A stretch of 64,000 nt of DNA from Neolewinella agarilytica (GTDB lineage: Bacteria; Bacteroidota; Bacteroidia; Chitinophagales; Saprospiraceae), in contig NZ_FOFB01000023.1 of NCBI RefSeq assembly GCF_900110645.1, positions 1 to 64,000 of the forward strand, in the 5' to 3' direction. Positions 1 through 64,000 of this stretch are shown one piece after another. A model generated the notes under the pieces. That model searched no databases, was not told where the DNA came from, and saw only the letters and a list, made by a program, of their open reading frames with translations. The translations under genes were made by a program, and so were the position numbers. The first letter of the stretch is position 1, and each line of letters starts with the position of its first letter.

Positions 1-230
1 GCAACGGTGGCCGAAAGTACGGGATCATCCTAGTCTCGTTGTAAATCTAAAAATAAGTCGGCAGATGCTTGCTTGTTATCAGTATAACTTCGCTGAGCCC
101 TTCGGGGTTCGCGATTGGCTACCGCAAGTGACAGCTCACTGCGTTCGATCGGAACAAAAGTCAACTATTAGGTTGCCGTTTTAGATTTGATGCGTTTGCC
201 CCACTAAACCTGCCGCTGAATCTTTCCAAC
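1..230. other. Left-edge non-coding stretch with a repeat fragment
   Basis: No complete gene is visible. Frame 3 from the window edge reads 13 residues to a TAA at 42-44 and could be the tail of a gene cut off by the window; this cannot be confirmed. Bases about 113-160 (GATTGGCTACCGCA, then CAGCTCACTGCGTTCGA) resemble, in inverted orientation, the stretch at 43720-43765 between the two tRNA-Glu genes. That suggests a dispersed intergenic repeat. Confidence 0.4.
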
Positions 231-839
231 ATGCTTCTTTCTCTCCCCGATCCCGTGCAAATTGCCCGAGCGCTTATTGGCGCCGAACTGATCACCACTA
301 CGGACGGAGTGGAAACCGCTGTACGAATCACCGAAACTGAAGCCTACTGGGCACCGGACGACCGGGCGAGCCACGCCCATGGCAATAAGCGGACGAAGCG
401 AACGGAAGTGTTTTTCCATGCCCCGGGCACCGCCTATGTTTACCTTTGTTATGGCATTCATGAGATGTTTAATGTGGTGACCGGGCCGGAGGGCACGCCC
501 CACGCCGTTCTGATTAGGGCCGGAGAGCCGACTCGCGGGCTATCGCACATCATGGCCCGCCGAAAGATGGACCGTCTTAAACCGCAATTAAGCAGCGGGC
601 CGGGCGTTCTGACCAAGGCGTTGGGCATTGACCGGCGGCTAAACGGCGTTAATTTGCTGGACCCCGAAGGGGAGGTTCGCCTGGATCTGACCGGGCCTGC
701 AGTAGATCCGGCAGAAATTATCGCTACGCCCCGTATCGGTATTGATTACGCCGGAGCGCCCTGGGTGAGTAAGCCCTGGCGGTTTTACCGACGGGGGACG
801 ACCTTCGTCAGCCAACTGAATGCCTTTAAGAAAAGGTGA
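231..839 (+). CDS. DNA-3-methyladenine glycosylase (AAG/MPG family)
   Basis: A cytoplasmic base-excision repair enzyme that removes alkylated purines by cutting the N-glycosidic bond. At 202 residues it has normal length for bacterial members of the Pur_DNA_glyco family. The active-site block is visible near residues 33-48: Glu37 matches the catalytic glutamate of human AAG (ETEAY context), with Tyr39 and His48 as the conserved base-stacking and hydrogen-bonding residues. The YVYLCYG segment near 69-75 matches the family's YVY-x-x-YGM strand. It starts at the first ATG and stands alone, about 90 bp upstream of the Plug gene on the same strand. Confident family call; substrate range is not readable. 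Confidence 0.93.
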   Translation: MLLSLPDPVQIARALIGAELITTTDGVETAVRITETEAYWAPDDRASHAHGNKRTKRTEVFFHAPGTAYVYLCYGIHEMFNVVTGPEGTPHAVLIRAGEPTRGLSHIMARRKMDRLKPQLSSGPGVLTKALGIDRRLNGVNLLDPEGEVRLDLTGPAVDPAEIIATPRIGIDYAGAPWVSKPWRFYRRGTTFVSQLNAFKKR

Positions 840-928
840 AAGTTGGTGGGTAGTCAAATCTTTGCTTATCAGTTGCACGTTTGCTTTAGCGGTGGTGAAA
901 ACCACCCCGGATGGATAAAATGTATTGA

Positions 929-2296
929 ATGAAACTTTGCCTGATCAACTTCACTTTGCACCTGCGGCCCCTCGCCCTCCTGTTTATGCTGCTTGGCTTC
1001 TGTAGTTTGCAGGCGCAGGATGAAGGGCTGCTCTTTATCGACAATACGTACGTAGACAACGTCAAGACGGTCCGCTTACACATTGACGGCTTCCCTCATA
1101 GCTATCCCCTGATCGCTCTGGACGGTAACGCCCGTCTGCGTTTATCTTTTGATGACACCAGCGACGAAGTGCGCCGCTATTCCTATAAATTCATTCACTG
1201 TGATCAGGACTGGAAACCCTCCGGCCTCAGCCCCCTGGAGTTTAACGCCGGCTACGCCGAAGATTACCTCGATGACTACGATTTCAGCCTCCGTACCCTG
1301 AAGGAATACGTCCATTATGATCTTGTTTTTCCGAACGAGAATATGGAGCTGAACGCCAGTGGTAACTACCTGTTGGTCGTTTATGATGCAGAAGACGATG
1401 CCTTTCCCGTCATCACCCGCCGTTTCATGGTGCAGGAAACGCTGGCCGGAGTTAGTGGTCGGGTGATGCGCCCCTCTTTGGTTGATCAGATTCATACGCA
1501 CCAGGAGATAGACCTGACGGTCAACACTAAACAAATGACGGTTCGTAACCCCATGCGGGAGCTCAGTGCTACCGTGATCCAGAATAATCGCTGGGATAAT
1601 GCCGTAATCGGTATCAGCCCCAACCTGCTGCAGCGGGAATCTGTCCGCTTTGATTACCAGGGCAAGGTTAGCTTCCGGGGCACAAACGAGTACCGGAATC
1701 TGGACATTCGCTCCGTCAGAGCACCCAGGACCAAGATGGTCAGCATAACGAACGAAGGCGATTACTACTCGATGATGATGGAAGCGGAACGCCCCCGCGA
1801 CGGTGGAACGTACATCGGCTATTTTGACCTGAACGGAGACTACGTGAACTTCCGTTTTGACCGCCCGGTCATTAATCTGGCGGATGAGTTTCTGCAGGAA
1901 AACTTTGAGCGCTTTGACCTGGCCTTCAACGGTGAATACATCATGCAGACCTTCGTTTTTGCTACGGGGACACCCCTTGACCGGGATGTTTATATCTTCG
2001 GTGGACTGACGGAATACCAGCTCAAGAAGGAGTTCAAAATGGTCTGGAATGATAACATCAGCGCCTACGTTGGCCGCGCCTTACTAAAGCAGGGCTTTTA
2101 CAATTACCACTACGTCACGGAACAGAAGGTTACCACTAAGAATCCCCGCCCGGCGGACCGGATTAACTATAATCTGACCGAAGGAAGCTATGACGAAACC
2201 GAAAACGATTACCTCGCACTCATTTACTGGCGGCCCGTCGGCGGGCGCTATGACCGACTGGTAGGAACGGCTGTTCTGAATAGTAACGTTAATTGA
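929..2296 (+). CDS. Type IX secretion system Plug protein (DUF5103 family)
   Basis: A 455-residue secreted protein with an N-terminal signal peptide (hydrophobic run followed by LQAQ, cleavage near residue 29). The body matches the Bacteroidota family once called DUF5103, whose Flavobacterium johnsoniae member was shown to plug the periplasmic side of the SprA translocon of the T9SS. Recognisable family features include the FIDNTYVDNVKTVRLH opening strand and the tyrosine-rich C-terminal half (NYHYVTE). The family is predicted to be all-beta and to act at the outer membrane. Another T9SS component, the PorZ-like gene, lies 1 kb downstream on the opposite strand. The gene appears monocistronic. 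The assignment rests on remembered family resemblance. Confidence 0.82.
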   Translation: MKLCLINFTLHLRPLALLFMLLGFCSLQAQDEGLLFIDNTYVDNVKTVRLHIDGFPHSYPLIALDGNARLRLSFDDTSDEVRRYSYKFIHCDQDWKPSGLSPLEFNAGYAEDYLDDYDFSLRTLKEYVHYDLVFPNENMELNASGNYLLVVYDAEDDAFPVITRRFMVQETLAGVSGRVMRPSLVDQIHTHQEIDLTVNTKQMTVRNPMRELSATVIQNNRWDNAVIGISPNLLQRESVRFDYQGKVSFRGTNEYRNLDIRSVRAPRTKMVSITNEGDYYSMMMEAERPRDGGTYIGYFDLNGDYVNFRFDRPVINLADEFLQENFERFDLAFNGEYIMQTFVFATGTPLDRDVYIFGGLTEYQLKKEFKMVWNDNISAYVGRALLKQGFYNYHYVTEQKVTTKNPRPADRINYNLTEGSYDETENDYLALIYWRPVGGRYDRLVGTAVLNSNVN

Positions 2297-2411
2297 AAAC
2301 GGCATGATTTTTACGGCTAAAGCCGGTGCTGTGCTACAAAGCTCTCCGAGCTGTTCTCTGAAGAACACTTCAGGCACAAACGCGAAATTAGCTGTGCAGC
2401 AGCCCCGATGT

Positions 2412-2963
2412 TTACTCCAAAGTCAATCGGTCCCGCGCTTCCATCAGGCACCACCCCAACCAGTTTTCGCCCTTCCACTCGTCCGGAGACACCGCCTCTG
2501 CCTGCGCCTTATTCATCCCGATGCCCCAGATCGAGTCGAAGGGGCTGGCCTCTACGAGTACTTTGTTGCCGGTGGTCAGGAGCCAGGCTTTAAGGTCTTC
2601 GTTCTGGCTGAATTTATGGTAGCTGCCTTCGGTAACGATGCTGACCATGTGTTTTCTCCAGCTTAAGACATCAAAATTGCGGACTTCCCGACCCAGTTTT
2701 TTCGCGACGGGGGCTTTAGGAGTATCCAGAATTTTCTGCAGTACTTCCTCGTCTTTAAACAGACGGGCTTTGCCGGCCATCATCCAGTGTTCGGCGGTAG
2801 GGTAGTGGTGGCCATCAACGGTAAAGCCACGCTCGTACCACTGGCTGAGGCAGGAAGGGGTAATCACGTTGTCACCGCGTTGCTGATGCCCCCAGAAGAA
2901 GAGGTATTTTAGTTTGGTTCCGGATGCAAGCTGGCCGAGCAGCCAATCTGTAGAGTACTTCAT
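2412..2963 (-). CDS. NADAR family protein (YbiA-like)
   Basis: A 183-residue cytoplasmic protein of the NADAR (YbiA/DUF1768) superfamily. Characterised members are N-glycosidases acting on phosphorylated riboflavin-pathway intermediates or on ADP-ribose-linked substrates. Diagnostic features are the LFFWGH start (residues 21-26), LSQWYERGF and the HYPTAEHWMMAGKARLF block near 55-72, whose YPTAEHWMM-A-KA core is the family signature, and the late SPFDSIWGIGM motif. It lies between two T9SS genes but shows no link to them. A copy of the GCGCGGACGC repeat lies 80-100 bp upstream of its start. The exact substrate cannot be inferred. Confidence 0.9.
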   Translation of the reverse strand: MKYSTDWLLGQLASGTKLKYLFFWGHQQRGDNVITPSCLSQWYERGFTVDGHHYPTAEHWMMAGKARLFKDEEVLQKILDTPKAPVAKKLGREVRNFDVLSWRKHMVSIVTEGSYHKFSQNEDLKAWLLTTGNKVLVEASPFDSIWGIGMNKAQAEAVSPDEWKGENWLGWCLMEARDRLTLE

Positions 2964-3374
2964 GGTAAAGGATTTGCGGGGTTAATGCCGGCACGGGAAG
3001 CAATAGTTGCAAGGATAGCTTTATTTTAAAGCTAAGGTGGTTTTGGGGCGCGGACGCAGGTGCAATGGCCCTTGTTGGCGCAACGCGCCAGTCCCCAAAG
3101 GGGAAGTTAATAGAGCCAGAGATCGCTAAGCCGTCGGCCTGATTTCCGGGTTACGCGGGCTAATCTGACGGCTGGTTGGAGAAACGGACTCTCAAAGGAA
3201 TTCATACCTCCGCTCCGCTTCGAACTGAATACCTTCGAGGTCCTGAACTACTGGTTTACAGTCTAAGGACCTCGAAGGTGTTGGCCCGTAGCCGTAGGCG
3301 TAGTTGCCAACTCCTTTGAGGGTCCGGCTGTGTGGGGGCTAATGCCTTTTTGGCGTTCGCCAGGGTTACCCCCC
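2964..3374. repeat. Nested palindromic intergenic element
   Basis: A 411-bp gap with no credible ORF. It holds one GGGCGCGGACGCAGGTGCAA copy (3045-3065) and a nested set of inverted repeats. The outer arms are GGACTCTCAAAGGAATT (3186-3202) against AACTCCTTTGAGGGTCC (3309-3325), differing at two positions. The inner arms are a perfect 14-bp pair, ACCTTCGAGGTCCT (3231-3244) and AGGACCTCGAAGGT (3266-3279). A further AGCCGTC/GACGGCT pair lies at 3129-3173. There is no T-tract after the stems, so this is a repeat-type element rather than an ordinary terminator. Confidence 0.75.
3045..3065 (+). repeat. R1 dispersed repeat, copy 1
   Basis: Exact match to the R1 consensus GGGCGCGGACGCAGGTGCAA with one extra leading G. 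Read on the minus strand it sits upstream of the NADAR gene start. R1 is the name used here for the most abundant short repeat in the window. Confidence 0.85.
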
Positions 3375-5759
3375 CTACCGCAAAAACACAATTTTCCCCA
3401 CCGCTGCCTGCGGGTCATTCAGCCCGAAGCGCCCGTTCGTGCTGGCCAGCACGAGGTAAACGCCGCTGGTTACCCGCCGGCCGGTATAGTCGGTACCCGA
3501 CCAGACGAACTGTCCGCCGGTAGCGGTTCCTTCGGCGACGAGCTTGCCGGACAGGTCCGTGATCTTTACCCGGGCATCACGCGCCAGGCCGTTGATGGCA
3601 ATCGGGCTCTGCTCACCCGGTTCCACCGGGTTGGGGAAAATGGTAAGCTCGTTTTTAAAGGTTCGCCGGTTAGCTTCCGTGGCTTCCGCCCGGTAGCTGA
3701 TGATGCCCAGCTCCGTACCGAAGTAGACTACTCCGGTGGTGGGGTGGATGGCGATATCCCGAACGATGTTGTCCAGTAATGGGCTGTTTCCCTGGTCGAA
3801 GAAAAGGAGTTGATCCTCTCCGTCATCAGAGAGCAGGTAAGCGCCGCCGCTCGTGCCGATCCATTTGCGGTTGCCGCCGTCTACGGTAATGGAGCGAATT
3901 TCCTCTGTTTCCAGCAGGAAACCACCGAAGTCATCAGCTTCCACAATGGGCAGTCTTCCGGGGCAGATACCAGTGTCAAAGGCGGAGGCTCCGCATTCGA
4001 AGAGTACGATTCCCTGGGAGGTGCCAACCCAGACGTTTCCGTCCAGGTCTACGGCGATACTGCGGACGTTGTTGGTCGGCAGGTTACTGTTGTTGGCGGT
4101 GATGGTCCGGCAGCGGTCATCAGTGGGGTCCATGGGCGTGCCCATGGGGTCGAGCACGGTCAGGCCGCCGCCTACGCTGGTGGCGTGGACCGTCCAGATG
4201 TACCCCTGGGGATCAATCTCAATGGCCAGCGCGTCATTGACGGTACAGCCGCCGGCGAGGGCGGCCCATTCTCCTTCGGGGCTGCGGACGCTGATGAAGT
4301 TTCCTTCGGAGGCTTTGCTGTTCGCCAGGTAGGTGAAGCCCGCCTGATCCGTAACGGCTCCGGCAACCCGAACCCTGCCCGGCCCGGCGCCATCACTGAG
4401 CTGAAGACTGCTGTTGGTCTCATCAAAGAGCTCACCTTCTTCTGTTTCCTCATCAAAGGATATTGCCCCTTCAAAGAAGGAAGAAAACCAGTAGCGTTGG
4501 TTGACCTCATCGTAGTGAACGTCCACAATTTCGGCTACGTCATCGTCTCCCTGTACTTCTCCGTTCCGGCCCTTGAAGACATCGTTGTTGTTGCGGTTGA
4601 AGCTGACCCAGTCTCCGTCTTTGAAGCGGTAAACGCCGCCGAAAGAAAAATTAGGGCTGAAGTTTTCATCCAGTACGCCGGGAGCCACCCAAAGCGAGGT
4701 GCCATCGTGCAGGAGGCGGTAGTTCGTATCGTCCAGCGGGCCGTTGTACTCAATTTCATTGCAGTCTCCATCGTCGATTCCTTCAAGGTAGCGGATTCGC
4801 GGAGTTGACTTGTCTTCAGCAAACCAGAACCGGCCCTGATCATCCTCAATGGCATAGTTACTTCTGATGATGCACTGATTGAAAACCCGCCGCTGTTGCC
4901 CTTCCTCGGTTAGCATGATGAGCTGCCGGCTGGAGCAGCCGTCGTCCTGGCATTGGTAGCCCGCCAGTAGGTAGGTAGGCCCAACGCTGAGGTACTGCAG
5001 TCGCCAGGGCCGCTCATCGTTGGTGTCAAAGAAAAGAGCGGCCGTATCTGCCTGCAATCGATAAACATCTTTTTCAATGCCGAAGTAAAGCTCGTCCTTG
5101 TAAATGTTGATCGCGGTAGAGGTATAATCTTCGGGGAAACCATTGGCTGCCCCTAGTAGCTCCCAGTTGCCAAAGTCGTTGAGGTTCGTCCCCAGGCGGG
5201 GAGCCCGGTAAATCCCTTCTTCCGTTGCGGCGTAGAGCAGGCCTTCGTGCAGCGCAGCACCATCTACTCTCACGCCGGTGAAGGTGGTGAAGAGGAAGGT
5301 CTCGTCGTCAAGACTTAGCGCTGAAACCCCAAAGCCTGCGGCGAGGTAAACAATGTTCTCGCCCTCGTCGAAGTGCAGATCGTAGATGGTTTTATCTCCG
5401 CTGAAATTAAAGTTGTCAATCTGCCGGAGGGTAGTGAAGCGCCCGTTACGGAGCAGATCGATGACGCTGCTTTCATAAACGATGATGAGGGTTTCCGTAG
5501 GCGGATGATAGCGCAGCAACCTGATCCTTGCTTCGGCCAGACCATCTTCACGGGCCAGACGACTGATGCTCAAATCTTCCTTGTCCAGGTAAAAGATGGC
5601 CTTGCCCGTGGTATAAATAATGGATTCGGGGCTTTCCGTTACGTAGGTGCCAAAACGATAAGATTGCAGCGTCCGCCATTCCCCAAGGCTATCGACCTGA
5701 GCGGTCAATCCGGTAATGCTGAGAAACAGAAGAAGGAAGAAAAGGACTCTTAAGGGCAT
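3375..5759 (-). CDS. PorZ-like T9SS surface protein (beta-propeller, C-terminal sorting domain)
   Basis: A 794-residue exported protein from the ATG at 5759. The reading frame extends further upstream, but this start puts a clean signal peptide (LLLFLSITGLTAQ) first. The N-terminal region (GEWRTLQSY, then IIYTTGKAIFYLDKEDLSISRL) resembles the N-terminal propeller of PorZ, the T9SS attachment-complex protein that delivers anionic LPS to the sortase. The middle carries many two-component-regulator-type propeller blades (for example DGNVWVGTSQGIVLF and NRKWIGTSGGAYLLS). The C-terminus has an FPNP-started Ig-like sorting domain ending in GKIVFLR, also expected of PorZ. A generic T9SS-secreted propeller is the alternative. 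Confidence 0.75.
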   Translation of the reverse strand: MPLRVLFFLLLFLSITGLTAQVDSLGEWRTLQSYRFGTYVTESPESIIYTTGKAIFYLDKEDLSISRLAREDGLAEARIRLLRYHPPTETLIIVYESSVIDLLRNGRFTTLRQIDNFNFSGDKTIYDLHFDEGENIVYLAAGFGVSALSLDDETFLFTTFTGVRVDGAALHEGLLYAATEEGIYRAPRLGTNLNDFGNWELLGAANGFPEDYTSTAINIYKDELYFGIEKDVYRLQADTAALFFDTNDERPWRLQYLSVGPTYLLAGYQCQDDGCSSRQLIMLTEEGQQRRVFNQCIIRSNYAIEDDQGRFWFAEDKSTPRIRYLEGIDDGDCNEIEYNGPLDDTNYRLLHDGTSLWVAPGVLDENFSPNFSFGGVYRFKDGDWVSFNRNNNDVFKGRNGEVQGDDDVAEIVDVHYDEVNQRYWFSSFFEGAISFDEETEEGELFDETNSSLQLSDGAGPGRVRVAGAVTDQAGFTYLANSKASEGNFISVRSPEGEWAALAGGCTVNDALAIEIDPQGYIWTVHATSVGGGLTVLDPMGTPMDPTDDRCRTITANNSNLPTNNVRSIAVDLDGNVWVGTSQGIVLFECGASAFDTGICPGRLPIVEADDFGGFLLETEEIRSITVDGGNRKWIGTSGGAYLLSDDGEDQLLFFDQGNSPLLDNIVRDIAIHPTTGVVYFGTELGIISYRAEATEANRRTFKNELTIFPNPVEPGEQSPIAINGLARDARVKITDLSGKLVAEGTATGGQFVWSGTDYTGRRVTSGVYLVLASTNGRFGLNDPQAAVGKIVFLR

Positions 5760-5811
5760 GCTGTAAAGGTAAGCTGGCGGGCGGGAGGTATTGTGTCGGG
5801 GGGGGGCAATC

Positions 5812-5952
5812 AGGGCAATCGCAAGCTCCACACAAGGACGCTCGCAGGTGGCTCCGCGACGCTACGAGGTCCCTTGAGCCAGGCTAAGCGGACCTCGTAG
5901 CGTCCTGAAAGGACCTTCGAGCGTCCGCGTTATCCGAGCTTGCGATTGCCCT
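5812..5952. repeat. Nested palindrome with 17-bp and 15-bp perfect arms
   Basis: The outer arms are AGGGCAATCGCAAGCTC (5812-5828) and its exact inverse at 5936-5952. Inside is a second perfect pair, GACGCTACGAGGTCC (5858-5872) and its inverse (5890-5904), followed by GGACCTTCGAGCGTCC. The whole 141-bp unit could fold into one cruciform-like structure. It lies between the divergent PorZ-like and endonuclease V genes. The shape is MITE-like, with no ORF, and the inner GACCTCG/GCGTCC words recur at 3231, 24008, 57148 and 59766. Confidence 0.85.
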
Positions 5953-6033
5953 GGGTACAGAATAGATACGTTCAGTGTAACAATCGTAGTCTGTAGCGTA
6001 AATATTGTTTCTTTGTAGGCTAAAGAAATCTTC

Positions 6034-6528
6034 ATGATTCTGGCCTTCGACGCCCATTACCAAGATACTGGCAGCAGACTGGTCGCTGCCATTTTTCAGG
6101 ATTGGACGGACGCAGAGGCGTCCACGCTCAAGACCTGGACCTTTGGTCCTGCGGCAGATTATGCTCCCGGGCAGTTCTACCTCCGCGAACTTCCGTTGAT
6201 CACAGCGGCTTTGGCAGATTTCGACCTGGCAGAGCTGAAAGCTATTGTCGTTGACGGTTACGTCTACCTTAACGATCAGGGACGGCTCGGGCTGGGAGGA
6301 CATCTTTACAACGAACTGGACGGAAAAATCCCCGTGATTGGCATTGCGAAATCCTATTTCCGGGATACCAATGCCGAGGCGGTGCTCCGAGGGGAGAGTA
6401 AAAAGCCGCTCTACGTTACCAGTCTGGGAATGCCGCAGGCCGAGGCGGCCGCTCATCTACGCTCTATGGCCGGACCTTACCGCATGCCGGATATTCTGGC
6501 GGCGGTGGATAGGGGGGCGAAGGGGTGA
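6034..6528 (+). CDS. Endonuclease V-like protein (short form)
   Basis: A 164-residue protein related to endonuclease V, which in characterised members nicks DNA or RNA 3' of inosine (deaminated adenine). Likely metal ligands are Asp6 (AFDAHY), Glu52 (FYLRELP, matching the LxFREG block) and Asp74 (VVDGYVYL, matching VDGxG). The DQGRLGLGGHLYNEL stretch aligns with the family's AHPRRxGxAxHLG region. It is clearly shorter than the roughly 220 residues of classical Nfi, mainly at both termini. The start is an ATG behind the nested palindrome, and the gene stands alone. Family call good; activity unproven because of the trimming. Confidence 0.8.
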   Translation: MILAFDAHYQDTGSRLVAAIFQDWTDAEASTLKTWTFGPAADYAPGQFYLRELPLITAALADFDLAELKAIVVDGYVYLNDQGRLGLGGHLYNELDGKIPVIGIAKSYFRDTNAEAVLRGESKKPLYVTSLGMPQAEAAAHLRSMAGPYRMPDILAAVDRGAKG

Positions 6529-6530
6529 GA

Positions 6531-6606
6531 AAGCGGCTTCGTGCTTTTTTTAGACGCGCTTTGCTTCTTTTTCTTTTAGACGGCCTTTGGCCTTTTAGGC
6601 AAACTC
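6531..6606 (+). repeat. R3 'TTTTAGAC' 3'-end repeat, copy 1
   Basis: Directly after the endonuclease V stop codon comes a string of short GC-rich hairpin words, each followed by a T-run and TAGAC: GCTTCGTGC-T7-AGACG, GCTTTGC-TTCTTTTTCTTTTAGACG, GCCTTTGGCCTTTTAGG. The same grammar follows three other plus-strand genes (24870, 50938, 58990). It may act as a multiple terminator; this is inferred from structure only. Confidence 0.65.
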
Positions 6607-6658
6607 AGTGGGGCCGTACCAAAGGGGGGTAAGGCTCCTTGCTCCTGAAAACTCCCCC

Positions 6659-6680
6659 TTGCACCCGCGCGCCGTCGCCC
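6659..6680 (-). repeat. R1 dispersed repeat, copy 2 (variant)
   Basis: Minus-orientation copy of the variant whose centre reads GGCGACGGCGCGC rather than GGCGCGGACGC. The same variant recurs at 62233-62254 in the opposite orientation, so R1 has at least two subtypes. It lies in the convergent gap between endonuclease V and RNase G. Confidence 0.75.
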
Positions 6681-6783
6681 TCTCTACCTTGCTGTAACAA
6701 AAAAGCGACCAATCTTCAGCGCCCGTTTGACTGGAAACACTGATGATTGATCGCTGATGATAAGCTAAGCGCTGTAAGCAGAC

Positions 6784-8331
6784 CTACAACTTAATCTCAT
6801 CCTCCTCCCCGTCATAAAACTTAAAGGAGGTAACGGGGAAGTCATTATCTTCCAGAATCTGTAACCACCGGTAGTGCTTCAGGTACCACTTCATCTGTAG
6901 GCTGGGGAGTCCGCGCTTAAGGTAAGCGGCAATGAAGGGGTGAACCTTCAACTTCAGCTTGGCTTTGGGCCGGCTTTCCATGATGAAGTTGAGCGCGCGC
7001 TCGATCTCATCGGTCAGCAGGATGGTCGCATTGACCTTGCCGGTACCGTTACAAGTCGGGCATTTTTCTGCGGTGGTAATCTTCACCTCCGGGCGAACCC
7101 GCTGGCGGGTAATCTGCATCAGGCCAAATTTGCTCAGTGGCAGGATGGTATGCTGCGCCCGGTCGTTCTTCATCGCTTTGCGCATGGCGGTAACCAGCTT
7201 CTTACGATGCTCCGCATCGCGCATATCGATGAAGTCTACCACGATGATGCCGCCGATATCGCGCAGGCGAAGCTGGCGGGCAATCTCTGCAGCAGACTCC
7301 AGGTTGATCTTTAACACGGCCTCTGCCTGGTTTTGGCTGGGCATCTTGTTGCCACTGTTCACGTCGATGGTGTGCATCGCTTCGGTGTGCTCGATAACGA
7401 TGTAGGCACCGCTGGACATGGTAGCCGTTTTGCCGAAGCTGCTCTTGATCTGTTTCGTGATACCGTTGGCGTCAAAGACGGGTTTGTTCCCTTTATGGAG
7501 ATGTACAATGTTGACCTTATTCGGGGCAACGTCGCTGACGTAAGCCTTAACGGTCTCAAACAGGTCTTTATCGTCAACGACGATGCGGCTGAAGTCAGGG
7601 GTGAGCAGGTCACGCAGCAGGCCGGTAGTTTTGTCTACCTCACTGAGCAGTTTTGCCGGAGCTTTCGCCGTTTTGGCGGCGTCGTAGATCGTTTTCCACT
7701 TTTTAGAAAGCAATTCGATCTCTTCCAGCAGGTCTCCAACGCCCTTACCTTCTGCCGCCGTACGAACGATGACGCCGAAGTTCTTCGGCCGGATGCTTTC
7801 CACCAGCAGCTGCAGGCGCTTACGCTCTTCGCTGGTACTGATTTTTTTGGAAACCGCAACGGTTTCATTGAACGGCGTGATGACGAGGTAACGCCCGGGA
7901 ATAGTGATCTCACAACTCAGGCGGGGGCCTTTAGTACTGATCGGCTCCTTGAGCACCTGTGCCAGTACCACCTGCCGGCGTTTAAAGACTTCGTCAATCT
8001 TGCCGGTCTTAACGATCTCGGGCTCAAACTTGAATTTGTCCAGCTTGGCCGTGTTATTCTTACCGTTGGCCGTCAATTGGTAAAATTTCTGCAAAGAGCG
8101 GACTCTTGGGCCGAGATCCGTATAATGCAGAAAGGCATCTTTCTTGTGGCCGATGTCAACGAAGGCCGCATTAAGCGGGGCCGTTACTCGTTTTATCTGG
8201 CCGATAAAAACGTCTCCTACGGTGAATTGGTCCGTAGCGCGTTGGCGGTGTATTTCCACCAGCTTGCTGTTTTCCAGCAGAGCTACCTCAACGGTTTTAC
8301 CCGATGAGGATACAATCATTTCTTTTTCCAC
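6784..8331 (-). CDS. rng: Ribonuclease G (RNase E/G family)
   Basis: A single-strand-specific endoribonuclease that matures rRNA and starts mRNA decay. The 515-residue protein has the family order: an S1 RNA-binding domain (about residues 35-130, split by an insert as in the family), an RNase H-like/5'-sensor region, and the DNase I-like catalytic part with metal-binding Asp323 (TIDVNSG) and Asp366 (VVDFIDM). The Zn-link cysteines are Cys424 and Cys427 (CPTC). The start is taken as GTG at 8331, because MEKEMIVSSS aligns with the usual M-K-E-L-I-I opening; an ATG at 8319 is the alternative. It follows the HU/TPR/31-aa gene set on the same strand. Confidence 0.95.
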   Translation of the reverse strand: MEKEMIVSSSGKTVEVALLENSKLVEIHRQRATDQFTVGDVFIGQIKRVTAPLNAAFVDIGHKKDAFLHYTDLGPRVRSLQKFYQLTANGKNNTAKLDKFKFEPEIVKTGKIDEVFKRRQVVLAQVLKEPISTKGPRLSCEITIPGRYLVITPFNETVAVSKKISTSEERKRLQLLVESIRPKNFGVIVRTAAEGKGVGDLLEEIELLSKKWKTIYDAAKTAKAPAKLLSEVDKTTGLLRDLLTPDFSRIVVDDKDLFETVKAYVSDVAPNKVNIVHLHKGNKPVFDANGITKQIKSSFGKTATMSSGAYIVIEHTEAMHTIDVNSGNKMPSQNQAEAVLKINLESAAEIARQLRLRDIGGIIVVDFIDMRDAEHRKKLVTAMRKAMKNDRAQHTILPLSKFGLMQITRQRVRPEVKITTAEKCPTCNGTGKVNATILLTDEIERALNFIMESRPKAKLKLKVHPFIAAYLKRGLPSLQMKWYLKHYRWLQILEDNDFPVTSFKFYDGEEDEIKL

Positions 8332-8868
8332 TTTTTTAGGGCTTGTTGAGATACACCGTTACCCGCCACCGATCGAAACCGGGGAGGGGATACTGAGTAT
8401 TCAATACCAATAAAGCACACCATGAGTGATGGAGTAACGTCCGGGATTAGTAATAAACAATCCGAGGGGAGGTAAACTCAGGACAGCTGGTTCGCAGAGG
8501 TTGCATTGCAGGAAAAGTTAGTTCCGGCAAAAGAGCAGAGTGTCAGGTAAAACAGCTGAAAATGACCGTCGCACGTTCTTGATGAACGGCAGGTGACGGT
8601 AAAGATCTTTGTGGGTAACACTCCGGAGAGTGAGGATGTAGGGTAGGTGTAGTACCTGAAAATTGGCGCCTTCCGGGAAATCAATCGGTTACTATTGGGA
8701 ATATACAACCGGAGGCAAAAACTGCTTCTTAAAATACAAGGGGCGTACCACCGTCGGAGATTTAACCGCTACGGATGGTTGTTACAGAGGAGGAAGTCAA
8801 ACACCGGTAACCGGCCAGATCACTGTTGCGATCCGGCCGGATATGGTATGTTGTAGTTCTGGATAGAA
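8332..8868. other. 537-bp gap with no recognisable gene
   Basis: The gap lies between the RNase G start and the end of the 31-aa gene. Short ORFs exist on both strands (8478-8708 minus, 8663-8866 plus), but neither resembles a protein family. A hairpin CCGGCC...GGCCGG (about 8812-8841) sits just 3' of the 31-aa gene, with no T-tract. The length and the lack of a convincing ORF leave room for a structured RNA, a long 5' leader of rng or a decayed gene. I do not recognise RNase P, tmRNA, SRP or 6S signatures. Confidence 0.4.
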
Positions 8869-8964
8869 CTAGCGGTTTTTCTTCTTGTGGCGGTTCTTGC
8901 GCAGACGCTTTTTCCGCTTATGGGTAGCAATCTTATGACGCTTCCGCTTTTTTCCACACGGCAT
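8869..8964 (-). CDS. AURKAIP1/COX24-domain small basic protein (31 aa)
   Basis: A 31-residue protein made almost entirely of Lys, Arg and His: it opens MPCGKKRKRHKIATHKRKKR and ends RKNRHKKKNR. It is too short for most gene callers but matches a tiny Bacteroidota protein family carrying the AURKAIP1/COX24 domain, related to mitochondrial ribosomal protein mS38. It is therefore probably a small-subunit ribosomal protein binding rRNA near the decoding region. Typical family members have Ser at position 3; here it is Cys. It lies between the TPR gene and rng on the same strand, in keeping with a translation/RNA gene cluster. Confidence 0.85.
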   Translation of the reverse strand: MPCGKKRKRHKIATHKRKKRLRKNRHKKKNR

Positions 8965-9039
8965 ATATTAGTCGTTTAGGTTATGAAAAATGGTTACGAG
9001 TATGTCAACCCGCTGGTTTAAAACAGCAGGAGAGTTGTT

Positions 9040-9852
9040 TTAGTTGGCTTCTTGTTCGCGAATTGCTTTGAGGATATCCGTACAGCGGGTAGCCATCAGG
9101 GCAGACTCTTCCACACGATCAAGGTTTTCGTAGACCTTAGCGAGTGGGCAAACAGCGTCCGGATTGTCCGGAGCAAGCGCTACGGCTTTCTCCAGCCGGA
9201 TTACGGCACGATCCAGCTGGTTGGTTTTAATGGCCAGCTGACCGAGGGTAATGTAGACCCGAGCGTTCTCGGGGTACTTTTTTTCCAGATCGCGCAACAT
9301 CAGAATTCCTTTCATCGGGTTGTCCTGCGGAGGATAATCTGTGTAGGCGAGTGCCAGATTGATGCGGTTGTCCGCATTGTCCGGATTAAGACTGATGGCT
9401 GCCTGGTAAGCCTGTTCAGCCTGAGAAGCGCAAAACTGCCGGGTCTTTTCGTCACTGCTTTCACGCTGAAGGCAGAGATTAAAGGTAGTAGCGGTGATGC
9501 TCCAGGATTCTTCGGTACCTGCGTTTTCGGCTATCTGGCGGGCGTAGATGCCGGAGATGGCTGGTTGGCCAGCCCGGTACCACTCACCAGCAAGTTGTTC
9601 CTGCAGGTCTCTTTTTTCTTCTTCGTTGCCCTCAGCGGCCACGAGGCGTTCCTCGAGGCTGGCCAATGTGGCCATTTGGGCGGGGCTAAGATCCGGACGT
9701 GCCGCCCGGATCAAAGATTCTAAACCGGTAGCCTCCAACGGGCCGCGATCAAAACCGCTTTTCATTTCTGGTGGCCGTACGGGGCAGCCCCAGTAGGTCA
9801 GTAGCAACAAGGCCGAAGCCACGGCTACGGAGATCCACTGGTTACGTCCCAT
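9040..9852 (-). CDS. Membrane-anchored tetratricopeptide-repeat protein
   Basis: A 270-residue protein with one N-terminal hydrophobic segment (ISVAVASALLLLTYWGC, residues 7-23). The Cys may be a lipobox, but the motif is imperfect. Tetratricopeptide-like helices follow; the clearest are AYQAAISLNPDNADNRINLALAY and the repeat around 200-250 (AVIRLEKAVALAPDNPDAVC). TPRs usually mediate protein-protein contacts, probably in the periplasm or at the inner membrane here. Its ATG overlaps the HU stop codon by one base (TAATG), so the two genes are translationally coupled. The partner is unknown. Confidence 0.8.
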   Translation of the reverse strand: MGRNQWISVAVASALLLLTYWGCPVRPPEMKSGFDRGPLEATGLESLIRAARPDLSPAQMATLASLEERLVAAEGNEEEKRDLQEQLAGEWYRAGQPAISGIYARQIAENAGTEESWSITATTFNLCLQRESSDEKTRQFCASQAEQAYQAAISLNPDNADNRINLALAYTDYPPQDNPMKGILMLRDLEKKYPENARVYITLGQLAIKTNQLDRAVIRLEKAVALAPDNPDAVCPLAKVYENLDRVEESALMATRCTDILKAIREQEAN

Positions 9853-10163
9853 TAGTCGTTGTTCTCTTCGTTAGGAAGATGCTTCACCTTGTCTTTTACC
9901 TGTTCGACAAACACTTTGGCTGGTTTGAAGGCAGGGATGAAGTGCTCGGGAATCTCAATGGCTTTGTTCTCCTTAATGTGGCGACCAATCTTTTTGGCAC
10001 GCTTCTTAACGACGAAAGAGCCGAAGCCGCGGATGTAGACATTCTCTCCTTCAGACAGACTACCCTTCACTTCTTTAAAGAAGCTTTCCAGTGATACCAG
10101 AACATCTACTTTAGCGATGCCTGTTTTTTCAGAGATGCTAGCGACTAAATCAGCTTTTCTCAT
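9852..10163 (-). CDS. HU family DNA-binding protein
   Basis: A 103-residue histone-like protein that bends and compacts DNA as a dimer. It opens MRKADLVASISEKTG, has the family's GFGSF turn (YIRGFGSFVVKKR, near residues 44-56) and the IPEHFIPAFKPAK C-terminal signature, in which the usual AARxGRNP arm is replaced by AKKIGRHIK. A short acidic tail (NEENND) extends past the family norm. It is first in a minus-strand set with the TPR gene. A GATATTTG sequence upstream differs by one base from the TAnnTTTG -7 box. Confident call; whether it is the main HU or a specialised paralogue is unknown. Confidence 0.93.
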   Translation of the reverse strand: MRKADLVASISEKTGIAKVDVLVSLESFFKEVKGSLSEGENVYIRGFGSFVVKKRAKKIGRHIKENKAIEIPEHFIPAFKPAKVFVEQVKDKVKHLPNEENND

Positions 10164-10328
10164 ATTAATTTTTATTGTTCGTGGGGACTCGTTTTACAAA
10201 AGCGACGCAAATATCGCATTTTATCTGGAAGGTACCACTTAAAATGCATTATTTCTTTACAATCAAGTAGTTATGGGTGGTCAGGATGACGCTAAAATGA
10301 CGGTTAGCGGCCTGTTTTGGGGACTTGC

Positions 10329-10539
10329 GGCGCGGACGCAGGTGCGAGGAGTGTTAATAGGAGCAGTAGAGACGCTGTACGTCGAGTCGGACAAGGGAGC
10401 GCAACGACTTTGGGCGTGTTGTACCTGCTCCCGCGGGAAAGAACCACTCCCGGAGCCTTCGGCCCCGTTCGGGTTCAACGCATAGCAATCCGGCCCCCTT
10501 TGCTCCCTTTTCCTTTCCCTTGCACCTGCGTCCGCGCCC
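10329..10539. repeat. R1 inverted pair (copies 3 and 4) between divergent HU and yicC
   Basis: Copy 3 (10329-10345, plus) and copy 4 (10520-10539, minus, exact consensus) face each other 174 bp apart. They fill most of the 420-bp gap 10164-10583, which has no gene. The interior contains CCCGGAGCC...CCGTTCGGGTTC and CTTTGCTCCCTT words that also occur inside the 19312-19703 pair. This suggests one element with terminal inverted repeats and a partly shared core. Confidence 0.8.
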
Positions 10540-10546
10540 GTCTGTC

Positions 10547-10554
10547 TATCTTTG
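10547..10554 (+). promoter_or_regulatory. Bacteroidota -7 box for yicC-gmk
   Basis: TATCTTTG fits the Bacteroidota primary sigma -7 consensus TAnnTTTG, 29 bp before the yicC ATG. The nearest upstream TTG is the end of R1 copy 4, 24 bp away, slightly longer than the usual spacing. The -33 region is thus made of repeat sequence. Confidence 0.6.
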
Positions 10555-10583
10555 CCTTCCCCAAAACATCCATACATCCCTCT

Positions 10584-11462
10584 ATGCTCTTATCTATGAC
10601 TGGCTATGGCCGGGCAACTACCTCCCAACCGGGCAAAACCTACACCGTCGAAATTCGCTCACTTAACAGTAAGCAGAACGACCTTCGGCTGCGCACGAAC
10701 CAACAGTTGCACAAATACGAAATGCAGCTCCGCCGGTTTGTGCTGGATCAGGTGCAGCGGGGTAAACTGGAGATCACCGTCGAGGTAGCGGATGAAACCG
10801 GTGGCAACGCAGTCACGATCAACGCCGCTCTGCTCGACCGGCTGTATGACGGCCTGAAAGAGCGGATGCTCTCTCTGCCCCCGGAGCACGTCTCTGGCGT
10901 GTACGCCGGCCTGCTCCGCATTCCGGGGATCGTCGAATCCGGCAGTAACCGCCTGGCTGACGATGACTGGGGCCACCTGAAGGCAACCGCCGCCGCCTGC
11001 ATCGAACACCTTAATGAATACCGCCGCCAGGAGGGAGAAGTGATGGCGGCAGACCTCAGCTCCAGCTGTACGGGTATCGCCGATCTGCTGACGGAGGTAG
11101 AGAAATACGAAGAGCAGCGCGTGCAGTCCGTCCGTGACCGGATGGAGAAACACCTCAAAGATTTTATGGGGCGGGGCAATGTGGACAAGAACCGCTACGA
11201 GCAAGAGGTGCTGTTCTACCTGGAGAAAATGGACATCAACGAAGAGAAGGTGCGCTTGCGCCAAAACTGTGAGTATTTCCTGGAAATCCTGAACAACGAG
11301 GATACCGTGAAGGGGCGTAAGCTCAACTTCATCAGCCAGGAAATTGGCCGGGAGGTCAACACTTTGGGCTCTAAAGCGTATTCACCGGACATCCAGAAAT
11401 TGGTGGTCAACATGAAGGAGCACCTTGAAATGATCAAAGAACAACTTGCTAATGTCGCCTGA
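10584..11462 (+). CDS. YicC/YloC family endoribonuclease
   Basis: A 292-residue protein of the YicC family, now known as endoribonucleases that cut structured RNAs. The start is the ATG giving MLLSMTGYGRA, the near-universal opening of the family; the open frame upstream runs through repeat DNA and is not coding. The conserved middle (YEMQLRRFVLDQVQRGKLEITVEV) and the DUF1732 C-terminal part (RLRQNCEYFLEIL, KGRKLNFISQEIGREVNTLGSKA, IQKLVVNMKEHLEMIKEQLANV) are both intact. It overlaps the guanylate kinase start by 11 bp, the widespread yicC-gmk arrangement. Confidence 0.95.
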   Translation: MLLSMTGYGRATTSQPGKTYTVEIRSLNSKQNDLRLRTNQQLHKYEMQLRRFVLDQVQRGKLEITVEVADETGGNAVTINAALLDRLYDGLKERMLSLPPEHVSGVYAGLLRIPGIVESGSNRLADDDWGHLKATAAACIEHLNEYRRQEGEVMAADLSSSCTGIADLLTEVEKYEEQRVQSVRDRMEKHLKDFMGRGNVDKNRYEQEVLFYLEKMDINEEKVRLRQNCEYFLEILNNEDTVKGRKLNFISQEIGREVNTLGSKAYSPDIQKLVVNMKEHLEMIKEQLANVA

Positions 11463-12039
11463 TCCTACCTCCGGCAAAATGCTGATCTTTACCGCGCCCT
11501 CCGGAGCGGGTAAGACGACCATCGTCCGCCATCTGCTGAAGCATTTTGGTGAACTGGCCTTCTCTGTCTCCGCCACCAACCGCCCGATTCGGGAAGGGGA
11601 AGAAGACGGACGCTCCTATTACTTCCTGAGCACGGAAGAGTTTGAAGCAAAAATTGCCGCCGGTGACTTCGTTGAATACGAAGAGGTTTACCCCGGTCGG
11701 TTTTACGGAACGCTTCGGTCAGAGATCGAACGCATCTGGGCAAACGGTCAGGCCATCGTCTTTGACATTGAGGTGAAGGGCGCCACTAACCTGAAGAAAT
11801 TCTATCCGGAGGAAAGCACGGCAGTCTTCGTGGCACCTCCCAGCCCGGAGGTACTCTTTCAGCGCCTGCGCGACCGGAAAACGGAGAGCGAAGCCGAAAT
11901 CCAGACCCGCATTGACCGCGCGGGAGAAGAGCTCACTTACGTTAACAGCTTTGACCGGGTATTGCTAAATGATGATCTGGAAACAGCGCTGGCGGAGGCG
12001 GAGAGTATCGTGCTGGACGTTCTGGGCATAGTGGATTAG
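11452..12039 (+). CDS. gmk: Guanylate kinase
   Basis: Phosphorylates GMP to GDP with ATP in purine nucleotide synthesis. The 195-residue cytoplasmic enzyme has its P-loop at residues 16-23 (PSGAGKTT). The GMP-binding region follows: SATNRPIREGEEDGRSYYFLS, where the Arg, the Tyr pair and the following FVEYEEVYPGRFYGT loop contact GMP. Next come FDIEVKGATNLKK and the lid RLRDRKTESEAEIQTRID. The only ATG close to the P-loop that leaves a normal N-terminus is at 11452, inside the end of yicC, so the two genes are coupled. Length and motifs are standard. Confidence 0.97.
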   Translation: MSPDPTSGKMLIFTAPSGAGKTTIVRHLLKHFGELAFSVSATNRPIREGEEDGRSYYFLSTEEFEAKIAAGDFVEYEEVYPGRFYGTLRSEIERIWANGQAIVFDIEVKGATNLKKFYPEESTAVFVAPPSPEVLFQRLRDRKTESEAEIQTRIDRAGEELTYVNSFDRVLLNDDLETALAEAESIVLDVLGIVD

Positions 12040-12245
12040 TTTGTTCTCGTCAGCTTATGGTCTCTCTTATGTGTCCTTTGTGCCTATGTGCCCTGTGTGT
12101 CAACACTGAAATTGCGTAGCAATGATTTTCTGCGCTCCGCGCATTTTTACGCAGAGAAAACAAAGACACAGCGTACACACAGGAAAGGTATCAAGTACAC
12201 GAAAACCTTAGTGGCAGCTTGCTTCCGGTGCACAGCGCGGCCGGG
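12040..12245. other. Intergenic stretch with weak inverted repeat
   Basis: No gene. A purine/pyrimidine-biased segment (TGTGTCCTTTGTGCC near 12069) is loosely mirrored by AACAAAGACACAGCG near 12158, flanking TGCGCTCCGCGCA. This is a low-quality inverted repeat between the convergent gmk and helicase genes. Confidence 0.4.
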
Positions 12246-13553
12246 CTACCGCCTCATCATCTCATAAAATTCCACCACCGCCGGATCCACCATCACGTCT
12301 CTGGGCGTAAGGGGGTTGCGCAGTACGATGCCTTCCAGCGTACGACAACGGGAGAGGGCTACGTAGGTTTGTCCGTGCTCGAAAGCGCCCCTACCCAGAT
12401 CGATCACGATGCGGTCAAAAGTCTTGCCCTGAGATTTATGGATAGTGACAGCCCAGGCAAGCCGGACGGGGAGCTGCTTGTAGGTTCCCAGCGTTTCGGT
12501 CCCGATTTTGCTCAGATCGTCGCCCGTGGCTTTATAGCGGATGATGTCCCAGGCTTCCTTGCCGACTTCAATGGTACGATCCTGTTCACCTTCCCGTACC
12601 CGAATGATGACCGACTCCGGCTTACATTCAATAATGGTGCCGATGGTGCCGTTGACGTACTTTTTGTCGGTGTCGTTTCTCACCGTCATCACCTGTGCTC
12701 CTACTTTGAGCTTCAGGGCGGCGGGGACGGGGAAAAGACGTTCCTGGAAGGCACCCTTCGTTTCGGCCAGGTAGAGCATCTCCGGGTTGTCGTTCTCGGC
12801 CAGTGCTTTAGCGTTGATGGCCGTCACGGTAGCGTTGCGGGCGGCGAGGGTGAGGTAGTTCTCGCCCTCGGCGGGTACGAAGTCCGGGATGTGGCGCTCG
12901 TTGAGCGATTCCAGCTCGTCGTAATCGACGGTAGCGTTGCGGATAGCTTCCAGCAGGCGAAGAAAATGGCGGCTGTCTTGCCGGTAGACCTGCTGAAGCT
13001 CAATCATTTCCAGATCGATGTAGTCCAGGCAGTCCGCACTGAAAAAGTAAGCGCTGGCGTATCGTTGACTGAAGTACTGCCGTTCTTCCTGACTACTCAC
13101 TACCGGCGGCAACTGATAAAGATCTCCGAAAAGGATGATCTGGACGCCGCCGAAGGGCTTATGGCTGTCCCGGTTGAGCTTCAGGGCGAAATCAATGGCC
13201 TCCATCACGTCGGCCCGGACCATACTGATCTCATCAATCACGAGCACTTCCAGGTTCATGAACAGCCGCTTGTAGCGGCGGTTGGGGCGGACGTCTCCCG
13301 GCTGAATCAGCCGCGGTGGGAAACCGAAAAGAGAATGAATGGTCTGCCCGTGCACGTTCAGGGCCGCGACTCCCGTGGGGGCGACTACGACTACGTTTTT
13401 CTTGCTGCTGCGCCGGAAAATCTGCAACAGGGTAGACTTACCCGTTCCGGCCCGTCCGGTGATGAACAGGTTAGCGCCAGACTCCATCCGTTCCAGGGCG
13501 TAGTTGAAGTCATCGGAGAGTTGGAGAGGCTGCAGGGCAGTAGGGGAGTCCAT
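12246..13553 (-). CDS. PIF1-like superfamily 1B DNA helicase
   Basis: A 435-residue ATP-dependent helicase of the PIF1/RecD2-like group (5'-3' translocases in characterised members). Motifs appear in order: Walker A GRAGTGKST (residues 33-41, Lys39), motif Ia VVAPTGVAALNVHGQTIHS, Walker B VLVIDEISMVRAD, motif III FGDLYQLPPV, the 2B/SH3-like KVGAQVMTVRND and motif V-VI TIHKSQGKTFDRIVIDL ... YVALSRCRTLEGI. No extra domains are present, so this is a minimal core. It has its own transcription unit between gmk and a beta-barrel gene. Its role in replication or repair cannot be specified from sequence. Confidence 0.93.
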   Translation of the reverse strand: MDSPTALQPLQLSDDFNYALERMESGANLFITGRAGTGKSTLLQIFRRSSKKNVVVVAPTGVAALNVHGQTIHSLFGFPPRLIQPGDVRPNRRYKRLFMNLEVLVIDEISMVRADVMEAIDFALKLNRDSHKPFGGVQIILFGDLYQLPPVVSSQEERQYFSQRYASAYFFSADCLDYIDLEMIELQQVYRQDSRHFLRLLEAIRNATVDYDELESLNERHIPDFVPAEGENYLTLAARNATVTAINAKALAENDNPEMLYLAETKGAFQERLFPVPAALKLKVGAQVMTVRNDTDKKYVNGTIGTIIECKPESVIIRVREGEQDRTIEVGKEAWDIIRYKATGDDLSKIGTETLGTYKQLPVRLAWAVTIHKSQGKTFDRIVIDLGRGAFEHGQTYVALSRCRTLEGIVLRNPLTPRDVMVDPAVVEFYEMMRR

Positions 13554-13724
13554 GGTGGCGAAGGTAGGGAAATCAGGGAGACGTTAAAAGACCAATAAAA
13601 AGGAAAGGCTTAGGGCTTCCGATAAAATATGGAGCGGGGTTTGAGGGTTCAGGCTGGGTCTGGAGGGGAAGCCTCCCGTAAAAGTTTTACACCACCTTTT
13701 AACCACACTCTTACAACCGATCTT

Positions 13725-14261
13725 ATGCGTATTCTTTCATTTTCTCTTTTTTGCTTGTTGTTGTCAGCACCTGCCTTTGCGCAGATTGATGCTAAGCTTA
13801 ATCTTGGTTCCGCCATTTTCGGCGGGCTGAATGTTTCGGCGGATATTGCCATAGCGGATAATATGTCCATCGCGCCAGGATTTGGCATCGCTACAACTAA
13901 GGTGACGTTGGAGGGTGACAAGTATAACTTCAAGGTCGTTCGCTTTGTGCCGGAGTATCGGTATTACTTTAACCCGGACTACGGGGCAGACCGCTTCTTC
14001 GTCGGGGCATATGGTAAGCTGGCGGCGCTGTCTGCTGGCGAAGCAGATGGCTACCGGATCGACGGCACTAAGGGCACCCTTGGCCTGCTGGTGGGGAACA
14101 AATGGATTGCGCAAAGTGGCTTCGTATTTGAGCTCAACTTTGGCCTGGGCACGGGAGGTGTTTTCCCGGGCGCGGATGGAGACGCGCCTTTCATTGCGGC
14201 CATCGATGCACTGTCAAAGGTCGATGTACGATTGGGGATTGTGGCGGGCTGGCGGTTTTAA
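13725..14261 (+). CDS. Small outer-membrane beta-barrel protein
   Basis: A 178-residue exported protein from the ATG at 13725; the frame is open upstream but has no better start. The signal peptide is MRILSFSLFCLLLSAPAFA, cleaved before QIDAKLN. The mature part alternates hydrophobic and polar residues in beta strands (YNFKVVRFVPEYRYYF, FFVGAYGKLAAL, FVFELNFGLGTGG) and ends in an aromatic residue (VAGWRF), the usual mark of an outer-membrane barrel. It resembles DUF3575/OmpA-like eight-stranded barrels. An R1 repeat begins two bases after its stop codon. Ligand unknown. Confidence 0.75.
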   Translation: MRILSFSLFCLLLSAPAFAQIDAKLNLGSAIFGGLNVSADIAIADNMSIAPGFGIATTKVTLEGDKYNFKVVRFVPEYRYYFNPDYGADRFFVGAYGKLAALSAGEADGYRIDGTKGTLGLLVGNKWIAQSGFVFELNFGLGTGGVFPGADGDAPFIAAIDALSKVDVRLGIVAGWRF

Positions 14262-14262
14262 T

Positions 14263-14613
14263 GGGCGCGCTCACCGCAGGTGCAGGCGCGCGCGAGAGGA
14301 GCAATGATTGGTGGTTGTGTAGCGAAGATGGCTTCGTAATAGTGGGGCAGCAGGGGGGCAAACCAGATTGTCGCTTTTTCGGCACTCTAGCCCCCAATTG
14401 GGGGAAGTTCCCTTTCATAGGAAATCACCGAGGCTGACTCTGTTTCAAAAAAGATGTGCTCTCAAATGGCGTTGTTGCATGAATCGGCCTCAATTGAGCT
14501 GATTTCATAAAGATGGGCTAGCCCCATATCTTTGCAAAGCAAAGGAGTAAAAGCAAGGAAAGACAAATACTGCTCTTTGCTCAAAACCATTCTTTGCACC
14601 CGCGTCCGCGCCC
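14263..14613. repeat. R1 inverted pair (copies 5 and 6) in a convergent gap
   Basis: Copy 5 (14263-14284, plus, degenerate centre) begins two bases after the upstream stop codon. Copy 6 (14594-14613, minus, 19 of 20 bases) ends just before the next gene's stop. The 359-bp gap 14262-14620 has no gene. It also contains CCCCCAATTGGGGG, a perfect short palindrome near 14391. Confidence 0.75.
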
Positions 14614-14620
14614 TCTCCCA

Positions 14621-15658
14621 TCACCGCCTCCCCAAAAATACCTTCAACCCCACACCCCCGGAAAATCCCGACTGCCCCAAACTGCCACCCAGCCGTGGAT
14701 TGTACCCAACGTGAAAATCCAGCGCCACCCGCTCGTTGAAGTTGTAGAGGAAGCCCGCCTTGAAGTCCGCGGACAAGTTCCCGCCGCTAAAGTCAATGAC
14801 GCGGTCGATATTTTCCCGCTCGTAGTATTGGGTCACGTAATCGTAGCGCAAGCCGGCGGCGAGGTAGGGCTGGAACTTCTTCCCTTCGTTGAAGAGATAG
14901 CGAAAACCGACGTTGGCGGCGTAGCGGTTGCTCCGGCTGAGGAACTCACGGTCAGTGGTCTGTTCAACGTTGTTGGCGGAAAAACTCAGACCACCTTCCA
15001 GCAGGAGTTTGTTCGTAAGGAAGTAACCGCCGTTGAGGGAGATCGCTCCGGAGATCAGGTTGATGTCATTGAGTTTACCCAGGGTGAGCTGGCCGACGGA
15101 GGCGTCCAGAAAGAAGGTGCCTTTGCGGCTTCCGATATCGTTCTGTTTGCTGCCTTCCAGGTCACCGAAGACGAGGTTAATGCCAAAATCAAGCGTCAGT
15201 CCCGACGCCCGGGCTTCCCCGCCCGTATTATAGCGCAGCCCTGCCGTGGCCATGATGCCCGGGGCCAGCTGGTATTCCGCCCCGACACCACCACGCAGAT
15301 AGGTCTGGAGATTGTTCTCAAACAATAGCCCGGCACCCACTTCTGCGAAGTACCGCAGGCGGCGCATCCGGCCGGTCGGCAGGTAGTAGCGCACGAAAGG
15401 TTCGATGCGGTAGTGAGGATCTTCCAGGTCATCGTTGAGCAGGGAGCCGAGTTCCAGCCGGGTACCAACCATAACATTATTCTCCAGGAAGAAGCCACCC
15501 GAAAAAGAAGAGCCCAGCAAATCGCCGACCCCGGGCCGGCTGGTGACGGTCCGCAGCCCCGCATCGGCGTTGAGGTACCAGTTGCCTTTGTCATATTGGG
15601 CCTGGAGGCTGAGGGAGAAAAGAAGGAGGAGGAAAGGGAATATAAATTTCATATCCAT
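14621..15658 (-). CDS. Outer-membrane beta-barrel protein, paralogue A
   Basis: A 345-residue exported barrel. The signal peptide (FIFPFLLLLFSLSLQAQ) is followed by YDKGNWYLNADAGLRT, then many amphipathic strands. An internal duplication is likely: the first half (GNWYLNADAGL ... VGTRLELGSLL ... RYFAEVGAGLLFENN) resembles the second (GTFFLDASVGQLTLGKLND ... LEGGLSFSANN ... KFQPYLAAGLRYDY), as if two eight-stranded units were joined. It ends in GGVGLKVFLGRR. The neighbour at 15728 has the same plan and near-identical landmarks, so the two are tandem paralogues. The first ATG (15658) is used; 15652 is equally possible. Confidence 0.75.
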   Translation of the reverse strand: MDMKFIFPFLLLLFSLSLQAQYDKGNWYLNADAGLRTVTSRPGVGDLLGSSFSGGFFLENNVMVGTRLELGSLLNDDLEDPHYRIEPFVRYYLPTGRMRRLRYFAEVGAGLLFENNLQTYLRGGVGAEYQLAPGIMATAGLRYNTGGEARASGLTLDFGINLVFGDLEGSKQNDIGSRKGTFFLDASVGQLTLGKLNDINLISGAISLNGGYFLTNKLLLEGGLSFSANNVEQTTDREFLSRSNRYAANVGFRYLFNEGKKFQPYLAAGLRYDYVTQYYERENIDRVIDFSGGNLSADFKAGFLYNFNERVALDFHVGYNPRLGGSLGQSGFSGGVGLKVFLGRR

Positions 15659-15727
15659 AGGGGTTTAGGTGAAAAACACTTGAAAGACTAATGCTTTAAG
15701 CAGTAAGGTTGGTTGGCCAACGGGGCA

Positions 15728-16756
15728 TTACCGCTCCTTTTTGCCGCCCAAAAAAATCTTCACCCCAACCCCCAGCCCCAGCTGCGAAGCTGCTGCCCGG
15801 CTAGCAGTATTATCCCGGAAATTATATTCCAGACTCGCATCCAGCGCTACGTTGTCGCTCAGGAAGAACAGCGTGCCGAGCTTGAGGTAGGGACTAAGAC
15901 CTAAGTGCTCTTCCCGCTCATCCACTCGCCCGGAATCTTCATAATCTACTATCCGACTCTGGTACTGTGCGTTGAGCCCCGCACCGACGTAAGGCCGGAA
16001 TTTACCTTTCCCGGTTAAGAAGTATCGCAGTCCGAGATCGGCGGCTATTGTCGTGGTTTTGTACAGCGACGGAGTATTAGAATAATAGAATTCGCTGCGG
16101 TAATTACTGGCCGAAAGGCTGCCGTTCAGGCTAACTCTGTCAGAAAGCATAATTCCACCACCAAAGTGTAAGTTGTAATTGAGCCATCCGAGTTGACCGC
16201 TGCTCGGGTTATAGTGACCAAGCGTTATTTCGCCGATATTCGGATCAATAAAAATAGATCCTTTGCTAAGATGGTTCTGACCGGGCGCTAAGCCACTACG
16301 ACCAATTACCGTATTAACCCCAAATTGGAGGGATTGTCTGATCACGGCACCTCCGGAAATAGTGGCCTGCAATTTCGCCGAAAGCAAAACATCCGCCGAA
16401 AGCTGATACTCCAAACCAATGGCGGGTTGGTAATTTATTATGCCTCCCCAACGAGAACTAAAGTTTCCCGCCAAGTTCAATTCCGCAAAAGCAGATAGCC
16501 TACTTTGCGGCTTCAGCGACTGGTAATAACGGACGAAAATCGCCGGGTTAAGCACGTTGCCGCCCACCAGCAGGCGATCCAGCAGAAAGAGTCCCGTACG
16601 ACTGGCAGATGGTGGCAGGAAGTCACTCCCCGCAACGGTAGATTGATTTCCGGCATCAATGGCAGAGTTGCCGCTCAGGTACCAGTTGCCGCGCTCGTAT
16701 TGAGCGGAGAGGCTAATTGAAAATAAGACGAAACATAGGGTCAGAAGACGGTGCAT
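15728..16756 (-). CDS. Outer-membrane beta-barrel protein, paralogue B
   Basis: A 342-residue exported barrel paralogous to the gene just downstream. Both have a Leu-rich signal ending in AQ, a YERGNWYLSG (here) or YDKGNWYLNA (there) start, a central GSIFIDPNIGEITLGHYN against GTFFLDASVGQLTLGKLN, the KFRPYVGAGLNAQYQSRIVDYE against KFQPYLAAGLRYDYVTQYYE stretch, and a GLGVGVKIFLGGKKER end. The duplicated two-unit layout is also kept. It is 69 bp from its paralogue and probably in one operon. No function is known; transport or structural roles are both possible. Confidence 0.75.
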   Translation of the reverse strand: MHRLLTLCFVLFSISLSAQYERGNWYLSGNSAIDAGNQSTVAGSDFLPPSASRTGLFLLDRLLVGGNVLNPAIFVRYYQSLKPQSRLSAFAELNLAGNFSSRWGGIINYQPAIGLEYQLSADVLLSAKLQATISGGAVIRQSLQFGVNTVIGRSGLAPGQNHLSKGSIFIDPNIGEITLGHYNPSSGQLGWLNYNLHFGGGIMLSDRVSLNGSLSASNYRSEFYYSNTPSLYKTTTIAADLGLRYFLTGKGKFRPYVGAGLNAQYQSRIVDYEDSGRVDEREEHLGLSPYLKLGTLFFLSDNVALDASLEYNFRDNTASRAAASQLGLGVGVKIFLGGKKER

Positions 16757-16873
16757 AATAGAGGTGCTTTAGGTGTTTATTCAACCTAAAGACCTCGTCC
16801 GCTAATGGAATGGTTGGCTCCTGCCTGACAAATACCGCAGTGTAAAACCATCAGTGGGTGGCTAGCTACTATC

Positions 16874-16930
16874 TGACTTGCTTGACTCCCTGACTCCCTG
16901 ACTCCCTGACTGCTTGACTGCTTGACTAAC
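16874..16930. repeat. 8-bp tandem repeat TGACTCCC/TGACTGCT
   Basis: About seven head-to-tail units beginning TGACT: one TGACTTGCT, three TGACTCCC, two TGACTGCT, then TGACTAAC. The run ends exactly at the stop codon of the DUF4837 gene (16931). Such perfect short tandem arrays can vary in copy number by slippage. Confidence 0.85.
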
Positions 16931-18013
16931 CTACTGCACCGCCGCCGTCCGCAGCACCTGGTCCAGCTCTTCCATCAATTCCCGTTTCTTTTCGCCGGGG
17001 GCCAGCACGAAACCATCCACCAGCACCAGCTGCTTGTTGGCCGTGTCGTTGATCAGGTAGGAGACGAAGGGGCCGGCCAGAAAGTCGTTTTCCATCTCCC
17101 AGATGCCACGGCCGGAGATGGCGAAAGCACCATTGAGTTCCGTTGTTTCGGTGAAGAGGGGCAGGCTGACGTCGTTGACCCGCATATAAGTATTCTCTAG
17201 TGTCGTGCTGATGTACTCCTTACCGATTTGGTCGCGGATGGACTTCAGCCCCTCGCGGCTGAGTTGTGACTGGTCTTTATACGGCACCCGGGTAGCCATG
17301 ATGTTCAGGCTGCCACCACGAGTGTCCTTGCGCAGCCAGGCGAAGTTGGGCTCATCAATCGGTACCATCTCGTAGCCGCCGGGAATGTCGATGGTCGCCC
17401 CACTCTTTTCGGTAATCGTTGCCCCCAGCTGCCGGTCAATACCCCGGAAGTAAGCCGTCACTTTTACCCGTTCGTTCTCCCGCTCATCGATGCGGGCTAC
17501 TACGGCGGGGTAGGCGGCTCCCAGGCCTTTGATCAATTCCCCCCGGTTCTTTCCCATCAGGTAGATGAGTTGCTGGCCCGTCGCCCATTTATTACGGGCA
17601 ACGGCCGTGCCGAAACCTTCCTCCCGAACCTGCTGAATTTTAGCATCACTCAAATCCTTTACCACCATCTCCGTGGTTGGGCTGTCTTTGTCGGACAAGT
17701 CCGCCAGAACGATATAGTTCCGTAATTCCTGAAAAGTAGGCTCTTCCAGCAATTTGATGGGCTCAATATGGCGAAGGTCAAAAATCGGCTCCGGCTGGGG
17801 AAGAATCAAATAGGGCGCTTCGAAATAAAAGGCCATGGAATCCCGCAGGTTACTCTCCCACAGGCTTTGGTCCGATATAATAGTAACCCCATTGATTTTA
17901 CCAAAAGCCGTTGGCGTTGGTGCCAGGCTACGCTGTATATCCTCCCCGCAGGAAGAAAAGACGGTGATTCCAAGAAGGAGCGCCAGCGAAAAAGTCAGGA
18001 TGCGGTGGATCAT
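16931..18013 (-). CDS. DUF4837 family lipoprotein
   Basis: A 360-residue lipoprotein from the ATG at 18013. The signal ends in a clear lipobox (VFSSC, Cys about residue 23), followed by GEDIQRSLAPTPTAFGKIN. It matches the Bacteroidota-only family DUF4837: a repeated IVLADLSDKDSPTT / AVARNKWATGQQLIYLMGKNRGELI core, then RQLGATITEKSGATIDIPGGYEMVP and the IWEMENDFLAGPFVSYLI segment near the C-terminus. Function is unknown; it is probably tethered to the periplasmic face of the inner or outer membrane. The gene body ends against an 8-bp tandem array. Confidence 0.85.
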   Translation of the reverse strand: MIHRILTFSLALLLGITVFSSCGEDIQRSLAPTPTAFGKINGVTIISDQSLWESNLRDSMAFYFEAPYLILPQPEPIFDLRHIEPIKLLEEPTFQELRNYIVLADLSDKDSPTTEMVVKDLSDAKIQQVREEGFGTAVARNKWATGQQLIYLMGKNRGELIKGLGAAYPAVVARIDERENERVKVTAYFRGIDRQLGATITEKSGATIDIPGGYEMVPIDEPNFAWLRKDTRGGSLNIMATRVPYKDQSQLSREGLKSIRDQIGKEYISTTLENTYMRVNDVSLPLFTETTELNGAFAISGRGIWEMENDFLAGPFVSYLINDTANKQLVLVDGFVLAPGEKKRELMEELDQVLRTAAVQ

Positions 18014-18220
18014 AAAAGCTTTGTTCTGTTCAAAAGGTACGATGAAAGCCCGATTAGGGGGCACCAAGGTACATCTACTGAAACAGATGACAAGGCAGGC
18101 GGTTGTGGCGGGTGGCGGGCTTGGTATTTTGGTCTTTTAGTATTTGGGTTCTTTGGTCCCACCACATAATCGTAGCGAAGCTAAAATGCCAACGAACCAA
18201 AATACCAACGAACCAACCTA

Positions 18221-19192
18221 CTAAAACAACGCCTCAATCACATTCTCCTCCGTAATTCCTTCGGACTCCGCAAGGTAGTTCCGCACGATCCGGTGGCGGA
18301 GAACGTATTTGGCGATGGCCTGTACGTCTTCAATGTCCGGGCTGTACTTACCGGAGATAGCGGCGTGGCACTTGGCACCGAGCACCAGGTACTGGCTGGC
18401 CCGGGGGCCGGCGCCCCAGCTGATGTATTTGTTGACTTCGGCAGTTGCCCGGTCGGTATTCGGCCGGGTCTTCGTCGTCAGGTTGACGGCGTATTCCAGC
18501 ACGTTGTCGCTGACGGGGATCTTCCGGACGAGCTGCTGAAAATACAGGATCTGCTCTCCGGTGAGAATGGTATTCAATGACTTAACGTCTACACCCGTTG
18601 TTCCCTTTACGACGGCAATTTCCTGCTCGTAGGTCGGGTAGTCCAGCGGGATGTTGAACATGAAACGGTCCAACTGCGCTTCGGGCAGCGGGTAGGTTCC
18701 TTCCTGCTCAATCGGGTTCTGCGTAGCCAGAACGAAGAAAGGCGCGGGGAGGAGGTGACGAACACCATTTACCGTTACGGAACGTTCCTGCATCGCTTCG
18801 AGCAGGGCCGCCTGTGTCTTGGGGGGCGTACGGTTGATCTCATCCGCCAGTACGATGTTGGCAAAGAGCGGGCCGTGCGCAAATTCGAATTTTCGGTTGT
18901 CGCCCAGAATCTCGGAGCCGGTGATGTCCGTAGGCATCAGGTCAGGCGTGAACTGGATACGCTTGAAGTCTAGATCCAGCACTTCAGAAATGGTGGATAC
19001 AAGTAAGGTCTTGGCCAGGCCGGGAACACCGACGAGAAGGGAGTGACCGTTAGAAAACAAGGAAATTAATACCGTCTTGACGACTTCCTCCTGGCCGATG
19101 ATCACTTTGCCGATTTCGGCACGAAGGTCACGGTAAGCTTTTGCGAGGGCGTCGACGGCTTCTACGTCTGACTTAAAATTAGGTACTGCCAT
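18221..19192 (-). CDS. MoxR family AAA+ ATPase
   Basis: A 323-residue AAA+ chaperone-type ATPase of the MoxR/RavA group, which usually matures or activates a partner protein carrying von Willebrand A domains. Walker A is the MoxR variant GVPGLAKT, Walker B is VLADEINRTPPKTQAALLEAMQE, sensor 1 is VLATQNPIEQEGTYPLPEAQLDRF, and the C-terminal lid contains YISWGAGPRASQYL, a MoxR hallmark. The start is the ATG at 19192 (MAVPNFKSDVEAVD). The usual DUF58 and Bat partner genes are not adjacent, though a BatE-like TPR-SH3 protein lies at 53991. The gene stands alone on the minus strand. Confidence 0.95.
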   Translation of the reverse strand: MAVPNFKSDVEAVDALAKAYRDLRAEIGKVIIGQEEVVKTVLISLFSNGHSLLVGVPGLAKTLLVSTISEVLDLDFKRIQFTPDLMPTDITGSEILGDNRKFEFAHGPLFANIVLADEINRTPPKTQAALLEAMQERSVTVNGVRHLLPAPFFVLATQNPIEQEGTYPLPEAQLDRFMFNIPLDYPTYEQEIAVVKGTTGVDVKSLNTILTGEQILYFQQLVRKIPVSDNVLEYAVNLTTKTRPNTDRATAEVNKYISWGAGPRASQYLVLGAKCHAAISGKYSPDIEDVQAIAKYVLRHRIVRNYLAESEGITEENVIEALF

Positions 19193-19311
19193 GGGGTTAT
19201 TCGAATAAGACACCAAAGGTGATTAAAATGCGGGACATATACCAATTGTTGTTCCCGCTTAGTCTTTTGTTAGGACTACTTTCAGGGAAAATGTCACCTG
19301 TAATATCATTT

Positions 19312-19703
19312 GGGCGCGCACGCAGGTGCAAAGGGAAGGTAAAGAGCAGCGTTTGACCGGTCGACGCTGCTTCCAGCAGCGAGCGGCGGCGAGTGCCCTC
19401 CGGGCACGAGTTGACTGACGCACTTACAGCTGTCAGCCAGGCAAAAGAACCCATAGCAAACGGTTTTGGCTTCATTCCAATGGATGAATACTGTGTTACC
19501 CGGTTGAGGACCCTGGTTGCTGAGCGAAGTCGAAGTAATGGTCCGAACGCGAACGGGGCAGTAGGCTCCCGGAGCGTGTAGCAGCGGCAGCCTCATGGTG
19601 TTACAGGCATTATACGGTCAAAGTCGCTTTGCTCCCTTGCCCGATTCGGACCGGAGTACCTCAACCGAGCCCTTACCCCTCCCTTGCACCAGCGGCCGCG
19701 CCC
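19312..19703. repeat. R1 inverted pair (copies 7 and 8) reaching into the BCCT gene
   Basis: Copy 7 (19312-19331, plus, 19 of 20 bases) and copy 8 (19684-19703, minus, 18 of 20) bracket the 425-bp gap 19193-19617 plus the last 86 bases of the BCCT gene. The interior shares CTTTGCTCCCTT and CCGTTCG-type words with the 10329-10539 pair. No ORF in the gap is credible. Confidence 0.8.
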
Positions 19704-21165
19704 GCCAACTCCGCACCACCAGCACCAACAAACTCCCTCCCGCCAGCAAGAACAAGAACATCGCCGGAAACCCTCCCAGCGTATTCACCAGCCGGATGCC
19801 ATCAATGCCGGCAAAAGCGACCATCACCCAGGCCGTAGTGCCAATGATGCCGCCCCACAACAACTTAACGAAAAGGGGAGCCTCCTGACGCTCCGGCGTG
19901 ATGCCCTCCACGCAAAGTGCACTCATGGCCGATATGTTGGAATCGGCAGCCGTAACGTAAGACAGGAAAACCAGCAAAAGAAACAGTCCGGGCGTTAGCT
20001 CCGCCAGCGGCAAGGTGTCCAGCAAAACGTAGATCACGGCCTCCGGACCACCCTCCGTCAGGGCAGCGGAGAGCTGCCCGCTTTCATCCGTTACCAGGCC
20101 GATGGCGGCGAAGCAGACCATCCAGAAAGCACCGAAAAGAGAAGTGTACAACAGGTTAACCCGGATAAACGCCCGGACGGTATAGCCCCTGCCCAGCCGA
20201 CCAAGAAACAAGGCCGTCACGGGCGCCCAGGCATACCAGCCCGCCCAGTAGAAACTCGTCCACGCCCGCCCCCAGGCGGCGTCAATGCCCGGGTCCAGCC
20301 CCAGATTGCGGGGGACAAAGGTGGACACATACTCCCCTGCAGCAGAAAAACTAAGCGCCAATGCTTCCAGCGTCGGTCCCGTAAAGAACACGAATACGGC
20401 CAGCAACATAAACCCCACCACGTTGATGCCGCTCAACAGCCTGATCCCTCGTTGAAGCCCGCTGGCCGCTGACACGCTGAAGGCAATGACGATGGCCGCA
20501 ATGATGAGCCCCAGCACCAGCGGCGTGCGCTCCGAAGCTAAGCCACCCGACAAGGACAGCGTACCCGCCCCCAAGCTCCCCGCCATGCCCGCCACCAGGG
20601 CGAAAAGACAAATTACGTCAACGGCTGCACCCGCCTTTTTGTGAATACGCTCCCCAAGCAAAGGCTCCAGTAGCGAACTGATGGCAAAGGGCTGCCGCCG
20701 GTTGTAAAAGGCCAGGGCAAACAACAAACCACCCAGCGTGTACATCCCGTAGGGCGTAAAGGTCCAGTGCAGATACATGATGCTCATGGCGAAAACGTCG
20801 GGCTCGGCCAGCCCCGCCTCCGGCGGGCCGCTCACGTGATAGATCGGCTCCGCCGTTCCCCAGAACAGAATACCCGTGGCAATGGTCGTACAGACGGTTA
20901 TCGCAAACCACCGCGGACGGCTCAACAAGGGCGTTGCTGTGTCGCCGCCAATTTTCACCCTGCCCAGTGGACTGATATATGCCGCAACCACAATCAGTAA
21001 GCAGGCGAAAGTCGAGCCATTAAACAGCCAGTCGAAGTGCAGCATGACCCAGTCTGACCAGCCCCGCATGGTGGTCACTAAACCTTCCGGATCCTTAATC
21101 CCCCAAATGGCGCAGGCGAGAAGTGGCAATAGGGGAGGGAGGAGGACGGTGTATCGGATGCGCAT
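19618..21165 (-). CDS. BCCT family transporter (betaine/choline/carnitine type)
   Basis: A 515-residue inner-membrane transporter with about twelve membrane segments. BCCT proteins import betaine, choline, carnitine or DMSP, driven by Na+ or H+, often for osmoprotection. The family motif region appears as FWGTAEPIYHVSGPP (TM3-4) and AWTSFYWAGWYAWAPVTALFLGRLGRGYTVRAFI (TM8, with the aromatic box expected to bind trimethylammonium). The last 28 residues (from RARPLVQGRG) are low-complexity, basic and encoded by R1 repeat copy 8, so the original C-terminus has probably been replaced. Substrate not assignable. Confidence 0.92.
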   Translation of the reverse strand: MRIRYTVLLPPLLPLLACAIWGIKDPEGLVTTMRGWSDWVMLHFDWLFNGSTFACLLIVVAAYISPLGRVKIGGDTATPLLSRPRWFAITVCTTIATGILFWGTAEPIYHVSGPPEAGLAEPDVFAMSIMYLHWTFTPYGMYTLGGLLFALAFYNRRQPFAISSLLEPLLGERIHKKAGAAVDVICLFALVAGMAGSLGAGTLSLSGGLASERTPLVLGLIIAAIVIAFSVSAASGLQRGIRLLSGINVVGFMLLAVFVFFTGPTLEALALSFSAAGEYVSTFVPRNLGLDPGIDAAWGRAWTSFYWAGWYAWAPVTALFLGRLGRGYTVRAFIRVNLLYTSLFGAFWMVCFAAIGLVTDESGQLSAALTEGGPEAVIYVLLDTLPLAELTPGLFLLLVFLSYVTAADSNISAMSALCVEGITPERQEAPLFVKLLWGGIIGTTAWVMVAFAGIDGIRLVNTLGGFPAMFLFLLAGGSLLVLVVRSWRARPLVQGRGKGSVEVLRSESGKGAKRL

Positions 21166-21305
21166 GGGGTGGAAGGTACGCTACTGGCCGAAGTTACCTG
21201 CGGTAACGAGCATTCACAATGACTACACGGCTCAGCTCGACGCCGGAGGCGTCATCGTCCAGGACCTAAGTCGCATATCCAAAATCAAGAATCGCCAATC
21301 AAGAA

Positions 21306-23903
21306 TCACCGCACCACCACCCGTTGCCCCAACCCAGTCACCCGGCCATCCGTATCCAGCGGCTGCACGAAGTACAGCCCCGGAGCCAGCCCTTCCAGCG
21401 ATAATTGCGTCTGCTGGCCGGTAGCCACTACCCGTCGCATTTCCCGCCCGCCGATGTCGTACAAGCGGTAACCACCCGCTTTGCCCTCCACAGTCGTGGA
21501 ACCACTGGCGGGGTTAGGATAGATGCGGGGAGCAGCGCCTCTTGCCAGCGGCTCATCAATGGACACGAGCTGCTCCACCTGGAAATCCCAGGCACCCCGG
21601 CCGTAGGTGCCGAAGCGGGCGATGTTACGATCTTCGAGGAATTCCACCGAGTAGTAGCGCATGGTGGGGGCGTACTGACCGGCCAGGTCAAACCACCGTT
21701 CTTCGCTGACAACATAAACGAAGGGTCCTGCCTCCGTAGCCGCAAAAATCAGACTCTCGGTAGCGTTGGCCGTTAACCCATGAACGACCGTTGGCGGCAG
21801 GCCGTCGCTGGCCGGGAAGAAGTTCTCCCCGCCGTCTTCTGATCGCCAGACGGGCGGATTACTGTAGCCCGAGCCGCCCAGCCATACGGTCTCGGCTTCC
21901 GTTTTGGAAGCATGGATCGCCTGCCCGTAGAGGTACCAGCCCGACGGTAAAAAGTTGAGGGTTTCTGACCAGCTTTCGCCCCGGTCGTCGGAGGCAAAGA
22001 AACGACCCTGATCCGTGGCTACGTAGAAGCGGTCCGGGTTGAGAGGAGAATAGCTCATGGCAGAGATCTGACCGGCGGCAGCGTCTTTGAAGTCAAGGGG
22101 AAGGTCACGGCCCGTCATGGCTCCGTAGTGAACGTCATCCTCGTCCCGGTTCAGGTCAACTTCCACCAGGAAGGAGCCCGCGCGGGCGGTATCCGAACTG
22201 CCGCCAGCGATGTAGAGTTTCACCTGCCCGTCTAAGCGTGGAGGAGACATCATCGGCGTAATCCAGATGAATTCATCCGGGCTTTCAATTTCGTAGCTGC
22301 TCCAGCCCAGGCCATTCTCTTCGTCCAGTACGTCGTAAAAACCGTAGACGAAGCCACCGGGGTAGGCGGTAAAGAAAACGTTCCCCCCTTCGGCAAAGTC
22401 GAGGTGACCATAATCCCCACTAAACCATTGATAGCCGCCCAGCACGTTGCGTCGGCTGCTGTCGTTCTCGTCCAGTATCTGGAAGCCCTGATCCTGAGAG
22501 CCGGCATAAATGATGTCCCGGTCGCCGGGGTTGGTGCGCACGTCGTAGTACTGAGCCACGTTGAGGCCTTCCTGAGCGACGCTATACCACATGCTGTCGG
22601 CTGGGTTGAGCAGGTTGAGGCCACCGTGGTTACTCACCAGCATTTGAGATTCGCCGTCGGGGTCCGTTATTTCGGTCAGGCGCATGATGTCAGCGTGGAG
22701 GTAGCGGACGGGGTCGGCGTAGTAGTCGTTCCAGCGGTTGGGGTAGGCGAAGGTTTCGCCTCCGTCGCGGGAGACCCAGAGCTCAACGGCGCCCCAGGCG
22801 ACGAAGTCGGGGTCGCTGGGGCGGACGTAGATGGATTGGTAGCGCCAGGGGACTTTGTCCAGGCGGGGCATCTCCCGCCAGTCCAGGCCGTCGTTATCGC
22901 TGCGGAAGAGCTGGTCGTAGGCCTGAAGGAAGATTCTCAGGCTGTCCGTTCCGGGCTGTCTGGCCGCGGCTATTCTGGAACGGTAGCTGCCGGTTCTTTC
23001 TACCGGGACAGAACTGATGAGGCGAAAGCTTGCGCTGCTCCGGTCCAACTCGTAAAGGTTGACGCCTGCATTATCGCCCGTTCGTTTCATGGCGGCGAAG
23101 AGACGATCCGTTCCGGGTGGGTTATACAGGTGGGTAATGGTCTGGTTCCCCTCCACGGTGGCCAGCGGCGGGCCGGGCAGTTGATCGTAGCTGATGCCAC
23201 CATCTACAGAATGGAATATTTCATAATTGCCCCGGAGAATTTGTAGGGTCGTGAAGACCTCGTCGTCGATAACCTGTGGAGAGAAGAAGTTGTCCATCGC
23301 GGCTTCATCGATGACGTTGCCGTTTTCCCGGACGGTGGCGAATTCCCAGCTTTTCCCGTCATCGGGGGAATACATCGGCCGACTGTCGGAGAAGGCCAGC
23401 AGGTGGCGGCCGGCATCAACGGGCACCAGCCCCAGGAACTCCCGGTCGAAATAAATATCGTGGTTGACGAGGCGGTAAGCTTCGCCGGTATAATCCATTT
23501 CCCAAATGGAACCACCGGCGGACATCAAAAACAAACGATTAGCATCCGTGGGGTCCTGCACGACGTCGAAGACGCTGCCGGCGGTGTACTTACTGCCGCG
23601 CTCGAACCACTCCCCGGTCAACAGGCCATCCGCAAAGGACTCGCTGCTCTTTTCCGTGAAACGCCCCTGCCGTTTGCGGTGGCGGGCCATGGCGTTATGG
23701 CTTTCCAGTTTCCGCCAATCTGTACCGGGGGCTGCGCGGTGAAGGCTCTCCAGCCAGCGTTCGTGGCGGTTTTCCTTGTCGGCCCCTTCATGTTCCCCTT
23801 CTACCCGAATATCAATAGGGGCGCGTTGGGGTAATTTTTCCTGGGTAGAGTTGCAAGCGGTTAATAAACCAACTAACAGAAAGGGCAAAATCAAAAATTT
23901 CAT
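21306..23903 (-). CDS. Sortilin/VPS10-like propeller protein with lipobox and T9SS tail
   Basis: An 865-residue exported protein. The N-terminus is a lipoprotein-type signal (LPFLLVGLLTAC-NST). The body is built of sialidase/VPS10-like blades with repeated Asp-box-like turns (SPDDGKSWEFATV, SRDGGETFAYPNRW, SDDRGESWSETL, SEDGGENFFPAS), typical of secreted glycan- or protein-binding propellers. The last about 75 residues are a type A T9SS sorting domain: IYPNPASGSTTVEG ... YRLYDIGGREMRRV ... LAPGLYFVQ ... RVVVR. Having both a lipobox and a T9SS tail is unusual. It stands alone, and an R1 copy lies 60 bp upstream. Confidence 0.85.
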   Translation of the reverse strand: MKFLILPFLLVGLLTACNSTQEKLPQRAPIDIRVEGEHEGADKENRHERWLESLHRAAPGTDWRKLESHNAMARHRKRQGRFTEKSSESFADGLLTGEWFERGSKYTAGSVFDVVQDPTDANRLFLMSAGGSIWEMDYTGEAYRLVNHDIYFDREFLGLVPVDAGRHLLAFSDSRPMYSPDDGKSWEFATVRENGNVIDEAAMDNFFSPQVIDDEVFTTLQILRGNYEIFHSVDGGISYDQLPGPPLATVEGNQTITHLYNPPGTDRLFAAMKRTGDNAGVNLYELDRSSASFRLISSVPVERTGSYRSRIAAARQPGTDSLRIFLQAYDQLFRSDNDGLDWREMPRLDKVPWRYQSIYVRPSDPDFVAWGAVELWVSRDGGETFAYPNRWNDYYADPVRYLHADIMRLTEITDPDGESQMLVSNHGGLNLLNPADSMWYSVAQEGLNVAQYYDVRTNPGDRDIIYAGSQDQGFQILDENDSSRRNVLGGYQWFSGDYGHLDFAEGGNVFFTAYPGGFVYGFYDVLDEENGLGWSSYEIESPDEFIWITPMMSPPRLDGQVKLYIAGGSSDTARAGSFLVEVDLNRDEDDVHYGAMTGRDLPLDFKDAAAGQISAMSYSPLNPDRFYVATDQGRFFASDDRGESWSETLNFLPSGWYLYGQAIHASKTEAETVWLGGSGYSNPPVWRSEDGGENFFPASDGLPPTVVHGLTANATESLIFAATEAGPFVYVVSEERWFDLAGQYAPTMRYYSVEFLEDRNIARFGTYGRGAWDFQVEQLVSIDEPLARGAAPRIYPNPASGSTTVEGKAGGYRLYDIGGREMRRVVATGQQTQLSLEGLAPGLYFVQPLDTDGRVTGLGQRVVVR

Positions 23904-23964
23904 GGGTCTGGCTTTGGAAAAAGAGCGTGACTAAAGGTAATGAATGCCATTTAATCGCCTTGTC

Positions 23965-24087
23965 GGGGCGCGGACGCAGGTGCAAGGGGGAGTTGATCTG
24001 CAAGGTTTTACCGGACGCTCAAAGCGTCCGGTAAGGACCTTCGAACGTCTGCGCCCTTACCCTTCCATTGCACCTGCGGCCGCGCCC
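23965..24087. repeat. R1 inverted pair (copies 9 and 10) with internal hairpin
   Basis: The shortest clear R1 pair: copy 9 (23965-23985, plus, exact) and copy 10 (24068-24087, minus, 19 of 20) are 82 bp apart. Between them is a perfect 12-bp hairpin TTACCGGACGCT-CAA-AGCGTCCGGTAA (24008-24034), then GGACCTTCGAACGTC. Its words link this pair to the GACCTCG/GCGTCC palindromes at 5858 and 57148. It lies between two divergent genes. Confidence 0.85.
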
Positions 24088-24107
24088 AGCTGTTCCTGCG
24101 TAAACAA

Positions 24108-24139
24108 TTTGTGTTTTTGGCCGACAAACGCTACATTTG
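24108..24139 (+). promoter_or_regulatory. Canonical Bacteroidota promoter
   Basis: TTTG at 24108-24111 and TACATTTG at 24132-24139, separated by 20 bp, fit the Bacteroidota -33 (TTTG) and -7 (TAnnTTTG) elements with ideal spacing. The downstream ATG is at 24165, giving a leader of roughly 20 nt. It starts 20 bp after R1 copy 10. Confidence 0.7.
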
Positions 24140-24164
24140 TAAGCGTATTCCTTATTGATGTCCA

Positions 24165-24851
24165 ATGAAAAAACAAAAGGTAAACCGGAAGTATAACTTC
24201 CCCGATGCGGATCTCTACCAGATGTGTATGGATGCCATCCGGATGGCCAGGCGGGACCTGAAAAGCTTTAAGACCTATGGTTATGATGGCCATCGACTCA
24301 AGGGGTTTCACAACCGTTGCCAAAAATTTGTTGACGTCCCTGACGACGATGAGCTGCTGGGAGACCAGATGATCGTTACCGACAAAAAGTACGAAGCATC
24401 CGAAAAGGTAAAGCACGCCATTCGTTCCATCATGACCCGGGTGCGCGTCAAATTCAGCAACCGGACCGGCCGGTACCGTAAGTTCGGTACCGCGAAAATT
24501 GGAGATATGACGGACGCGCAGCTGCTTTTCTGCGGCCGACGGGTCATTCGTGTAGCCAGGGCACAATGGAACTTTCTGGAGGAAACCGGACTGAACGAAA
24601 GTCACCTCAAAAAACTGGCCGATGCCTGTCAGAAATTTGAAACGGCCATGAATATCCAACAGGATAAAGTGGCGGATCGGGACATTGCCGTGGAATCCCG
24701 GATCGATATCGGAAACCTGCTCTACGAAGAGGTGATCAAGGTATGTGAGATTGGTAAAGATATCTGGGCGGAATCCGACCGGGCCAAGTACGAGGCTTAC
24801 TGCATTTACGAGAGTAATAATGAGCAGAAGAAGATCGCTAAAGCGAAGTAG
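24165..24851 (+). CDS. Helical protein of unknown function
   Basis: A 228-residue protein I do not recognise. It is strongly charged (Lys/Arg-rich start MKKQKVNRKYNF), has no signal peptide or membrane segment, and is predicted mostly helical, so cytoplasmic. Two similar stretches, ADLYQMCMDAIRMARRDLKSFKTYGYD (about 15-41) and QLLFCGRRVIRVARAQWNFLEETGLN (about 124-149), suggest an internal duplication, with YEEVIKVCEIGKDIWAESDRAKYE as a possible third unit. A good promoter precedes it and an R3 repeat array follows the stop. Base composition resembles its neighbours. Confidence 0.7.
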   Translation: MKKQKVNRKYNFPDADLYQMCMDAIRMARRDLKSFKTYGYDGHRLKGFHNRCQKFVDVPDDDELLGDQMIVTDKKYEASEKVKHAIRSIMTRVRVKFSNRTGRYRKFGTAKIGDMTDAQLLFCGRRVIRVARAQWNFLEETGLNESHLKKLADACQKFETAMNIQQDKVADRDIAVESRIDIGNLLYEEVIKVCEIGKDIWAESDRAKYEAYCIYESNNEQKKIAKAK

Positions 24852-24869
24852 ACGGGGAAAGTCGCTTCG

Positions 24870-24975
24870 CTCTTTTCCCTTTAGACGGGCTGCGCCCTTT
24901 TAGACGAAAGAGATCGCTTCACTTCTCTTTCTTTTAGACACCGCTTCGCGGTTTTTGGGCGCTGCGCTTTCAGAG
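24870..24975 (+). repeat. R3 'TTTTAGAC' 3'-end repeat, copy 2
   Basis: Begins just after the helical gene: CCCTTTAGACGGGCTGCGCCCTTTTAGACG, then AGAGATCGCTTC, CTTTCTTTTAGACACCGC, TTCGCGGTTTTTGGGCGC. About 55 bp of this (24903-24958) is nearly the reverse complement of 59083-59145 behind the SerA-like gene, showing it is a true dispersed repeat. Several short stem-plus-T-run units could terminate transcription. Confidence 0.7.
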
Positions 24976-25056
24976 CTCCGATATAGACACCATCTTTACG
25001 TTCAGCGTTTGCCGCGCCAAAAAAAAAATTAATCGGCTAAAAGTGCATTGCTGAAC

Positions 25057-26478
25057 ATGCTTATTGCTCTCGTTATCATTGTTTTTCTAACTACGGTAGT
25101 ATGTGAAGTTGGTGCTCGGCGGGAGTGGCTGCCTTACTGGATCATTAGAAAAATTCTTCATGTAGTAGCCGTTGGAGCTTGTGCAGTAGCCACCCTTGAG
25201 ATTGATCGGCAACTATTAACGGATATTGTAACAATAGCGGAGATCTTGTTGATCGTTTTGGTCGCTTCCGGTAAACTGATGCGGGATGAGACGGGACGCC
25301 TGGCCTGGGGTGTCGTCTGGTTTCCGCTTGCCTTTCTCATGCTCTTACTGTTTGATGTTGACACGAAAATCGTTGCTTTCAGCATGGCGGTATTGGCCAT
25401 CTGTGATGCGTCTGCAACGGTAGCGGGAAAGCTGCTGGCTAAGAATACCTACCAATTAACGGGCGACTCCAAGAGCCTGGCAGGAAACGTGGGGTTTGTG
25501 ATTTCTTTCATCATCCTGTATGCGCTGGCGGGGCCAATTATTCCTGCACTAGATTTCACGGGCGTTTGTTGCATTGCCGTTATTGTCGCCTCGGCGGAGG
25601 CCGTCGGTTCCCGTGGATTAGACAATATAACCGTGCCAATTTCCACGGCCTTCCTGTTAGGAGCTTTTGTAACGGAGCCTATCAGTTCTTCCGCTTTGCT
25701 TCTTTTGATCGTCTTTGGGGCGATGTTCGCCCTCCTTCCCCGTATTCAAAAAAGTCTGACGGGAGGAGGAATTGTTGCCGCAGTTTTATTGGCTGTCGTC
25801 GTTGCTGTCGGTTCCCGGAGTGTGGAGTGGTTGTTACCGCTTTTTGTCTTTTTCGGCAGCAGCCTGTTGATTGGGAGAATCTTTCCCGCAAACACTATTG
25901 CCAGTGACGCCAAACACCAGCAACCACGGGATGCTACTCAGGTGTTCGCAAATGGATCGGTCTACGGCTTTTATGCGGTTTTTATGTGGCCAACGGAAGA
26001 CCTTCTCTATTTCCTGCATCCCCAGACTGAAGTCTGGCTACTCAGTATTATGGCCATGGCCACGGCGGATACCTGGAGTAGTGAAATTGGTCAGCACTTC
26101 AAACAGCCTACCTATGATCTGCTCCGCTGGCAGAAGGTACCACCGGGTTTGAGTGGAGGGGTGTCAATAGCCGGAACGCTTGCCGGATTAGCCGGGGCGG
26201 CTTTCCTCGTGGGGTGTTGCTTTTGGCTTCTCCCTCACTACCGGTTTGAGTTCAGCTTGAAGATTATCCTGTTTGGCTTCCTGGGGATGCTGCTTGATAG
26301 TCTCCTGGGTTCGTTGTTACAGGCAAAATATCTTGACTCAGCCACCAATCGCCTCAGCGATACACCCTCCGGAAACGGAGAACTCGTGCGTGGCTATAGT
26401 TGGGTGACGAACGATCTGATCAACTTTCTGGCGATTTTGATCGGCGTAACCGTTTTTAGCTATTTGATGTTGTTTTAG
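25057..26478 (+). CDS. Fusion of polyprenol/phytol kinase-like and DUF92 (VTE6-like) domains
   Basis: A 473-residue membrane protein with many hydrophobic helices. The N-terminal half (to about residue 230) resembles CTP-dependent prenol kinases (SEC59/VTE5 type): an early R-K-I-L-H helix, CDASATVAGK (Asp117) and GDSKSLAGN (139-143) fit the D-x-x-A-x-x-x-G-K and K-S-x-x-G motifs. The C-terminal half is a DUF92 domain (TIGR00297-like): MATADTWSSEIG, GGVSIAGTLAG, LLDSLLGSLLQAKY and SWVTNDLINFLA. In plants VTE5 phosphorylates phytol and the DUF92 protein VTE6 phosphorylates phytyl-phosphate, so this fusion could make prenyl diphosphates in two steps. The role here is inferred. The start is the ATG at 25057. 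Confidence 0.8.
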   Translation: MLIALVIIVFLTTVVCEVGARREWLPYWIIRKILHVVAVGACAVATLEIDRQLLTDIVTIAEILLIVLVASGKLMRDETGRLAWGVVWFPLAFLMLLLFDVDTKIVAFSMAVLAICDASATVAGKLLAKNTYQLTGDSKSLAGNVGFVISFIILYALAGPIIPALDFTGVCCIAVIVASAEAVGSRGLDNITVPISTAFLLGAFVTEPISSSALLLLIVFGAMFALLPRIQKSLTGGGIVAAVLLAVVVAVGSRSVEWLLPLFVFFGSSLLIGRIFPANTIASDAKHQQPRDATQVFANGSVYGFYAVFMWPTEDLLYFLHPQTEVWLLSIMAMATADTWSSEIGQHFKQPTYDLLRWQKVPPGLSGGVSIAGTLAGLAGAAFLVGCCFWLLPHYRFEFSLKIILFGFLGMLLDSLLGSLLQAKYLDSATNRLSDTPSGNGELVRGYSWVTNDLINFLAILIGVTVFSYLMLF

Positions 26479-26480
26479 CT

Positions 26481-26510
26481 TTGTACTGCCGAGTTCCATC
26501 GGCAGTACAA
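26481..26510. terminator. Perfect 12-bp hairpin after the fusion gene
   Basis: TTGTACTGCCGA (26481-26492) pairs with TCGGCAGTACAA (26499-26510) around a 6-nt loop, starting 3 bp after the stop. No T-run follows, so it may be a rho-dependent stop, an mRNA-stabilising hairpin or a binding palindrome. Confidence 0.55.
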
Positions 26511-26602
26511 CTACCGATTCAAAACGCTGTTCCCAGCAAAGATTGTAGTACCGCCCTGCCACTACTATCATACTACCACTACTACCAACTACCATACTAA
26601 CA

Positions 26603-27202
26603 ATGCCCGCTCTCCTCCTCTTTGTTAAGAACCCCATTCCCGGTAAGACGAAAACCCGTCTTGCTGCCTCCGTCGGCAATGAAATGGCGTTGAAGATGTA
26701 CCACCAGCTTACGGACTGGACGCGAGAGCAGGCCCTGGGCCTGGAAGGTGTTGATCGTTTCGTGTACTATTCTAATGAGGTTGATACTACGGACGAATGG
26801 CCCAACGACCGCTTTGCCAAGCGCTTACAGCATGGCGGCGGGCTTGGAGAAAGAATGGAACAGGGCTTTCGGGAAGTATTCGCTGAAGGGCAGGATCGAG
26901 CCATCATTATCGGCAGCGATTGCCCGGGGATCACGACAGATTACCTGCAAGAGGCCTTTGCGGCGCTGGACGACCATGACCTCGTCATCGGCCCCGCCCT
27001 GGACGGAGGATACACCCTGCTGGGCATGAGAACCCTGGAGACCTCTCTTTTTCGGAACATGGAATGGAGCACCGAACGGGTTTTGCCCGATACGCTCGAC
27101 CGTGCGGAAGCAGCAGGTCTGAGCGTCCATCAACTCGCTCCGCTTTCGGACGTAGACTACCTGGAAGACTGGCAGAGCTACGGCTGGCCAATGCCGGAGT
27201 AG
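26603..27202 (+). CDS. DUF2064 / TIGR04282-type glycosyltransferase-fold protein
   Basis: A 199-residue cytoplasmic protein with a nucleotide-diphospho-sugar transferase (GT-A) fold. It opens with MPALLLFVKNPIPGKTKTRLAASVG, matching the family's PxPGxxKTRL signature, then GGGLGERMEQGF, IIGSDCPGI (the GSDCP motif) and VIGPALDGGYTLLGM. Family members are annotated DUF2064 and some are linked to arsenosugar biosynthesis, though no arsenic genes are near. Intact and of usual length. It sits between the fusion gene and a convergent permease; no operon partners are apparent. Confidence 0.88.
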   Translation: MPALLLFVKNPIPGKTKTRLAASVGNEMALKMYHQLTDWTREQALGLEGVDRFVYYSNEVDTTDEWPNDRFAKRLQHGGGLGERMEQGFREVFAEGQDRAIIIGSDCPGITTDYLQEAFAALDDHDLVIGPALDGGYTLLGMRTLETSLFRNMEWSTERVLPDTLDRAEAAGLSVHQLAPLSDVDYLEDWQSYGWPMPE

Positions 27203-27297
27203 AGGCTTTGATGGTGGAGGAAAAAGCCGCTTGGTCTTTTAGCGCCTCAAAATCAATATTCTCGCCCACAAGGTGTAGCCGTCTGCTAGTGCAGCGT

Positions 27298-28359
27298 CTA
27301 CCGCTCCTCTTCTAAGGTGTCAATTGCTGATATCTTTCCGTCTTTACTTAACAGAATGGCAACGTAACGAGTAGTGGGGAACTGAGCACAAATGATGATG
27401 ATCGCCACGGTAATCGGGACGCTGAGCAACATGCCAACAATGCCCCAGAGCATGGACCAAAGGATGAGGGACAGTACCACCACGAGGGGGCTGATGTTCA
27501 AGGTGTCTCCCATCAGGCGGGGTTCCACAATGTTACCAATCAGGATTTGAATGAAAGTAACGCCGATGGCGACGATAAGAAACGGCGTCAGGCTGTCAAA
27601 CTGCACCAGAGCCAGAAAAGCAGGGAGCGCTGTAGCCGTAGTGGAGCCAATGGTTGGGATGTAGTTGAACAAAAAGATCAGGAAAGCCCAGAACAGGGCA
27701 AAGTCGAGATTGATGGCTACCAGGACAATCCAGCTTAGCAGAGCAGTAATCAGGCTGGTGAATGTTTTTACCCCGAGGTACGTCCGCATGGCCGTATTGA
27801 TCTCTTGTAAGACAACAGAGAGTTGGTTGGATTCGTCAAGGCCCAGGCCCAGTGCGGTCATCTTTTTACCGAAAGCGGTTTGCTCGATCAGGAAGAAAAG
27901 AACGTAGAGTAATACGAGAAACAACCCCTTGGCAAAGTTGGTAATGGTGTTGAGCAGGTCAGCGGAATAGGTCCAGAGTTGGTCGCCAAGAGCAAAACTG
28001 TCCAAAGTAGGAGCTTCTGCGTCCGGCCGGAAAATTTCGTACGCCCGGGCAATTTGTGCATCGATTCTTGGAGCGTATTTCTGGCTGTCCACCACAAAAC
28101 TCTGAATGGTGGCAACAACGGTGTCACCTACGAGGTAGAGAGACAGACCGATAAATACCAGAGACATCCCTAACGTCAGCGCATTCGGAAGCCTGGCGCC
28201 AACGAGGGGAATATGGCGGAACAGATTGTTCAGCGCGTTCACCAGGTACCAGATCACCAGGGCCATGAAAATGGGGACCAAATAGGCCTTGCCCACAACA
28301 ATCAGGGTCAGCAAGAGACCGATCGTTAAAAGCCAGGCTGCTACTTGGGTGATTTTCAT
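27298..28359 (-). CDS. AI-2E family transporter (YdiK/TqsA-like permease)
   Basis: A 353-residue inner-membrane protein with about eight helices, of the family named after the putative autoinducer-2 exporter TqsA; most members have other or unknown substrates, and some are Na+/H+ antiporters. Visible features are the paired N-terminal helices, a long soluble stretch (residues about 80-140), LLYVLFFLIEQTAFGKK, YLGVKTFTSLITALLSWIVL, the LFNYIPTIGSTTATALPAF block that is the family's N-Y-I-P-x-x-G signature, and NIVEPRLMGDTLNISPLVVVLSL near the end. Monocistronic; cargo unknown. Confidence 0.92.
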   Translation of the reverse strand: MKITQVAAWLLTIGLLLTLIVVGKAYLVPIFMALVIWYLVNALNNLFRHIPLVGARLPNALTLGMSLVFIGLSLYLVGDTVVATIQSFVVDSQKYAPRIDAQIARAYEIFRPDAEAPTLDSFALGDQLWTYSADLLNTITNFAKGLFLVLLYVLFFLIEQTAFGKKMTALGLGLDESNQLSVVLQEINTAMRTYLGVKTFTSLITALLSWIVLVAINLDFALFWAFLIFLFNYIPTIGSTTATALPAFLALVQFDSLTPFLIVAIGVTFIQILIGNIVEPRLMGDTLNISPLVVVLSLILWSMLWGIVGMLLSVPITVAIIIICAQFPTTRYVAILLSKDGKISAIDTLEEER

Positions 28360-28518
28360 AGGACTCAGGGCTTAAAGAGTGCCGGAAAGTGACTCCTGCG
28401 GAATCATTAGCGGAACACCCTTGCAATTTAGCAGGTAGAAAATAAGAACGCCTCAAGCATGGCATTCAATATAGACACTAACGGATAGTTGTCCGCATTT
28501 GTATCCTCTTCATGGCAA

Positions 28519-29289
28519 TTATCCTTCATAGATTAAAACACCAGAGCTGAAGTCTTTGATGAACCCGAGGCAGTTCTTCCGGGGTTTACAGATGAGGTAG
28601 CCCCGGCAATCATAGAGGTACTGCCCCGAAGGAGACTCGATGAGGTAGACGAAGCGCCCATCATCCCAGGGGTAGCGGGTAATGTAGGTAGCGCCTACAC
28701 CAACGGCAAGATCTAGTAACCAACGACTAGGCCTGTCGTAAGACTCGCAAACAACCGGGCGGGCTACACCGGAGCTTACCCGTAGTAGCCGCATACAGGT
28801 TATTCGGATGACGGCGTCTGCATTGCCGCAGGTAGAACCTTCGTAGTTTTTCATGAATTCATAACCGATACTGATCCGGGTGCCGGCTTCGAGTGGGTCT
28901 CCGCGTGGTGTGGCGCCCACCAGAAAAAGGTTTCCTTCATCTGACTCCAGCAAAATGCCGCAACCATCAACACCATCGTAGTTTCGTACCTCTACGGCTA
29001 TGTGGCAGCTATTGTCAGGGAAGGGGAGGGAAGGGGCATTAGTCTCCGCCCGGCGGAGATAGGGCTCATAAATAGTTTCTGGAATAGCCGGAGGAAGAAA
29101 GGGGCCGAGGATTTCACCTTCATCGCCCTGCAGGGTTACTTCCTGCTGGCCTGGTGGTATGCTGTCAGGCGCTGTGCTCAGAGAAGGTTCCGTAATGATC
29201 GCGGGCGCTTCCTTCGTTGTCACAACTTTGGGGGAGCCACAGCCAATCAGGAGGGCCAAAAGGAGAAAAAAATAGAGGAGCTTGTTCAA
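28519..29289 (-). CDS. Lipoprotein of unknown function, TTG start
   Basis: A 256-residue lipoprotein with a clear signal and lipobox (LLALLIGC-GSPK). The codon giving the signal peptide's first residue is TTG at 29287-29289, and no ATG lies in a sensible place, so translation probably starts at TTG. The middle (VRNYDGVDGCGILLE ... ISIGYEFMKN ... GNADAVIRITCMRLL) resembles a small Bacteroidota lipoprotein domain with D-G-C-x-x-x-L and a later C. The C-terminal part (GRFVYLIESPSGQYLYDCRGYLIC) looks like a second beta domain. Probably in the outer or inner membrane facing the periplasm. Function unknown. Confidence 0.7.
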   Translation of the reverse strand: MNKLLYFFLLLALLIGCGSPKVVTTKEAPAIITEPSLSTAPDSIPPGQQEVTLQGDEGEILGPFLPPAIPETIYEPYLRRAETNAPSLPFPDNSCHIAVEVRNYDGVDGCGILLESDEGNLFLVGATPRGDPLEAGTRISIGYEFMKNYEGSTCGNADAVIRITCMRLLRVSSGVARPVVCESYDRPSRWLLDLAVGVGATYITRYPWDDGRFVYLIESPSGQYLYDCRGYLICKPRKNCLGFIKDFSSGVLIYEG

Positions 29290-29360
29290 TTCTAAAATAT
29301 TTGGACGGTAAACTACTATTCCACTTACATAGTTAAGTCTAATAGCCGCGCAAATTTTGT

Positions 29361-29368
29361 TATTTTTG
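29361..29368 (+). promoter_or_regulatory. -7 box for icd
   Basis: TATTTTTG matches TAnnTTTG 55 bp upstream of the isocitrate dehydrogenase ATG. No good TTTG is seen at the ideal -33 spacing. Confidence 0.5.
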
Positions 29369-29423
29369 CCCGCCTATCGCGCATGTTTGCGCTACTAACT
29401 ACTAAGTAAATACAAAATAATCC

Positions 29424-30650
29424 ATGAGCGGAACTAAAATTACCCTCGCCAACGGCAAGCTGAACGTACCCAGCGACCCCATTATCCCTTTCATCGAAGG
29501 AGATGGTATCGGTCCTGACATCTGGGCTGCGGCCAGTCGTGTTCTGGAAGCTGCGGTGGAGAAAGCATACGACGGCAAGAAGCAGATCGTCTGGAAAGAA
29601 GTATTGGCGGGGCAAAAAGCCATGGACAACACTGGTGAATGGTTGCCACAAGCAACGCTCGATAATATCGAAGAGTACCTGGTTTCCATCAAAGGCCCCT
29701 TAACCACGCCCGTTGGTGGCGGTATTCGTTCCCTCAACGTAGCACTTCGCCAGAAGCTGGATCTCTACGCTTGTGTTCGTCCGGTACAGTACTTCGACGG
29801 AGTGCCCAGCCCGGTGAAGAACCCCGAACACGTAGACATGATCATCTTCCGGGAAAATACGGAAGACATCTACGCCGGTATCGAATTTGCCGAAGGCACG
29901 GACGAGAACGCTGCCTTCCTGCAGTGGCTCAAGAGCAACTACCCCGAGCGCTACGCGAAGGTGCGCTTCCCGGAAACAACCGGCATTGGCATTAAGCCCG
30001 TCAGTCAGGAGGGAACTAACCGTCTTGTCAAGGCGGCCATCCAGTACGCTATCGACAACAACAAAGACAGCGTCACCCTCGTCCATAAGGGCAACATCAT
30101 GAAGTTTACGGAAGGTGCCTTCCGCGACTGGGGCTACGAATGTGCCGCACAAGACTTCGGTGGCGAAGAGCTCGACGGCGGCCCATGGCACGTCATTAAG
30201 CACGAAGGCCGGGAGATCATCGTAAAAGATGTGATCGCTGACGCCATGCTGCAGCAAATCATTCTTCGTCCCAAAGAGTACGGTGTAATTGCCACCCTTA
30301 ACCTGAACGGTGACTACATCTCCGATGCCCTTGCAGCACAGGTGGGAGGTATTGGTATCGCACCCGGTGCTAACATCAACTACAACACTGGTGTTTCCAT
30401 CTTCGAAGCTACTCACGGTACTGCACCAAAGTATGCGGGACAGGATAAAGTAAACCCCAGCTCGGTCATCCTCTCCGGAGAGATGATGTTCCGCTACATG
30501 GGATGGACGGAAGCTGCTGACCTCATCATCAAAGGCCTTAACGGTGCTATCGCCAAAAAGCGCGTTACTTACGATTTCGAACGCCTCATGGACGGAGCCA
30601 CCCTCCTGAAGTGTTCTGAATTTGGCGATGAGATCATTGCAAATATGTAA
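29424..30650 (+). CDS. icd: NADP-dependent isocitrate dehydrogenase
   Basis: A 408-residue TCA-cycle enzyme that oxidatively decarboxylates isocitrate to 2-oxoglutarate, of the E. coli homodimeric type. The substrate-binding block [13 protein letters not shown] (around residue 100) includes the Ser that is phosphorylated by AceK in E. coli and Arg residues that bind isocitrate. [15 protein letters not shown] holds the Lys-Tyr pair that selects NADP over NAD. The C-terminus [28 protein letters not shown] is nearly identical to the family. Monocistronic, with a -7 box upstream and a shared hairpin downstream. Very secure. Confidence 0.98.
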
Positions 30651-30728
30651 TTTAGGCGGGGGCTAACCCCGTTCTGCTTCGGCCGCTGGCCGAATACGAT
30701 AATACCTGAGCTGATTTGTAGGTATTGC

Positions 30729-30758
30729 AGGGCTCCCGGCATTACGCCGTGGAGCCCT
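30729..30758. terminator. Bidirectional hairpin between icd and sulfotransferase
   Basis: AGGGCTCC (30729-30736) pairs with GGAGCCCT (30751-30758), with an inner GGC/GCC pair, in the convergent gap. It touches the sulfotransferase stop codon. A second hairpin AATACCT/AGGTATT lies just upstream. T-runs are weak. Confidence 0.55.
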
Positions 30759-31444
30759 TAGTAATTCCCTACCCGTACTTCGAGTACCGAAGCAGGCAAA
30801 GACTTCAGGTTTAAAAATGCTGCCACACGAGCTAACTCTTCCTCCGCTGATGGAGCAGTGAGTAGCCCGTAATCCAGAAAGTAAGTTTGTTCTGCAGACA
30901 GGTCCCGCTTAGCCATCGCCAGGTGTTGCTGATGGATCTGCCGGAATTCGTCTTTATGACTCTCTTCGGTCAGCATTCCCATCGTGAAGGCCGATTGAAC
31001 ACACTCCTCTACGTCCCGAAGGATGTAAATTGTCCGGGATTCCGGAAGACGGTTTTGCCAGAATACCAGGCTCTGGACGGGCCACTCCGGTAACTTAACT
31101 CCCCAACGGCTGCACCTGGCGGCCGTCGCAAAACCCAAACAGAGTTGATCAAGCAACTCAGCATGGAGGGAGAGGTAGTCCGTTATGTTGGGCAGAAGGT
31201 CAGGGATCCACTGATTGACCTTTCCTTCCCGTACCTCAGCCATTATCCCGTCCCGCCACTCGCTATTGTAGGAGTAGTTTTGTTGCTTTATCTGAAGCAT
31301 CATCCCTGCCTGCAGCAGGTCGTTCGCGGCTGATTCCCCAAAAATCATCGCCTCTCCGGAAGCAATACAAAGTCTTTGCATCAGGGTAGTGCCTGATCTG
31401 CGGGCGGGGGCAGCAATAAAAATGGGGCTTTGTGCTGAGGTCAT
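30758..31444 (-). CDS. Sulfotransferase family protein
   Basis: A 228-residue cytoplasmic protein that probably transfers sulfate from PAPS to an unknown acceptor. The 5'-phosphosulfate-binding loop is at the N-terminus (FIAAPARRSGTTLMQRL, residues 8-24; family pattern P-R-S-G-T-T-L/W). A 3'-phosphate-binding Arg/Ser segment follows at TIYILRDVEECVQSAF (pattern R-D-P/V). It starts at the ATG at 31444 rather than the upstream TTG. Shorter than typical (about 250-300 residues), with the C-terminal substrate part reduced. Not in an operon with sulfate-activation genes. Confidence 0.8.
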   Translation of the reverse strand: MTSAQSPIFIAAPARRSGTTLMQRLCIASGEAMIFGESAANDLLQAGMMLQIKQQNYSYNSEWRDGIMAEVREGKVNQWIPDLLPNITDYLSLHAELLDQLCLGFATAARCSRWGVKLPEWPVQSLVFWQNRLPESRTIYILRDVEECVQSAFTMGMLTEESHKDEFRQIHQQHLAMAKRDLSAEQTYFLDYGLLTAPSAEEELARVAAFLNLKSLPASVLEVRVGNY

Positions 31445-31485
31445 ATGGGGAAGATAATCCTTAATGTTCAAATGAACTTAAACAT

Positions 31486-31520
31486 AAAAGCCCTTCCCGA
31501 AAGCATCGGAAAGGGCTTTT
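31486..31520 (-). terminator. Rho-independent-type terminator of the DUF2911 gene
   Basis: AAAAGCCCTTCC pairs with GGAAAGGGCTTTT with a one-base bulge. Read on the minus strand, the stem ends in a TTTT run, 22-56 bp after the DUF2911 stop codon. Confidence 0.75.
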
Positions 31521-31541
31521 GCACCAGGTCTGTTGACCAGA

Positions 31542-32123
31542 TCAGTCCATCAGCATTATCGGTACTTCTGCGAAGGTCTTATCCCAGCCCATTTTCAGGT
31601 GGACAACACCAGCGCTTGCCTCGTAAAGCGTGATGGAGAAATTTTCGATGACTTCATCAGACTTGCCGGTAGGTACTGTGATGGTCGCTATGTTATGCTC
31701 AGGCTTGTAGGCGTATACACCCCAGCCGTCAACGTCGAGAGAGAAGAACACTTCCCAGTTGTCGGCATTGGGAATGGCGCCAATGGTGTAACGGCCAGCG
31801 GGAACGATGGCATCACCAATTTTGACCGGTGCATAAAACTGAATTTCGGTCGTTTCGTTAGCGCCCAGTCGGTAGGGCTCTCCATAGGGGGCCAGGTCTC
31901 CTCCCCAAACGTCGCGTCCTTTCTTGTAAGGGCGGCTGTAGAGCACCCGGATTTTAGGCTCCATGGCCAGGGCTGCACTGTCCGTTTTGGCGAATGCGCG
32001 AAATGCGGCACGGGCGGGAAAGTAAACGGCATCCAGCGGGCTTTTGTCCAGATCGCCAAAATCCTGAGCGTTAAGACCAAGGCCAACAACCGTAGCCAAT
32101 AGTAAGAGTGTCATGCGGAGCAT
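31542..32123 (-). CDS. DUF2911 family exported protein
   Basis: A 193-residue periplasmic or surface protein with a signal peptide (MTLLLLATVVGLGLNAQ). It matches DUF2911: RVLYSRPYKKGRDVWGGDLAPYGEPYRLGANETTEI (residues about 60-94) is the family's core, followed by PAGRYTIGAIPNADNWEVFFSLD and the C-terminal ENFSITLYEASAGVVHLKMGWDKTFAEVPI. The fold is an all-beta sandwich; no activity is known. It has its own terminator and is separated from the esterase gene by about 220 bp of plain sequence. Confidence 0.88.
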   Translation of the reverse strand: MLRMTLLLLATVVGLGLNAQDFGDLDKSPLDAVYFPARAAFRAFAKTDSAALAMEPKIRVLYSRPYKKGRDVWGGDLAPYGEPYRLGANETTEIQFYAPVKIGDAIVPAGRYTIGAIPNADNWEVFFSLDVDGWGVYAYKPEHNIATITVPTGKSDEVIENFSITLYEASAGVVHLKMGWDKTFAEVPIMLMD

Positions 32124-32344
32124 GGGGAAATGTTTTTAGTGAAAAGGATAGTTCTACAAGACAAGGACAATCGGGAAGCGGGATGGGTTGAGTGCCCGGA
32201 TTAGAATGAAGGTGCAGGCCGGGGGAGTTGGATTGGCAGGACTAGAAAAAGATTCTTTAGATGAACTCCCTCTCCGCCTTTCTCCTTCCCGCTGCGGGCC
32301 CCGCGTGAATATTCAGCCGCGCAGCGAACAGCCGTCCGCGGGTA

Positions 32345-33184
32345 TCAGCGCTCCTGAATCCACTGTAAGAAATCCATCACGACGGTACCCCAGGTTTCGG
32401 GTTCATGTTTACCGCCCTCGACCTCAACGTAGGTGAAGTCCTCTTCTTCTTTTTTTCCCTTGTCGGCCAGCAGGGCCATCAACTGCAGCGTATCGTCAAT
32501 GGCGTCAATGATGCCGTTTTGGTTCCGGTCATCGGTTTCGTCTTCGGTTCCGGCCATGAACCAGAAGCGGACGGGGGGGACTTTTTTACTGCGGCGGACG
32601 TAGTCATGCACGATGCGATCCGCATCGGGTTTGCTTTGGCGAAAGGCCTTGTGTCGCCACCAGAGGGCACCACTGAAGACACCGGCAGCGCCGAATTCAC
32701 CGGGGTTACGCCAGGCAACGTCAAAGGCATTGAGGCCACCGAGACTGAACCCCGCAATGGCTCTCCGGCCGGGAAGCTGGCGAATATTGAACCGGCTTTC
32801 CATCCAGGGTATCAGCTCTTGCACCAGAAACCGTTCGTACTGTGCTGCCTGGTCACCTCTGCCTTCATAATCGAGCCGGCCGGAAGTTCCGTATTCCCGC
32901 ATCCGGTCACCAGCGTGCACGCCCACTACAATAACCGGGGCGAGGCTGCCGTCACTGAAGGCTTCGCGTAGTTGATGCTCAAAATCCATGCGGGGCAGAT
33001 CCTGTCCGTCGTTGAAAACAACGAGGTTGAGCAGCCGCCAGGGAGGGACTGCAGGGCGGTATACGTCGATCATCACGTCCCGGTCCAGTGCCTCTGCAGG
33101 CATCAGGTAAGACCGTTTGATCAAATGGCTGTTTCGGGAAAGAATACTGCCCAGCAGCTGGCGTATGTAGGGGATCGGTAACAT
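32345..33184 (-). CDS. Esterase-D-type alpha/beta hydrolase
   Basis: A 279-residue cytoplasmic hydrolase of the PF00756 (esterase D/antigen 85/enterochelin esterase) type. The nucleophile elbow is GFSLGG (about residue 145, Ser in G-x-S-x-G). The acid is likely in AGTEDETDD, and the catalytic His in GGKHEPETWG near the C-terminus. The preceding strand VVFNDGQDLPRMDFEHQL and VGVHAGDRMREYGTSG fit the siderophore-esterase subgroup. The DRNQNGIIDAID loop resembles a calcium-binding loop. It starts at the ATG at 33184; upstream TACCTTTG is a likely -7 box. Substrate unknown. Confidence 0.85.
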   Translation of the reverse strand: MLPIPYIRQLLGSILSRNSHLIKRSYLMPAEALDRDVMIDVYRPAVPPWRLLNLVVFNDGQDLPRMDFEHQLREAFSDGSLAPVIVVGVHAGDRMREYGTSGRLDYEGRGDQAAQYERFLVQELIPWMESRFNIRQLPGRRAIAGFSLGGLNAFDVAWRNPGEFGAAGVFSGALWWRHKAFRQSKPDADRIVHDYVRRSKKVPPVRFWFMAGTEDETDDRNQNGIIDAIDDTLQLMALLADKGKKEEEDFTYVEVEGGKHEPETWGTVVMDFLQWIQER

Positions 33185-33190
33185 GCCTGA

Positions 33191-33198
33191 CAAAGGTA
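33191..33198 (-). promoter_or_regulatory. -7 box of the esterase gene
   Basis: On the minus strand TACCTTTG matches TAnnTTTG and ends only 6 bp before the ATG. If used, the mRNA would be leaderless or nearly so. Confidence 0.45.
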
Positions 33199-33293
33199 AG
33201 ACCGGGAAAGGCGGAAATCGCAGGTTTTTAAGGAGGATGCGCTAAGGGAGCAGCCTTTATACTTGCGGCTTACCTTTGCTTACCGTGCTTTGG

Positions 33294-33386
33294 GGGCGCT
33301 GACGCAGGTGCAGAGTAACCTTGCTCAGCAGTGTTCGCAACCCGCATTGCCCCCTGAAAGCCATTTTTTGCACCTGCGTCCGCGCC
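33294..33386. repeat. R1 inverted pair (copies 11 and 12)
   Basis: Copy 11 (33294-33312, plus) and copy 12 (33368-33386, minus, 19 of 20) face each other 55 bp apart in the 357-bp gap between the divergent esterase and TonB-receptor genes (33185-33541). The remainder of that gap shows AT-rich promoter-like sequence before the receptor and no ORF. Confidence 0.8.
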
Positions 33387-33541
33387 ATAGTGTTGTATTG
33401 TAACTGGCTGATTTACAAGTATTTTACCTGACATTAAAGCGTTAAATATTCTTTTAGGAAAAGTCCCCAGCGAATTTTCACTAAATTGCAGCCCGGAAAA
33501 TTTTTTATTTTCCTTTTTCGATCATGTTGCTTATCCAGTAT

Positions 33542-36343
33542 ATGAAACTATCTCTCTGTTTTGCCACCCTCGTGTGTGTCTTGTTTTGTGGAACGCTATG
33601 TGCCCAGGTAACCCTGAAGGGTAAAATTCTGGACGGTACAAACGGCGATGAACTAATCGGCGCAAGCGTTTTAGCCAAAGGAACAACAACGGGTACCGTT
33701 ACCGATATTGACGGTAGCTGGGAACTAACGGTTACTGGCTTGCCAACGATTCTGCAGTTCTCTTACATTGGCTATTCCCCTATGGAAGTAGAGGTTACTT
33801 CTTTGGATCAGGACCTGAACATTCGCCTCGGAGACAATGCCATCACCACGGATGTTATTGAGGTTAAGGGGCAACGCATAAGCGATAAACAGCGGCAAGC
33901 AGCACTTACGGTGGAAACACTGGACGCTATTGCCATTAAAGAAACGCCAGCCGCTAACTTTTACGATGGTCTGGGTAGCCTGAAGGACGTTGACCTCACG
34001 GCCGCCAGCCTTGGGTTCAAGATTGTCAATACCCGCGGCTTTAACTCTACTAACCCTGTGCGCTCCCTCCAGATCATTGATGGGGTAGACAACCAGAGTC
34101 CCGGCCTCAACTTCTCCCTCGGAAACTTCCTCGGAGCCTCCGAACTGGACGTAAACCGCGTAAACCTGGTAGTGGGAGCTTCCTCTGCTTTTTACGGCCC
34201 GAACGCCTTCAACGGTGTTATTGCCATTGAAACCAAGGACCCTTTCCTGCAGAAAGGTCTGTCCGCACAAATTAAAGTTGCCGAGCGTAACCTGATTGAA
34301 GGCGGTTTCCGCTGGGCCGATGCCCTGAAAAATAAGGACGGTAACGAGTGGTTCGCCTATAAGCTCAACGCCTTCGGCTTCCGGGCTGATGACTGGGTAG
34401 CTGACAACTATGACCAGGTCTTCGATACCGAAGTGCCGGCTACTAACCCCGGTGGGTTCGATGCCGTTAACCGCTATGGTGATGAAGCCAGCAGCTCTAC
34501 TGATTTTGGCTTCCTCCGCACGCGGCCGGGCCTGGGGCATATCTTCCGTGGCGGCTTTAATGAAATCGACCTGGTGGATTATGACTCTCAAAACCTGAAG
34601 TTTGGGGCCGCTTTCCACTTCCGCTTGCAACCAGAGAAAACACTGGAAAGCACGGAGCTTCTGCTCACCTCTAATTACAGTACGGGAACTACGGTATATC
34701 AGGGAGACAACCGCTTCAGCCTGCGGGACATTCAGTTCTTCCAGCATCGGGTAGAGCTTCGCAAGCGGGACAACTTTTTCCTCCGCGCTTACGTCACCCA
34801 CGAAGACGCGGGTAACAGCTATGACCCTTACTTCACGGCCATCAAGCTGCAGGAAGCCGCTAAAAGTGATGGTGCCTGGGCTGGTGACTACTCTGCTTAC
34901 TGGCAATCGGTGGTTACTCCCCAGATTCGTAACCTAGAAGGATGGCCCAGCTGTTTCCCCGGAGACTGTACCCTCGCCGAACAGGACGCCCTGCAACGGG
35001 ACTTCCTGGCCATGCCCCAAAACGCCGTTTTATTACAGGAGTTCCACAACGATGCCCGCCAGGCTGCAAGCCTGGAGCGGGGCATTAATAGTCAGGACGA
35101 GTTCGTTGTAGGAACGGACCGTTTCAACCGGGCCTTCGATAGTATCACCTCAACGCTGGCTAATGAAGGCGGTACCCGCTTTTTTGACCGCTCTGCCTTG
35201 TACCACCTGCATGGTGAGAAGAAGTTCGACAACGTTTGGACCCCCAATGAAGACAGCCGTCTGGAAGTAACCGTCGGTGCTAACGGGCGCTTGTTTACGC
35301 CCGATTCCCGCGGCACCCTCCTGCTGGATACCATGGGACGCAATATCGACACCTGGGAAGTAGGTGCTTACGGTGGAGGTACGCTTCACCTCAATAACAG
35401 ATATAAAGTCAGTGCCAGCTTGCGGGCCGATAAGAACCAAAACTTTAACCTGCTCTTTAGCCCGGCAGCAAGTTTCGTGTTTACCCCTAACCCCAGCACA
35501 ACTGCGCGGGTGTCTTTCAGTTCTGCCATCCGTAACCCTACCCTGAATGATCAATACCTGTTCTACAATGTAGGCCGGGCGATCCTGTTGGGTAATATTG
35601 ATGGTGTTAGTGGGCTGACGACCGTTGAAAGTGTAAGAGATTTCTCTAATTCCGGAAACTCAGATGACCTGGTTTTCTTCGATGTTGACCCCATTCAGCC
35701 AGAACAGGTCCGGACACTGGAAGTCGGTTACCGCTCTACGGTTTTTGAGAAGCTTTATCTTGATGCTACTTACTACTACAGCTTCTACCAGGACTTTATT
35801 GGCTTCAACCTTGGGGTAGATCTTGGCTTCGTTAATTCGCAGATTACGAGCGCTCAGGCTTACCGGGTTGCGGCTAACGCTACGGATCGGGTAACTACCC
35901 AGGGCTTCAGCCTTGGTGCAAACTACTATTTCGCGCGCTACTTCTCCTTAAACGGAAACTACAGCTGGAACACGCTGAATACGGCTACGGATGACCCCAT
36001 TATCCCTGCCTTCAACACCCCTGAGCACAAGTACAACGTTGGCCTGAGTGGCCGGGATGTACCCTTCAGCTTACTCGGAGATGCCGTTAGCGAGTTCGGT
36101 TTCAGCATCGCCTACAAATGGGTCGACGGCTTCATCTTTGAGGGCTCCCCGCAGTTCACGGGCTTTATTGAAAGCTATGGCCTGCTGGATGCACAGGTGA
36201 ACTTCGAAATTCCTAAGATTAACACGGTTATTAAGATTGGCGCTTCGAACATTCTTGATAACCAGGTATTCCAAGTATACGGCGGGCCACAGATTGGCCG
36301 CCTTGCTTACTTATCCGCTACCTATAACTGGAAGCGGAAATAA
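33542..36343 (+). CDS. TonB-dependent outer-membrane receptor with carboxypeptidase-like domain
   Basis: A 933-residue outer-membrane importer driven by TonB. From the ATG at 33542 a signal peptide (LCFATLVCVLFCGTLCAQ) is followed by a CarboxypepD_reg-like beta sandwich (GKILDGTNGDELIGASVLAKGTT ... QFSYIGYSPMEVEV, about 20-95). The plug domain comes next (IKETPAANFYDGLGSLKDVDL, IVNTRGFNSTNPVRSLQIIDGVDNQ, NRVNLVVGASSAFYGPNAFNGVIAIETK). A 22-strand barrel ends at YLSATYNWKRK. It lacks the usual SusC-type length and no SusD gene is nearby. The esterase-fold gene begins 39 bp downstream, so it is probably co-transcribed and may bind the same ligand. An ATG at 33524 is also possible. Confidence 0.92.
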   Translation: MKLSLCFATLVCVLFCGTLCAQVTLKGKILDGTNGDELIGASVLAKGTTTGTVTDIDGSWELTVTGLPTILQFSYIGYSPMEVEVTSLDQDLNIRLGDNAITTDVIEVKGQRISDKQRQAALTVETLDAIAIKETPAANFYDGLGSLKDVDLTAASLGFKIVNTRGFNSTNPVRSLQIIDGVDNQSPGLNFSLGNFLGASELDVNRVNLVVGASSAFYGPNAFNGVIAIETKDPFLQKGLSAQIKVAERNLIEGGFRWADALKNKDGNEWFAYKLNAFGFRADDWVADNYDQVFDTEVPATNPGGFDAVNRYGDEASSSTDFGFLRTRPGLGHIFRGGFNEIDLVDYDSQNLKFGAAFHFRLQPEKTLESTELLLTSNYSTGTTVYQGDNRFSLRDIQFFQHRVELRKRDNFFLRAYVTHEDAGNSYDPYFTAIKLQEAAKSDGAWAGDYSAYWQSVVTPQIRNLEGWPSCFPGDCTLAEQDALQRDFLAMPQNAVLLQEFHNDARQAASLERGINSQDEFVVGTDRFNRAFDSITSTLANEGGTRFFDRSALYHLHGEKKFDNVWTPNEDSRLEVTVGANGRLFTPDSRGTLLLDTMGRNIDTWEVGAYGGGTLHLNNRYKVSASLRADKNQNFNLLFSPAASFVFTPNPSTTARVSFSSAIRNPTLNDQYLFYNVGRAILLGNIDGVSGLTTVESVRDFSNSGNSDDLVFFDVDPIQPEQVRTLEVGYRSTVFEKLYLDATYYYSFYQDFIGFNLGVDLGFVNSQITSAQAYRVAANATDRVTTQGFSLGANYYFARYFSLNGNYSWNTLNTATDDPIIPAFNTPEHKYNVGLSGRDVPFSLLGDAVSEFGFSIAYKWVDGFIFEGSPQFTGFIESYGLLDAQVNFEIPKINTVIKIGASNILDNQVFQVYGGPQIGRLAYLSATYNWKRK

Positions 36344-36382
36344 AATCGATCAGTTTTATCGCTCTAAAAATGACTACGTATT

Positions 36383-38032
36383 ATGATTAAAAAGCTTACT
36401 TCACTTCTAGTGCTGTCGCTTCTCCTGGTGGGAGGGCTGATGGCGCAGACCCGTTACGTTGATAAGGTGTTTTCCGATGTATCCGTTGAGATGGATCTGA
36501 CTTACTCCACCAACATCGATCCGCTGGCCATTTCTCAGGGAGCTACGGGGCCGACTCCACAGCTAATGAATGTCTATCAGCCAGTGGGAGATACGGTGGA
36601 TACCCGCCCGGTGGTAGTGGTTTTCCATACCGGAAACTTTCTTCCTCAGTACTTCAACGGAGGCCCCTACGGTGCTCGTAATGACTCCGCTGTCGTAGAA
36701 ATCACGACTCGCCTGGTAGAACGCGGGTACGTTGGTATTGCAGCCACTTACCGTAAAGGATGGCAGCCAACGGCTGCTGCGGATTCTATCCGTACCGGTA
36801 GCTTGCTCCAGGCAGTATACCGTGCCTCTCAGGATGCTCACGCTATGGCCCGTTTCCTACGGAAAAGCGTAGCGGAAGAGGGCAATCCTTACGGCATTGA
36901 TACCAGCCGGATCGTCTTCTTTGGCATCGGCTCCGGTGGTTACGTTGTGCAGACGCACAATTACCTGGACCGGACCGACGAAATCCTCCAGAACCTGAAT
37001 TTTTACACCCCCTCCGGCATTCCACTGGTAAACGAGAGCGTCAATTCTAACCCACAGGGTACCATCCTGACGATGCAGAACGTACCTAACCACGTAGGGT
37101 ACAGCTCTGAGGTTGCCTTTACCTACAATGTTGGTGGCGCCCTTGGCGATACGCTCTGGATGGATGGAACGAGCAATGAAGCTCCCGCTGCATCACTGCA
37201 CTCTTTATCTGATCCATTTGCCCCCTTTTACGCAGGTACCGTAATTGTACCTACTAACCCTCCCATGCCGGTAGTAGACGTACAAGGTTCTAACCTGGTG
37301 ATGCTACGTGCGAATGCAAGAGGAAATAATGATGTTCTTGCTCCGGCGAATGCATTGTCACTCGATCCCATTTTTGATCCACTGTCCAGTGTTCTTAACC
37401 AAATCACTGCTGGCTATAAAACCGTACAAACGATGTCTCCCATCCAGACCGCTACGGCTGATGTTTTCCAGCTGGGACAAGATAACCTGTGGACGGTTCT
37501 CCGTACCGCTGGTGGCGAAACCGGTGCATCCGGCGCTACGAGTGGCCTTCAGAACTGGTTTGACGAGGCGACGCTACGTGGTACTATCGCGGCAATCAAT
37601 GCTGCTATTCCAGATGCTAACCTGAGTGCGGATGATATCATCAACGGCGAAGACCAGACGAACCCAAACCGGGCAAACCCCACTGCTGCCAAGGCATTCG
37701 TTGACACGATCATGGCTCACTTCATTCCACGTGCTTACTACGCTCTGGATATTGACGCGCTTGTTTCCACCAACGACCTGATCAGCAACCAGTCTATCGG
37801 CCTGGAGGTATTCCCTAACCCCGCCAGCGAAGGTTTCACCGTTCGTACGGAGCAGGGACACCCCATCCGTTCCCTGCGGGTAATGGACATGAACGGTCGC
37901 ATCGTTACTTCCCTGACGGGCATCAATGCTACCTCACGTTTCGTAAACCGGAATAACCTTCCGCGCGGAGCCTATCTCCTCCAGATCCAACTGGACGAAG
38001 GAACGACGGCCCGTAAGCTAATTCTTGAATAA
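36383..38032 (+). CDS. T9SS-secreted alpha/beta-hydrolase-fold protein lacking the nucleophile Ser
   Basis: A 549-residue exported protein. The signal (LLVLSLLLVGGLMAQ) is followed by a carboxylesterase-like core: RPVVVVFHTGNF, RGYVGIAATYRKGW, AVYRASQDAHAMARFLRKS and DTSRIVFFGIGSGGYV. In active relatives the elbow reads G-x-S-x-G; here it is G181-I-G183-S-G-G, so Gly replaces the nucleophile. It may bind rather than cleave, or Ser184 may act from a shifted position. The C-terminus is a type A T9SS sorting domain (VFPNPASEGFTV ... RGAYLLQIQLDEGTTARKLILE), so it should reach the cell surface. It is in operon with the TonB receptor. Confidence 0.8.
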   Translation: MIKKLTSLLVLSLLLVGGLMAQTRYVDKVFSDVSVEMDLTYSTNIDPLAISQGATGPTPQLMNVYQPVGDTVDTRPVVVVFHTGNFLPQYFNGGPYGARNDSAVVEITTRLVERGYVGIAATYRKGWQPTAAADSIRTGSLLQAVYRASQDAHAMARFLRKSVAEEGNPYGIDTSRIVFFGIGSGGYVVQTHNYLDRTDEILQNLNFYTPSGIPLVNESVNSNPQGTILTMQNVPNHVGYSSEVAFTYNVGGALGDTLWMDGTSNEAPAASLHSLSDPFAPFYAGTVIVPTNPPMPVVDVQGSNLVMLRANARGNNDVLAPANALSLDPIFDPLSSVLNQITAGYKTVQTMSPIQTATADVFQLGQDNLWTVLRTAGGETGASGATSGLQNWFDEATLRGTIAAINAAIPDANLSADDIINGEDQTNPNRANPTAAKAFVDTIMAHFIPRAYYALDIDALVSTNDLISNQSIGLEVFPNPASEGFTVRTEQGHPIRSLRVMDMNGRIVTSLTGINATSRFVNRNNLPRGAYLLQIQLDEGTTARKLILE

Positions 38033-38060
38033 GGAATGTAGCGGTTGACCGCTTTCGATA

Positions 38061-38102
38061 AAAAGCCTCCACTGTCCTTTTCCGGATGGTGGAGGCTTTT
38101 TT
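38061..38102 (+). terminator. Strong rho-independent terminator
   Basis: AAAAGCCTCCAC (38061-38072) pairs perfectly with GTGGAGGCTTTT (38089-38100), followed by more T. It lies 29 bp after the stop codon and closes the TonB receptor operon. Confidence 0.9.
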
Positions 38103-38125
38103 AATGTCCGGAAACCCAAAATTTT

Positions 38126-38145
38126 GGGGCGCTGACGCGGGTGCA
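38126..38145 (+). repeat. R1 dispersed repeat, copy 13
   Basis: Solo plus-orientation copy (GGGCGCTGACGCGGGTGCAG core) in the convergent gap after the terminator. It is one of two consecutive plus copies, the only break found in the alternation. Confidence 0.7.
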
Positions 38146-38205
38146 GTGATCGCTCTTAGATAGCAATGGAATCTATCACTGCGTGCTATTCGATCAGGAT
38201 GCTGC

Positions 38206-40623
38206 TTAGTCTTCTACCTCTACACTGTCTTCCTCAATGTTAACCTTAAAGCGTAGCGCCCTTAACCCATTAACGGATTGTAATGGATCGAGCACCCATT
38301 CTTCGATTTCTCCATCAACGTAACCTGCCTGCTGGAGATAGTCAAGGTAGTCCATGTACTCGTCCCGGTCCCGGTCATTAAGGTAAACAATGCTGATCTG
38401 ATTAGCCAGCGTCAACCGTTCGGCTCCCTGCCGGATGGTGGCTTTGTCAATGCGCTTTTTGAGAATCTCGTAACGGACGTTATAGTCGCCATCTACATCA
38501 AAGCGCTTTTCGTCCATCCGGAACTTGATGTCCAGCGGAGAAGTATAGGCAAAAATCAGCTGAGCAGTACGCAGCGGCATGGGTAGCTCTTTACTGGTCT
38601 GATTGACCAGCCTGGTAGCTTTGCACATGTCAATGAGCTGAGAGAGGCGGAGGTTCTTTAAATGGACGTCGCTAAACTCTCTGTCTTTGACGAGGCTCTG
38701 GCCAGCGTAGATCTCATATTCCACCCCGTCCGTCTTGTATTTTTCGTAGTAGTGTGGCATAGTGGCCTGGGAGGCCTGGTCGCGCTCAGAGAAAAATTTG
38801 CTCAGTACCCGGTTGAGTTTTTGTACGCTCTGCTCATAGTCTCGCCGGACCCGGTAGAAAAGACCGAGGTCGGGGTCCAGGCGCATAAAGTAATTGTCGG
38901 CCAGCTCCTTTAGCTCAGCATTCTGATTACCTAATTGACTCACCAGCGGGGTGATGTGCTTATGTACCAGCTCTCCGAAACTTATCTCATGGCTGTTGTC
39001 GAAGGTGTCTACCTCCGTCGCCAGATAGTTGTCAATGCGCATGATCACTTGCTGGATAAGTGGAAAGTCTACCAGGTCCAGCGCTCTCACGAGGAAAAAA
39101 CGCCCCGCTCGCATGTTGTCAAACAAGTCCTGATAGATCGCCGCATTCCGTAGTTTACTACTGCCAACGATATCCGCCTGTCCGTAAAGTGGGTAGACCT
39201 CTTTGAAGGCGATTACCTCGGGCTGATCCTGTATGCCTTCTTCCTGTCGCTGCAGAATGTCGAAGGCCGCTTCCGTAAATTTCCACTCAATGCTTGGGTG
39301 CAGACTGGTGTACTGTTCCCGCATAATGGCCTCAATACGGTTGTCAATGTATTCCCGGCTGCGCTCTACGGCAGTGCGAAACAAACCTCTTATTTCCCGG
39401 AATTTGATCTCCATGAAGGCATTAATGCCGTAGGGAATGGGAGATCCCAGTTCTGCTAAGCCAATCACGTTCTTATTTTGATCCAGCAGAGGAGCAATGA
39501 GAATACTACGAATGCCTCGTTTCACTAGCAGCTTCTCCAACTTGGTGGGGCGCTGAATGGCGGTAAGGTCTTCAACAATCAAAACCTCTCCGGATTGGAA
39601 GGCCTGATCATAAATACTGCCGCGATAAATTTCCTGGGTAAGACGATCAACACTGTCGGACAGGAAGTTGAATCGAATACGGTACTCATGATCTACCGCG
39701 CGGCTGTTCGGGTAATCAACGGCCGCCAGGCCTAACTGTAAGTCTTTATTCTGAAAGTGTACCCGGATGAGATCCGCTAACTCAATGACTTTTTCTACGT
39801 CTAGAATCGCATTCCTGCTGATGAGCCGGTGCTTAAGCTGGCTTAGCGCCTGCTCTTCCGTTACTTCCGTAAGGTCAGATATGTGAAGGCCGTGAAAAGC
39901 AAATTTTTCGGGGGGCAGGAGCTCAAGCCAAAGCGCCGTATCGGAAATGTTATGGAGCAGGCGTTGAATTTGTTTCTTACCCAATTTAGGAACCTCCCCT
40001 TTTGTGATTACCTGAATGAACCTTTCGTCCATCGTTGGCTTGTAAAAACGGCGTAAGCCCGTTTTCAAATCAGGAACAGTTAGCATGGCAGAAGGCTTAA
40101 CGTCAACCTCCACACCATAAATCTGCCGCAAAATCTGACAGCCAACCATTACAACCTGGCGGGACATCACCTCCTCCATTTTATTGCTGAAAGAGAAGCA
40201 GGCGTCTTTCATGTTCATCAGTTCGGCCATAGCCGGACTGACGTAGATAGGGTTAAACTCAAAAGGCTTACTAAAACGGATCAGCTTCGTCTCCCGATCA
40301 GTAGGTGGAACGAGAAAGAGCATGATGAGCTCCATTGTCTCCTTATGTTTCTCTAAGGTAGAGAGAGCTTTTATTGGCGCCCGTAGTTCCGGCGTTTGCT
40401 CAACTCTGCGCATGATCTCCCTGGCAATATACCGGATACCAAAATCCGGAGAGTCCGTGGCTTTTTCGATCCGTTGAAAGATAAGCTCCAGGGATAGCAC
40501 ATTGTCATAAGGAATCTTGAAGGGGTCATCCCCCGAGTCCGAACCGCTAACTTCCTTTCCGGGGAAGTTAATGGGTATGTCTGCCAGGCCGGTAGGCTGG
40601 CCCAGGGTCATTTCAAGCTCCAT
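38206..40623 (-). CDS. Large GAF-domain protein
   Basis: An 805-residue cytoplasmic protein from the ATG at 40623; the frame is open further upstream without an ATG. The only recognised domain is a GAF sensor module in the centre (about 365-520): RIRFNFLSDSVDRLTQEIYRGSIYDQAFQSGEVLIVEDLTAI ... RGIRSILIAPLLDQNKNVIGLAELGSP, with the usual GAF strand and helix order. The flanks are long helical regions (FREIRGLFRTAVERSREYIDNRIEAIMREQY). There is no kinase, GGDEF or response-regulator domain. Its ligand and output are unknown; Bacteroidota have similar stand-alone GAF proteins. Monocistronic, minus strand. Confidence 0.75.
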   Translation of the reverse strand: MELEMTLGQPTGLADIPINFPGKEVSGSDSGDDPFKIPYDNVLSLELIFQRIEKATDSPDFGIRYIAREIMRRVEQTPELRAPIKALSTLEKHKETMELIMLFLVPPTDRETKLIRFSKPFEFNPIYVSPAMAELMNMKDACFSFSNKMEEVMSRQVVMVGCQILRQIYGVEVDVKPSAMLTVPDLKTGLRRFYKPTMDERFIQVITKGEVPKLGKKQIQRLLHNISDTALWLELLPPEKFAFHGLHISDLTEVTEEQALSQLKHRLISRNAILDVEKVIELADLIRVHFQNKDLQLGLAAVDYPNSRAVDHEYRIRFNFLSDSVDRLTQEIYRGSIYDQAFQSGEVLIVEDLTAIQRPTKLEKLLVKRGIRSILIAPLLDQNKNVIGLAELGSPIPYGINAFMEIKFREIRGLFRTAVERSREYIDNRIEAIMREQYTSLHPSIEWKFTEAAFDILQRQEEGIQDQPEVIAFKEVYPLYGQADIVGSSKLRNAAIYQDLFDNMRAGRFFLVRALDLVDFPLIQQVIMRIDNYLATEVDTFDNSHEISFGELVHKHITPLVSQLGNQNAELKELADNYFMRLDPDLGLFYRVRRDYEQSVQKLNRVLSKFFSERDQASQATMPHYYEKYKTDGVEYEIYAGQSLVKDREFSDVHLKNLRLSQLIDMCKATRLVNQTSKELPMPLRTAQLIFAYTSPLDIKFRMDEKRFDVDGDYNVRYEILKKRIDKATIRQGAERLTLANQISIVYLNDRDRDEYMDYLDYLQQAGYVDGEIEEWVLDPLQSVNGLRALRFKVNIEEDSVEVED

Positions 40624-40979
40624 GTTGAGTAAACGTCTTGATACATAAAAAGGATGGCAAAGGCTGTATTGAGGCTCACGGCAAAAGTATTTTCTTTCGC
40701 ACTCCGGGATGGAGGCTATCTTACCCACTTCTGCGCGGAAAACAACCGTTGTTGTATTTGTGACGTCCGAATACTCAACTGGTTGCTTTCGGCGGGTCGG
40801 CGGATAAATGGCTTGTTCCCCTCTGTTATCCCTGTGTGGAATGACCTCAGGTCTTCGCCTGTCGCCTTTACTGACCAACCAACTTTAGCAGATGCGTGGG
40901 CCTTAAACGAAAGCAGCACCCAAAGCCCGAAGGCTCTGCGTGCTGCTATCATGGTGTGCTTTCCTGTTTGGAAGGCTGC
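40624..40979. other. Upstream region of the GAF gene, no gene
   Basis: A 356-bp stretch between pgk and the GAF gene. It contains the pgk terminator at its right end and otherwise no palindrome or ORF of note; the GAF reading frame stays open to 40878 but only from a TTG. Confidence 0.5.
40912..40947 (-). terminator. Terminator of pgk
   Basis: AGCAGCAC (40912-40919) pairs with GTGCTGCT (40940-40947), with an inner AGCC/GGCT stem and a tetraloop. On the minus strand the stem is followed by TTTCGTTT. It lies 33 bp beyond the pgk stop. Confidence 0.75.
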
Positions 40980-42194
40980 CTATCCCTGGATGGCTTTTAT
41001 CCCAGGAAGAACTTTACCTTCAAGAAGTTCGAGCATCGCGCCACCTCCGGTAGAAACGAAGCTAACTTTACTGGCAAGGCCAGCCTGGTTAATGGCCGAT
41101 ACGGAGTCACCTCCACCAATCAGGCTGTAGGCGTTATTTTCCTGGGTAGCTTTGGCTACGGCGTTCGCAATGGCGTTGGTGCCAATGGCAAAGTTGCTCA
41201 TCTCAAAAACGCCCATCGGGCCGTTCCAGAGGATTGATTTGCTGTCGGCTATCACCTCGCTAAAGTTAAGAATGGACTGCGGGCCAATGTCTAAGCCTTC
41301 CCATTCGTCTCCTATTTCACCGGCAGCAACAACGTCACTGGGTGTTTCATTAGCGAAGTCCTTCCCGACTTTGGTGTCTACGGGGAGGTAAATATTCGTG
41401 TTGTTGGCTTTCGCTTTTTCAAGTAGTTCAAGGGCTTTGTCTGTCTTGTCCCGTTCTACCAGCGATTTACCAACCTTACCACCCTGGGCCAGGCTAAAGG
41501 TATAGGCCATGGCTCCGCCAATGATGATATTGTCAGCAAAGTCCAGCAGTTTCTCCAGCAGTAAGATCTTATCACTCACCTTCGCGCCACCAACGATGGC
41601 CGTAACGGGGTGCTCAGGGCTGTTCAGCAGCTTTTCTGCGCCCGCCAGCTCTGATTCGATCAGGAAACCGAATGACTTGGCCTCAGCGTCAAAAAAACGG
41701 GCTACGGTAGCCGTCGAGGCATGTTCCCGGTGAGCAGCACCGAAAGCATCGTTGACGTATACATCGGCCAGTGCGGCCATCGCCTTAGCCAGGTCTTCGT
41801 CGCCCTTCTCTTCCCCGGCATAGAAGCGGGTGTTCTCGAGCAGTAAAATCTGCCCGGACTCCAGGGCCGCAACGGCTGCTTTGGCTTCTTCTCCAATGGT
41901 GTCCGCTACGAAATTAACCTGGCAGCCGACGTGGTCCTCCAGCGTTTGCACCACGGGGGCGAGGCTGAAGGCCTCTTTATTAATCGTCCCGTCCTCATTC
42001 TTTTTCTTCTGCGGACGTCCCAGGTGAGACATCAGGATGACGGCAGCTCCCTGCTCCAGCAGGTATTGGATGGTAGGTACTGCCTTTACAATACGGGTGT
42101 CGTCCGTAATTTTTTTATCGCCGTCCAGCGGCACGTTGAAATCTACGCGAACGAGAACTTTCTTACCGGATAAGTCGAGGTCTTTGAGAGACAT
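40980..42194 (-). CDS. pgk: Phosphoglycerate kinase
   Basis: Converts 1,3-bisphosphoglycerate and ADP to 3-phosphoglycerate and ATP in glycolysis, or the reverse. The 404-residue cytoplasmic enzyme starts at MSLKDLDLSGKKVLVRVDFNVPLDG, the family's substrate-binding signature. The basic-patch residues lie in HLGRPQKK, the hinge is intact, and the nucleotide-binding end (LWNGPMGVFEM, GGGDSVSAINQAGLASKVSFVSTGGGAMLELLEGKVLPGI) is complete. The 19 extra codons upstream of the ATG at 42194 are ignored. It follows gap on the same strand after a hairpin. Secure. Confidence 0.98.
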   Translation of the reverse strand: MSLKDLDLSGKKVLVRVDFNVPLDGDKKITDDTRIVKAVPTIQYLLEQGAAVILMSHLGRPQKKKNEDGTINKEAFSLAPVVQTLEDHVGCQVNFVADTIGEEAKAAVAALESGQILLLENTRFYAGEEKGDEDLAKAMAALADVYVNDAFGAAHREHASTATVARFFDAEAKSFGFLIESELAGAEKLLNSPEHPVTAIVGGAKVSDKILLLEKLLDFADNIIIGGAMAYTFSLAQGGKVGKSLVERDKTDKALELLEKAKANNTNIYLPVDTKVGKDFANETPSDVVAAGEIGDEWEGLDIGPQSILNFSEVIADSKSILWNGPMGVFEMSNFAIGTNAIANAVAKATQENNAYSLIGGGDSVSAINQAGLASKVSFVSTGGGAMLELLEGKVLPGIKAIQG

Positions 42195-42237
42195 AAGTAA
42201 AGGGGATAAGGGAAGGAAAGGATAAGGGAGAATAAAA

Positions 42238-42275
42238 GAGTAAGGGAGCAAAGGAGAAACGTTTCTCCCTTACTC
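42238..42275 (-). terminator. Hairpin between gap and pgk
   Basis: GAGTAAGGGAG (42238-42248) pairs with CTCCCTTACTC (42265-42275), 11 bp perfect. On the minus strand it is followed by TTTTATT, 23 bp after the gap stop codon, so gap can terminate before pgk. An alternative palindrome GAGAAACGTTTCTC lies inside. Confidence 0.8.
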
Positions 42276-42298
42276 CCTTTCTCAGCTTTAAACCTTTA

Positions 42299-43291
42299 TT
42301 ACATCGCAGCAATGCGCTCACACAGGTCAGCAAGGCGGGCAGAGTAACCAGCTTCGTTGTCGTACCAGCTAACTACTTTGACGAGCTTACCAATCACCTT
42401 GGTCTGTCCTTCGTCGTAAAGGCTGGAGTACTTGCTGCCAACGATGTCAGAGCTTACGTAGGGATCCGTTACGTAGGCAAGGATACCTTTCATCGGACCT
42501 TCAGCGGCGGCTTTGTAAGCAGCGTTGATTTCTTCCAGGCTTGCTTCCTTCTTCAGGGTAACACAAAGGTCAGTGAGGGAGCCGGTAGGTACGGGAACAC
42601 GCATGGCTCCACCATCGAGCTTACCATTGAGGTGCGGGAGTACGAGACCAACGGCCTTTGCCGCACCGGTGCTGGTAGGGATGATGTTGATGGCTGCAGC
42701 GCGGGCGCGGCGCAGGTCCTTATGTGGGCCGTCCTGAATGTTCTGGTCAGCAGTGTAGGCGTGCACGGTGGTAATCAGGCCCTGCTCAACACCAAAGGCG
42801 TCGTCAAGAACTTTTACCAGCGGAGCCAGACAGTTGGTGGTACAGCTGGCGTTGGAGTATACGTCAGTACTGGCGTTCAGTACTTCTTCGTTTACGCCGA
42901 GTACCACAGTAGCAACGTCTCCCTTACCTGCCGGAGCAGAAATGAGAACCTTCTTACAGCCAGCAGCAATGTGCAGGCGGGCTTTGTCCTCATCACGGAA
43001 ACGACCAGTACATTCCAGTACTACGTCGACCTTAAGGTCTGCCCATGGCAGCTTACTGGGGTCAGGCTGGCTCAGCGCGTCGATCTTCTTTCCATCAATG
43101 TAGATGTAGTCATCATCAGCACTTACCTCTCCGGCGTAATTACCCTGTACGCTGTCGTACCTAAATAGGTGAGCGAGGGTCGCGTTGTCCGTCAAATCAT
43201 TAACAGCTACTACGTCGAGGCCTTTCTCAAGCAGGTTACGAAGGGTAATTCGTCCGATGCGGCCGAAGCCATTGATTGCAATTCTTGCCAT
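42299..43291 (-). CDS. gap: Type I glyceraldehyde-3-phosphate dehydrogenase
   Basis: Oxidises and phosphorylates glyceraldehyde-3-phosphate using NAD. The 330-residue enzyme starts MARIAINGFGRIGR (NAD-binding loop). The nucleophile is Cys150 in SNASCTTNCLAP, activated by His177 (TTVHAYT). ND at 31-32 fits a preference for NAD, because the ribose-binding Asp is kept. The C-terminal KVVSWYDNEAGYSARL is standard. R1 copy 14 lies about 60 bp upstream. First gene of the gap-pgk pair. Confidence 0.98.
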   Translation of the reverse strand: MARIAINGFGRIGRITLRNLLEKGLDVVAVNDLTDNATLAHLFRYDSVQGNYAGEVSADDDYIYIDGKKIDALSQPDPSKLPWADLKVDVVLECTGRFRDEDKARLHIAAGCKKVLISAPAGKGDVATVVLGVNEEVLNASTDVYSNASCTTNCLAPLVKVLDDAFGVEQGLITTVHAYTADQNIQDGPHKDLRRARAAAINIIPTSTGAAKAVGLVLPHLNGKLDGGAMRVPVPTGSLTDLCVTLKKEASLEEINAAYKAAAEGPMKGILAYVTDPYVSSDIVGSKYSSLYDEGQTKVIGKLVKVVSWYDNEAGYSARLADLCERIAAM

Positions 43292-43349
43292 TTCTTGGGG
43301 GGAATTTTGTCTTAATGCGAGTTAAGGATGCAACTGTGCTTGGCATTTT

Positions 43350-43368
43350 GGGCGCAAACGCGGGTGCA
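43350..43368 (+). repeat. R1 dispersed repeat, copy 14
   Basis: Plus-orientation copy with core GGGCGCAAACGCGGGTGCAG, upstream of gap. The GCAAACGC centre is also found at copy 21. Confidence 0.7.
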
Positions 43369-43528
43369 GTGAAAGTTGGAGGATCGGAGTTCTGAACAAG
43401 CCGGTTTTTTTGACCGTTCACTACCGCCTTCATGCTAAAGGATGCCAAAAATAAGCACTTAGTGTAAATAATACAAAAAGTAATGGTTAATCGTTCACTT
43501 TCGTCGTCCTTATCGGACGCTGTTTACT

Positions 43529-43569
43529 AAAAAAACAAAAGGCCTTCTCTCCGGAGAAAGAAGACCTTT
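43529..43569 (-). terminator. Terminator of the first tRNA-Glu
   Basis: AAAGG-CCTTCT-CTCCGGAG-AAGAAG-ACCTTT folds into a long, slightly imperfect stem (43538-43569). On the minus strand it is followed by TGTTTTTTT (43529-43537). It lies 6 bp beyond the tRNA 3' end. Confidence 0.85.
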
Positions 43570-43574
43570 GTTGG

Positions 43575-43646
43575 TAGCCCGTAGGGGAATCGAACCCCTC
43601 TTACCAGGATGAAAACCTGGCGTCCTAACCGATAGACGAACGGGCC
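43575..43646 (-). tRNA. tRNA-Glu (UUC)
   Basis: A 72-nt tRNA without an encoded CCA. The anticodon arm CCAGG-TTTTCAT-CCTGG carries TTC at positions 34-36. The D-arm (TCTATCGGTTAGGA) and T-arm (AGGGGTTCGATTCCCCT) are perfect. The acceptor stem is GGCCCGT against ACGGGCT. Its sequence is the same as the copy at 43823. Confidence 0.97.
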
Positions 43647-43655
43647 GGGAAAATT

Positions 43656-43792
43656 ATTCTCGATTCTCGGTTGGCGATTTTCGATTCATGATTTGCGCCG
43701 CTGTTAACTTCTCGCTCCGCTCGAAAGTTCGAACGAAGTGAGCTGAGCCGTGCGGTAGCCAAATCAAATATCACCAATCAAGAATCGAGAAT
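43656..43792. repeat. Palindromic element between the two tRNA-Glu genes
   Basis: The left arm 43656-43694 (begins ATTCTCGATTCTCGGTTGGC) and right arm 43761-43792 (ends CAAGAATCGAGAAT) are imperfect inverted repeats of over 30 bp. Inside is a second hairpin, CTCGCTCCGCTCGAA against TTCGAACGAAGTGAG. A related fragment (AATCAAGAATCGCCAATCAAGAATC) lies at 21279-21305, and part of the core matches 113-160. The shape is MITE-like. Confidence 0.75.
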
Positions 43793-43822
43793 CGCATATC
43801 AAAAATGCCGGAGGCAATTTTG

Positions 43823-43894
43823 TAGCCCGTAGGGGAATCGAACCCCTCTTACCAGGATGAAAACCTGGCGTCCTAACCGATAGACGAACGGGCC
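43823..43894 (-). tRNA. tRNA-Glu (UUC), second copy
   Basis: Same 72 bases as the gene at 43575-43646, including the TTC anticodon. The two copies are 176 bp apart around a palindromic element. Transcription from upstream of 43894 would make a two-tRNA precursor that stops at the terminator near 43535. Confidence 0.97.
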
Positions 43895-44069
43895 GGGAAG
43901 GATATGTGGCGTGAAATGAATCAACGGACATACACTAAAACACGCAACGTTTTGCGCTTAAGCGACCGCAAAGATAGTACGCCTGCGGATATTGTCAAAG
44001 GTGTAAGTGAAAATTATCTTCGGATTATGAAGCAGAGCTTCAGGAAAGGCCGTAAAAAGGGCAGTTTTC

Positions 44070-44765
44070 CTACAAACTGGTACGAAGTTTTTCCAGCTTA
44101 GCGCGAAGCTCTTCAGCCTGTTCGGCCTTGAAACTAATGGAAATATCCTTCGTTAACTCCGCAATGGTGTCGAGCTGGATGCTATCCTGTTCGAGGTGGT
44201 AGCGGGTCTCTTCCAGAGAGGCTTCGTCGTCAAAGTTAGTTTTACGTAGTTCGTCAAGCTCCCGTTTACGGGCGGCGATGCTTTCGTGGAGGCGGTGGCG
44301 GTCCAGTAATTCCCGGAGCTTGGTGGCGCAGTCGGCAAAAAAAGCCGCCTTGGCCAGGCGGAGATTAAACTCCGCCTCAAATTCTTTGATGAGTTGCCCG
44401 GCACGTTCTTTCTCTTCAGTACCAGCTTGCTCGCTGCGCTCGAGATCGTCCCGCAGAGCAGCGATGCTCTCGCGAATACTTTCGGCCTCAGACCGGAAGC
44501 GGAATTCTTTTTGCTGACAGCTTTCCAGGCGTAAGCTGACCCGCTGACCGAAATCATTCTCGTTGACCTTTTTAGCCGGAGAAGGGAATCTTTTGCTAAT
44601 CAATGGCCAAAAGTACCAGCTCATGGCCACGATGCTGGCTAATACGAAACCGATGCAGAAAGCGAAGGAGACACGCAGGAAAATAAAGGCACCCACAAGA
44701 CTGATCGCTGCGGTGCCGATAAAGAATTCAGGATCAAGCCTGGGATTGTTTCCTTCGGTGCTCAT
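44070..44765 (-). CDS. Membrane-anchored coiled-coil protein, unknown
   Basis: A 231-residue protein from the ATG at 44765 (MSTEGNNPRLDPEFF). Two close membrane helices (residues about 16-60: FIGTAAISLVGAFIFLRVSFAFCIGFVLASIVAMSWYFW) form a hairpin. The rest is a long Glu/Arg/Lys-rich coiled coil (RSEAESIRESIAALRDDLERSEQ, then ELDELRKTNFDDEASLEETRYHLEQDSIQL) facing the cytoplasm or periplasm. No family recognised. It stands alone between R1 copy 15 and the tRNA genes. It could be a structural or scaffolding protein, but nothing specific can be claimed. Confidence 0.75.
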   Translation of the reverse strand: MSTEGNNPRLDPEFFIGTAAISLVGAFIFLRVSFAFCIGFVLASIVAMSWYFWPLISKRFPSPAKKVNENDFGQRVSLRLESCQQKEFRFRSEAESIRESIAALRDDLERSEQAGTEEKERAGQLIKEFEAEFNLRLAKAAFFADCATKLRELLDRHRLHESIAARKRELDELRKTNFDDEASLEETRYHLEQDSIQLDTIAELTKDISISFKAEQAEELRAKLEKLRTSL

Positions 44766-44883
44766 ACTAGCTGAATAAACGGGATTGTATGCCGGATAGT
44801 TGCGTCGTCGGTCGTGAAGCAGCAAACGTTGGTCGATTGCTGAAGGGCAAAACGCTGATTCCCTTGCTTTTGTAAAACCACCT

Positions 44884-44902
44884 CTGCACCTGCGTCCGCG
44901 CC
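44884..44902 (-). repeat. R1 dispersed repeat, copy 15
   Basis: CTGCACCTGCGTCCGCGCC, minus orientation. With copy 14 it brackets the tRNA pair and the coiled-coil gene, 1.5 kb in all. Confidence 0.75.
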
Positions 44903-44949
44903 ATCTGATTGGGCACTCAAAGGATCGCCTAAACCACTGACACTACCTT

Positions 44950-45609
44950 CTACCGGTCGTCCTTCTTCTTGAAGTCTCCTCGTTTCCAGCCATCAAAGAA
45001 CTGTTTCCAGGCTACGGGGCTGAAGATGTTCATCGGCGGCCGCTGACCAATGTAATAGGTCTTTTGCGCCTGCTGCCGCAGGTAGTAACTGGCATTCTCG
45101 CTACCCGAACGCGGGACGGATTGTTGCAGCGCCTCCAGCGTTTCAACGGATAGGTTGTCAGACGCCCGTGACTGCAGGTCAGAAGAGACGTCCATGGCCA
45201 GAAACTCCAGCTTGAAGTGATCCCGGCTTGGCCAGGGGAAAACGACGGTCTCGGGCAGGTCGATGGCGTTGCGACTCATCAGTTGTACGATGCTGTACTT
45301 ATCTTCCGTGAGGGTGTCGGGAATGACGTAGGTCACATCATCATAGCCCAGCGCACTAAAGACAATGCTGTCTCCGAGGTGAGCTACGATACTAAAGAAG
45401 CCCTCCAGGTTGGCGTAGGTGCCCCGGCCATCATCGGTAATGAGAATGGTTGCGTAAGGAACCGGCTGTAACTGGCTGTTCGTACCGTCCAGCACCATGC
45501 CGGAGAATTGTACAAGTGCCTCACCGTTTTGGTCTACCAAAGAGGTTTGCTGAGCCCGTAAGCCCGCAGCGGTGAAAAACAAAACGCAAAAAAGGACCAA
45601 GTACTTCAT
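44950..45609 (-). CDS. Exported carboxypeptidase-like regulatory-domain protein
   Basis: A 219-residue exported protein with signal peptide LVLFCVLFFTAAGLRAQ. Residues about 33-100 form a CarboxypepD_reg-like beta sandwich (FSGMVLDGTNSQLQPVPYATILI ... GTYANLEGFFSIVAHLGDSIVFSALGYDDVTYVI), the module often found before TonB receptors but here alone. The C-terminal half is helical and charged (LETLEALQQSVPRSGSENASYYLRQQAQKTYYIGQ) and ends in a basic tail (RGDFKKKDDR). Function unknown; probably periplasmic. It shares a strand with the downstream coiled-coil gene, but a 180-bp gap separates them. Confidence 0.8.
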   Translation of the reverse strand: MKYLVLFCVLFFTAAGLRAQQTSLVDQNGEALVQFSGMVLDGTNSQLQPVPYATILITDDGRGTYANLEGFFSIVAHLGDSIVFSALGYDDVTYVIPDTLTEDKYSIVQLMSRNAIDLPETVVFPWPSRDHFKLEFLAMDVSSDLQSRASDNLSVETLEALQQSVPRSGSENASYYLRQQAQKTYYIGQRPPMNIFSPVAWKQFFDGWKRGDFKKKDDR

Positions 45610-45693
45610 ATCAAATGGATTGCTTCCTTATAAAAGACAGCGAAAGATAGCCCGAGGTTGGGAGCAACTGAAAACGTTAACGATTATTTTGCC

Positions 45694-48108
45694 TTACGTA
45701 AGCGCGAATGCAAGTACCTCTTCCATCGTTTCCACGTAATGAATCTGGATTCCCTTGAGGTAACGCTCTTCAATTTCACGAACGTTCTTCTCATTCATCT
45801 GACTCAGAAGAATGTGTTTCATGCCAGCGCGTTTGGCCGCCAGAAGCTTTTCTTTGATGCCGCCAACGGGGAGAACCCGGCCGCGCAGGGTAATCTCGCC
45901 GGACATAGCCAGGTACTGCCGTACCGGCCGGCCCGTGTAAACGGAGGCCATGGCGGAGAGCATCGTTATGCCCGCACTCGGTCCGTCTTTCGGCGTCGCT
46001 CCTTCCGGAACGTGAATGTGAAGATCCTGCTCTTTAATTTCGTCTGCCGTAATGCCTATTTTTTTGGCGTTAGCCTTTAGGTAGGACAGTGCCGTGATGG
46101 CACTTTCTTTCATCACCTGACCGAGGTTGCCGGTCTGGGTAAGGTTACCTTTTCCGGGGCTGAGGCTGGCTTCGACGTAAAGAATTTCTCCTCCAACCTG
46201 CGTCCAGGCCAGGCCAACGGCAATGCCGGCCAGTTTGCCCGCGCGGTAAGGCTCCCGCTCAAATTTGGTGGGACCTAAGACCTCCTCCAGATTCTCGGCT
46301 TTGATGGTTACCTGCTCAGCACCTTCCATCGCAATTTGCCGGGCGGCGTAGCGCATCAGTCCGCTGATCTCGCGGTTGAGGCCCCGCACTCCGCTTTCCC
46401 GGGTGTAGCCAGCGATAATGGCTTTGAGGGTGGTGACCGGAATTTTGACCTGCTTCGCCTTCAGGCCATGTTCCTCCCGTTGCTTGGGCAATAAGTGGCG
46501 CCTGGCGATCTCGAGTTTTTCCTCGGCGGAGTAGCCGCTGAGGTTGATGATCTCCATCCGGTCCCGCAGGGGCGGCTGAATGGTAGCGTAGTCGTTGGCC
46601 GTAGCGATGAACATCACCTTGCTGAGGTCGATGTCCAAATCGAGGTAGTTATCGTGGAAGGTAGTGTTCTGCTCCGGGTCCAGTACTTCCAGTAATGCGC
46701 TGGAAGGGTCTCCGCGGTGGCTTTGGCCAACTTTGTCAATCTCATCCAGGATGAAAACGGGGTTGGCAGATTGTACTTTTTTCAGCGACTGAACGATCCG
46801 GCCAGGGAGGGCGCCGATGTAGGTTTTCCGGTGACCGCGAATCTCACTTTCATCATGCAGGCCACCCAGGCTCATGCGTACGTACTTGCGCCCCAGGGCC
46901 TCGGCCACACTTTTACCCAGGCTCGTTTTACCGACACCCGGAGGGCCCAGCAAGAGGAGAATGGGCGCTTTCATGTCGCCCTTGAGTTTTAAAACAGCCA
47001 GATGGCTCAGAATCCGGTCTTTAACTTTCTCCAGGCCATAGTGATCGTTGTCCAGTTTTTTGGCAACGGCGTTCAGGTCGAAGTTGTCTTCGGTATAGTC
47101 TCGCCAGGGGAGGTCAAGCAGCATCTCCAGGTAGGAAAGCTGTACGCTGTATTCCGCTACCTGTGGGTTCATCCGTTTCAGGCGGGCAATTTCACGCGTG
47201 AAAGTTTTGTCTACCTCCTCCGGCCAGTCTTTTTCTACAGCACGGGTTTCGAGCAGGGCGATTTGTTCTTTGTTGGGGTTTTCACCCAATTCCTCCTGAA
47301 TGGCCTTCATTTGCTGATTCAGGAAGTACTGTCGCTGCTGCTCTTCGATGTCGCCACGGGTGCGGTTCTCGATCTGGTCGCGGAGCTCCAGGATTTGGAG
47401 TTCGGACTGCAGCTCGGTCAATACTTTACCGGCTTTAACGCCCAGGTCAGTAGTTTCCAGCAGCTCCTGCTTCGTGCTCATTTCACCGTTGAGGTTGCTG
47501 GCAATGAAGTTGAGCAGGTGGCTTGGTCGCTCGATGTTATCGAGCATCACCTGGGCTTCCGAAGGGATGTTGGGGTTCAGCTCTACGGCACGGCGGGCGT
47601 TGTCCCGTACGCTGTCCATCGTGGCTTTGAAGGTCAGTGGTTCCTGTGGTGAAACGTAGGAAAGTAATTCTACTTCCCCTTCCATATAGGGCTCTTCGCG
47701 GGTGATCCGCTTCCGAAGAATGCGCTGCTGGCCGCGCAAGACGGCCGTCAGGCTACCATCGGGCATCCGCAGCATCTTCAGTATTTTGGCCAGAGTACCA
47801 ACTTCGTAGAGGTCTTCTCCGGAGGGTTCTTCTATCTCCAGATCTTTTTGGGAGAACACGGCAATCCACTTGTTGGAATCAACGGCCTGATTAATGGCCT
47901 TGATGGAGCGGTCCCGACCGATGTTGATGGGGATAACAATGGTTGGGAAGAGGATACTATTCTTCAGGGCCAGGAGGGGGAGAAGTTCGGGGAGGTCTGC
48001 AGCATCCATCTCCTCATCCCCTTCTTCGGTACCGATGAAGGGGAAAAGATCCTGATCGTCGTCAAAGCCACGGTTATCCATCTCAATTTTAATCTTGGGT
48101 CGGCTCAC
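45694..48108 (-). CDS. lon: ATP-dependent protease Lon (La)
   Basis: A cytoplasmic AAA+ serine protease that degrades misfolded and regulatory proteins. The 804 residues hold the substrate-binding N-domain (about 38-240), a coiled coil, AAA+ with Walker A GPPGVGKT (388-395) and Walker [10 protein letters not shown], and the protease domain with the Ser711/Lys754 dyad ([16 protein letters not shown]). A short acidic leader precedes the N-domain, common in Bacteroidota Lon. The first codon used is GTG at 48108; an ATG at 48081 (MDNRGFDDD) is a plausible alternative. Monocistronic. Very secure. Confidence 0.97.
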
Positions 48109-48338
48109 ATTTAGTTTTTCGGAGGGTAGAGTAAAGGGCGCACAAACAATGGCCTAAAGATAAATAACAATGCTGGCGCTTGGAGGGTTGCGCAAAGATC
48201 GTGCCAAGAGAGGAAGGTTGGGCGGTTTTGTCGGGAAAGAACCTTAATTGCAGGAAGGGATGTCAGGAGGGCGGGAACCGCAGGTGCCGTTATTGTGGAA
48301 CGAGCAGTGTTGTCAAACAGGCAGATTCTCTGCGCTAC

Positions 48339-48803
48339 TCACGGCCGCCCTTCGTATTCCTCCTTGATGTAAGAGAGCAGGTCTTCGATCTCTCCGTCGC
48401 TCAGATCCGGGAAGTTGGACATGGCGCCGGGGTACTTCTCCGAGACCTCCATCGCCCGTGGGTGGCCGCTGCTGGCCAGTAGCTGGCTGTTCCGGATCCA
48501 GGCGTAGAGGTCTTCACGGGGGTAGCCCGCCCAGCGGGCCTCAACGCCGCCGAGGGCCGGGCCGGTGGCCTTGTCCTTCATGTTTTTGTTGTGGCAGGCG
48601 GCACAGCCATTTTTCCGCCAGACAATCTTGCCCGCGGAAAGAGGTGGGGGAGTGGCGGCCTGCCCGCTAACTTTCTCTGCACCGGCGGCAGCGCCCCCGG
48701 ATGCGTTTGGTAAGCTTAAAGTGTAGCCGGCGACCATCGCCAAAGTAAAGAGAATAGCCAGAATGCTGGTCTGTAATAATAGGATGGAGGATCTCAGGTG
48801 CAT
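48339..48803 (-). CDS. Membrane-anchored c-type cytochrome
   Basis: A 154-residue protein from the ATG at 48803. The N-terminal hydrophobic helix (LQTSILAILFTLAMVAGYTL) probably stays as an anchor. After an Ala/Gly/Pro linker comes a single cytochrome c domain with the heme-attachment motif CAACH (KNGCAACHNK). The distal Met ligand is probably in PGAMSNFPDLSDGEIEDLLSYI, which is class I cytochrome architecture. It lies 135 bp downstream of the soluble-type sugar dehydrogenase on the same strand, so it is a plausible electron acceptor for it. Pairing inferred from context. Confidence 0.88.
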   Translation of the reverse strand: MHLRSSILLLQTSILAILFTLAMVAGYTLSLPNASGGAAAGAEKVSGQAATPPPLSAGKIVWRKNGCAACHNKNMKDKATGPALGGVEARWAGYPREDLYAWIRNSQLLASSGHPRAMEVSEKYPGAMSNFPDLSDGEIEDLLSYIKEEYEGRP

Positions 48804-48937
48804 GAGCCGTGTTGTTTGGTGGGCTTCAAAATTAAGCTCCGACCAAAGCAGTGTCAAGCATGCCTGGTTTATGTAGAACGGGAGTGGATTACAGACTGAA
48901 GTCGAACCATTTGGGGAGTGGTGGCACGCTTTTATCC

Positions 48938-50110
48938 TTACTCCTTCACCTCCAGCCGTACGATACCTTCCCCTTCCACACTTGCGTAGAGATAGCCATC
49001 CGGGCCCATGCGCACGTCGCGCACCCGGCCCATATTGTTGATGAGCTTTTGCTCACCAATGACCTCGTTTTTCTCGTTCAGCTGGACGTGTTGCAGGCGC
49101 ATGTACTTCAGGCTGCCGACCATCAGGTCGCCCTCCCAACCAGGATAGCGATCACCCGTGACGAAGGCCATGCCGCTGGGCGCTATGCTGGGCACCCAGT
49201 AGTGCAGCGGGGCTTCCATCCCTTTTCTGGCAACTTCCTGGGTGAACTGAGTACCATTGTAGTTGATGCCGTAGCTAATTACCGGCCAACCATAATTCTT
49301 GCCGGGTTCAATGATGTTGATCTCGTCTCCGCCACGGGGGCCATGCTCAGTCTCCCAGATAGCACCCGTTTCAGGGTGTACCGTAAGGCTCTGTGGATTA
49401 CGATGGCCGAAGGAGTAAATAGCCTTTTTGGCATTGGGGGCATCCACGAAGGGGTTGTCAGTAGGGATGCTGCCATCGGCAGCGATGCGGTAGACTTTGC
49501 CGTGATCGCGGGTCGTATCCTGCGGATTTTCGTCGCGGTTACCACGATCACCGATCGTGAAGTAAAGGTGGCCGTCCTCCGGCCCCCATACCATCCGGCT
49601 ACCGAAGTGATAAGGTTTGTCTGTTTTGGGGCCTGCAGCATAGAGGACCGTGAAATCCTCCAGCGCAGAATCGTCATCCGCCAGCCGCCCACGGCCAATG
49701 GCCGTGCTGCCGTTCCCTTTCTCATCGGGCATACTGAAGCTCAGGTACACAAGCCTGCTCTCCGCAAAATCCTGAGCGGGTAAAATGTCCAGCAGGCCAC
49801 CTTGTCCTTTATCGCGGACATCCGGCATGCCTTCGGTTATTTCTGTGCCGTTTCCCTCTCCGTCAATCAGGAGGAGTTTGCCGCCTTTGTCGGTCGCAAT
49901 CATACGCCCGTCGGGCAGCCAGTTGAAGCCCCAGAGAATGTCTTCGTAGGTGAAAACTACCTTGGGCTCAATGGCCGCAGGGGTAAGACTCATCATCCCA
50001 TCAGCTGCTGCTGCGGCACGATCCGGTCCGGCTGTAGTGGTTGAAGTAGTGGTTTCGGGGCCATTGCAGGCCAGCAGGCCTAAAAGGCAAAAGAAGGACA
50101 GTATGCGCAT
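48938..50110 (-). CDS. PQQ-dependent aldose-type sugar dehydrogenase (lipoprotein)
   Basis: A 390-residue lipoprotein (signal LSFFCLLGLLAC-NG) with the six-bladed propeller of the GSDH/sorbosone-dehydrogenase family (PF07995). Characterised relatives (soluble glucose dehydrogenase, YliI) oxidise sugars with PQQ and Ca2+. Family blocks include WGFNWLPDGRMIATDKGGKLLLIDGEG, GQGGLLDILPAQDFAESRLVYLSFS, FGSRMVWGPEDGHLYFTIGDRG (with the likely Ca-binding GDRG turn), GHRNPQSLTVHPETGAIWETEHGPRGGDEINII (catalytic His region and PQQ contacts) and APSGMAFVTGDRYPGWEGDLMVGSL. Probably on the periplasmic face. The cytochrome gene follows. Confidence 0.92.
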   Translation of the reverse strand: MRILSFFCLLGLLACNGPETTTSTTTAGPDRAAAAADGMMSLTPAAIEPKVVFTYEDILWGFNWLPDGRMIATDKGGKLLLIDGEGNGTEITEGMPDVRDKGQGGLLDILPAQDFAESRLVYLSFSMPDEKGNGSTAIGRGRLADDDSALEDFTVLYAAGPKTDKPYHFGSRMVWGPEDGHLYFTIGDRGNRDENPQDTTRDHGKVYRIAADGSIPTDNPFVDAPNAKKAIYSFGHRNPQSLTVHPETGAIWETEHGPRGGDEINIIEPGKNYGWPVISYGINYNGTQFTQEVARKGMEAPLHYWVPSIAPSGMAFVTGDRYPGWEGDLMVGSLKYMRLQHVQLNEKNEVIGEQKLINNMGRVRDVRMGPDGYLYASVEGEGIVRLEVKE

Positions 50111-50304
50111 GATGGTGAGTGTTCAAAGTACACTGGTGGATACAGCCGTAAAACGATTTGGTTCGCTGTACACGTATAACGAAGGTGAAAGTAACCACAT
50201 TAAAGGAATGATAACAGTGGCCTTAACGCCTTTTAACGACTCAAAGGTAATTCAGCCCCGAACTTTGTCGCTTCATAACCAACTGCCCCAAAAGCCTTTT
50301 TATC

Positions 50305-50937
50305 ATGATTAACCGTATCATCCCCATCATCGCCTGTTTGTTCCTTTCTGCCACCACCTTCGCTCAGGTGGAGTTTGGCCTGAAAGCAGGCCTGGCCACT
50401 GAATCCCTGCAGGAAGAACGTTTTGACCTGAGCCAGTCCGGCCGGGAAGAACTCATGCTCGCCATTTCTGACGCCGATTATGGCTTCCAGTTTGGTGCCT
50501 TCGTACGCATTCCCCTTTCGGATCGTTTTGACATCCAAACGGAAGTTACCCTCAATAGTGCTAAAACGGATTTCAGCTTCGATGATCCCGATCAACAAAA
50601 TACTCAGGTATTCAAAGAACGCTACAACGACATCAACGTGCCCGTACTCGCTAGCTGGAAACTGGCTTTCCTGCGCCTGAATGCCGGCCCGGTTGGCCAC
50701 TTCTTCGTCTCCTCGGCCAGCGACCTGCGTGACGCAGACGGCCGGGAGCGTACCTGGGACACCTTCAACCTGGGCTACACCATTGGTGGTTCCATTGATA
50801 TTGGAAAAATCACCCTTGACGTTCGCTACGATGGTAACTTCGCCAAATACGGCGAAGACTTCGCCGTAGCCGGAGAAACCTTCCGGGTAGACCAGGCGGC
50901 TAAGCGCTGGATCGGCTCCGTAGCATACCGGTTTTAG
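50305..50937 (+). CDS. Outer-membrane beta-barrel protein (OMP_b-brl_2 type)
   Basis: A 210-residue exported barrel. The signal (IIPIIACLFLSATTFAQ) is followed by VEFGLKAGLATESLQ, the standard opening of the PF13568 porin-like family. Strands alternate to the end (YGFQFGAFVRIPLSDRFDIQTEVTLNSA, NVPVLASWKLAFLRLNAGPVGHFFVSS, KITLDVRYDGNFAKYG) and close with the aromatic WIGSVAYRF. An R3 repeat array follows directly after its stop. It lies 200 bp before the sigma operon on the same strand but is probably separate. Ligand unknown. Confidence 0.85.
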   Translation: MINRIIPIIACLFLSATTFAQVEFGLKAGLATESLQEERFDLSQSGREELMLAISDADYGFQFGAFVRIPLSDRFDIQTEVTLNSAKTDFSFDDPDQQNTQVFKERYNDINVPVLASWKLAFLRLNAGPVGHFFVSSASDLRDADGRERTWDTFNLGYTIGGSIDIGKITLDVRYDGNFAKYGEDFAVAGETFRVDQAAKRWIGSVAYRF

Positions 50938-51120
50938 ACGCTGGGCTTGTAGACGAAAAACGCGCTTCGCTTGTTTTTCTTTTAGATGCACTCCATGCTT
51001 GTAGGCTTCGCCTTCGGTAAGGTTTTCTCTCAGGAGTAAAGCCATACCGGAGGCGAAGCACTATAAGCGAAGCGTCAAAAAAAAAGGAGCGAAGCAACCT
51101 TTTTCGCTCTCCCCCTCTCT
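50938..51120 (+). repeat. R3 'TTTTAGAC' 3'-end repeat, copy 3
   Basis: Follows the barrel gene: GCTGGGCTTGTAGACG, CGCGCTTCGCTTGTTTTTCT, TTTAGATGCACTCCATGC, then GGCTTCGCCTTCGG and a larger inverted segment (AAGCGAAGCGTCAAAAAAAA, GGAGCGAAGC). Runs of T after small stems read as a terminator cluster ahead of the sigma-factor operon. Confidence 0.65.
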
Positions 51121-51138
51121 TTACGTCAGATTGCTTTT

Positions 51139-51711
51139 ATGATGATTGGAACGAAAAAGATTATTAACTCACCACCTGATAATACACCTGCCCGCATGAC
51201 CGAGACGGAACTCGTAGAGGCCTGCCGCCGGCAGGATCGTCGCGCCCAGAAGGAATTGTACGACCGGTATAGCCGTGCCATGTATACAGCTTGTTACCGG
51301 ATTTGCGGAGATTTCGATTTGGCCAACGATGCACTGCAGGAGGGTTTTCTCAAAGTGTTTCAGAAGCTGGACACTTTTCGGGGAGACAGTACGGTGGGCG
51401 CCTGGATGAAGGTCGTCATTGTACGCACAGCACTCAATAAACTGCGGCGGCAAAAGCCAACGCAGGAGCTGCCACTCAATTATGCTGATCAGGAAGTGGA
51501 TTGGGGAACAACGGCACTGGACATTGAATATTTAGAAAAAGCAATCAATAAACTACCGGATGGTTATCGGGCAGTCTTCGTACTGATCGAAATCGAAGGC
51601 TATAAGCACCAGGAAGTGGCAGATATGCTTAACTTCAGTGTGGGAACCAGTAAAAGCCAACTCTTTTACGCCAAGAAAAAATTGCGGGAATACCTGCGCC
51701 ATTACGTATGA
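51139..51711 (+). CDS. ECF RNA polymerase sigma factor
   Basis: A sigma-70 family factor of 190 residues, or 171 from the ATG at 51196 (MTETELVEACRRQD), which fits the family start better; the upstream 19 residues may be leader. Region 2 is clear: KELYDRYSRAMYTACYRICGDFDLANDALQEGFLKVFQKLDTFRGD ... GAWMKVVIVRTALNKLRR. Region 4 follows: INKLPDGYRAVFVLIEIEGYKHQEVADMLNFSVGTSKSQLFYAKKKLREYL. Regions 1.1 and 3 are absent, as expected for ECF type. Its stop overlaps the next gene's start (ATGA), so it is translationally coupled to the probable anti-sigma factor. Confidence 0.95.
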   Translation: MMIGTKKIINSPPDNTPARMTETELVEACRRQDRRAQKELYDRYSRAMYTACYRICGDFDLANDALQEGFLKVFQKLDTFRGDSTVGAWMKVVIVRTALNKLRRQKPTQELPLNYADQEVDWGTTALDIEYLEKAINKLPDGYRAVFVLIEIEGYKHQEVADMLNFSVGTSKSQLFYAKKKLREYLRHYV

Positions 51712-52292
51712 AGGAGAAGAACAAAAAAACCTTGCGGGATGCCCTGGAGCAGTTGCCGGAATACGGCGCGGACGCAGGTGCATGGAAAGCTATTGAAGCA
51801 GGGTTGACGCCCGCTTTGAGCGAACGACTGCCCAGCTATCAGCCGCCGGCTGAGGTCTGGAACGGCCTCAACAAAGCGTTAAATTCACCCGCGCCAGTGG
51901 TGAGTATCCGGCGCAGAAAATGGGCCCGGATTGGCGGCATTGCCGCCAGTGTGTTGGTCATCGTAGCCCTGGGAGTCGGCCTCTGGCCGGAGGCCATTAA
52001 TGCTGGCCCCCGCATCAGTATCTCCTACGCACAGGAGGTTGCGCCAGCCACCAGCTCTCATGACTGGAATGCTGATGAAGAGAGCTTTAACCACGTTATC
52101 GCCCAGATCGAGGAACGTAATGAGCCCACCCTCAATACCCTGAATATGGAGCTGGCCGAACTCACGGCCGCTAAGGAAGAAATGAAGGCGATGCTGGTTG
52201 CATATGGCGAAGACCCTTCCGTCATCCGCCAGCTTGCTGAAATCGAGCGGGACCGCTCGGATATTTACCGGCGCATCATCGTTGAACTGTAA
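51708..52292 (+). CDS. Probable anti-sigma factor (single-pass membrane protein)
   Basis: A 194-residue protein coupled to the sigma gene by a 4-base ATGA overlap. The N-terminal 70 residues are cytosolic and helical (KKTLRDALEQLPEYGADAGAWKAIEAGL, then LPSYQPPAEVWNGLNKAL), a likely sigma-binding part. There is one membrane helix (IGGIAASVLVIVALGVGLW, about 75-93) and a periplasmic, partly coiled-coil sensor half (LNTLNMELAELTAAKEEMKAMLVAYGED). No zinc HxxxCxxC motif is present, so it is not a classic ZAS protein. Residues about 19-25 (YGADAGA) are encoded by an R1 repeat copy. Function inferred from position and topology. Confidence 0.75.
   Translation: MKEKNKKTLRDALEQLPEYGADAGAWKAIEAGLTPALSERLPSYQPPAEVWNGLNKALNSPAPVVSIRRRKWARIGGIAASVLVIVALGVGLWPEAINAGPRISISYAQEVAPATSSHDWNADEESFNHVIAQIEERNEPTLNTLNMELAELTAAKEEMKAMLVAYGEDPSVIRQLAEIERDRSDIYRRIIVEL
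51765..51782 (+). repeat. R1 copy 16 inside the anti-sigma gene
   Basis: 18 of 20 bases of the consensus, read in frame as Gly-Ala-Asp-Ala-Gly-Ala within the anti-sigma N-terminus. A repeat inside a helical sigma-binding region is unusual. Confidence 0.75.
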
Positions 52293-52345
52293 AACCAGCG
52301 AGAAGTTCCTCATCCGGGGTAATTCCCCAATTTAAAGGATATAAT

Positions 52346-53275
52346 ATGCGTTCAAGACTTTTCCCTCTCCTTGCTCTCTTAATCCTCCTCTGCACCTGCG
52401 CCAGCGCCCAAACGGACAATGCCCTGCGCGAAGTCGTCACGAAGACGATTGAAGACACTTACATCTACAAACCAGGGAAAGAACTGGCCGTAGAAGGGGA
52501 GAAAGCAGAAATCTTCGTGGAGACCTGGGATAAGCAAAAGATTCACGTCAAGATTGTCATGACCGCCCGCCACCCGGAGTTGGAACGTGCCAGGAAAGAC
52601 CTGGAAAACCTTAATTACATCGCTGAGGTGGCCGGGCAAAAAATCTTCCTGAAGAACAAGCGCATTGATGAAACGCATAAGCCAAAGAGCGAACTGACCG
52701 TTCACTACTACATCACGCTACCCGAGGAATGTCCCGTTTACCTTAAGAGTCACTTCGGCGGAGCGACGATCTCTAACCTCCGCAACCAACTGCGAATCAA
52801 CGGCGAGTTCTCCGCCATCAACATAGACAACGTTCAGGGCATCCTCGACATTCGCAGTCGCTTCGGAGACATCACCGGAGAGCGAATCGATGGTAACGTA
52901 GTGATTAATTCCCGCCGCTCAGATATTAACCTGTTCGACGTCGGGGGAACCTTTAATATTAACGCTCAATACGGAGAGGTCAAACTGAGCCCCAACGTCC
53001 GGATGCGGGATCTGCAGATCAACGCCGACAAAAGCGACGTCTACATCTACGAGCCCATCGGGGGCGAAGGGATGAACTACGAACTCACCCTCACCAACGG
53101 AGAAATTAAACTCCCCGACGGGCGCAAAGTCATTGAACTGCAACGGACGCCGGAAATTCGCCGCTTCGCCATCCAGCCTTCTGCGGAACGAATGGGAACC
53201 ATTACGGCCAGCGTTACCTTTGGCGATCTTTACCTGGCTAAGCAGACAAAAGAGTTGGAGCGTAAGCGGTTCTGA
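52346..53275 (+). CDS. DUF4097-like beta-helix protein of the sigma operon
   Basis: A 309-residue exported protein with signal FPLLALLILLCTCASAQ; a lipobox reading (LLCTC) is possible but weaker. The body is a run of short strand-turn repeats typical of DUF4097/adhesin-like right-handed beta helices: SHFGGATISNLRNQLRINGEFSAINIDNVQGILDIRSRFGDITGERIDGNVVINSRRSDINLFDVGG ... INAQYGEVKLSPNVRMRDLQINADKSDVYIYEP. DUF4097 proteins often accompany anti-sigma factors and may act as envelope sensors or targets. It is 53 bp after the anti-sigma gene, so third gene of the operon. Its signal peptide is partly encoded by R1 copy 17. Confidence 0.8.
   Translation: MRSRLFPLLALLILLCTCASAQTDNALREVVTKTIEDTYIYKPGKELAVEGEKAEIFVETWDKQKIHVKIVMTARHPELERARKDLENLNYIAEVAGQKIFLKNKRIDETHKPKSELTVHYYITLPEECPVYLKSHFGGATISNLRNQLRINGEFSAINIDNVQGILDIRSRFGDITGERIDGNVVINSRRSDINLFDVGGTFNINAQYGEVKLSPNVRMRDLQINADKSDVYIYEPIGGEGMNYELTLTNGEIKLPDGRKVIELQRTPEIRRFAIQPSAERMGTITASVTFGDLYLAKQTKELERKRF
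52390..52410 (-). repeat. R1 copy 17 inside a signal-peptide region
   Basis: Minus-orientation copy coding for C-T-C-A-S-A-Q, the end of the signal peptide of the 52346 gene. With copy 16 it brackets most of the anti-sigma gene. Confidence 0.7.
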
Positions 53276-53280
53276 TCCGG

Positions 53281-53805
53281 TTACTCACCGGAATAGGGTG
53301 CATGGTCATAGCTAAACACCCGGGTCATCTTCCAGTCTCCATCGCGGAAGGCCCATAGGTGGAAAAAATAGGCGATACCGTTATCATTTGAGTTCGCGAT
53401 ACCGTGGAAAGTATGCTGCCCCCTCAGGATAGCTCCGATGCCCGCCATCGGGAATACCTGGATGCTGCCCGCTACCGGCCGACGTTCAATCTCATTGTTT
53501 TCTCCTCGGCAAAGACCGTTTTTCATCGCAGTTGTGAGCGCCTCCCGGCTGTTCAGGAGGCCGCCTTTGTCATGGTAGAACTCAACATCGTCGTCTACGA
53601 AAGACATCATCGTGTTCAGGTCGCAGTCATTATAGGCTTGCCAGAAAACGCTGTCCATTTCCAGAATAGTTTTCTCGAGCTTGTCCCCCGCCGGCATGGA
53701 TTGAGCGGAGAGAATGCCTGGCGCAGCAGCCAGAGCCAATAGGGTCAGGAAAACGATGACGAAGCGAACCGGCGTAAGGCCAAAAAAGTCAGTAGAATCA
53801 GGCAT
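53281..53805 (-). CDS. SnoaL/DUF4440-type exported protein
   Basis: A 174-residue protein with an N-terminal hydrophobic segment (FVIVFLTLLALAAAPGILSAQ) that fits a signal peptide. The rest is an NTF2-like (SnoaL/DUF4440) cone fold: KTILEMDSVFWQAYNDCDLNTMMSFVDDDVEFYHDKGG, SREALTTAMKNGL, AIGAILRGQHTFHG and YFFHLWAFRDGDWKMTRVFSYDHAP. DUF4440 proteins have diverse roles from enzymes to small-molecule binders, and no ligand can be named. It stands alone and convergent with the sigma operon. Confidence 0.85.
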   Translation of the reverse strand: MPDSTDFFGLTPVRFVIVFLTLLALAAAPGILSAQSMPAGDKLEKTILEMDSVFWQAYNDCDLNTMMSFVDDDVEFYHDKGGLLNSREALTTAMKNGLCRGENNEIERRPVAGSIQVFPMAGIGAILRGQHTFHGIANSNDNGIAYFFHLWAFRDGDWKMTRVFSYDHAPYSGE

Positions 53806-53990
53806 GATGGATCGTGTGTGGTCGGAGCCACGGCAGGATTTCTCCTGCGGCAGCGGGATGTGTGAAGGGTGCTCCCGAAGGGAATCCCTTCAACAAGGAC
53901 GAAGGGGCAAGATGAAGGTTGCATGTTCCCGAGAAATCTGCAACCCGCAACCTGCAACCCACAACTTGCAACCTGCAACCCACCCACACC

Positions 53991-54755
53991 TCAAATCCGC
54001 TCCATCGCCGCCGCCGGTATCCATCCCTGGCGCCCGTCCTCCAGGCTGATTTTAATGAAATCATCAAACTCATCCAGTATCCTGAACTTGAGGCCTTCGG
54101 GGAGGGTTTCTTCCAGCGTGGCGTCGGCGCCGGGGGCTACGCGTAATTCTGCGGAGCTGGCGGTGAGAACGGCTTCTCCATCGTTACTTAGCCAGCTCAG
54201 GCGGCTGTTGCCCATGGCGAAGAACAGGCCGGCAATGAGTAGAAAGGCTACTGCCGAGGGCAGCAGGGCAAAGCGCTTCTTCTCGTCCATGTCTCTGCGG
54301 CGCAAGTACCAGGTTACTCCGCCAATTACAGCCAGTGCCCAGAATAAAAGCGCGAGCCACTGGCAGGTGCTGGCGCCCAGCACGGCGCCCGCGCTGCGCC
54401 ACCAGCGAACGAGGAAAAATTCTTGCAGCTCGAGGGCATTGATACCTGCTTCCGCGCGGACGAACTTCAGGTTGTTTTTCAGGCCCTTGTGGCCGGGCAT
54501 TAGTCTCAGGCCGCGTTCGTAGTTCAGGATAGCCATTCCTGGTTTATTCTGTTCGAACCAGGCATTGCCGAGGGCTTGATAGAGATCGGGGCTTTGTTTG
54601 CCGGTGGCGCGGAGGCTGTCGAGGGCGGTAATGGCAACCCTGCTATCCTCACTCGCAATGGCCTCGCGGGCTGCGGCCAGCCTGTCCTCCTGGGCGAATG
54701 CCGAGGCAGAGAGTAAGGCGAGGCAGAGGATCAATATTTTTAATGGCAGGGGCAT
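53991..54755 (-). CDS. BatE-like TPR and SH3 membrane protein
   Basis: A 254-residue protein from the ATG at 54755. Order: signal peptide (ILCLALLSASAFAQ), TPR-like helices (about 25-95; GNAWFEQNKPGMAILNYERGLRLMPGHKGLKNNLKFV), two membrane helices (CQWLALLFWALAVIGGVTWYL and LLPSAVAFLLIAGLFFAMG) and a C-terminal bacterial SH3 domain (SSAELRVAPGADATLEETLPEGLKFRILDEFDDFIKISLEDGRQGWIPAAAMERI). This is the BatE arrangement of the Bacteroides aerotolerance (Bat) system; the MoxR-like gene at 18221 is not adjacent and no Bat partner genes flank it. Role inferred from architecture. Confidence 0.85.
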   Translation of the reverse strand: MPLPLKILILCLALLSASAFAQEDRLAAAREAIASEDSRVAITALDSLRATGKQSPDLYQALGNAWFEQNKPGMAILNYERGLRLMPGHKGLKNNLKFVRAEAGINALELQEFFLVRWWRSAGAVLGASTCQWLALLFWALAVIGGVTWYLRRRDMDEKKRFALLPSAVAFLLIAGLFFAMGNSRLSWLSNDGEAVLTASSAELRVAPGADATLEETLPEGLKFRILDEFDDFIKISLEDGRQGWIPAAAMERI

Positions 54756-54840
54756 AAGCACAAAAATAAAATAGAATTGCCTGGTAGAGACGTTGTGCGT
54801 CGAAAAATGTCGACGTTGTGCGCCAACCCCGGGCAAGTAA

Positions 54841-56853
54841 TCATTCTTTTCCCCGGGTTTTCAACGGATAATCAATAACGGGAGAAATCCCCGCAGGTAA
54901 GGAACCTTCTTCAGATACTGGCGCCTTTTGCGGCACCCGTTTAGGCCCAAAAAGATCCAGCAAGGTCTTTGGTTTTCGCTCCTCCTCCCAGCGGAAGCCC
55001 TCCAGCCGGAAAGCACCGTGATCCGGTATATCTCCCATAGGTTGCATCTTGCCGCTCGGCTGACTCAGGAAGCGAATCTTCCGCACCGCCTGGTTTTTGA
55101 AGTGCAGCACCATCGCACTACAGGCCGTTTTATTCACCCCGACGTAGGCCCCGGCCTCATCGAGAATGTAATAGATGGCCTCGGCGTTGCCGTTCACTTC
55201 GGTACGGGACAGGGCGGTGCTGTCAAAGAAGGCCTCGATGACCTTACCCTTCACCTGATTGAAAAAGATAAAATCAGAGGTGGTAATCACCAGGGCATTA
55301 CGGATCAGGCGGACTTTATCCGGGGCTTCGTCTTTGAAGAATATCTGTACGGTGTCTCCCGTCAGCTGACTGGTGTCTTGCCACAGCACAGGATCCTGAT
55401 AAAGGGTGAGGACGCTGTCGATAGTGTTGAAACCAAGCGAGTCGCAGACGGCCTGCAGGTCGCTCTTCAGAATCCGCACGTCCCGGTAAGCGGAGAGATA
55501 GCGTATGGAATCCATCGTGATCGTCGTATCTGCTTCTACAATTGGCGTAACGATCAGGGAGTCACCCAGGAAGGTAGAGTCGATGCGGACCGTTCGCTCA
55601 GTGATGGTGGTGTCGAACACCTCAGACTGTACGGAGATCAGCGTATCCGCCGCCATCCACATGGTGTCCTGATCGAGCAGGGCCGTTAGCAGCGGGCGGC
55701 CGCGCGGGCCGCCGGTAGCGTTCAGGTAGCCGGTGTCTTCGTTATAACGGGCCTCGGTGGCCTCGATGGAGATGTTGGCCGAGGTGTCTTGCCAGAAGAC
55801 GTTGCCGCTAGCCTTGCTAAAGCCCGTTTCGGGGTCGGAGTTCAAGCGGTCCGCAACGATGATCATTGGCGGAGCGGAGACCCGGGGGCGCCCCCCGGCC
55901 ACGGCGTAGGTTTCCCGCTTGATGTCGTAGTTGATGGTGTCTCCGGTAACCGTTTGGCTGGAATCGCGGACGCTTGCGTTACCCTCCAGCCGGTAGCGGT
56001 CCTGCCGGCGGAAATAATTGATCCGATCGGCCGTAGCGCGTTGGAATTCGCCTTCGGCGACGTAAGCATCGCCCTCCAGGATGTAGACTTCCTGTCCGCC
56101 GAAGTAGCGGATCGTATCAGCTGCTGCCAGCCGTTCGCCACTTTTATACTGGGCGTTCTGGCTGAAGACAGCCTCGTCGAGCTGCACGTCATAATAACCG
56201 GATTCGCAGTAGATCCGGTGGGTATCTGTACGAATTACCGTAGGGCCGAGGAAGTAAACGCGATCGGCGTTCAGGTCATATTTCAGGGTGTCGGCCCGCA
56301 TCTCAAAGCGGTCGTCAATGACGACGACGCTGTCGCGGAAGTAGACCAGTTGCTCATTAGCATAGTAGTAGCCGTGGGTGGAGTTGAGCTCGGTTCCCTT
56401 GTTCACGATGCGGCCGCCCGTGTGGTAAGTTGCCAGTTTGGTCGCCAGGTTGTAGGCCAGCCGGTTGGTGTACAGCTCCGTTTCGCCGCGTTGCAGCACG
56501 ACCTTACCGATCAGGTCGGCCAGCCGCGTCTCGGCGTTGTAGTCGAGCTCATCGGCGAAAGCTGCCAGGCTGTCCCCCTGCTGAATGATCACATTGTCGT
56601 AGGCATTCACTTGCACACTTTCAAAAAGCAGTACGCTGTCGCCATACATGAAAATACTATCCTGACTCAGCTCGACCTCGCCCACGAGAAGCTGCGTACT
56701 GCCCCGGTTAAGCATGCGCAGCTCGTTGGCCTTATCGATGTTCACCACTTCCTTCACGGTGCTATCCTGTGCGGGCACGGTAGTCTGGGCGCGGACGCAG
56801 GTGCCGAGCAGAACTAAAAGAGCAATGATGTACCAGGCGGTCAGCTTTTGCAT
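54841..56853 (-). CDS. OstA/LptA-like domain protein
   Basis: A 670-residue exported protein with signal (TAWYIIALLVLLGTCVRAQ), partly coded by R1 copy 18. The body repeats an OstA (LptA/LptD N-domain) beta-jellyroll pattern: strands such as ADELDYNAETRLADLIGKVVLQRGETELYTNRLAYNLATKLATYHTGGRIV, then ADRINYFRRQDRYRLEGNASVRD and EATEARYNEDTGYLNATGG. LptA forms the periplasmic LPS bridge. At this length (LptA is about 180 residues) it is more like a Bacteroidota multi-domain relative. It ends in a proline-rich tail. Overall it is probably an envelope lipid-transport or outer-membrane biogenesis protein. Confidence 0.78.
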   Translation of the reverse strand: MQKLTAWYIIALLVLLGTCVRAQTTVPAQDSTVKEVVNIDKANELRMLNRGSTQLLVGEVELSQDSIFMYGDSVLLFESVQVNAYDNVIIQQGDSLAAFADELDYNAETRLADLIGKVVLQRGETELYTNRLAYNLATKLATYHTGGRIVNKGTELNSTHGYYYANEQLVYFRDSVVVIDDRFEMRADTLKYDLNADRVYFLGPTVIRTDTHRIYCESGYYDVQLDEAVFSQNAQYKSGERLAAADTIRYFGGQEVYILEGDAYVAEGEFQRATADRINYFRRQDRYRLEGNASVRDSSQTVTGDTINYDIKRETYAVAGGRPRVSAPPMIIVADRLNSDPETGFSKASGNVFWQDTSANISIEATEARYNEDTGYLNATGGPRGRPLLTALLDQDTMWMAADTLISVQSEVFDTTITERTVRIDSTFLGDSLIVTPIVEADTTITMDSIRYLSAYRDVRILKSDLQAVCDSLGFNTIDSVLTLYQDPVLWQDTSQLTGDTVQIFFKDEAPDKVRLIRNALVITTSDFIFFNQVKGKVIEAFFDSTALSRTEVNGNAEAIYYILDEAGAYVGVNKTACSAMVLHFKNQAVRKIRFLSQPSGKMQPMGDIPDHGAFRLEGFRWEEERKPKTLLDLFGPKRVPQKAPVSEEGSLPAGISPVIDYPLKTRGKE
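56787..56804 (+). repeat. R1 copy 18 inside the OstA-like signal peptide
   Basis: 18 of 20 consensus bases. On the coding (minus) strand it encodes G-T-C-V-R-A-Q at the signal-peptide end. Confidence 0.8.
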
Positions 56854-57041
56854 AGAAGGCGCAAAGATATAAAGGCAGCTGTTGGCTTTCGTCAGCGGGA
56901 GGAATTGAGTTCGTTGGCCGAACGTGGTATAGATACCCGGAGCACTCCCCGGTGTGCGCGGTTCTCTGGGTTTTAACGGTGGTTTAACGATTGGGGAGAG
57001 GCACACACGCTAAAACTACTTGTCGTAAGGACAGCAGGGAG

Positions 57042-57159
57042 ACCTCGCTTCGGCCCGACCGCCTCCACTGGCCGGCTGGCGGAGACGGTCGGGCGCATAA
57101 GCCAGCATGGGGAAGTCGCTGAAAGCTGCTTCCCCATGCTGATTTATGCGTCCGGACGC
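57042..57159. repeat. Nested palindrome upstream of the OstA-like gene
   Basis: Part of the 383-bp gap 56854-57236, which has no gene. It holds CCCGACCG/CGGTCGGG around a GGCCGGC centre (57055-57093), a 7+13-bp stem CGCATAA..CAGCATGGGGAAG (57094-57115) against CTTCCCCATGCTG..TTATGCG (57129-57150), and GCGTCCGGACGC (57148-57159). It shares GCGTCC/GGACGC words with the elements at 5812, 24008 and 59766. Confidence 0.75.
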
Positions 57160-57214
57160 TCGAAGCGCTATCAGGCGTTAGCAGCTCCCAAACCCGGCTC
57201 TCCTAAACCTCCCT

Positions 57215-57234
57215 TTGCACCCGCGGATGCGCCC
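57215..57234 (-). repeat. R1 dispersed repeat, copy 19
   Basis: TTGCACCCGCGGATGCGCCC, ending three bases before the CvpA stop codon at 57237. With copy 18 it brackets the intergenic palindrome. Confidence 0.75.
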
Positions 57235-57236
57235 CT

Positions 57237-57812
57237 TTATTCTTCCAGGTCGAAAATGGAGTCATTCTCGTCCTTATCCACGCTCTCGCTCAGGCGGTCC
57301 ATCGCGTCAACGGCCTTGTCGTAGAAGTCGCGGAAGACGGGGTAAAGGCTTTTGCCTTGTTCCCAAACGGCCATACGAATCTGGCTCAGCGGTTGGTAGG
57401 TGATGCTTGTCGTGCGGACTTCATCGCTGATGATCCGGCTGCGGTCACCAAAATAGACCAGCCCGGAAAAGATGAAGGTGAAGAAGAGGCCGGAGAGTAT
57501 CCCACCCAATATTTGGTTGATGAAGTTGATGTTCACCGTCTCCAGGAAACCGGTGAGGCCGCGGGAAACGATCTTAAAGAGGACCAGCGTCAGGAAAAAG
57601 ACGAGAATGAAACCCAGCAGGAAGGAGCCGCCGGTAGTAATTACCGGAAACCATTCATAGAGGACATCGCCCATAATGGGGCCGAATTTCATCGCCGCCA
57701 GAATGCCGAAAACGTAACTGGCCAGCGTCAGGACGGTGGCGATAATGCCCTTGCTGTAGCCGATCCAGAAACCGTAAGCAAGGAAAATCAGACAAATAAT
57801 ATCAATAGCCAT
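57237..57812 (-). CDS. CvpA family membrane protein
   Basis: A 191-residue inner-membrane protein with four hydrophobic helices (MAIDIICLIFLAYGFWIGYSKG, TVLTLASYVFGILAA, SFLLGFILVFFLTLVLF, ILGGILSGLFFTFIFSGLVYF) and a charged C-terminal tail. It matches CvpA, named for colicin V production in E. coli and now linked to envelope and cell-growth functions. The FWIGYSKG, VSRGLTGFLETVNINFINQILGGIL segments are the family's conserved parts. The tail (DRLSESVDKDENDSIFDLEE) is acidic. Monocistronic. Confidence 0.9.
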   Translation of the reverse strand: MAIDIICLIFLAYGFWIGYSKGIIATVLTLASYVFGILAAMKFGPIMGDVLYEWFPVITTGGSFLLGFILVFFLTLVLFKIVSRGLTGFLETVNINFINQILGGILSGLFFTFIFSGLVYFGDRSRIISDEVRTTSITYQPLSQIRMAVWEQGKSLYPVFRDFYDKAVDAMDRLSESVDKDENDSIFDLEE

Positions 57813-58051
57813 GGTGCAAAGTTAGGGCATGGAGAGCAAGTAAATTCTTAGCCTCACGATGATGAGACAACCGAAACTACGATAAGAGATGCGCTCTGCC
57901 GCATTTTTGGCCGTCGTTTATACGGGCGATTCCGTTTTTTAGACGAACGTCAGTTTCGGCAACAGAAAGCGCCTTTTTCCGTTTCTTTGTCGCTTGTTCG
58001 TGAGGCCTTCCTGCCCCGAACCTGATTTTGACCTCAACTACACCAATAAAT

Positions 58052-58990
58052 ATGATCCGCATTCTCGCCAACGACGGCATCGCCCCCAACGGTAAAGCGC
58101 AACTCGAAGCCGCCGGCTTCGAAGTTGTCACTGATCACATCCCGCAGGATGAGCTGATGACGAAGCTCAACGACTTTGACGTCATCTGTGTCCGCAGTGC
58201 CACGAAGGTGCGCCAGGAACTCATCGACGCCAGCCCCAACCTCAAGGTTATTTGCCGTGGCGGAGTTGGTATCGATAACATCGACCACGCGTACGCCAAG
58301 ACGAAGGGTATCCCCACTTACAATACCCCCGCCGCTTCCAGTGCCAGTGTGGCGGAGTTGGTCTTCGGTCATTTCTTCGGTCTCAGCCGGGGCATCCACC
58401 GCTCTAACTTTGAGCTCCGCCAGGAAGGCAGTGAGTTTAAAAAGCTGAAAAAAGCCTACGCTGGCGGCCAGGAGCTCCGGGGCAAGACACTCGGTATCCT
58501 CGGCTTCGGTCGTATTGGCGTAGAAGCTGCCCGCATTGCGCTGGGGCTGGGCATGAACGTTTTACCCGTTGACCTGGTCAAGACCTCCGAGACCATCACC
58601 ATCGATATGATGGGCGGTCATTCCGTTAGCATCGAGGTGCCCGTAGTCCCTATGGATCAGATGCTCGCCGAAGCCGACTACATCACCATCCACGTTCCCG
58701 GCGGTGACCTGATCGGCGAAGCCGAGCTCGACAAAATGAAGGACGGTGTCATCATCGCCAACACCAGCCGAGGTGGCGTCATCAACGAAGATGCCCTGCT
58801 GGCCGCTCTGAACTCCGGTAAGATCGGAGGTGCTGCTCTGGACGTATTCGTCGGAGAACCCAACCCCCGCCGTGATCTGCTCGAACACCCCGGCATCAGC
58901 GTCACGCCGCACATCGGTGCCGCTACCGGAGAGGCTCAGTACAATATCGGTACGGAGCTGGCGGATCAGATTATTGCGCACTTTAAATAA
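58052..58990 (+). CDS. D-3-phosphoglycerate dehydrogenase-like 2-hydroxyacid dehydrogenase
   Basis: A 312-residue cytoplasmic D-2-hydroxyacid dehydrogenase; by similarity it starts serine synthesis by oxidising 3-phosphoglycerate. The NAD-binding Rossmann motif GILGFGRIG is near residue 150. The catalytic triad is visible: Arg in ANTSRGGVINEDAL, Glu in VGEPNPR and His in PHIGAAT. VRSATKVRQELIDASPNLKVICRGGVGIDNID is the typical substrate-side block. The C-terminal ACT/ASB regulatory domain of long SerA forms is missing, as in many Bacteroidota SerA. An R3 array begins at the stop. Substrate inferred. Confidence 0.9.
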   Translation: MIRILANDGIAPNGKAQLEAAGFEVVTDHIPQDELMTKLNDFDVICVRSATKVRQELIDASPNLKVICRGGVGIDNIDHAYAKTKGIPTYNTPAASSASVAELVFGHFFGLSRGIHRSNFELRQEGSEFKKLKKAYAGGQELRGKTLGILGFGRIGVEAARIALGLGMNVLPVDLVKTSETITIDMMGGHSVSIEVPVVPMDQMLAEADYITIHVPGGDLIGEAELDKMKDGVIIANTSRGGVINEDALLAALNSGKIGGAALDVFVGEPNPRRDLLEHPGISVTPHIGAATGEAQYNIGTELADQIIAHFK

Positions 58991-59163
58991 AGCGCTGGGC
59001 GCTTTTTTAAGACGCAGCAGTCGCTTCGCACTTTTAGGGCTTCGGTAAAGACTTGCCGGAGCCCTAAAAGGGTAGCGTCTAAAAACCGCGAAGCGGTGTC
59101 TAAAAGAAAGAGGAACGATAGCGATCTCTTTTGCCTGAAAAAGTCGCGTCAGCGACGCCTAAA
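58990..59163 (+). repeat. R3 3'-end repeat, copy 4
   Basis: Immediately behind the dehydrogenase: GCGCTGGGCGC-TTTTTT, AAGACGCAGCAGTCGC, TTTTAGGGCTTCGG ... GCCGGAGCCCTAAAA, then GCGTCTAAAAACCGCGAAGC, GGTGTCTAAAAGAAAGAG. The last part is close to the reverse complement of 24903-24958. A larger inverted repeat (TTAGGGCTTCGG/CCGGAGCCCTAA) can also fold. It probably overlaps the end of the convergent deaminase gene. Confidence 0.7.
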
Positions 59164-59635
59164 GCAACTCTCCCGAGAAGCCAAAAGGCAGCAAATTCCC
59201 CGCCGAGGCAAAGACATAAACCGGCCCTGTTTCCCCCTGTAGAATCAGCTTCATCTTTTTGCGGAAGCGCGTTTCGTGTTCGTGCAGTTGCTGCCGGCAG
59301 GAGCCACAGGGGCTGGCGGGTTGGTCAAGTACCTGCTTAGGAGACTTTACCGTGATGGCCATGGCAACGACGGCCATGCCCGGCCGCTGGCTGGCGGCCG
59401 CAGCGAGGGTGGCGGGCTCCGCGCAGATGCACATGGGGTAGGCCGCGTTTTCCGTGTTCCAGCCGGTGACGATGGTGCCGTCTTCCAGTCTGGCGGCGGC
59501 GGCTACCTGAAAGTTGGAGTACGGTGAGTAGCTGTTGGGGAGGGCTGCTTTAGCCGTTTGCAACAGGCTTTTATCCTCAGTAGTGAGGTCTTCCGGGGAG
59601 GCGAAGGACTCGTAAGATATCGTATGTCTGGGCAT
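59159..59635 (-). CDS. cdd: Cytidine deaminase
   Basis: Deaminates cytidine and deoxycytidine to uridine and deoxyuridine in pyrimidine salvage. The 158-residue enzyme starts at the ATG at 59635; the upstream extension is not conserved-looking. Zinc ligands Cys71, Cys110 and Cys113 and the proton-shuttling Glu73 are in MCICAEPA and PCGSCRQQL. The NSYSPYSNFQVAAAA opening and ENAAYP are family features. The CAE segment reads MCICAE rather than the usual TVCAE. A short C-terminal LLPFGFSGELL is standard. Secure. Confidence 0.95.
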   Translation of the reverse strand: MPRHTISYESFASPEDLTTEDKSLLQTAKAALPNSYSPYSNFQVAAAARLEDGTIVTGWNTENAAYPMCICAEPATLAAAASQRPGMAVVAMAITVKSPKQVLDQPASPCGSCRQQLHEHETRFRKKMKLILQGETGPVYVFASAGNLLPFGFSGELL

Positions 59636-59765
59636 AAAACGATTATTTTGAGGAGGCGTTTTTTTCTGTCTGTAGGTGCAGTAGCGTTCACCCAAAGATA
59701 CTTTATTAACACAGGGAGTATGTGGTCAGGTAGCTGGTGAGCCAGGGTAAGCTCTCCGCTGGGAT

Positions 59766-59815
59766 GGGACGCTACAAGTCCTGTTAACTGGACTAAGTGG
59801 TCCTCGAAGCGTCCC
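59766..59815. repeat. Palindrome GGGACGCT / AGCGTCCC
   Basis: GGGACGCT (59766-59773) and AGCGTCCC (59808-59815) pair, with an inner AGTCC/GGACT stem. Its words match the palindromes at 5858, 24008 and 57148. It lies in the gap between cytidine deaminase and the transporter. Confidence 0.7.
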
Positions 59816-59827
59816 GCAGTATTGCGG

Positions 59828-62191
59828 CTACCGTATTTCCACCTCTCCCGCCGCATTTACGAACAGCACGTTACCAATATCTTCGTAACCGCTGAAATAT
59901 CCGGCACCGATCCGCTTCAACGCCTCGTCCCGGAAACCGAGAATGACGAGGTCGGCTTCGCCGGACTTTCGCCCGATGACCTCCCGGGAGTCCGTGTCGT
60001 CCTGCCGGCAGAGTACGTCGATGTTGTTGCGGCTGATGGGCAATTGCCCCGTTTTGATCAGGTCGTAAAGGGCCTGTTCTTCCTTGGCCAGCTTGGATTC
60101 TTCGAAGACGGCGAAGAGTTTGATCTCCGCACCTTCCCATTCCGGGTGGCCGGTCATCACGTAGGCCAGCAGGATCATCAGGTTGGCGCTTTCGTAGTGC
60201 GCCCGGGTGATCCAGACGTGGATGCTTTTCTTCAGCCCGAAGCCCCGCTCCGAAAGGCCGAGAATGCCAATGTTGAAGTCGACGGACTTGATGAGCTTGA
60301 AGTTATCAATGATATCCTTGAGCCCTTCGTCGTGGTTCTTGGAGTACTCCAGCAGGAGGAGGTTGTTCTCCGTCCCGGCAATGCCGGGAAACTGGATCAC
60401 CTGCGCAATGGCCGAGGTGTAAGACGGAGACACGATGGTGTCCACGTAAATCCGGCTGTCCGTCTTCTCCGCCATGCGGATAATGCGTTCCTTGATCTCC
60501 GCAGCTTCTTCGCTCGTTTCATGACTCAGGTAGCCATTGACGTTGTGGATGTAAGTGCCGAAGCCGTATTTCTGGCTCAGCCAGCGTAGGAGATCAAAAG
60601 CGCCGAGCCGGGTAAAGGTGGCGTCGCTGGCGGCAATGACGCTGGGGCGCCAACTCTTGTTTTGCTCCTTATCTGCTTTTTGGAGGAAGATCTGTAGCCG
60701 GCGGCTAAACTGAAAAATTACGCCCTGGAAGATGAGGGCCATACTCCGCTTGTCCGGGTTGGAGTAGGAAATGTAGACATAGAGAATGCCAATCAGGGCG
60801 ATGGCCATGGCGGCGTAAGAAGAGTTCATGAAGAACATGAGCCCGAAACAGGCCAGTGCACCGAACAGCGAGACGTACCACTTGGAACGGAAAGTAGGAC
60901 GGTAACTGGGGTCAGCCGCGAAGTGGTTCAGGAAGCTGATGAGACAGAGCGAACCGTAGGTTACCATGAAAAACATGGAGATGATCTCGGCTACACTGTC
61001 CAGCGCGCCGAGCATAATGAAGAAGGCGGCCAGTACAACCGTAATCAGACTGGCATTATAGGGCTCGTTGCTTTCTCCCTTTCCCCGCGAGATCCAGTAG
61101 TTGATGGCGGGGGCCGGGAAGATTTGGTCAGCAGCAATGGCCTGCAACGTCCGTGGAGCAACAAGAATGGAGCCGAGCGCGGAAGAAATGGTGGCTGCTG
61201 CGAGCCCGAGTGGGATGATCCACCAGCCCTGCCAGGCGATATCTGCCATCACCAGGCGGCTGGTATCCGCCAGTGCTTCCGGCGGGGCGGAGGCAGAGAG
61301 TTTCCAGGCCATGAAAAAATAGATGACCATGCCGCCGATGGTTGCTGCAAGAGTTCCCATTGGAATGCTCTTGCCGGGGTCGCGAAGGTCACCGGAGAGG
61401 CCCACCCCGGCGGTCATGCCGGTGAAGGCAGGGAAGATGATGGCGAAAACGGTGAAGAAGCTGAGGTTGGGAATGTCAGGAGCAGGCTCTGCGGGCTTTG
61501 CTGCCTCCATGGTGGCTGCTTCTCCGTCGAGGTATACGGTGTCTGGCGGAGCATTTTCTTCTACCAGATTTTCAATGGCCGTGGCGGTTGCCTCCACGTC
61601 AGCGCTGTAGCTGTTAAAGAAATCAACGGCGTTGTTTTCTGCATACTCGGTGGAGCCAATGAAAAAGGCCAGCAGGGCAATCGCCAGGGTGAAGACAACC
61701 GTGTACAGCACTTTTACGCCGAGGTCAGCCCCCTTACTGAGGATGAGCCAGGTGAGGAGCAGCAGTGCCGGAATTCCAATGGTTTGTGGGTGTTGCAGCA
61801 GGCTTTCTGCCCAGGGTAGGAGAGGGTAAGTATTGATGATCCAGTCCACCAGTGGTTTAAAGGCTTCCGTAAAAGCCATGATGTAAAAGGCCACAGAAAT
61901 GGCCTGAGACATGTACAGCGCGATGCCGATCGTGGAGCCGATCACCAGACCGAAACTCCGGGAAATGATGTAATATTCACCGCCTCCCTCTACTTTTTGG
62001 TTTGTCGCAATCTCTGCAATGGCCATGGCCGTTGGGATCGTAACGGCATGACCAATCAGGATAATCGCCATCGTGCCGGCCAGGCCCACCATACCAACGG
62101 CGAAGCCGAAACGGAGAAACATGATGGCGCCCAGAATCGTACTGATGGCGGTAAAGAATACCGGGGCGGTACCGAATTTTTGCTTACTCAT
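59828..62191 (-). CDS. SLC12-like cation-chloride-cotransporter family permease
   Basis: A 787-residue protein from the ATG at 62191. The N-terminal about 480 residues form a twelve-helix amino-acid-permease-superfamily transporter with FGTAPVFFTAISTILGAIMFLRFGFAVG and GLAGTMAIILIGHAVTIPTAMAIAEIATNQKVEGGGEYYIISRSFG, like SLC12/NKCC transporters (APC fold, Na+, K+, Cl- symport in animals). The C-terminal about 300 residues (RPSVIAASDATFTRLGAFDLLRWLSQKYGFGTYI ... ADLVILGFRDEALKRIG) match the cytosolic SLC12 C-domain. An acidic loop (VEATATAIENLVEENAPPDTVYLDGEAATMEAAKPAEPAP) is inserted between helices. Ion specificity unknown. Confidence 0.9.
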   Translation of the reverse strand: MSKQKFGTAPVFFTAISTILGAIMFLRFGFAVGMVGLAGTMAIILIGHAVTIPTAMAIAEIATNQKVEGGGEYYIISRSFGLVIGSTIGIALYMSQAISVAFYIMAFTEAFKPLVDWIINTYPLLPWAESLLQHPQTIGIPALLLLTWLILSKGADLGVKVLYTVVFTLAIALLAFFIGSTEYAENNAVDFFNSYSADVEATATAIENLVEENAPPDTVYLDGEAATMEAAKPAEPAPDIPNLSFFTVFAIIFPAFTGMTAGVGLSGDLRDPGKSIPMGTLAATIGGMVIYFFMAWKLSASAPPEALADTSRLVMADIAWQGWWIIPLGLAAATISSALGSILVAPRTLQAIAADQIFPAPAINYWISRGKGESNEPYNASLITVVLAAFFIMLGALDSVAEIISMFFMVTYGSLCLISFLNHFAADPSYRPTFRSKWYVSLFGALACFGLMFFMNSSYAAMAIALIGILYVYISYSNPDKRSMALIFQGVIFQFSRRLQIFLQKADKEQNKSWRPSVIAASDATFTRLGAFDLLRWLSQKYGFGTYIHNVNGYLSHETSEEAAEIKERIIRMAEKTDSRIYVDTIVSPSYTSAIAQVIQFPGIAGTENNLLLLEYSKNHDEGLKDIIDNFKLIKSVDFNIGILGLSERGFGLKKSIHVWITRAHYESANLMILLAYVMTGHPEWEGAEIKLFAVFEESKLAKEEQALYDLIKTGQLPISRNNIDVLCRQDDTDSREVIGRKSGEADLVILGFRDEALKRIGAGYFSGYEDIGNVLFVNAAGEVEIR

Positions 62192-62217
62192 AAGATCATC
62201 CGCAAATAAGCGGAGGG

Positions 62218-62225
62218 CAAAGGTA
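62218..62225 (-). promoter_or_regulatory. -7 box of the transporter gene
   Basis: TACCTTTG on the minus strand fits TAnnTTTG. The R1 repeat (copy 20) lies just upstream, about 26 bp away, over the -33 region, as for yicC. Confidence 0.55.
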
Positions 62226-62232
62226 AGGGACG

Positions 62233-62254
62233 GGGCGACGGCGCGCAGGTGCAA
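62233..62254 (+). repeat. R1 dispersed repeat, copy 20 (variant)
   Basis: Same variant centre as copy 2 at 6659. Upstream of the transporter gene. Confidence 0.75.
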
Positions 62255-62336
62255 AGGAAGGTTTTTTGAGGGCAGTGCAATGGAAACTTACCGTTTTACT
62301 ACCTTGCTGTCGTACTGTTATCACCTCCCTCTTATC

Positions 62337-63047
62337 ATGATTGCTAATAAAATTACCCCGCCCGCTTCTTCTCGCCTTGGTTGGATTCTCAGGGCCCTGC
62401 TGGAGATTGTCATTATCGTCTTCGGTATTCTACTGTCTTTATGGATCAGCAATGGTTTTCAGAATACGCAGGACCGGCAACGTGCAGAGCGTTACATGGT
62501 CCGACTGGATAACAACCTGAAAAAAGACGAAGTACAACTGACCTTTGAACTGGCCCGCCGGGAAGAACAGCTGGGGCAGGCTAAAAAAATGCTGGCGGCC
62601 GTAAGCACTCCGTGGTCTTCTGATAAAGTTAGCACAATGGTAGAAGGGTTTCAGTCTTTATTATGGACGACGAGGTTCAATTCTAATAATGCCACCTTCC
62701 GCAGCCTGGAAAGCTCGGGAGATTTGAGACTGATCGAACAGGACTCCCTCGTTAATCAAATCGTGAAACTGTACCACAACCAATATGAAGCTCTTCGTGA
62801 AAATAACGAAGATGTAACTAAGTACCGGGATAATTTCTTGTTGCCCTACACGATCAGGAACATAAGTTTTCGGCAATCTTTTAACCCTACGGGTAGCCCT
62901 GTAACCTTCACGGCAAAGCAGTTGGATGAACTATACAACCACCTTGTTTATGAGACGATCACCTTACAATCTACGGTGGAATCTTATCGCCTCACGATGG
63001 AAAAGGTGAAGGAGCTGCGGGAATCACTTCAGCATGCAATGCGCTAG
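62337..63047 (+). CDS. DUF6090-like membrane protein
   Basis: A 236-residue protein with an N-terminal membrane anchor (WILRALLEIVIIVFGILLSLWISNGFQ) and a long helical region outside it. The anchor sequence with the E-I-V-I-I-V-F-G-I-L-L-S motif, followed by RQRAERYMVRLDNNLKKDEVQL and FNSNNATFRSLESSGDLRLIEQDSLVNQIVKLYHNQY, matches Bacteroidota proteins annotated DUF6090, often found in multiple copies. Function unknown. It lies alone, bracketed by R1 copies 20 and 21. The start is the ATG at 62337. Confidence 0.8.
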   Translation: MIANKITPPASSRLGWILRALLEIVIIVFGILLSLWISNGFQNTQDRQRAERYMVRLDNNLKKDEVQLTFELARREEQLGQAKKMLAAVSTPWSSDKVSTMVEGFQSLLWTTRFNSNNATFRSLESSGDLRLIEQDSLVNQIVKLYHNQYEALRENNEDVTKYRDNFLLPYTIRNISFRQSFNPTGSPVTFTAKQLDELYNHLVYETITLQSTVESYRLTMEKVKELRESLQHAMR

Positions 63048-63104
63048 GCGGCAGGCAGGGCTACCGCTGGCGGAGGAGGAAACCTTTGCTTTTTTTACCC
63101 ATTA

Positions 63105-63124
63105 TTGCACCTGCGTTTGCGCCC
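63105..63124 (-). repeat. R1 dispersed repeat, copy 21
   Basis: TTGCACCTGCGTTTGCGCCC, upstream of the acyl-CoA dehydrogenase gene, minus orientation. Confidence 0.75.
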
Positions 63125-63197
63125 GGGTAAGTTGACGGCGAACTGACAGGCAAAACAAAGCAATTACCCGTATCTTCGCGATACCAAATTAAGTCTC

Positions 63198-64000
63198 ATG
63201 CCCTCCATTACCACCACCAATAATTTTACTTCTAAGGCTGACTTTCACCAGTCAAGCAGCCCGGATCGTTTTCAGCACCACGACTACTTCGGCGTGGATG
63301 ATTTGCTGGAAGATGATCACAAGATGGCCCGCGATGCTGTCCGTGACTGGGTGAAAGCTGAAGTTAGCCCCATTATTGACGACGCCGCCATGCGTGGCGT
63401 TTGCCCCACTCACCTGTTCAAAGGATTAGCCGAAATTGGTGCCTTTGGCCCCAGCCTGCCCGTTGAATACGGCGGCGGTGGAATGGACGAAATTGCCTAC
63501 GGCGTCATCATGCAGGAGCTCGAACGCTGTGATAGCGGCCTTCGCTCCATGGCCTCCGTTCAGGGTAGCCTCGTGATGTACCCCATCTACAAGTACGCTA
63601 ACGAAGAGACCAAAAAGAAATACCTGCCAAAGCTTGGCGCCGGAGAGTTCATCGGCTGTTTCGGGCTTACGGAGCCGGACTCCGGCTCTGACCCCAGTAG
63701 CATGTCTACCAACATCAAGGATGCTGGCGATCACTACATTCTCAATGGAGCTAAAATGTGGATCACCAACAGCCCGGTCGCAGACCTGGCCGTTGTTTGG
63801 GCTAAAGACGAAGACGGAAAGGTTCGCGGCATGGTCGTTGAATCCCACTGGGAAGGCTTTAGTGCCCCCGAAATAAAGGGCAAGTGGAGCCTGCGGGCCT
63901 CCGTTACCGGAGAGTTGGTCTTTGACAACGTCAAGGTGCCGAAAGAGAATGTCTTCCCGGACATCAAAAGCCTGCGCGGACCACTAAGCTGCCTCAGTAA
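63198..64000 (+). CDS. Acyl-CoA dehydrogenase, glutaryl-CoA type (partial)
   Basis: The gene runs off the right edge; 267 residues are visible. It opens MPSITTTNNFTSKADFHQSS and continues with an acyl-CoA dehydrogenase N-domain and middle domain: PVEYGGGGMDEIAYGVIMQELERCDSGLRSMASVQGSL, CFGLTEPDSGSDPSSM (the family signature 1) and KMWITNSPVADLAVVWAK. These blocks are closest to glutaryl-CoA dehydrogenase, which turns glutaryl-CoA into crotonyl-CoA with FAD and ETF in lysine and aromatic breakdown. The catalytic Glu and C-terminal domain lie outside the window. Start is the ATG at 63198. Confidence 0.9.
   Translation, partial: MPSITTTNNFTSKADFHQSSSPDRFQHHDYFGVDDLLEDDHKMARDAVRDWVKAEVSPIIDDAAMRGVCPTHLFKGLAEIGAFGPSLPVEYGGGGMDEIAYGVIMQELERCDSGLRSMASVQGSLVMYPIYKYANEETKKKYLPKLGAGEFIGCFGLTEPDSGSDPSSMSTNIKDAGDHYILNGAKMWITNSPVADLAVVWAKDEDGKVRGMVVESHWEGFSAPEIKGKWSLRASVTGELVFDNVKVPKENVFPDIKSLRGPLSCLS

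Follow-up and report, generated by a model that had tools for sequence, protein, structure and literature searches.

The first 64,000 nucleotides of a contig from Neolewinella agarilytica (the window) carry many copies of a directional motif of about 46 bp, composed of a pyrimidine tract, AAACCTTCC, TTGCACC and then a small GCG-N-CGC hairpin. An earlier note on this DNA had listed 21 copies, and all 21 were recovered with a gapped profile, five of them starting one base away from the position given there (3046, 10328, 23966, 38127 and 51764). Two strong copies had escaped that list, at 956 (36.1 bits) and 48677 (29.7 bits), and weak extra sites were found at 1153 (12.5 bits) and 48279 (14.1 bits). 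A 20-mer search allowing up to three mismatches gave 16 window copies, with a chance expectation of 0.01. Because the motif is read here as TTGCACC..GCGCCC, strand signs are reversed relative to the earlier note, its '+' being '-' here.

Along the window, 15 copies are comparable with the close relative G009, in which one site is without a copy and one is altered. The copy at 935-975 (+, 36.1 bits), one of the two previously unlisted (956), lies in sense orientation inside the gene at 929-2296, predicted to encode a T9SS plug-domain protein. The altered copy, at 3046-3086 (-, 28.3 bits; formerly 3045+), has a 16-nt palindrome in place of the hairpin in G009, and the copy at 6638-6680 (+, 33.4 bits; formerly 6659-) belongs to a stretch of about 150 bp that G009 lacks, the single gain-or-loss-like difference seen between close relatives. 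Conserved in G009 are the copies at 10328-10368 (-, 29.8 bits), 10499-10539 (+, 40.2 bits), 14573-14613 (+, 39.9 bits), 19312-19352 (-, 40.9 bits), 23966-24006 (-, 37.2 bits), 43350-43390 (-, 34.5 bits), 44863-44903 (+, 37.2 bits), 51764-51804 (-, 33.9 bits), which is antisense in the gene at 51708-52292 and reads GADAGA, and 62231-62275 (-, 37.5 bits), a variant with a longer hairpin loop. The G009 counterpart is weaker for the copy at 14263-14306 (-, 25.7 bits), a spacing variant (GGTGAGCGC) directly after a stop codon, and for that at 52369-52409 (+, 42.9 bits), in an apparent signal-peptide coding region (LLCTCASAQ); it is degenerate for 24047-24087 (+, 39.6 bits), and the region of 19663-19703 (+, 31.5 bits), at the predicted 3' end of the gene at 19618-21165, is rearranged. 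The other copies stand at 33294-33334 (-, 32.5 bits), 33347-33387 (+, 33.8 bits), 38127-38167 (-, 28.6 bits), 48656-48696 (+, 29.7 bits; previously unlisted, 48677), 56787-56827 (-, 32.4 bits), in a further apparent signal-peptide coding region (LLGTCVRAQ), 57194-57234 (+, 40.7 bits) and 63084-63124 (+, 38.3 bits), and the weak motif-like site at 48270-48310 (-, 14.1 bits) is possibly due to chance. Gene order matches G009 along contigs of 8.2 and 14.6 kb, with one complex rearrangement at 19.3-21.3 kb, and invertible or excisable segments were rejected on account of this preserved order.

Across the genome, 433 exact cores were counted and none of the reversed pattern, while 860.7 kb gave 235 profile matches at a 12-bit cut that still passes five in the 860.7-kb reversed control; the density is about one copy per 3.7 kb. 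Strand counts are nearly equal on each of five sampled contigs (largest difference 24 vs 31), and the motif is strongly over-represented on both strands, as are DUS and USS elements. Over the species with usable counts (G000, G004, G014, G019 and G008), one site occurs per 2.4-4.3 kb. G019 has a clear dialect, with the consensus ATTACCCTGCACCCGCG, and G004 and G014 have slight ones; the profile made for G013 drifted onto tandem repeats, and this model was left out of the dialect count. In the sets searched, the motif is restricted to the genus, with single matches only beyond it: none of 39 genomes from other genera carried it, and the four matching genomes in a class-wide draw of 395 were the own genome, one congener and two with a single match each. 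Within the genus, G001 is nearly motif-free (no exact and five profile matches in 80 kb). A temperate phage lineage also bears the motif, with eight copies on 36.7 kb of a 38.7-kb IMG/VR contig that carries terminase, tape-measure and integrase genes; its host is assigned from the motif only.

The near-strict alternation of orientation, described earlier as non-random, was confirmed. When the weak sites are counted too, 22 of the 24 neighbours in the window alternate, against 12.5 +- 2.4 after shuffling of orientation, and none of 1000 shuffles reached 22. The order extends to 860.7 kb of the genome (171/230, vs 116.9 +- 7.8 shuffled) and to three other species (62/86, 97/122 and 48/65). Alternation is thus real, yet a by-product, arising genome-wide because same-strand copies exclude one another; this exclusion alone suffices, and the alternation reappears when spacings are permuted on each strand separately. 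Strong same-strand pairs closer than 2 kb number 9 against 110 expected, and opposite-strand pairs 128 against 113; opposite-strand pairs are over-represented at less than 200 bp and mildly depleted at 1-2 kb (38 observed, 56.5 expected). When 1.90 Mb and 607 copies are pooled, the same-strand ratio is 0.18 at 0.5-1.5 kb and about 1 from 3 kb; below 500 bp it is 0.34-0.92, the pooled counts including drifted G013 profile matches, which add same-strand pairs at this distance, and copies of at least 25 bits give 3 pairs against 27.7 expected. On each strand taken separately, spacing is evener than random, as in DUS/USS, with a coefficient of variation of 0.59 in G000 (0.99 random), 0.43 in G014, 0.58 in G004 and 0.52 in G019. 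Opposite-strand partners more than 200 bp apart lie at near-random distances, and the cassette or composite-element reading was therefore dropped, together with the earlier suggestion of a recombination site flanking cassettes. Nor do the facing pairs, once taken for element ends, need any coupling beyond the excess of opposite copies below 200 bp. Convergent and divergent pairs number 39 and 102 below 1 kb (about 50 each expected) and 100 and 75 at 1-3 kb (about 99.5 each expected), which disagrees with simple import redundancy, where convergent or all opposite neighbours would be excluded. Divergent promoters or operon direction were also rejected as the cause of alternation, since copies face gene starts and ends alike.

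Predicted genes contain 94 of the 235 sampled copies and, in a set of 111 copies, 46, the other 65 facing gene starts or ends. A promoter or terminator motif was rejected, as the copies have no fixed relation to either. The TTTGCACC stretch bears what we take to be a resemblance to the Bacteroidota -7 box; here too, a promoter reading was set aside, because the preceding TA is missing in most window copies, and copies aim at gene ends and sit within genes. In-gene copies occur in all frames and in register of the protein, and they appear to change between species by substitution, the case followed in depth being argH. This gene has two motif places, and in the 18 of 21 genus genomes compared, the protein alignment is gap-free at both. 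Extra synonymous codons per conserved codon, taken over six species, amount to 0.45 inside the motif (20 codons) vs 1.21 outside (315 codons). In the eight compared species that have more than 150 exact cores, the argH motif reaches 21.7-37.3 bits, and in G001, G006, G012 and G016 about 14 bits or less; the score is not simply tied to copy number, because the low-count species G003 and G017 retain strong copies (24-31 bits). Empty sites in relatives came down to the one in G009 (6659, of 15 comparable copies), while the coding copies compared vary by substitution.

These data bear directly on the proposal that the copies are MITEs, REPINs or transposon ends mobilized by a RAYT or other transposase. 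REP/REPIN elements, which go with RAYT, are short and hairpin-bearing, form inverted pairs and reach hundreds of copies. The motif shares shortness, hairpin, inverted pairs (in excess below 200 bp) and copy number with them, and Y1_Tnp genes (RAYT and other Y1_Tnp counted together) occur in 20 of the 21 genus genomes. Unlike REP/REPIN, however, it is not confined to extragenic DNA, its coding copies follow the protein register and seem to vary by substitution instead of being inserted, opposite-strand partners beyond 200 bp are nearly randomly placed, and Y1_Tnp genes do not track it: G018, with 227 exact copies, lacks a Y1_Tnp match, and G001, with four Y1_Tnp matches, lacks an exact copy. 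Such an origin is strongly disfavoured and highly improbable. Of the earlier interpretation, the repeat family, its non-random order and its genome-wide reach were upheld, whereas the MITE, REPIN, transposon-end and cassette-flanking readings were not.

On average, copies are the centre of a footprint of about 1.2 kb at synonymous sites, where the strand that points its 3' end toward the motif has more G than C. Over this distance, the footprint extends to both sides of the motif in near symmetry. For 100 copies deep inside genes, the (G-C)/n step at fourfold sites is 0.136 +- 0.014 at the motif vs -0.005 +- 0.012 in the control, and these copies settle that a plain gene-end gradient is insufficient as the source of the skew. 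As the pattern is symmetric under reverse complementation, an orientation-flip null is a weak test here. The skew persists at 115 isolated copies, with little GC rise beyond 500 bp, and G013 has an A/T skew instead of G/C, in small numbers. C-to-T deamination on resected strands would fit the sign of G over C, but it accounts neither for the average rise in GC nor for the A/T skew, and was rejected.

The motif may be a genus-specific DNA exchange signal (uptake or recombination) of the DUS/USS kind, kept by molecular drive, a reading to which we give about an even chance. It is supported by the copy number, substitution in argH, the spacing, the footprint, genus restriction, phage copies and ComEC, although ComEC says little about the motif, because it is present in 10 of 14 control genomes as well as in 21 of 21 genus genomes. 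Uptake or processing would favour motif-bearing DNA, which would next recombine into the chromosome, so that alleles creating or improving a motif would spread by molecular drive through genes, gaps and resident prophages; the drive would presumably be natural transformation. Recurrent recombination that begins at the motif, from DNA ends or from single strands, could have left the footprint, with a polarity in which the strand marked runs with its 3' end toward the motif. Same-orientation copies might be lost through mutual deletion of direct repeats in a single-stranded or resected tract of about 3 kb, or through machinery that is sensitive to orientation. A more specific version, in which the exchange signal is read strand by strand, is possible and is proposed tentatively: each copy would repeatedly act as an end of DNA or a point of entry, and 3' strands 1-3 kb long would recombine from there. 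This would bar a second same-orientation copy within 3 kb and mark the neighbouring synonymous sites, and the signal would be common to the chromosome and a temperate phage.

Uptake sequences have been described from two proteobacterial families, and it is still debated whether they exist for mate recognition or as a by-product of receptor bias (PMC1939737). Like DUS of Neisseriaceae and USS of Pasteurellaceae, the motif occurs on both strands in hundreds to thousands of copies, within genes as well as between them, with tracts flanking a strict core, species dialects and close inverted pairs, and is clade-restricted and accumulates in temperate phages (PMC1939737, PMC3630211, PMC7811141, PMC6776037), as USS do in Pasteurellaceae prophages (PMC6776037). 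Occurrence in genes and gaps by substitution, dialects and temperate-phage accumulation were all found for the Neolewinella motif. Unlike DUS/USS, the motif has a Bacteroidota host, a length of about 46 bp and a variable-loop hairpin, and is known from sequence alone; a same-strand exclusion of about 3 kb and a footprint of about 1.2 kb also set it apart from DUS/USS by their published description, neither being found described for them in the literature examined. Uptake in H. influenzae is independent of USS orientation (PMC1939737), and 23% of USS10 have another copy within 100 bp (PMC7811141); these two points count against an exchange signal in Neolewinella. Irrelevance of orientation is a property of H. 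influenzae uptake, not part of the DUS/USS definition, and it does not hold for the present motif, in which same-strand copies exclude one another and opposite ones hardly do. Also against an exchange signal are the mild deficit alone of opposite copies, where import redundancy predicts exclusion, the mismatch of argH score and copy number in G003 and G017, the weak GC rise at isolated copies and the A/T skew of G013. In the literature searched, which included few subscription papers, no such motif was reported in this group, and no uptake or transformation data were found for Neolewinella. If the strand-by-strand version is true, no uptake-type signal would, to our knowledge, have been known before in Bacteroidota, nor one anywhere whose spacing depends on orientation. 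A third, unrelated case would be an independent test of why uptake sequences exist. The footprint would then be a sequence record of recombination sites that can be read in named strains, N. persica among them. Both the sharp 3-kb exclusion on the same strand and the footprint supply physical lengths, and a polarity, to set beside uptake, resection or recombination tracts.

Signals acting within the cell have to be weighed against an exchange signal. Chi sites of RecBCD/AddAB are orientation-dependent, linked to recombination and spaced at about one per several kb, features that the motif shares or, for recombination, may share. The motif could be a signal of the Chi type, or another one read by orientation, that serves a DNA motor or nuclease inside the cell (in repair or phage defence) and is kept by selection and not by drive. 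Each orientation would then serve one travel direction, so that same-orientation sites within about 3 kb would be redundant and opposite ones invisible; this would account for exclusion on the same strand with no comparable effect across strands, and near-equal strand numbers, the recombination-like footprint and phage copies also fit. However, a Chi-like event is one-sided and Chi sites measure 5-8 nt, whereas the footprint here spans both sides almost symmetrically over 1.2 kb, the motif is about 46 nt with a hairpin and genus-specific, and no strand bias exists within any of the five sampled contigs; we regard such a signal as unlikely. Recurrent chromosomal breaks or nicks at the motif, without uptake, would be followed by resection and recombination of 3' strands, and strand annealing of direct copies in the resected 3 kb or so would delete the intervening DNA. 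Although the marked strand has its 3' end facing the motif on both sides, and strong exclusion is limited to direct repeats up to about 3 kb, this is improbable, as cut sites are normally lost by conversion, breakage gives no reason for spread or upkeep of the motif, and the substitutions are unlike deamination, with GC rising on average and A/T skew not following. An oriented site for chromosome architecture or a nucleoid protein, selected for spacing per strand, would suit the regular per-strand spacing, the orientation and the genus restriction; the density of one per 2.4-4.3 kb, the near absence in G001, the phage copies and the substitution footprint are unexpected under it and make it decidedly improbable.

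The 20-mer picked out in the earlier note is only the core of the motif, which is longer and directional. In the opposite reading, the motif is conserved from -22 to +24 around TTGCACCTGCG (292 copies) and consists, in order, of a pyrimidine tract, AAACCTTCC, TTGCACCTGCG and a GCG-N-CGC inverted repeat. Of 235 copies, 171 have a repeat loop of 4 nt, 22 one of 5 nt, 20 one of 6 nt and 7 one of 3 or 8 nt; the other 15 lack the inverted repeat. Every one of the 21 copies listed in that note was recovered by the profile, together with four more in the window, two strong (956 and 48677) and two weak (1153 and 48279). The Neolewinella agarilytica genome (6.22 Mb) holds 433 exact cores compared with 0 for the reversed pattern, and 860.7 kb searched with the profile gave 235 matches of at least 12 bits, about one per 3.7 kb, compared with 5 in the reversed sequence. 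Statistics for this genome are drawn from 13.8% of it and those for other species from 80-300 kb each; because each profile counts in the genome on which it was trained, the results are set beside those of reversed controls and of other species. Genes were predicted with a simple gene model, by which 76% of the sampled DNA is coding.

Spacing between consecutive same-strand copies is unusually even, with a CV of 0.59 compared with 0.99 +- 0.06 at random (reached in 0 of 500 simulations). Values in congeners are 0.43 (G014), 0.58 (G004), 0.52 (G019) and 0.53 (G008), and a weaker 0.75 in G013, where the profile has drifted. Pooled over six genomes (1.90 Mb, 607 copies), the observed-to-expected ratio for same-strand pairs climbs from 0.18 (0.5-1.5 kb) through 0.41 (2-2.5 kb) and 0.66 (2.5-3 kb) to about 1 from 3 kb onward; the ratio of 0.6-0.9 below 200 bp is due to weak matches and to tandem repeats in G013. 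For opposite-strand pairs the ratio stays within 0.72-1.26 in all bins between 200 bp and 15 kb, and there is a 3.1-fold excess below 100 bp and a 1.9-fold excess at 100-200 bp. Among copies of at least 25 bits, 9 same-strand pairs lie within 2 kb (110 expected) and 128 opposite-strand pairs (113 expected), the latter in excess below 200 bp (41 vs 11.4) and in mild deficit at 1-2 kb (38 vs 56.5), so the strands are not fully independent, though the effect between them is minor compared with the exclusion within each. In the pooled data, divergent and convergent pairs number 102 and 39 below 1 kb, and 75 and 100 at 1-3 kb; the divergent excess may stem from pairs within one shared intergenic gap. 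The alternation of orientation, previously described as non-random, is real, but it needs no coupling between strands genome-wide, since independent permutation of same-strand spacings gave 164.8 +- 5.5 alternating neighbours compared with 171 observed. The window alone lies at the high end (22 of 24 neighbours, reached by 22 of 1000 permutations). A stretch of G013 contig C14 (L138-L147) carries tandem repeats of CGCAGGCCTCCCCAACCTCTCC..CCTGCG, similar to the 5' half of the motif.

The flanks carry a compositional footprint. The motif strand has more G than C on its upstream side and more C than G on its downstream side, in sense, antisense and intergenic DNA alike; between 30 and 1200 bp the up-minus-down skew in N. 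agarilytica is 0.063 (random sd, 0.006). Gene-end gradients were rejected as the source, since starts and ends near the motif deviate from others in opposite senses (starts at 150-400 bp, -0.163 vs -0.081; ends, -0.075 vs -0.150). For 100 copies of at least 16 bits lying at least 200 bp inside a gene (N. agarilytica, G004, G014 and G019), the fourfold-site (G-C)/n step across the motif was 0.136 +- 0.014 compared with -0.005 +- 0.012 at 121 control points. Both the 48 sense copies (0.113) and the 52 antisense copies (0.158) show it, so its sign is independent of motif direction, and on both flanks the G-richer strand is the one that has its 3' end towards the motif. Skew below 150 bp rises with motif score (up/down 0.06/0.03, 0.08/0.09 and 0.12/0.12 in three score classes), and the footprint fades by about 1.2-1.5 kb. 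Fourfold-site GC is 2-3% higher within 1 kb of all 482 copies, and the 115 isolated copies retain the skew with little GC rise beyond 500 bp. In G013, the skew is in A/T, not G/C (51 copies). Beyond 1.3 kb downstream the sign reverses (+0.034 +- 0.007 at 1.7-2.2 kb); synonymous G/C skew on the motif strand is positive again at 1.3-3 kb downstream, isolated copies included.

Predicted genes contain 94 of the 235 copies, 55 sense (frames 24, 21 and 10) and 39 antisense. Read by eye, their translations stay in protein register, for example in an ankyrin-type GADAGAKD, a BirA-like protein (family names also by eye) and the signal peptides LLCTCASAQ and LLGTCVRAQ. The argH gene, which has a copy in each orientation (sense and antisense), was compared across 18 genomes of the 21 in the genus, N. 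agarilytica among them; no full match came from G002 or from the closest relative, G009, and G010 gave a distant one only. Its protein alignment is gap-free in both 40-residue motif blocks, and in several species its nucleotide alignment has short gaps next to the antisense copy. The copies score 21.7-37.3 bits in the eight compared species with more than 150 exact cores, 13.9 bits or less, or under the cut of 8, in G001, G006, G012 and G016, and 24-31 bits in G003 and G017 despite low genome counts. In six motif-rich species, extra synonymous codons per conserved codon were 0.45 in the motif (20 codons) compared with 1.21 outside (315). The proposal of an inserted element, such as a MITE or a transposon end, is therefore not borne out, given coding copies in register, gap-free argH blocks and few synonymous changes. 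Y1_Tnp genes occur in 20 of 21 genus genomes without tracking motif copy number: G018 has 227 exact cores and no Y1_Tnp found by this search, and G001 has Y1_Tnp and no exact cores. Four copies, in both orientations, lie within an open frame of 11.8 kb (3,946 codons; N. agarilytica C26:242993-254830), and a motif-like stretch (C39:68089-68116) lies next to or inside comEC (domain match C39:68181-69008), likewise in G009.

The core was found in 20 of 60 genomes, namely N. agarilytica and 19 of 20 congeners; G001 alone was negative among these, as were 39 of 39 genomes of other genera. A class-wide draw gave 4 positives in 395 genomes (N. agarilytica, one congener and two with a single match each), and a scan of named genomes at least 97 stretches, the matches listed including Neolewinella, Lewinella, many stretches of a Bacteroidia assembly (Co_bin.246), and an assembly each from Chitinophagales and Rhodospirillaceae. 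Outside the genus, 253.7 kb sampled across twelve genomes gave 2 profile matches at 12 bits, compared with 1 in the control. Across the genus, exact cores range from 0 to 502 and profile density is less variable: G017, with 6 exact cores, has 19 profile matches in 80 kb (control 1), and G001, with none, has 5 (control 0). In the sampled part of N. agarilytica, genes with no motif within 3 kb have fourfold-site GC of 0.58-0.63 by in-gene position compared with 0.676 overall, as though DNA gained recently had no motif.

Among viral stretches, the core occurs in 114, mostly without its flank (the mean flank score is -5.7 over 115 cores, compared with +5.9 over 55 cores of the N. agarilytica sample). 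Nineteen have either one copy scoring 30 bits or more or several scoring 20 bits or more, and 13 of these share DNA (at least 88% identity over at least 400 bp). Three (L308, L320 and L303) are pieces of one 38.7-kb contig, IMGVR_UViG_3300012037_000001, with terminase, tape-measure, helicase and integrase genes; its relatives are L265, L275, L285, L293, L295, L300, L319, L342, L350 and L361. This contig has 8 copies over 36.7 kb, on both strands and with same-strand distances of at least 3.6 kb, and no reversed-control match in that length. A temperate phage lineage present in several metagenomes bears the motif at a density near that of its host; judged by motif alone, this host is probably Neolewinella or kin. 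This is like the accumulation of USS in temperate phages of Pasteurellaceae (PMC6776037).

Same-strand exclusion and the two-sided footprint together suggest that DNA ends or single strands arise at the motif and that recombination tracts are 1-3 kb long, and inside these tracts direct copies may be unstable or redundant. The strongest remaining rival is a Chi-like signal, whose predicted effect is one-sided, unlike the footprint. The presence of ComEC in 21 of 21 genus genomes is compatible with DNA uptake but not diagnostic. Riemerella columbina belongs to the same phylum. It is described as naturally competent, with a reported preference for its own DNA (PMC7965970). The motif resembles DUS/USS (PMC1939737, PMC3630211, PMC7811141) in varying by substitution, in lying on both strands and both within and between genes, and in its dialects, its phage copies and its even spacing; however, the nearly one-strand-confined exclusion and the two-sided footprint differ, and neither follows from the known DUS/USS model.

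Fifteen window copies could be compared in G009, where 11 are retained, two of them in degenerate form. Of the other four, 3046 has a palindrome in place of the hairpin, 52390 is much weaker (15.8 bits), 6659 is absent together with about 150 bp, and 19684 falls in a rearranged stretch. The rearrangement is complex (window 19312-21308 vs L109 848-3396): the gap sequence occurs a second time, along with 91 bp from the end of the neighbouring gene, on that gene's other side. Other repeats were also seen in the window. A 56-nt inverted repeat (24925-24980 and 59057-59112, 89% complementary, with CTTTTAGAC words) is apparently one member of another dispersed gap repeat (others at 6554, 24859 and 50960). 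A tandem pair of 21-nt CAACCTGCAACCCA-type units lies at 53941-53982, with similar sequence across many G009 contigs. An 81-nt direct repeat (43571-43651 and 43819-43899, 99% identical) corresponds by eye to two putative tRNA genes, and a 45-nt inverted repeat (78% complementary, loop 1 nt) occupies 5836-5926.
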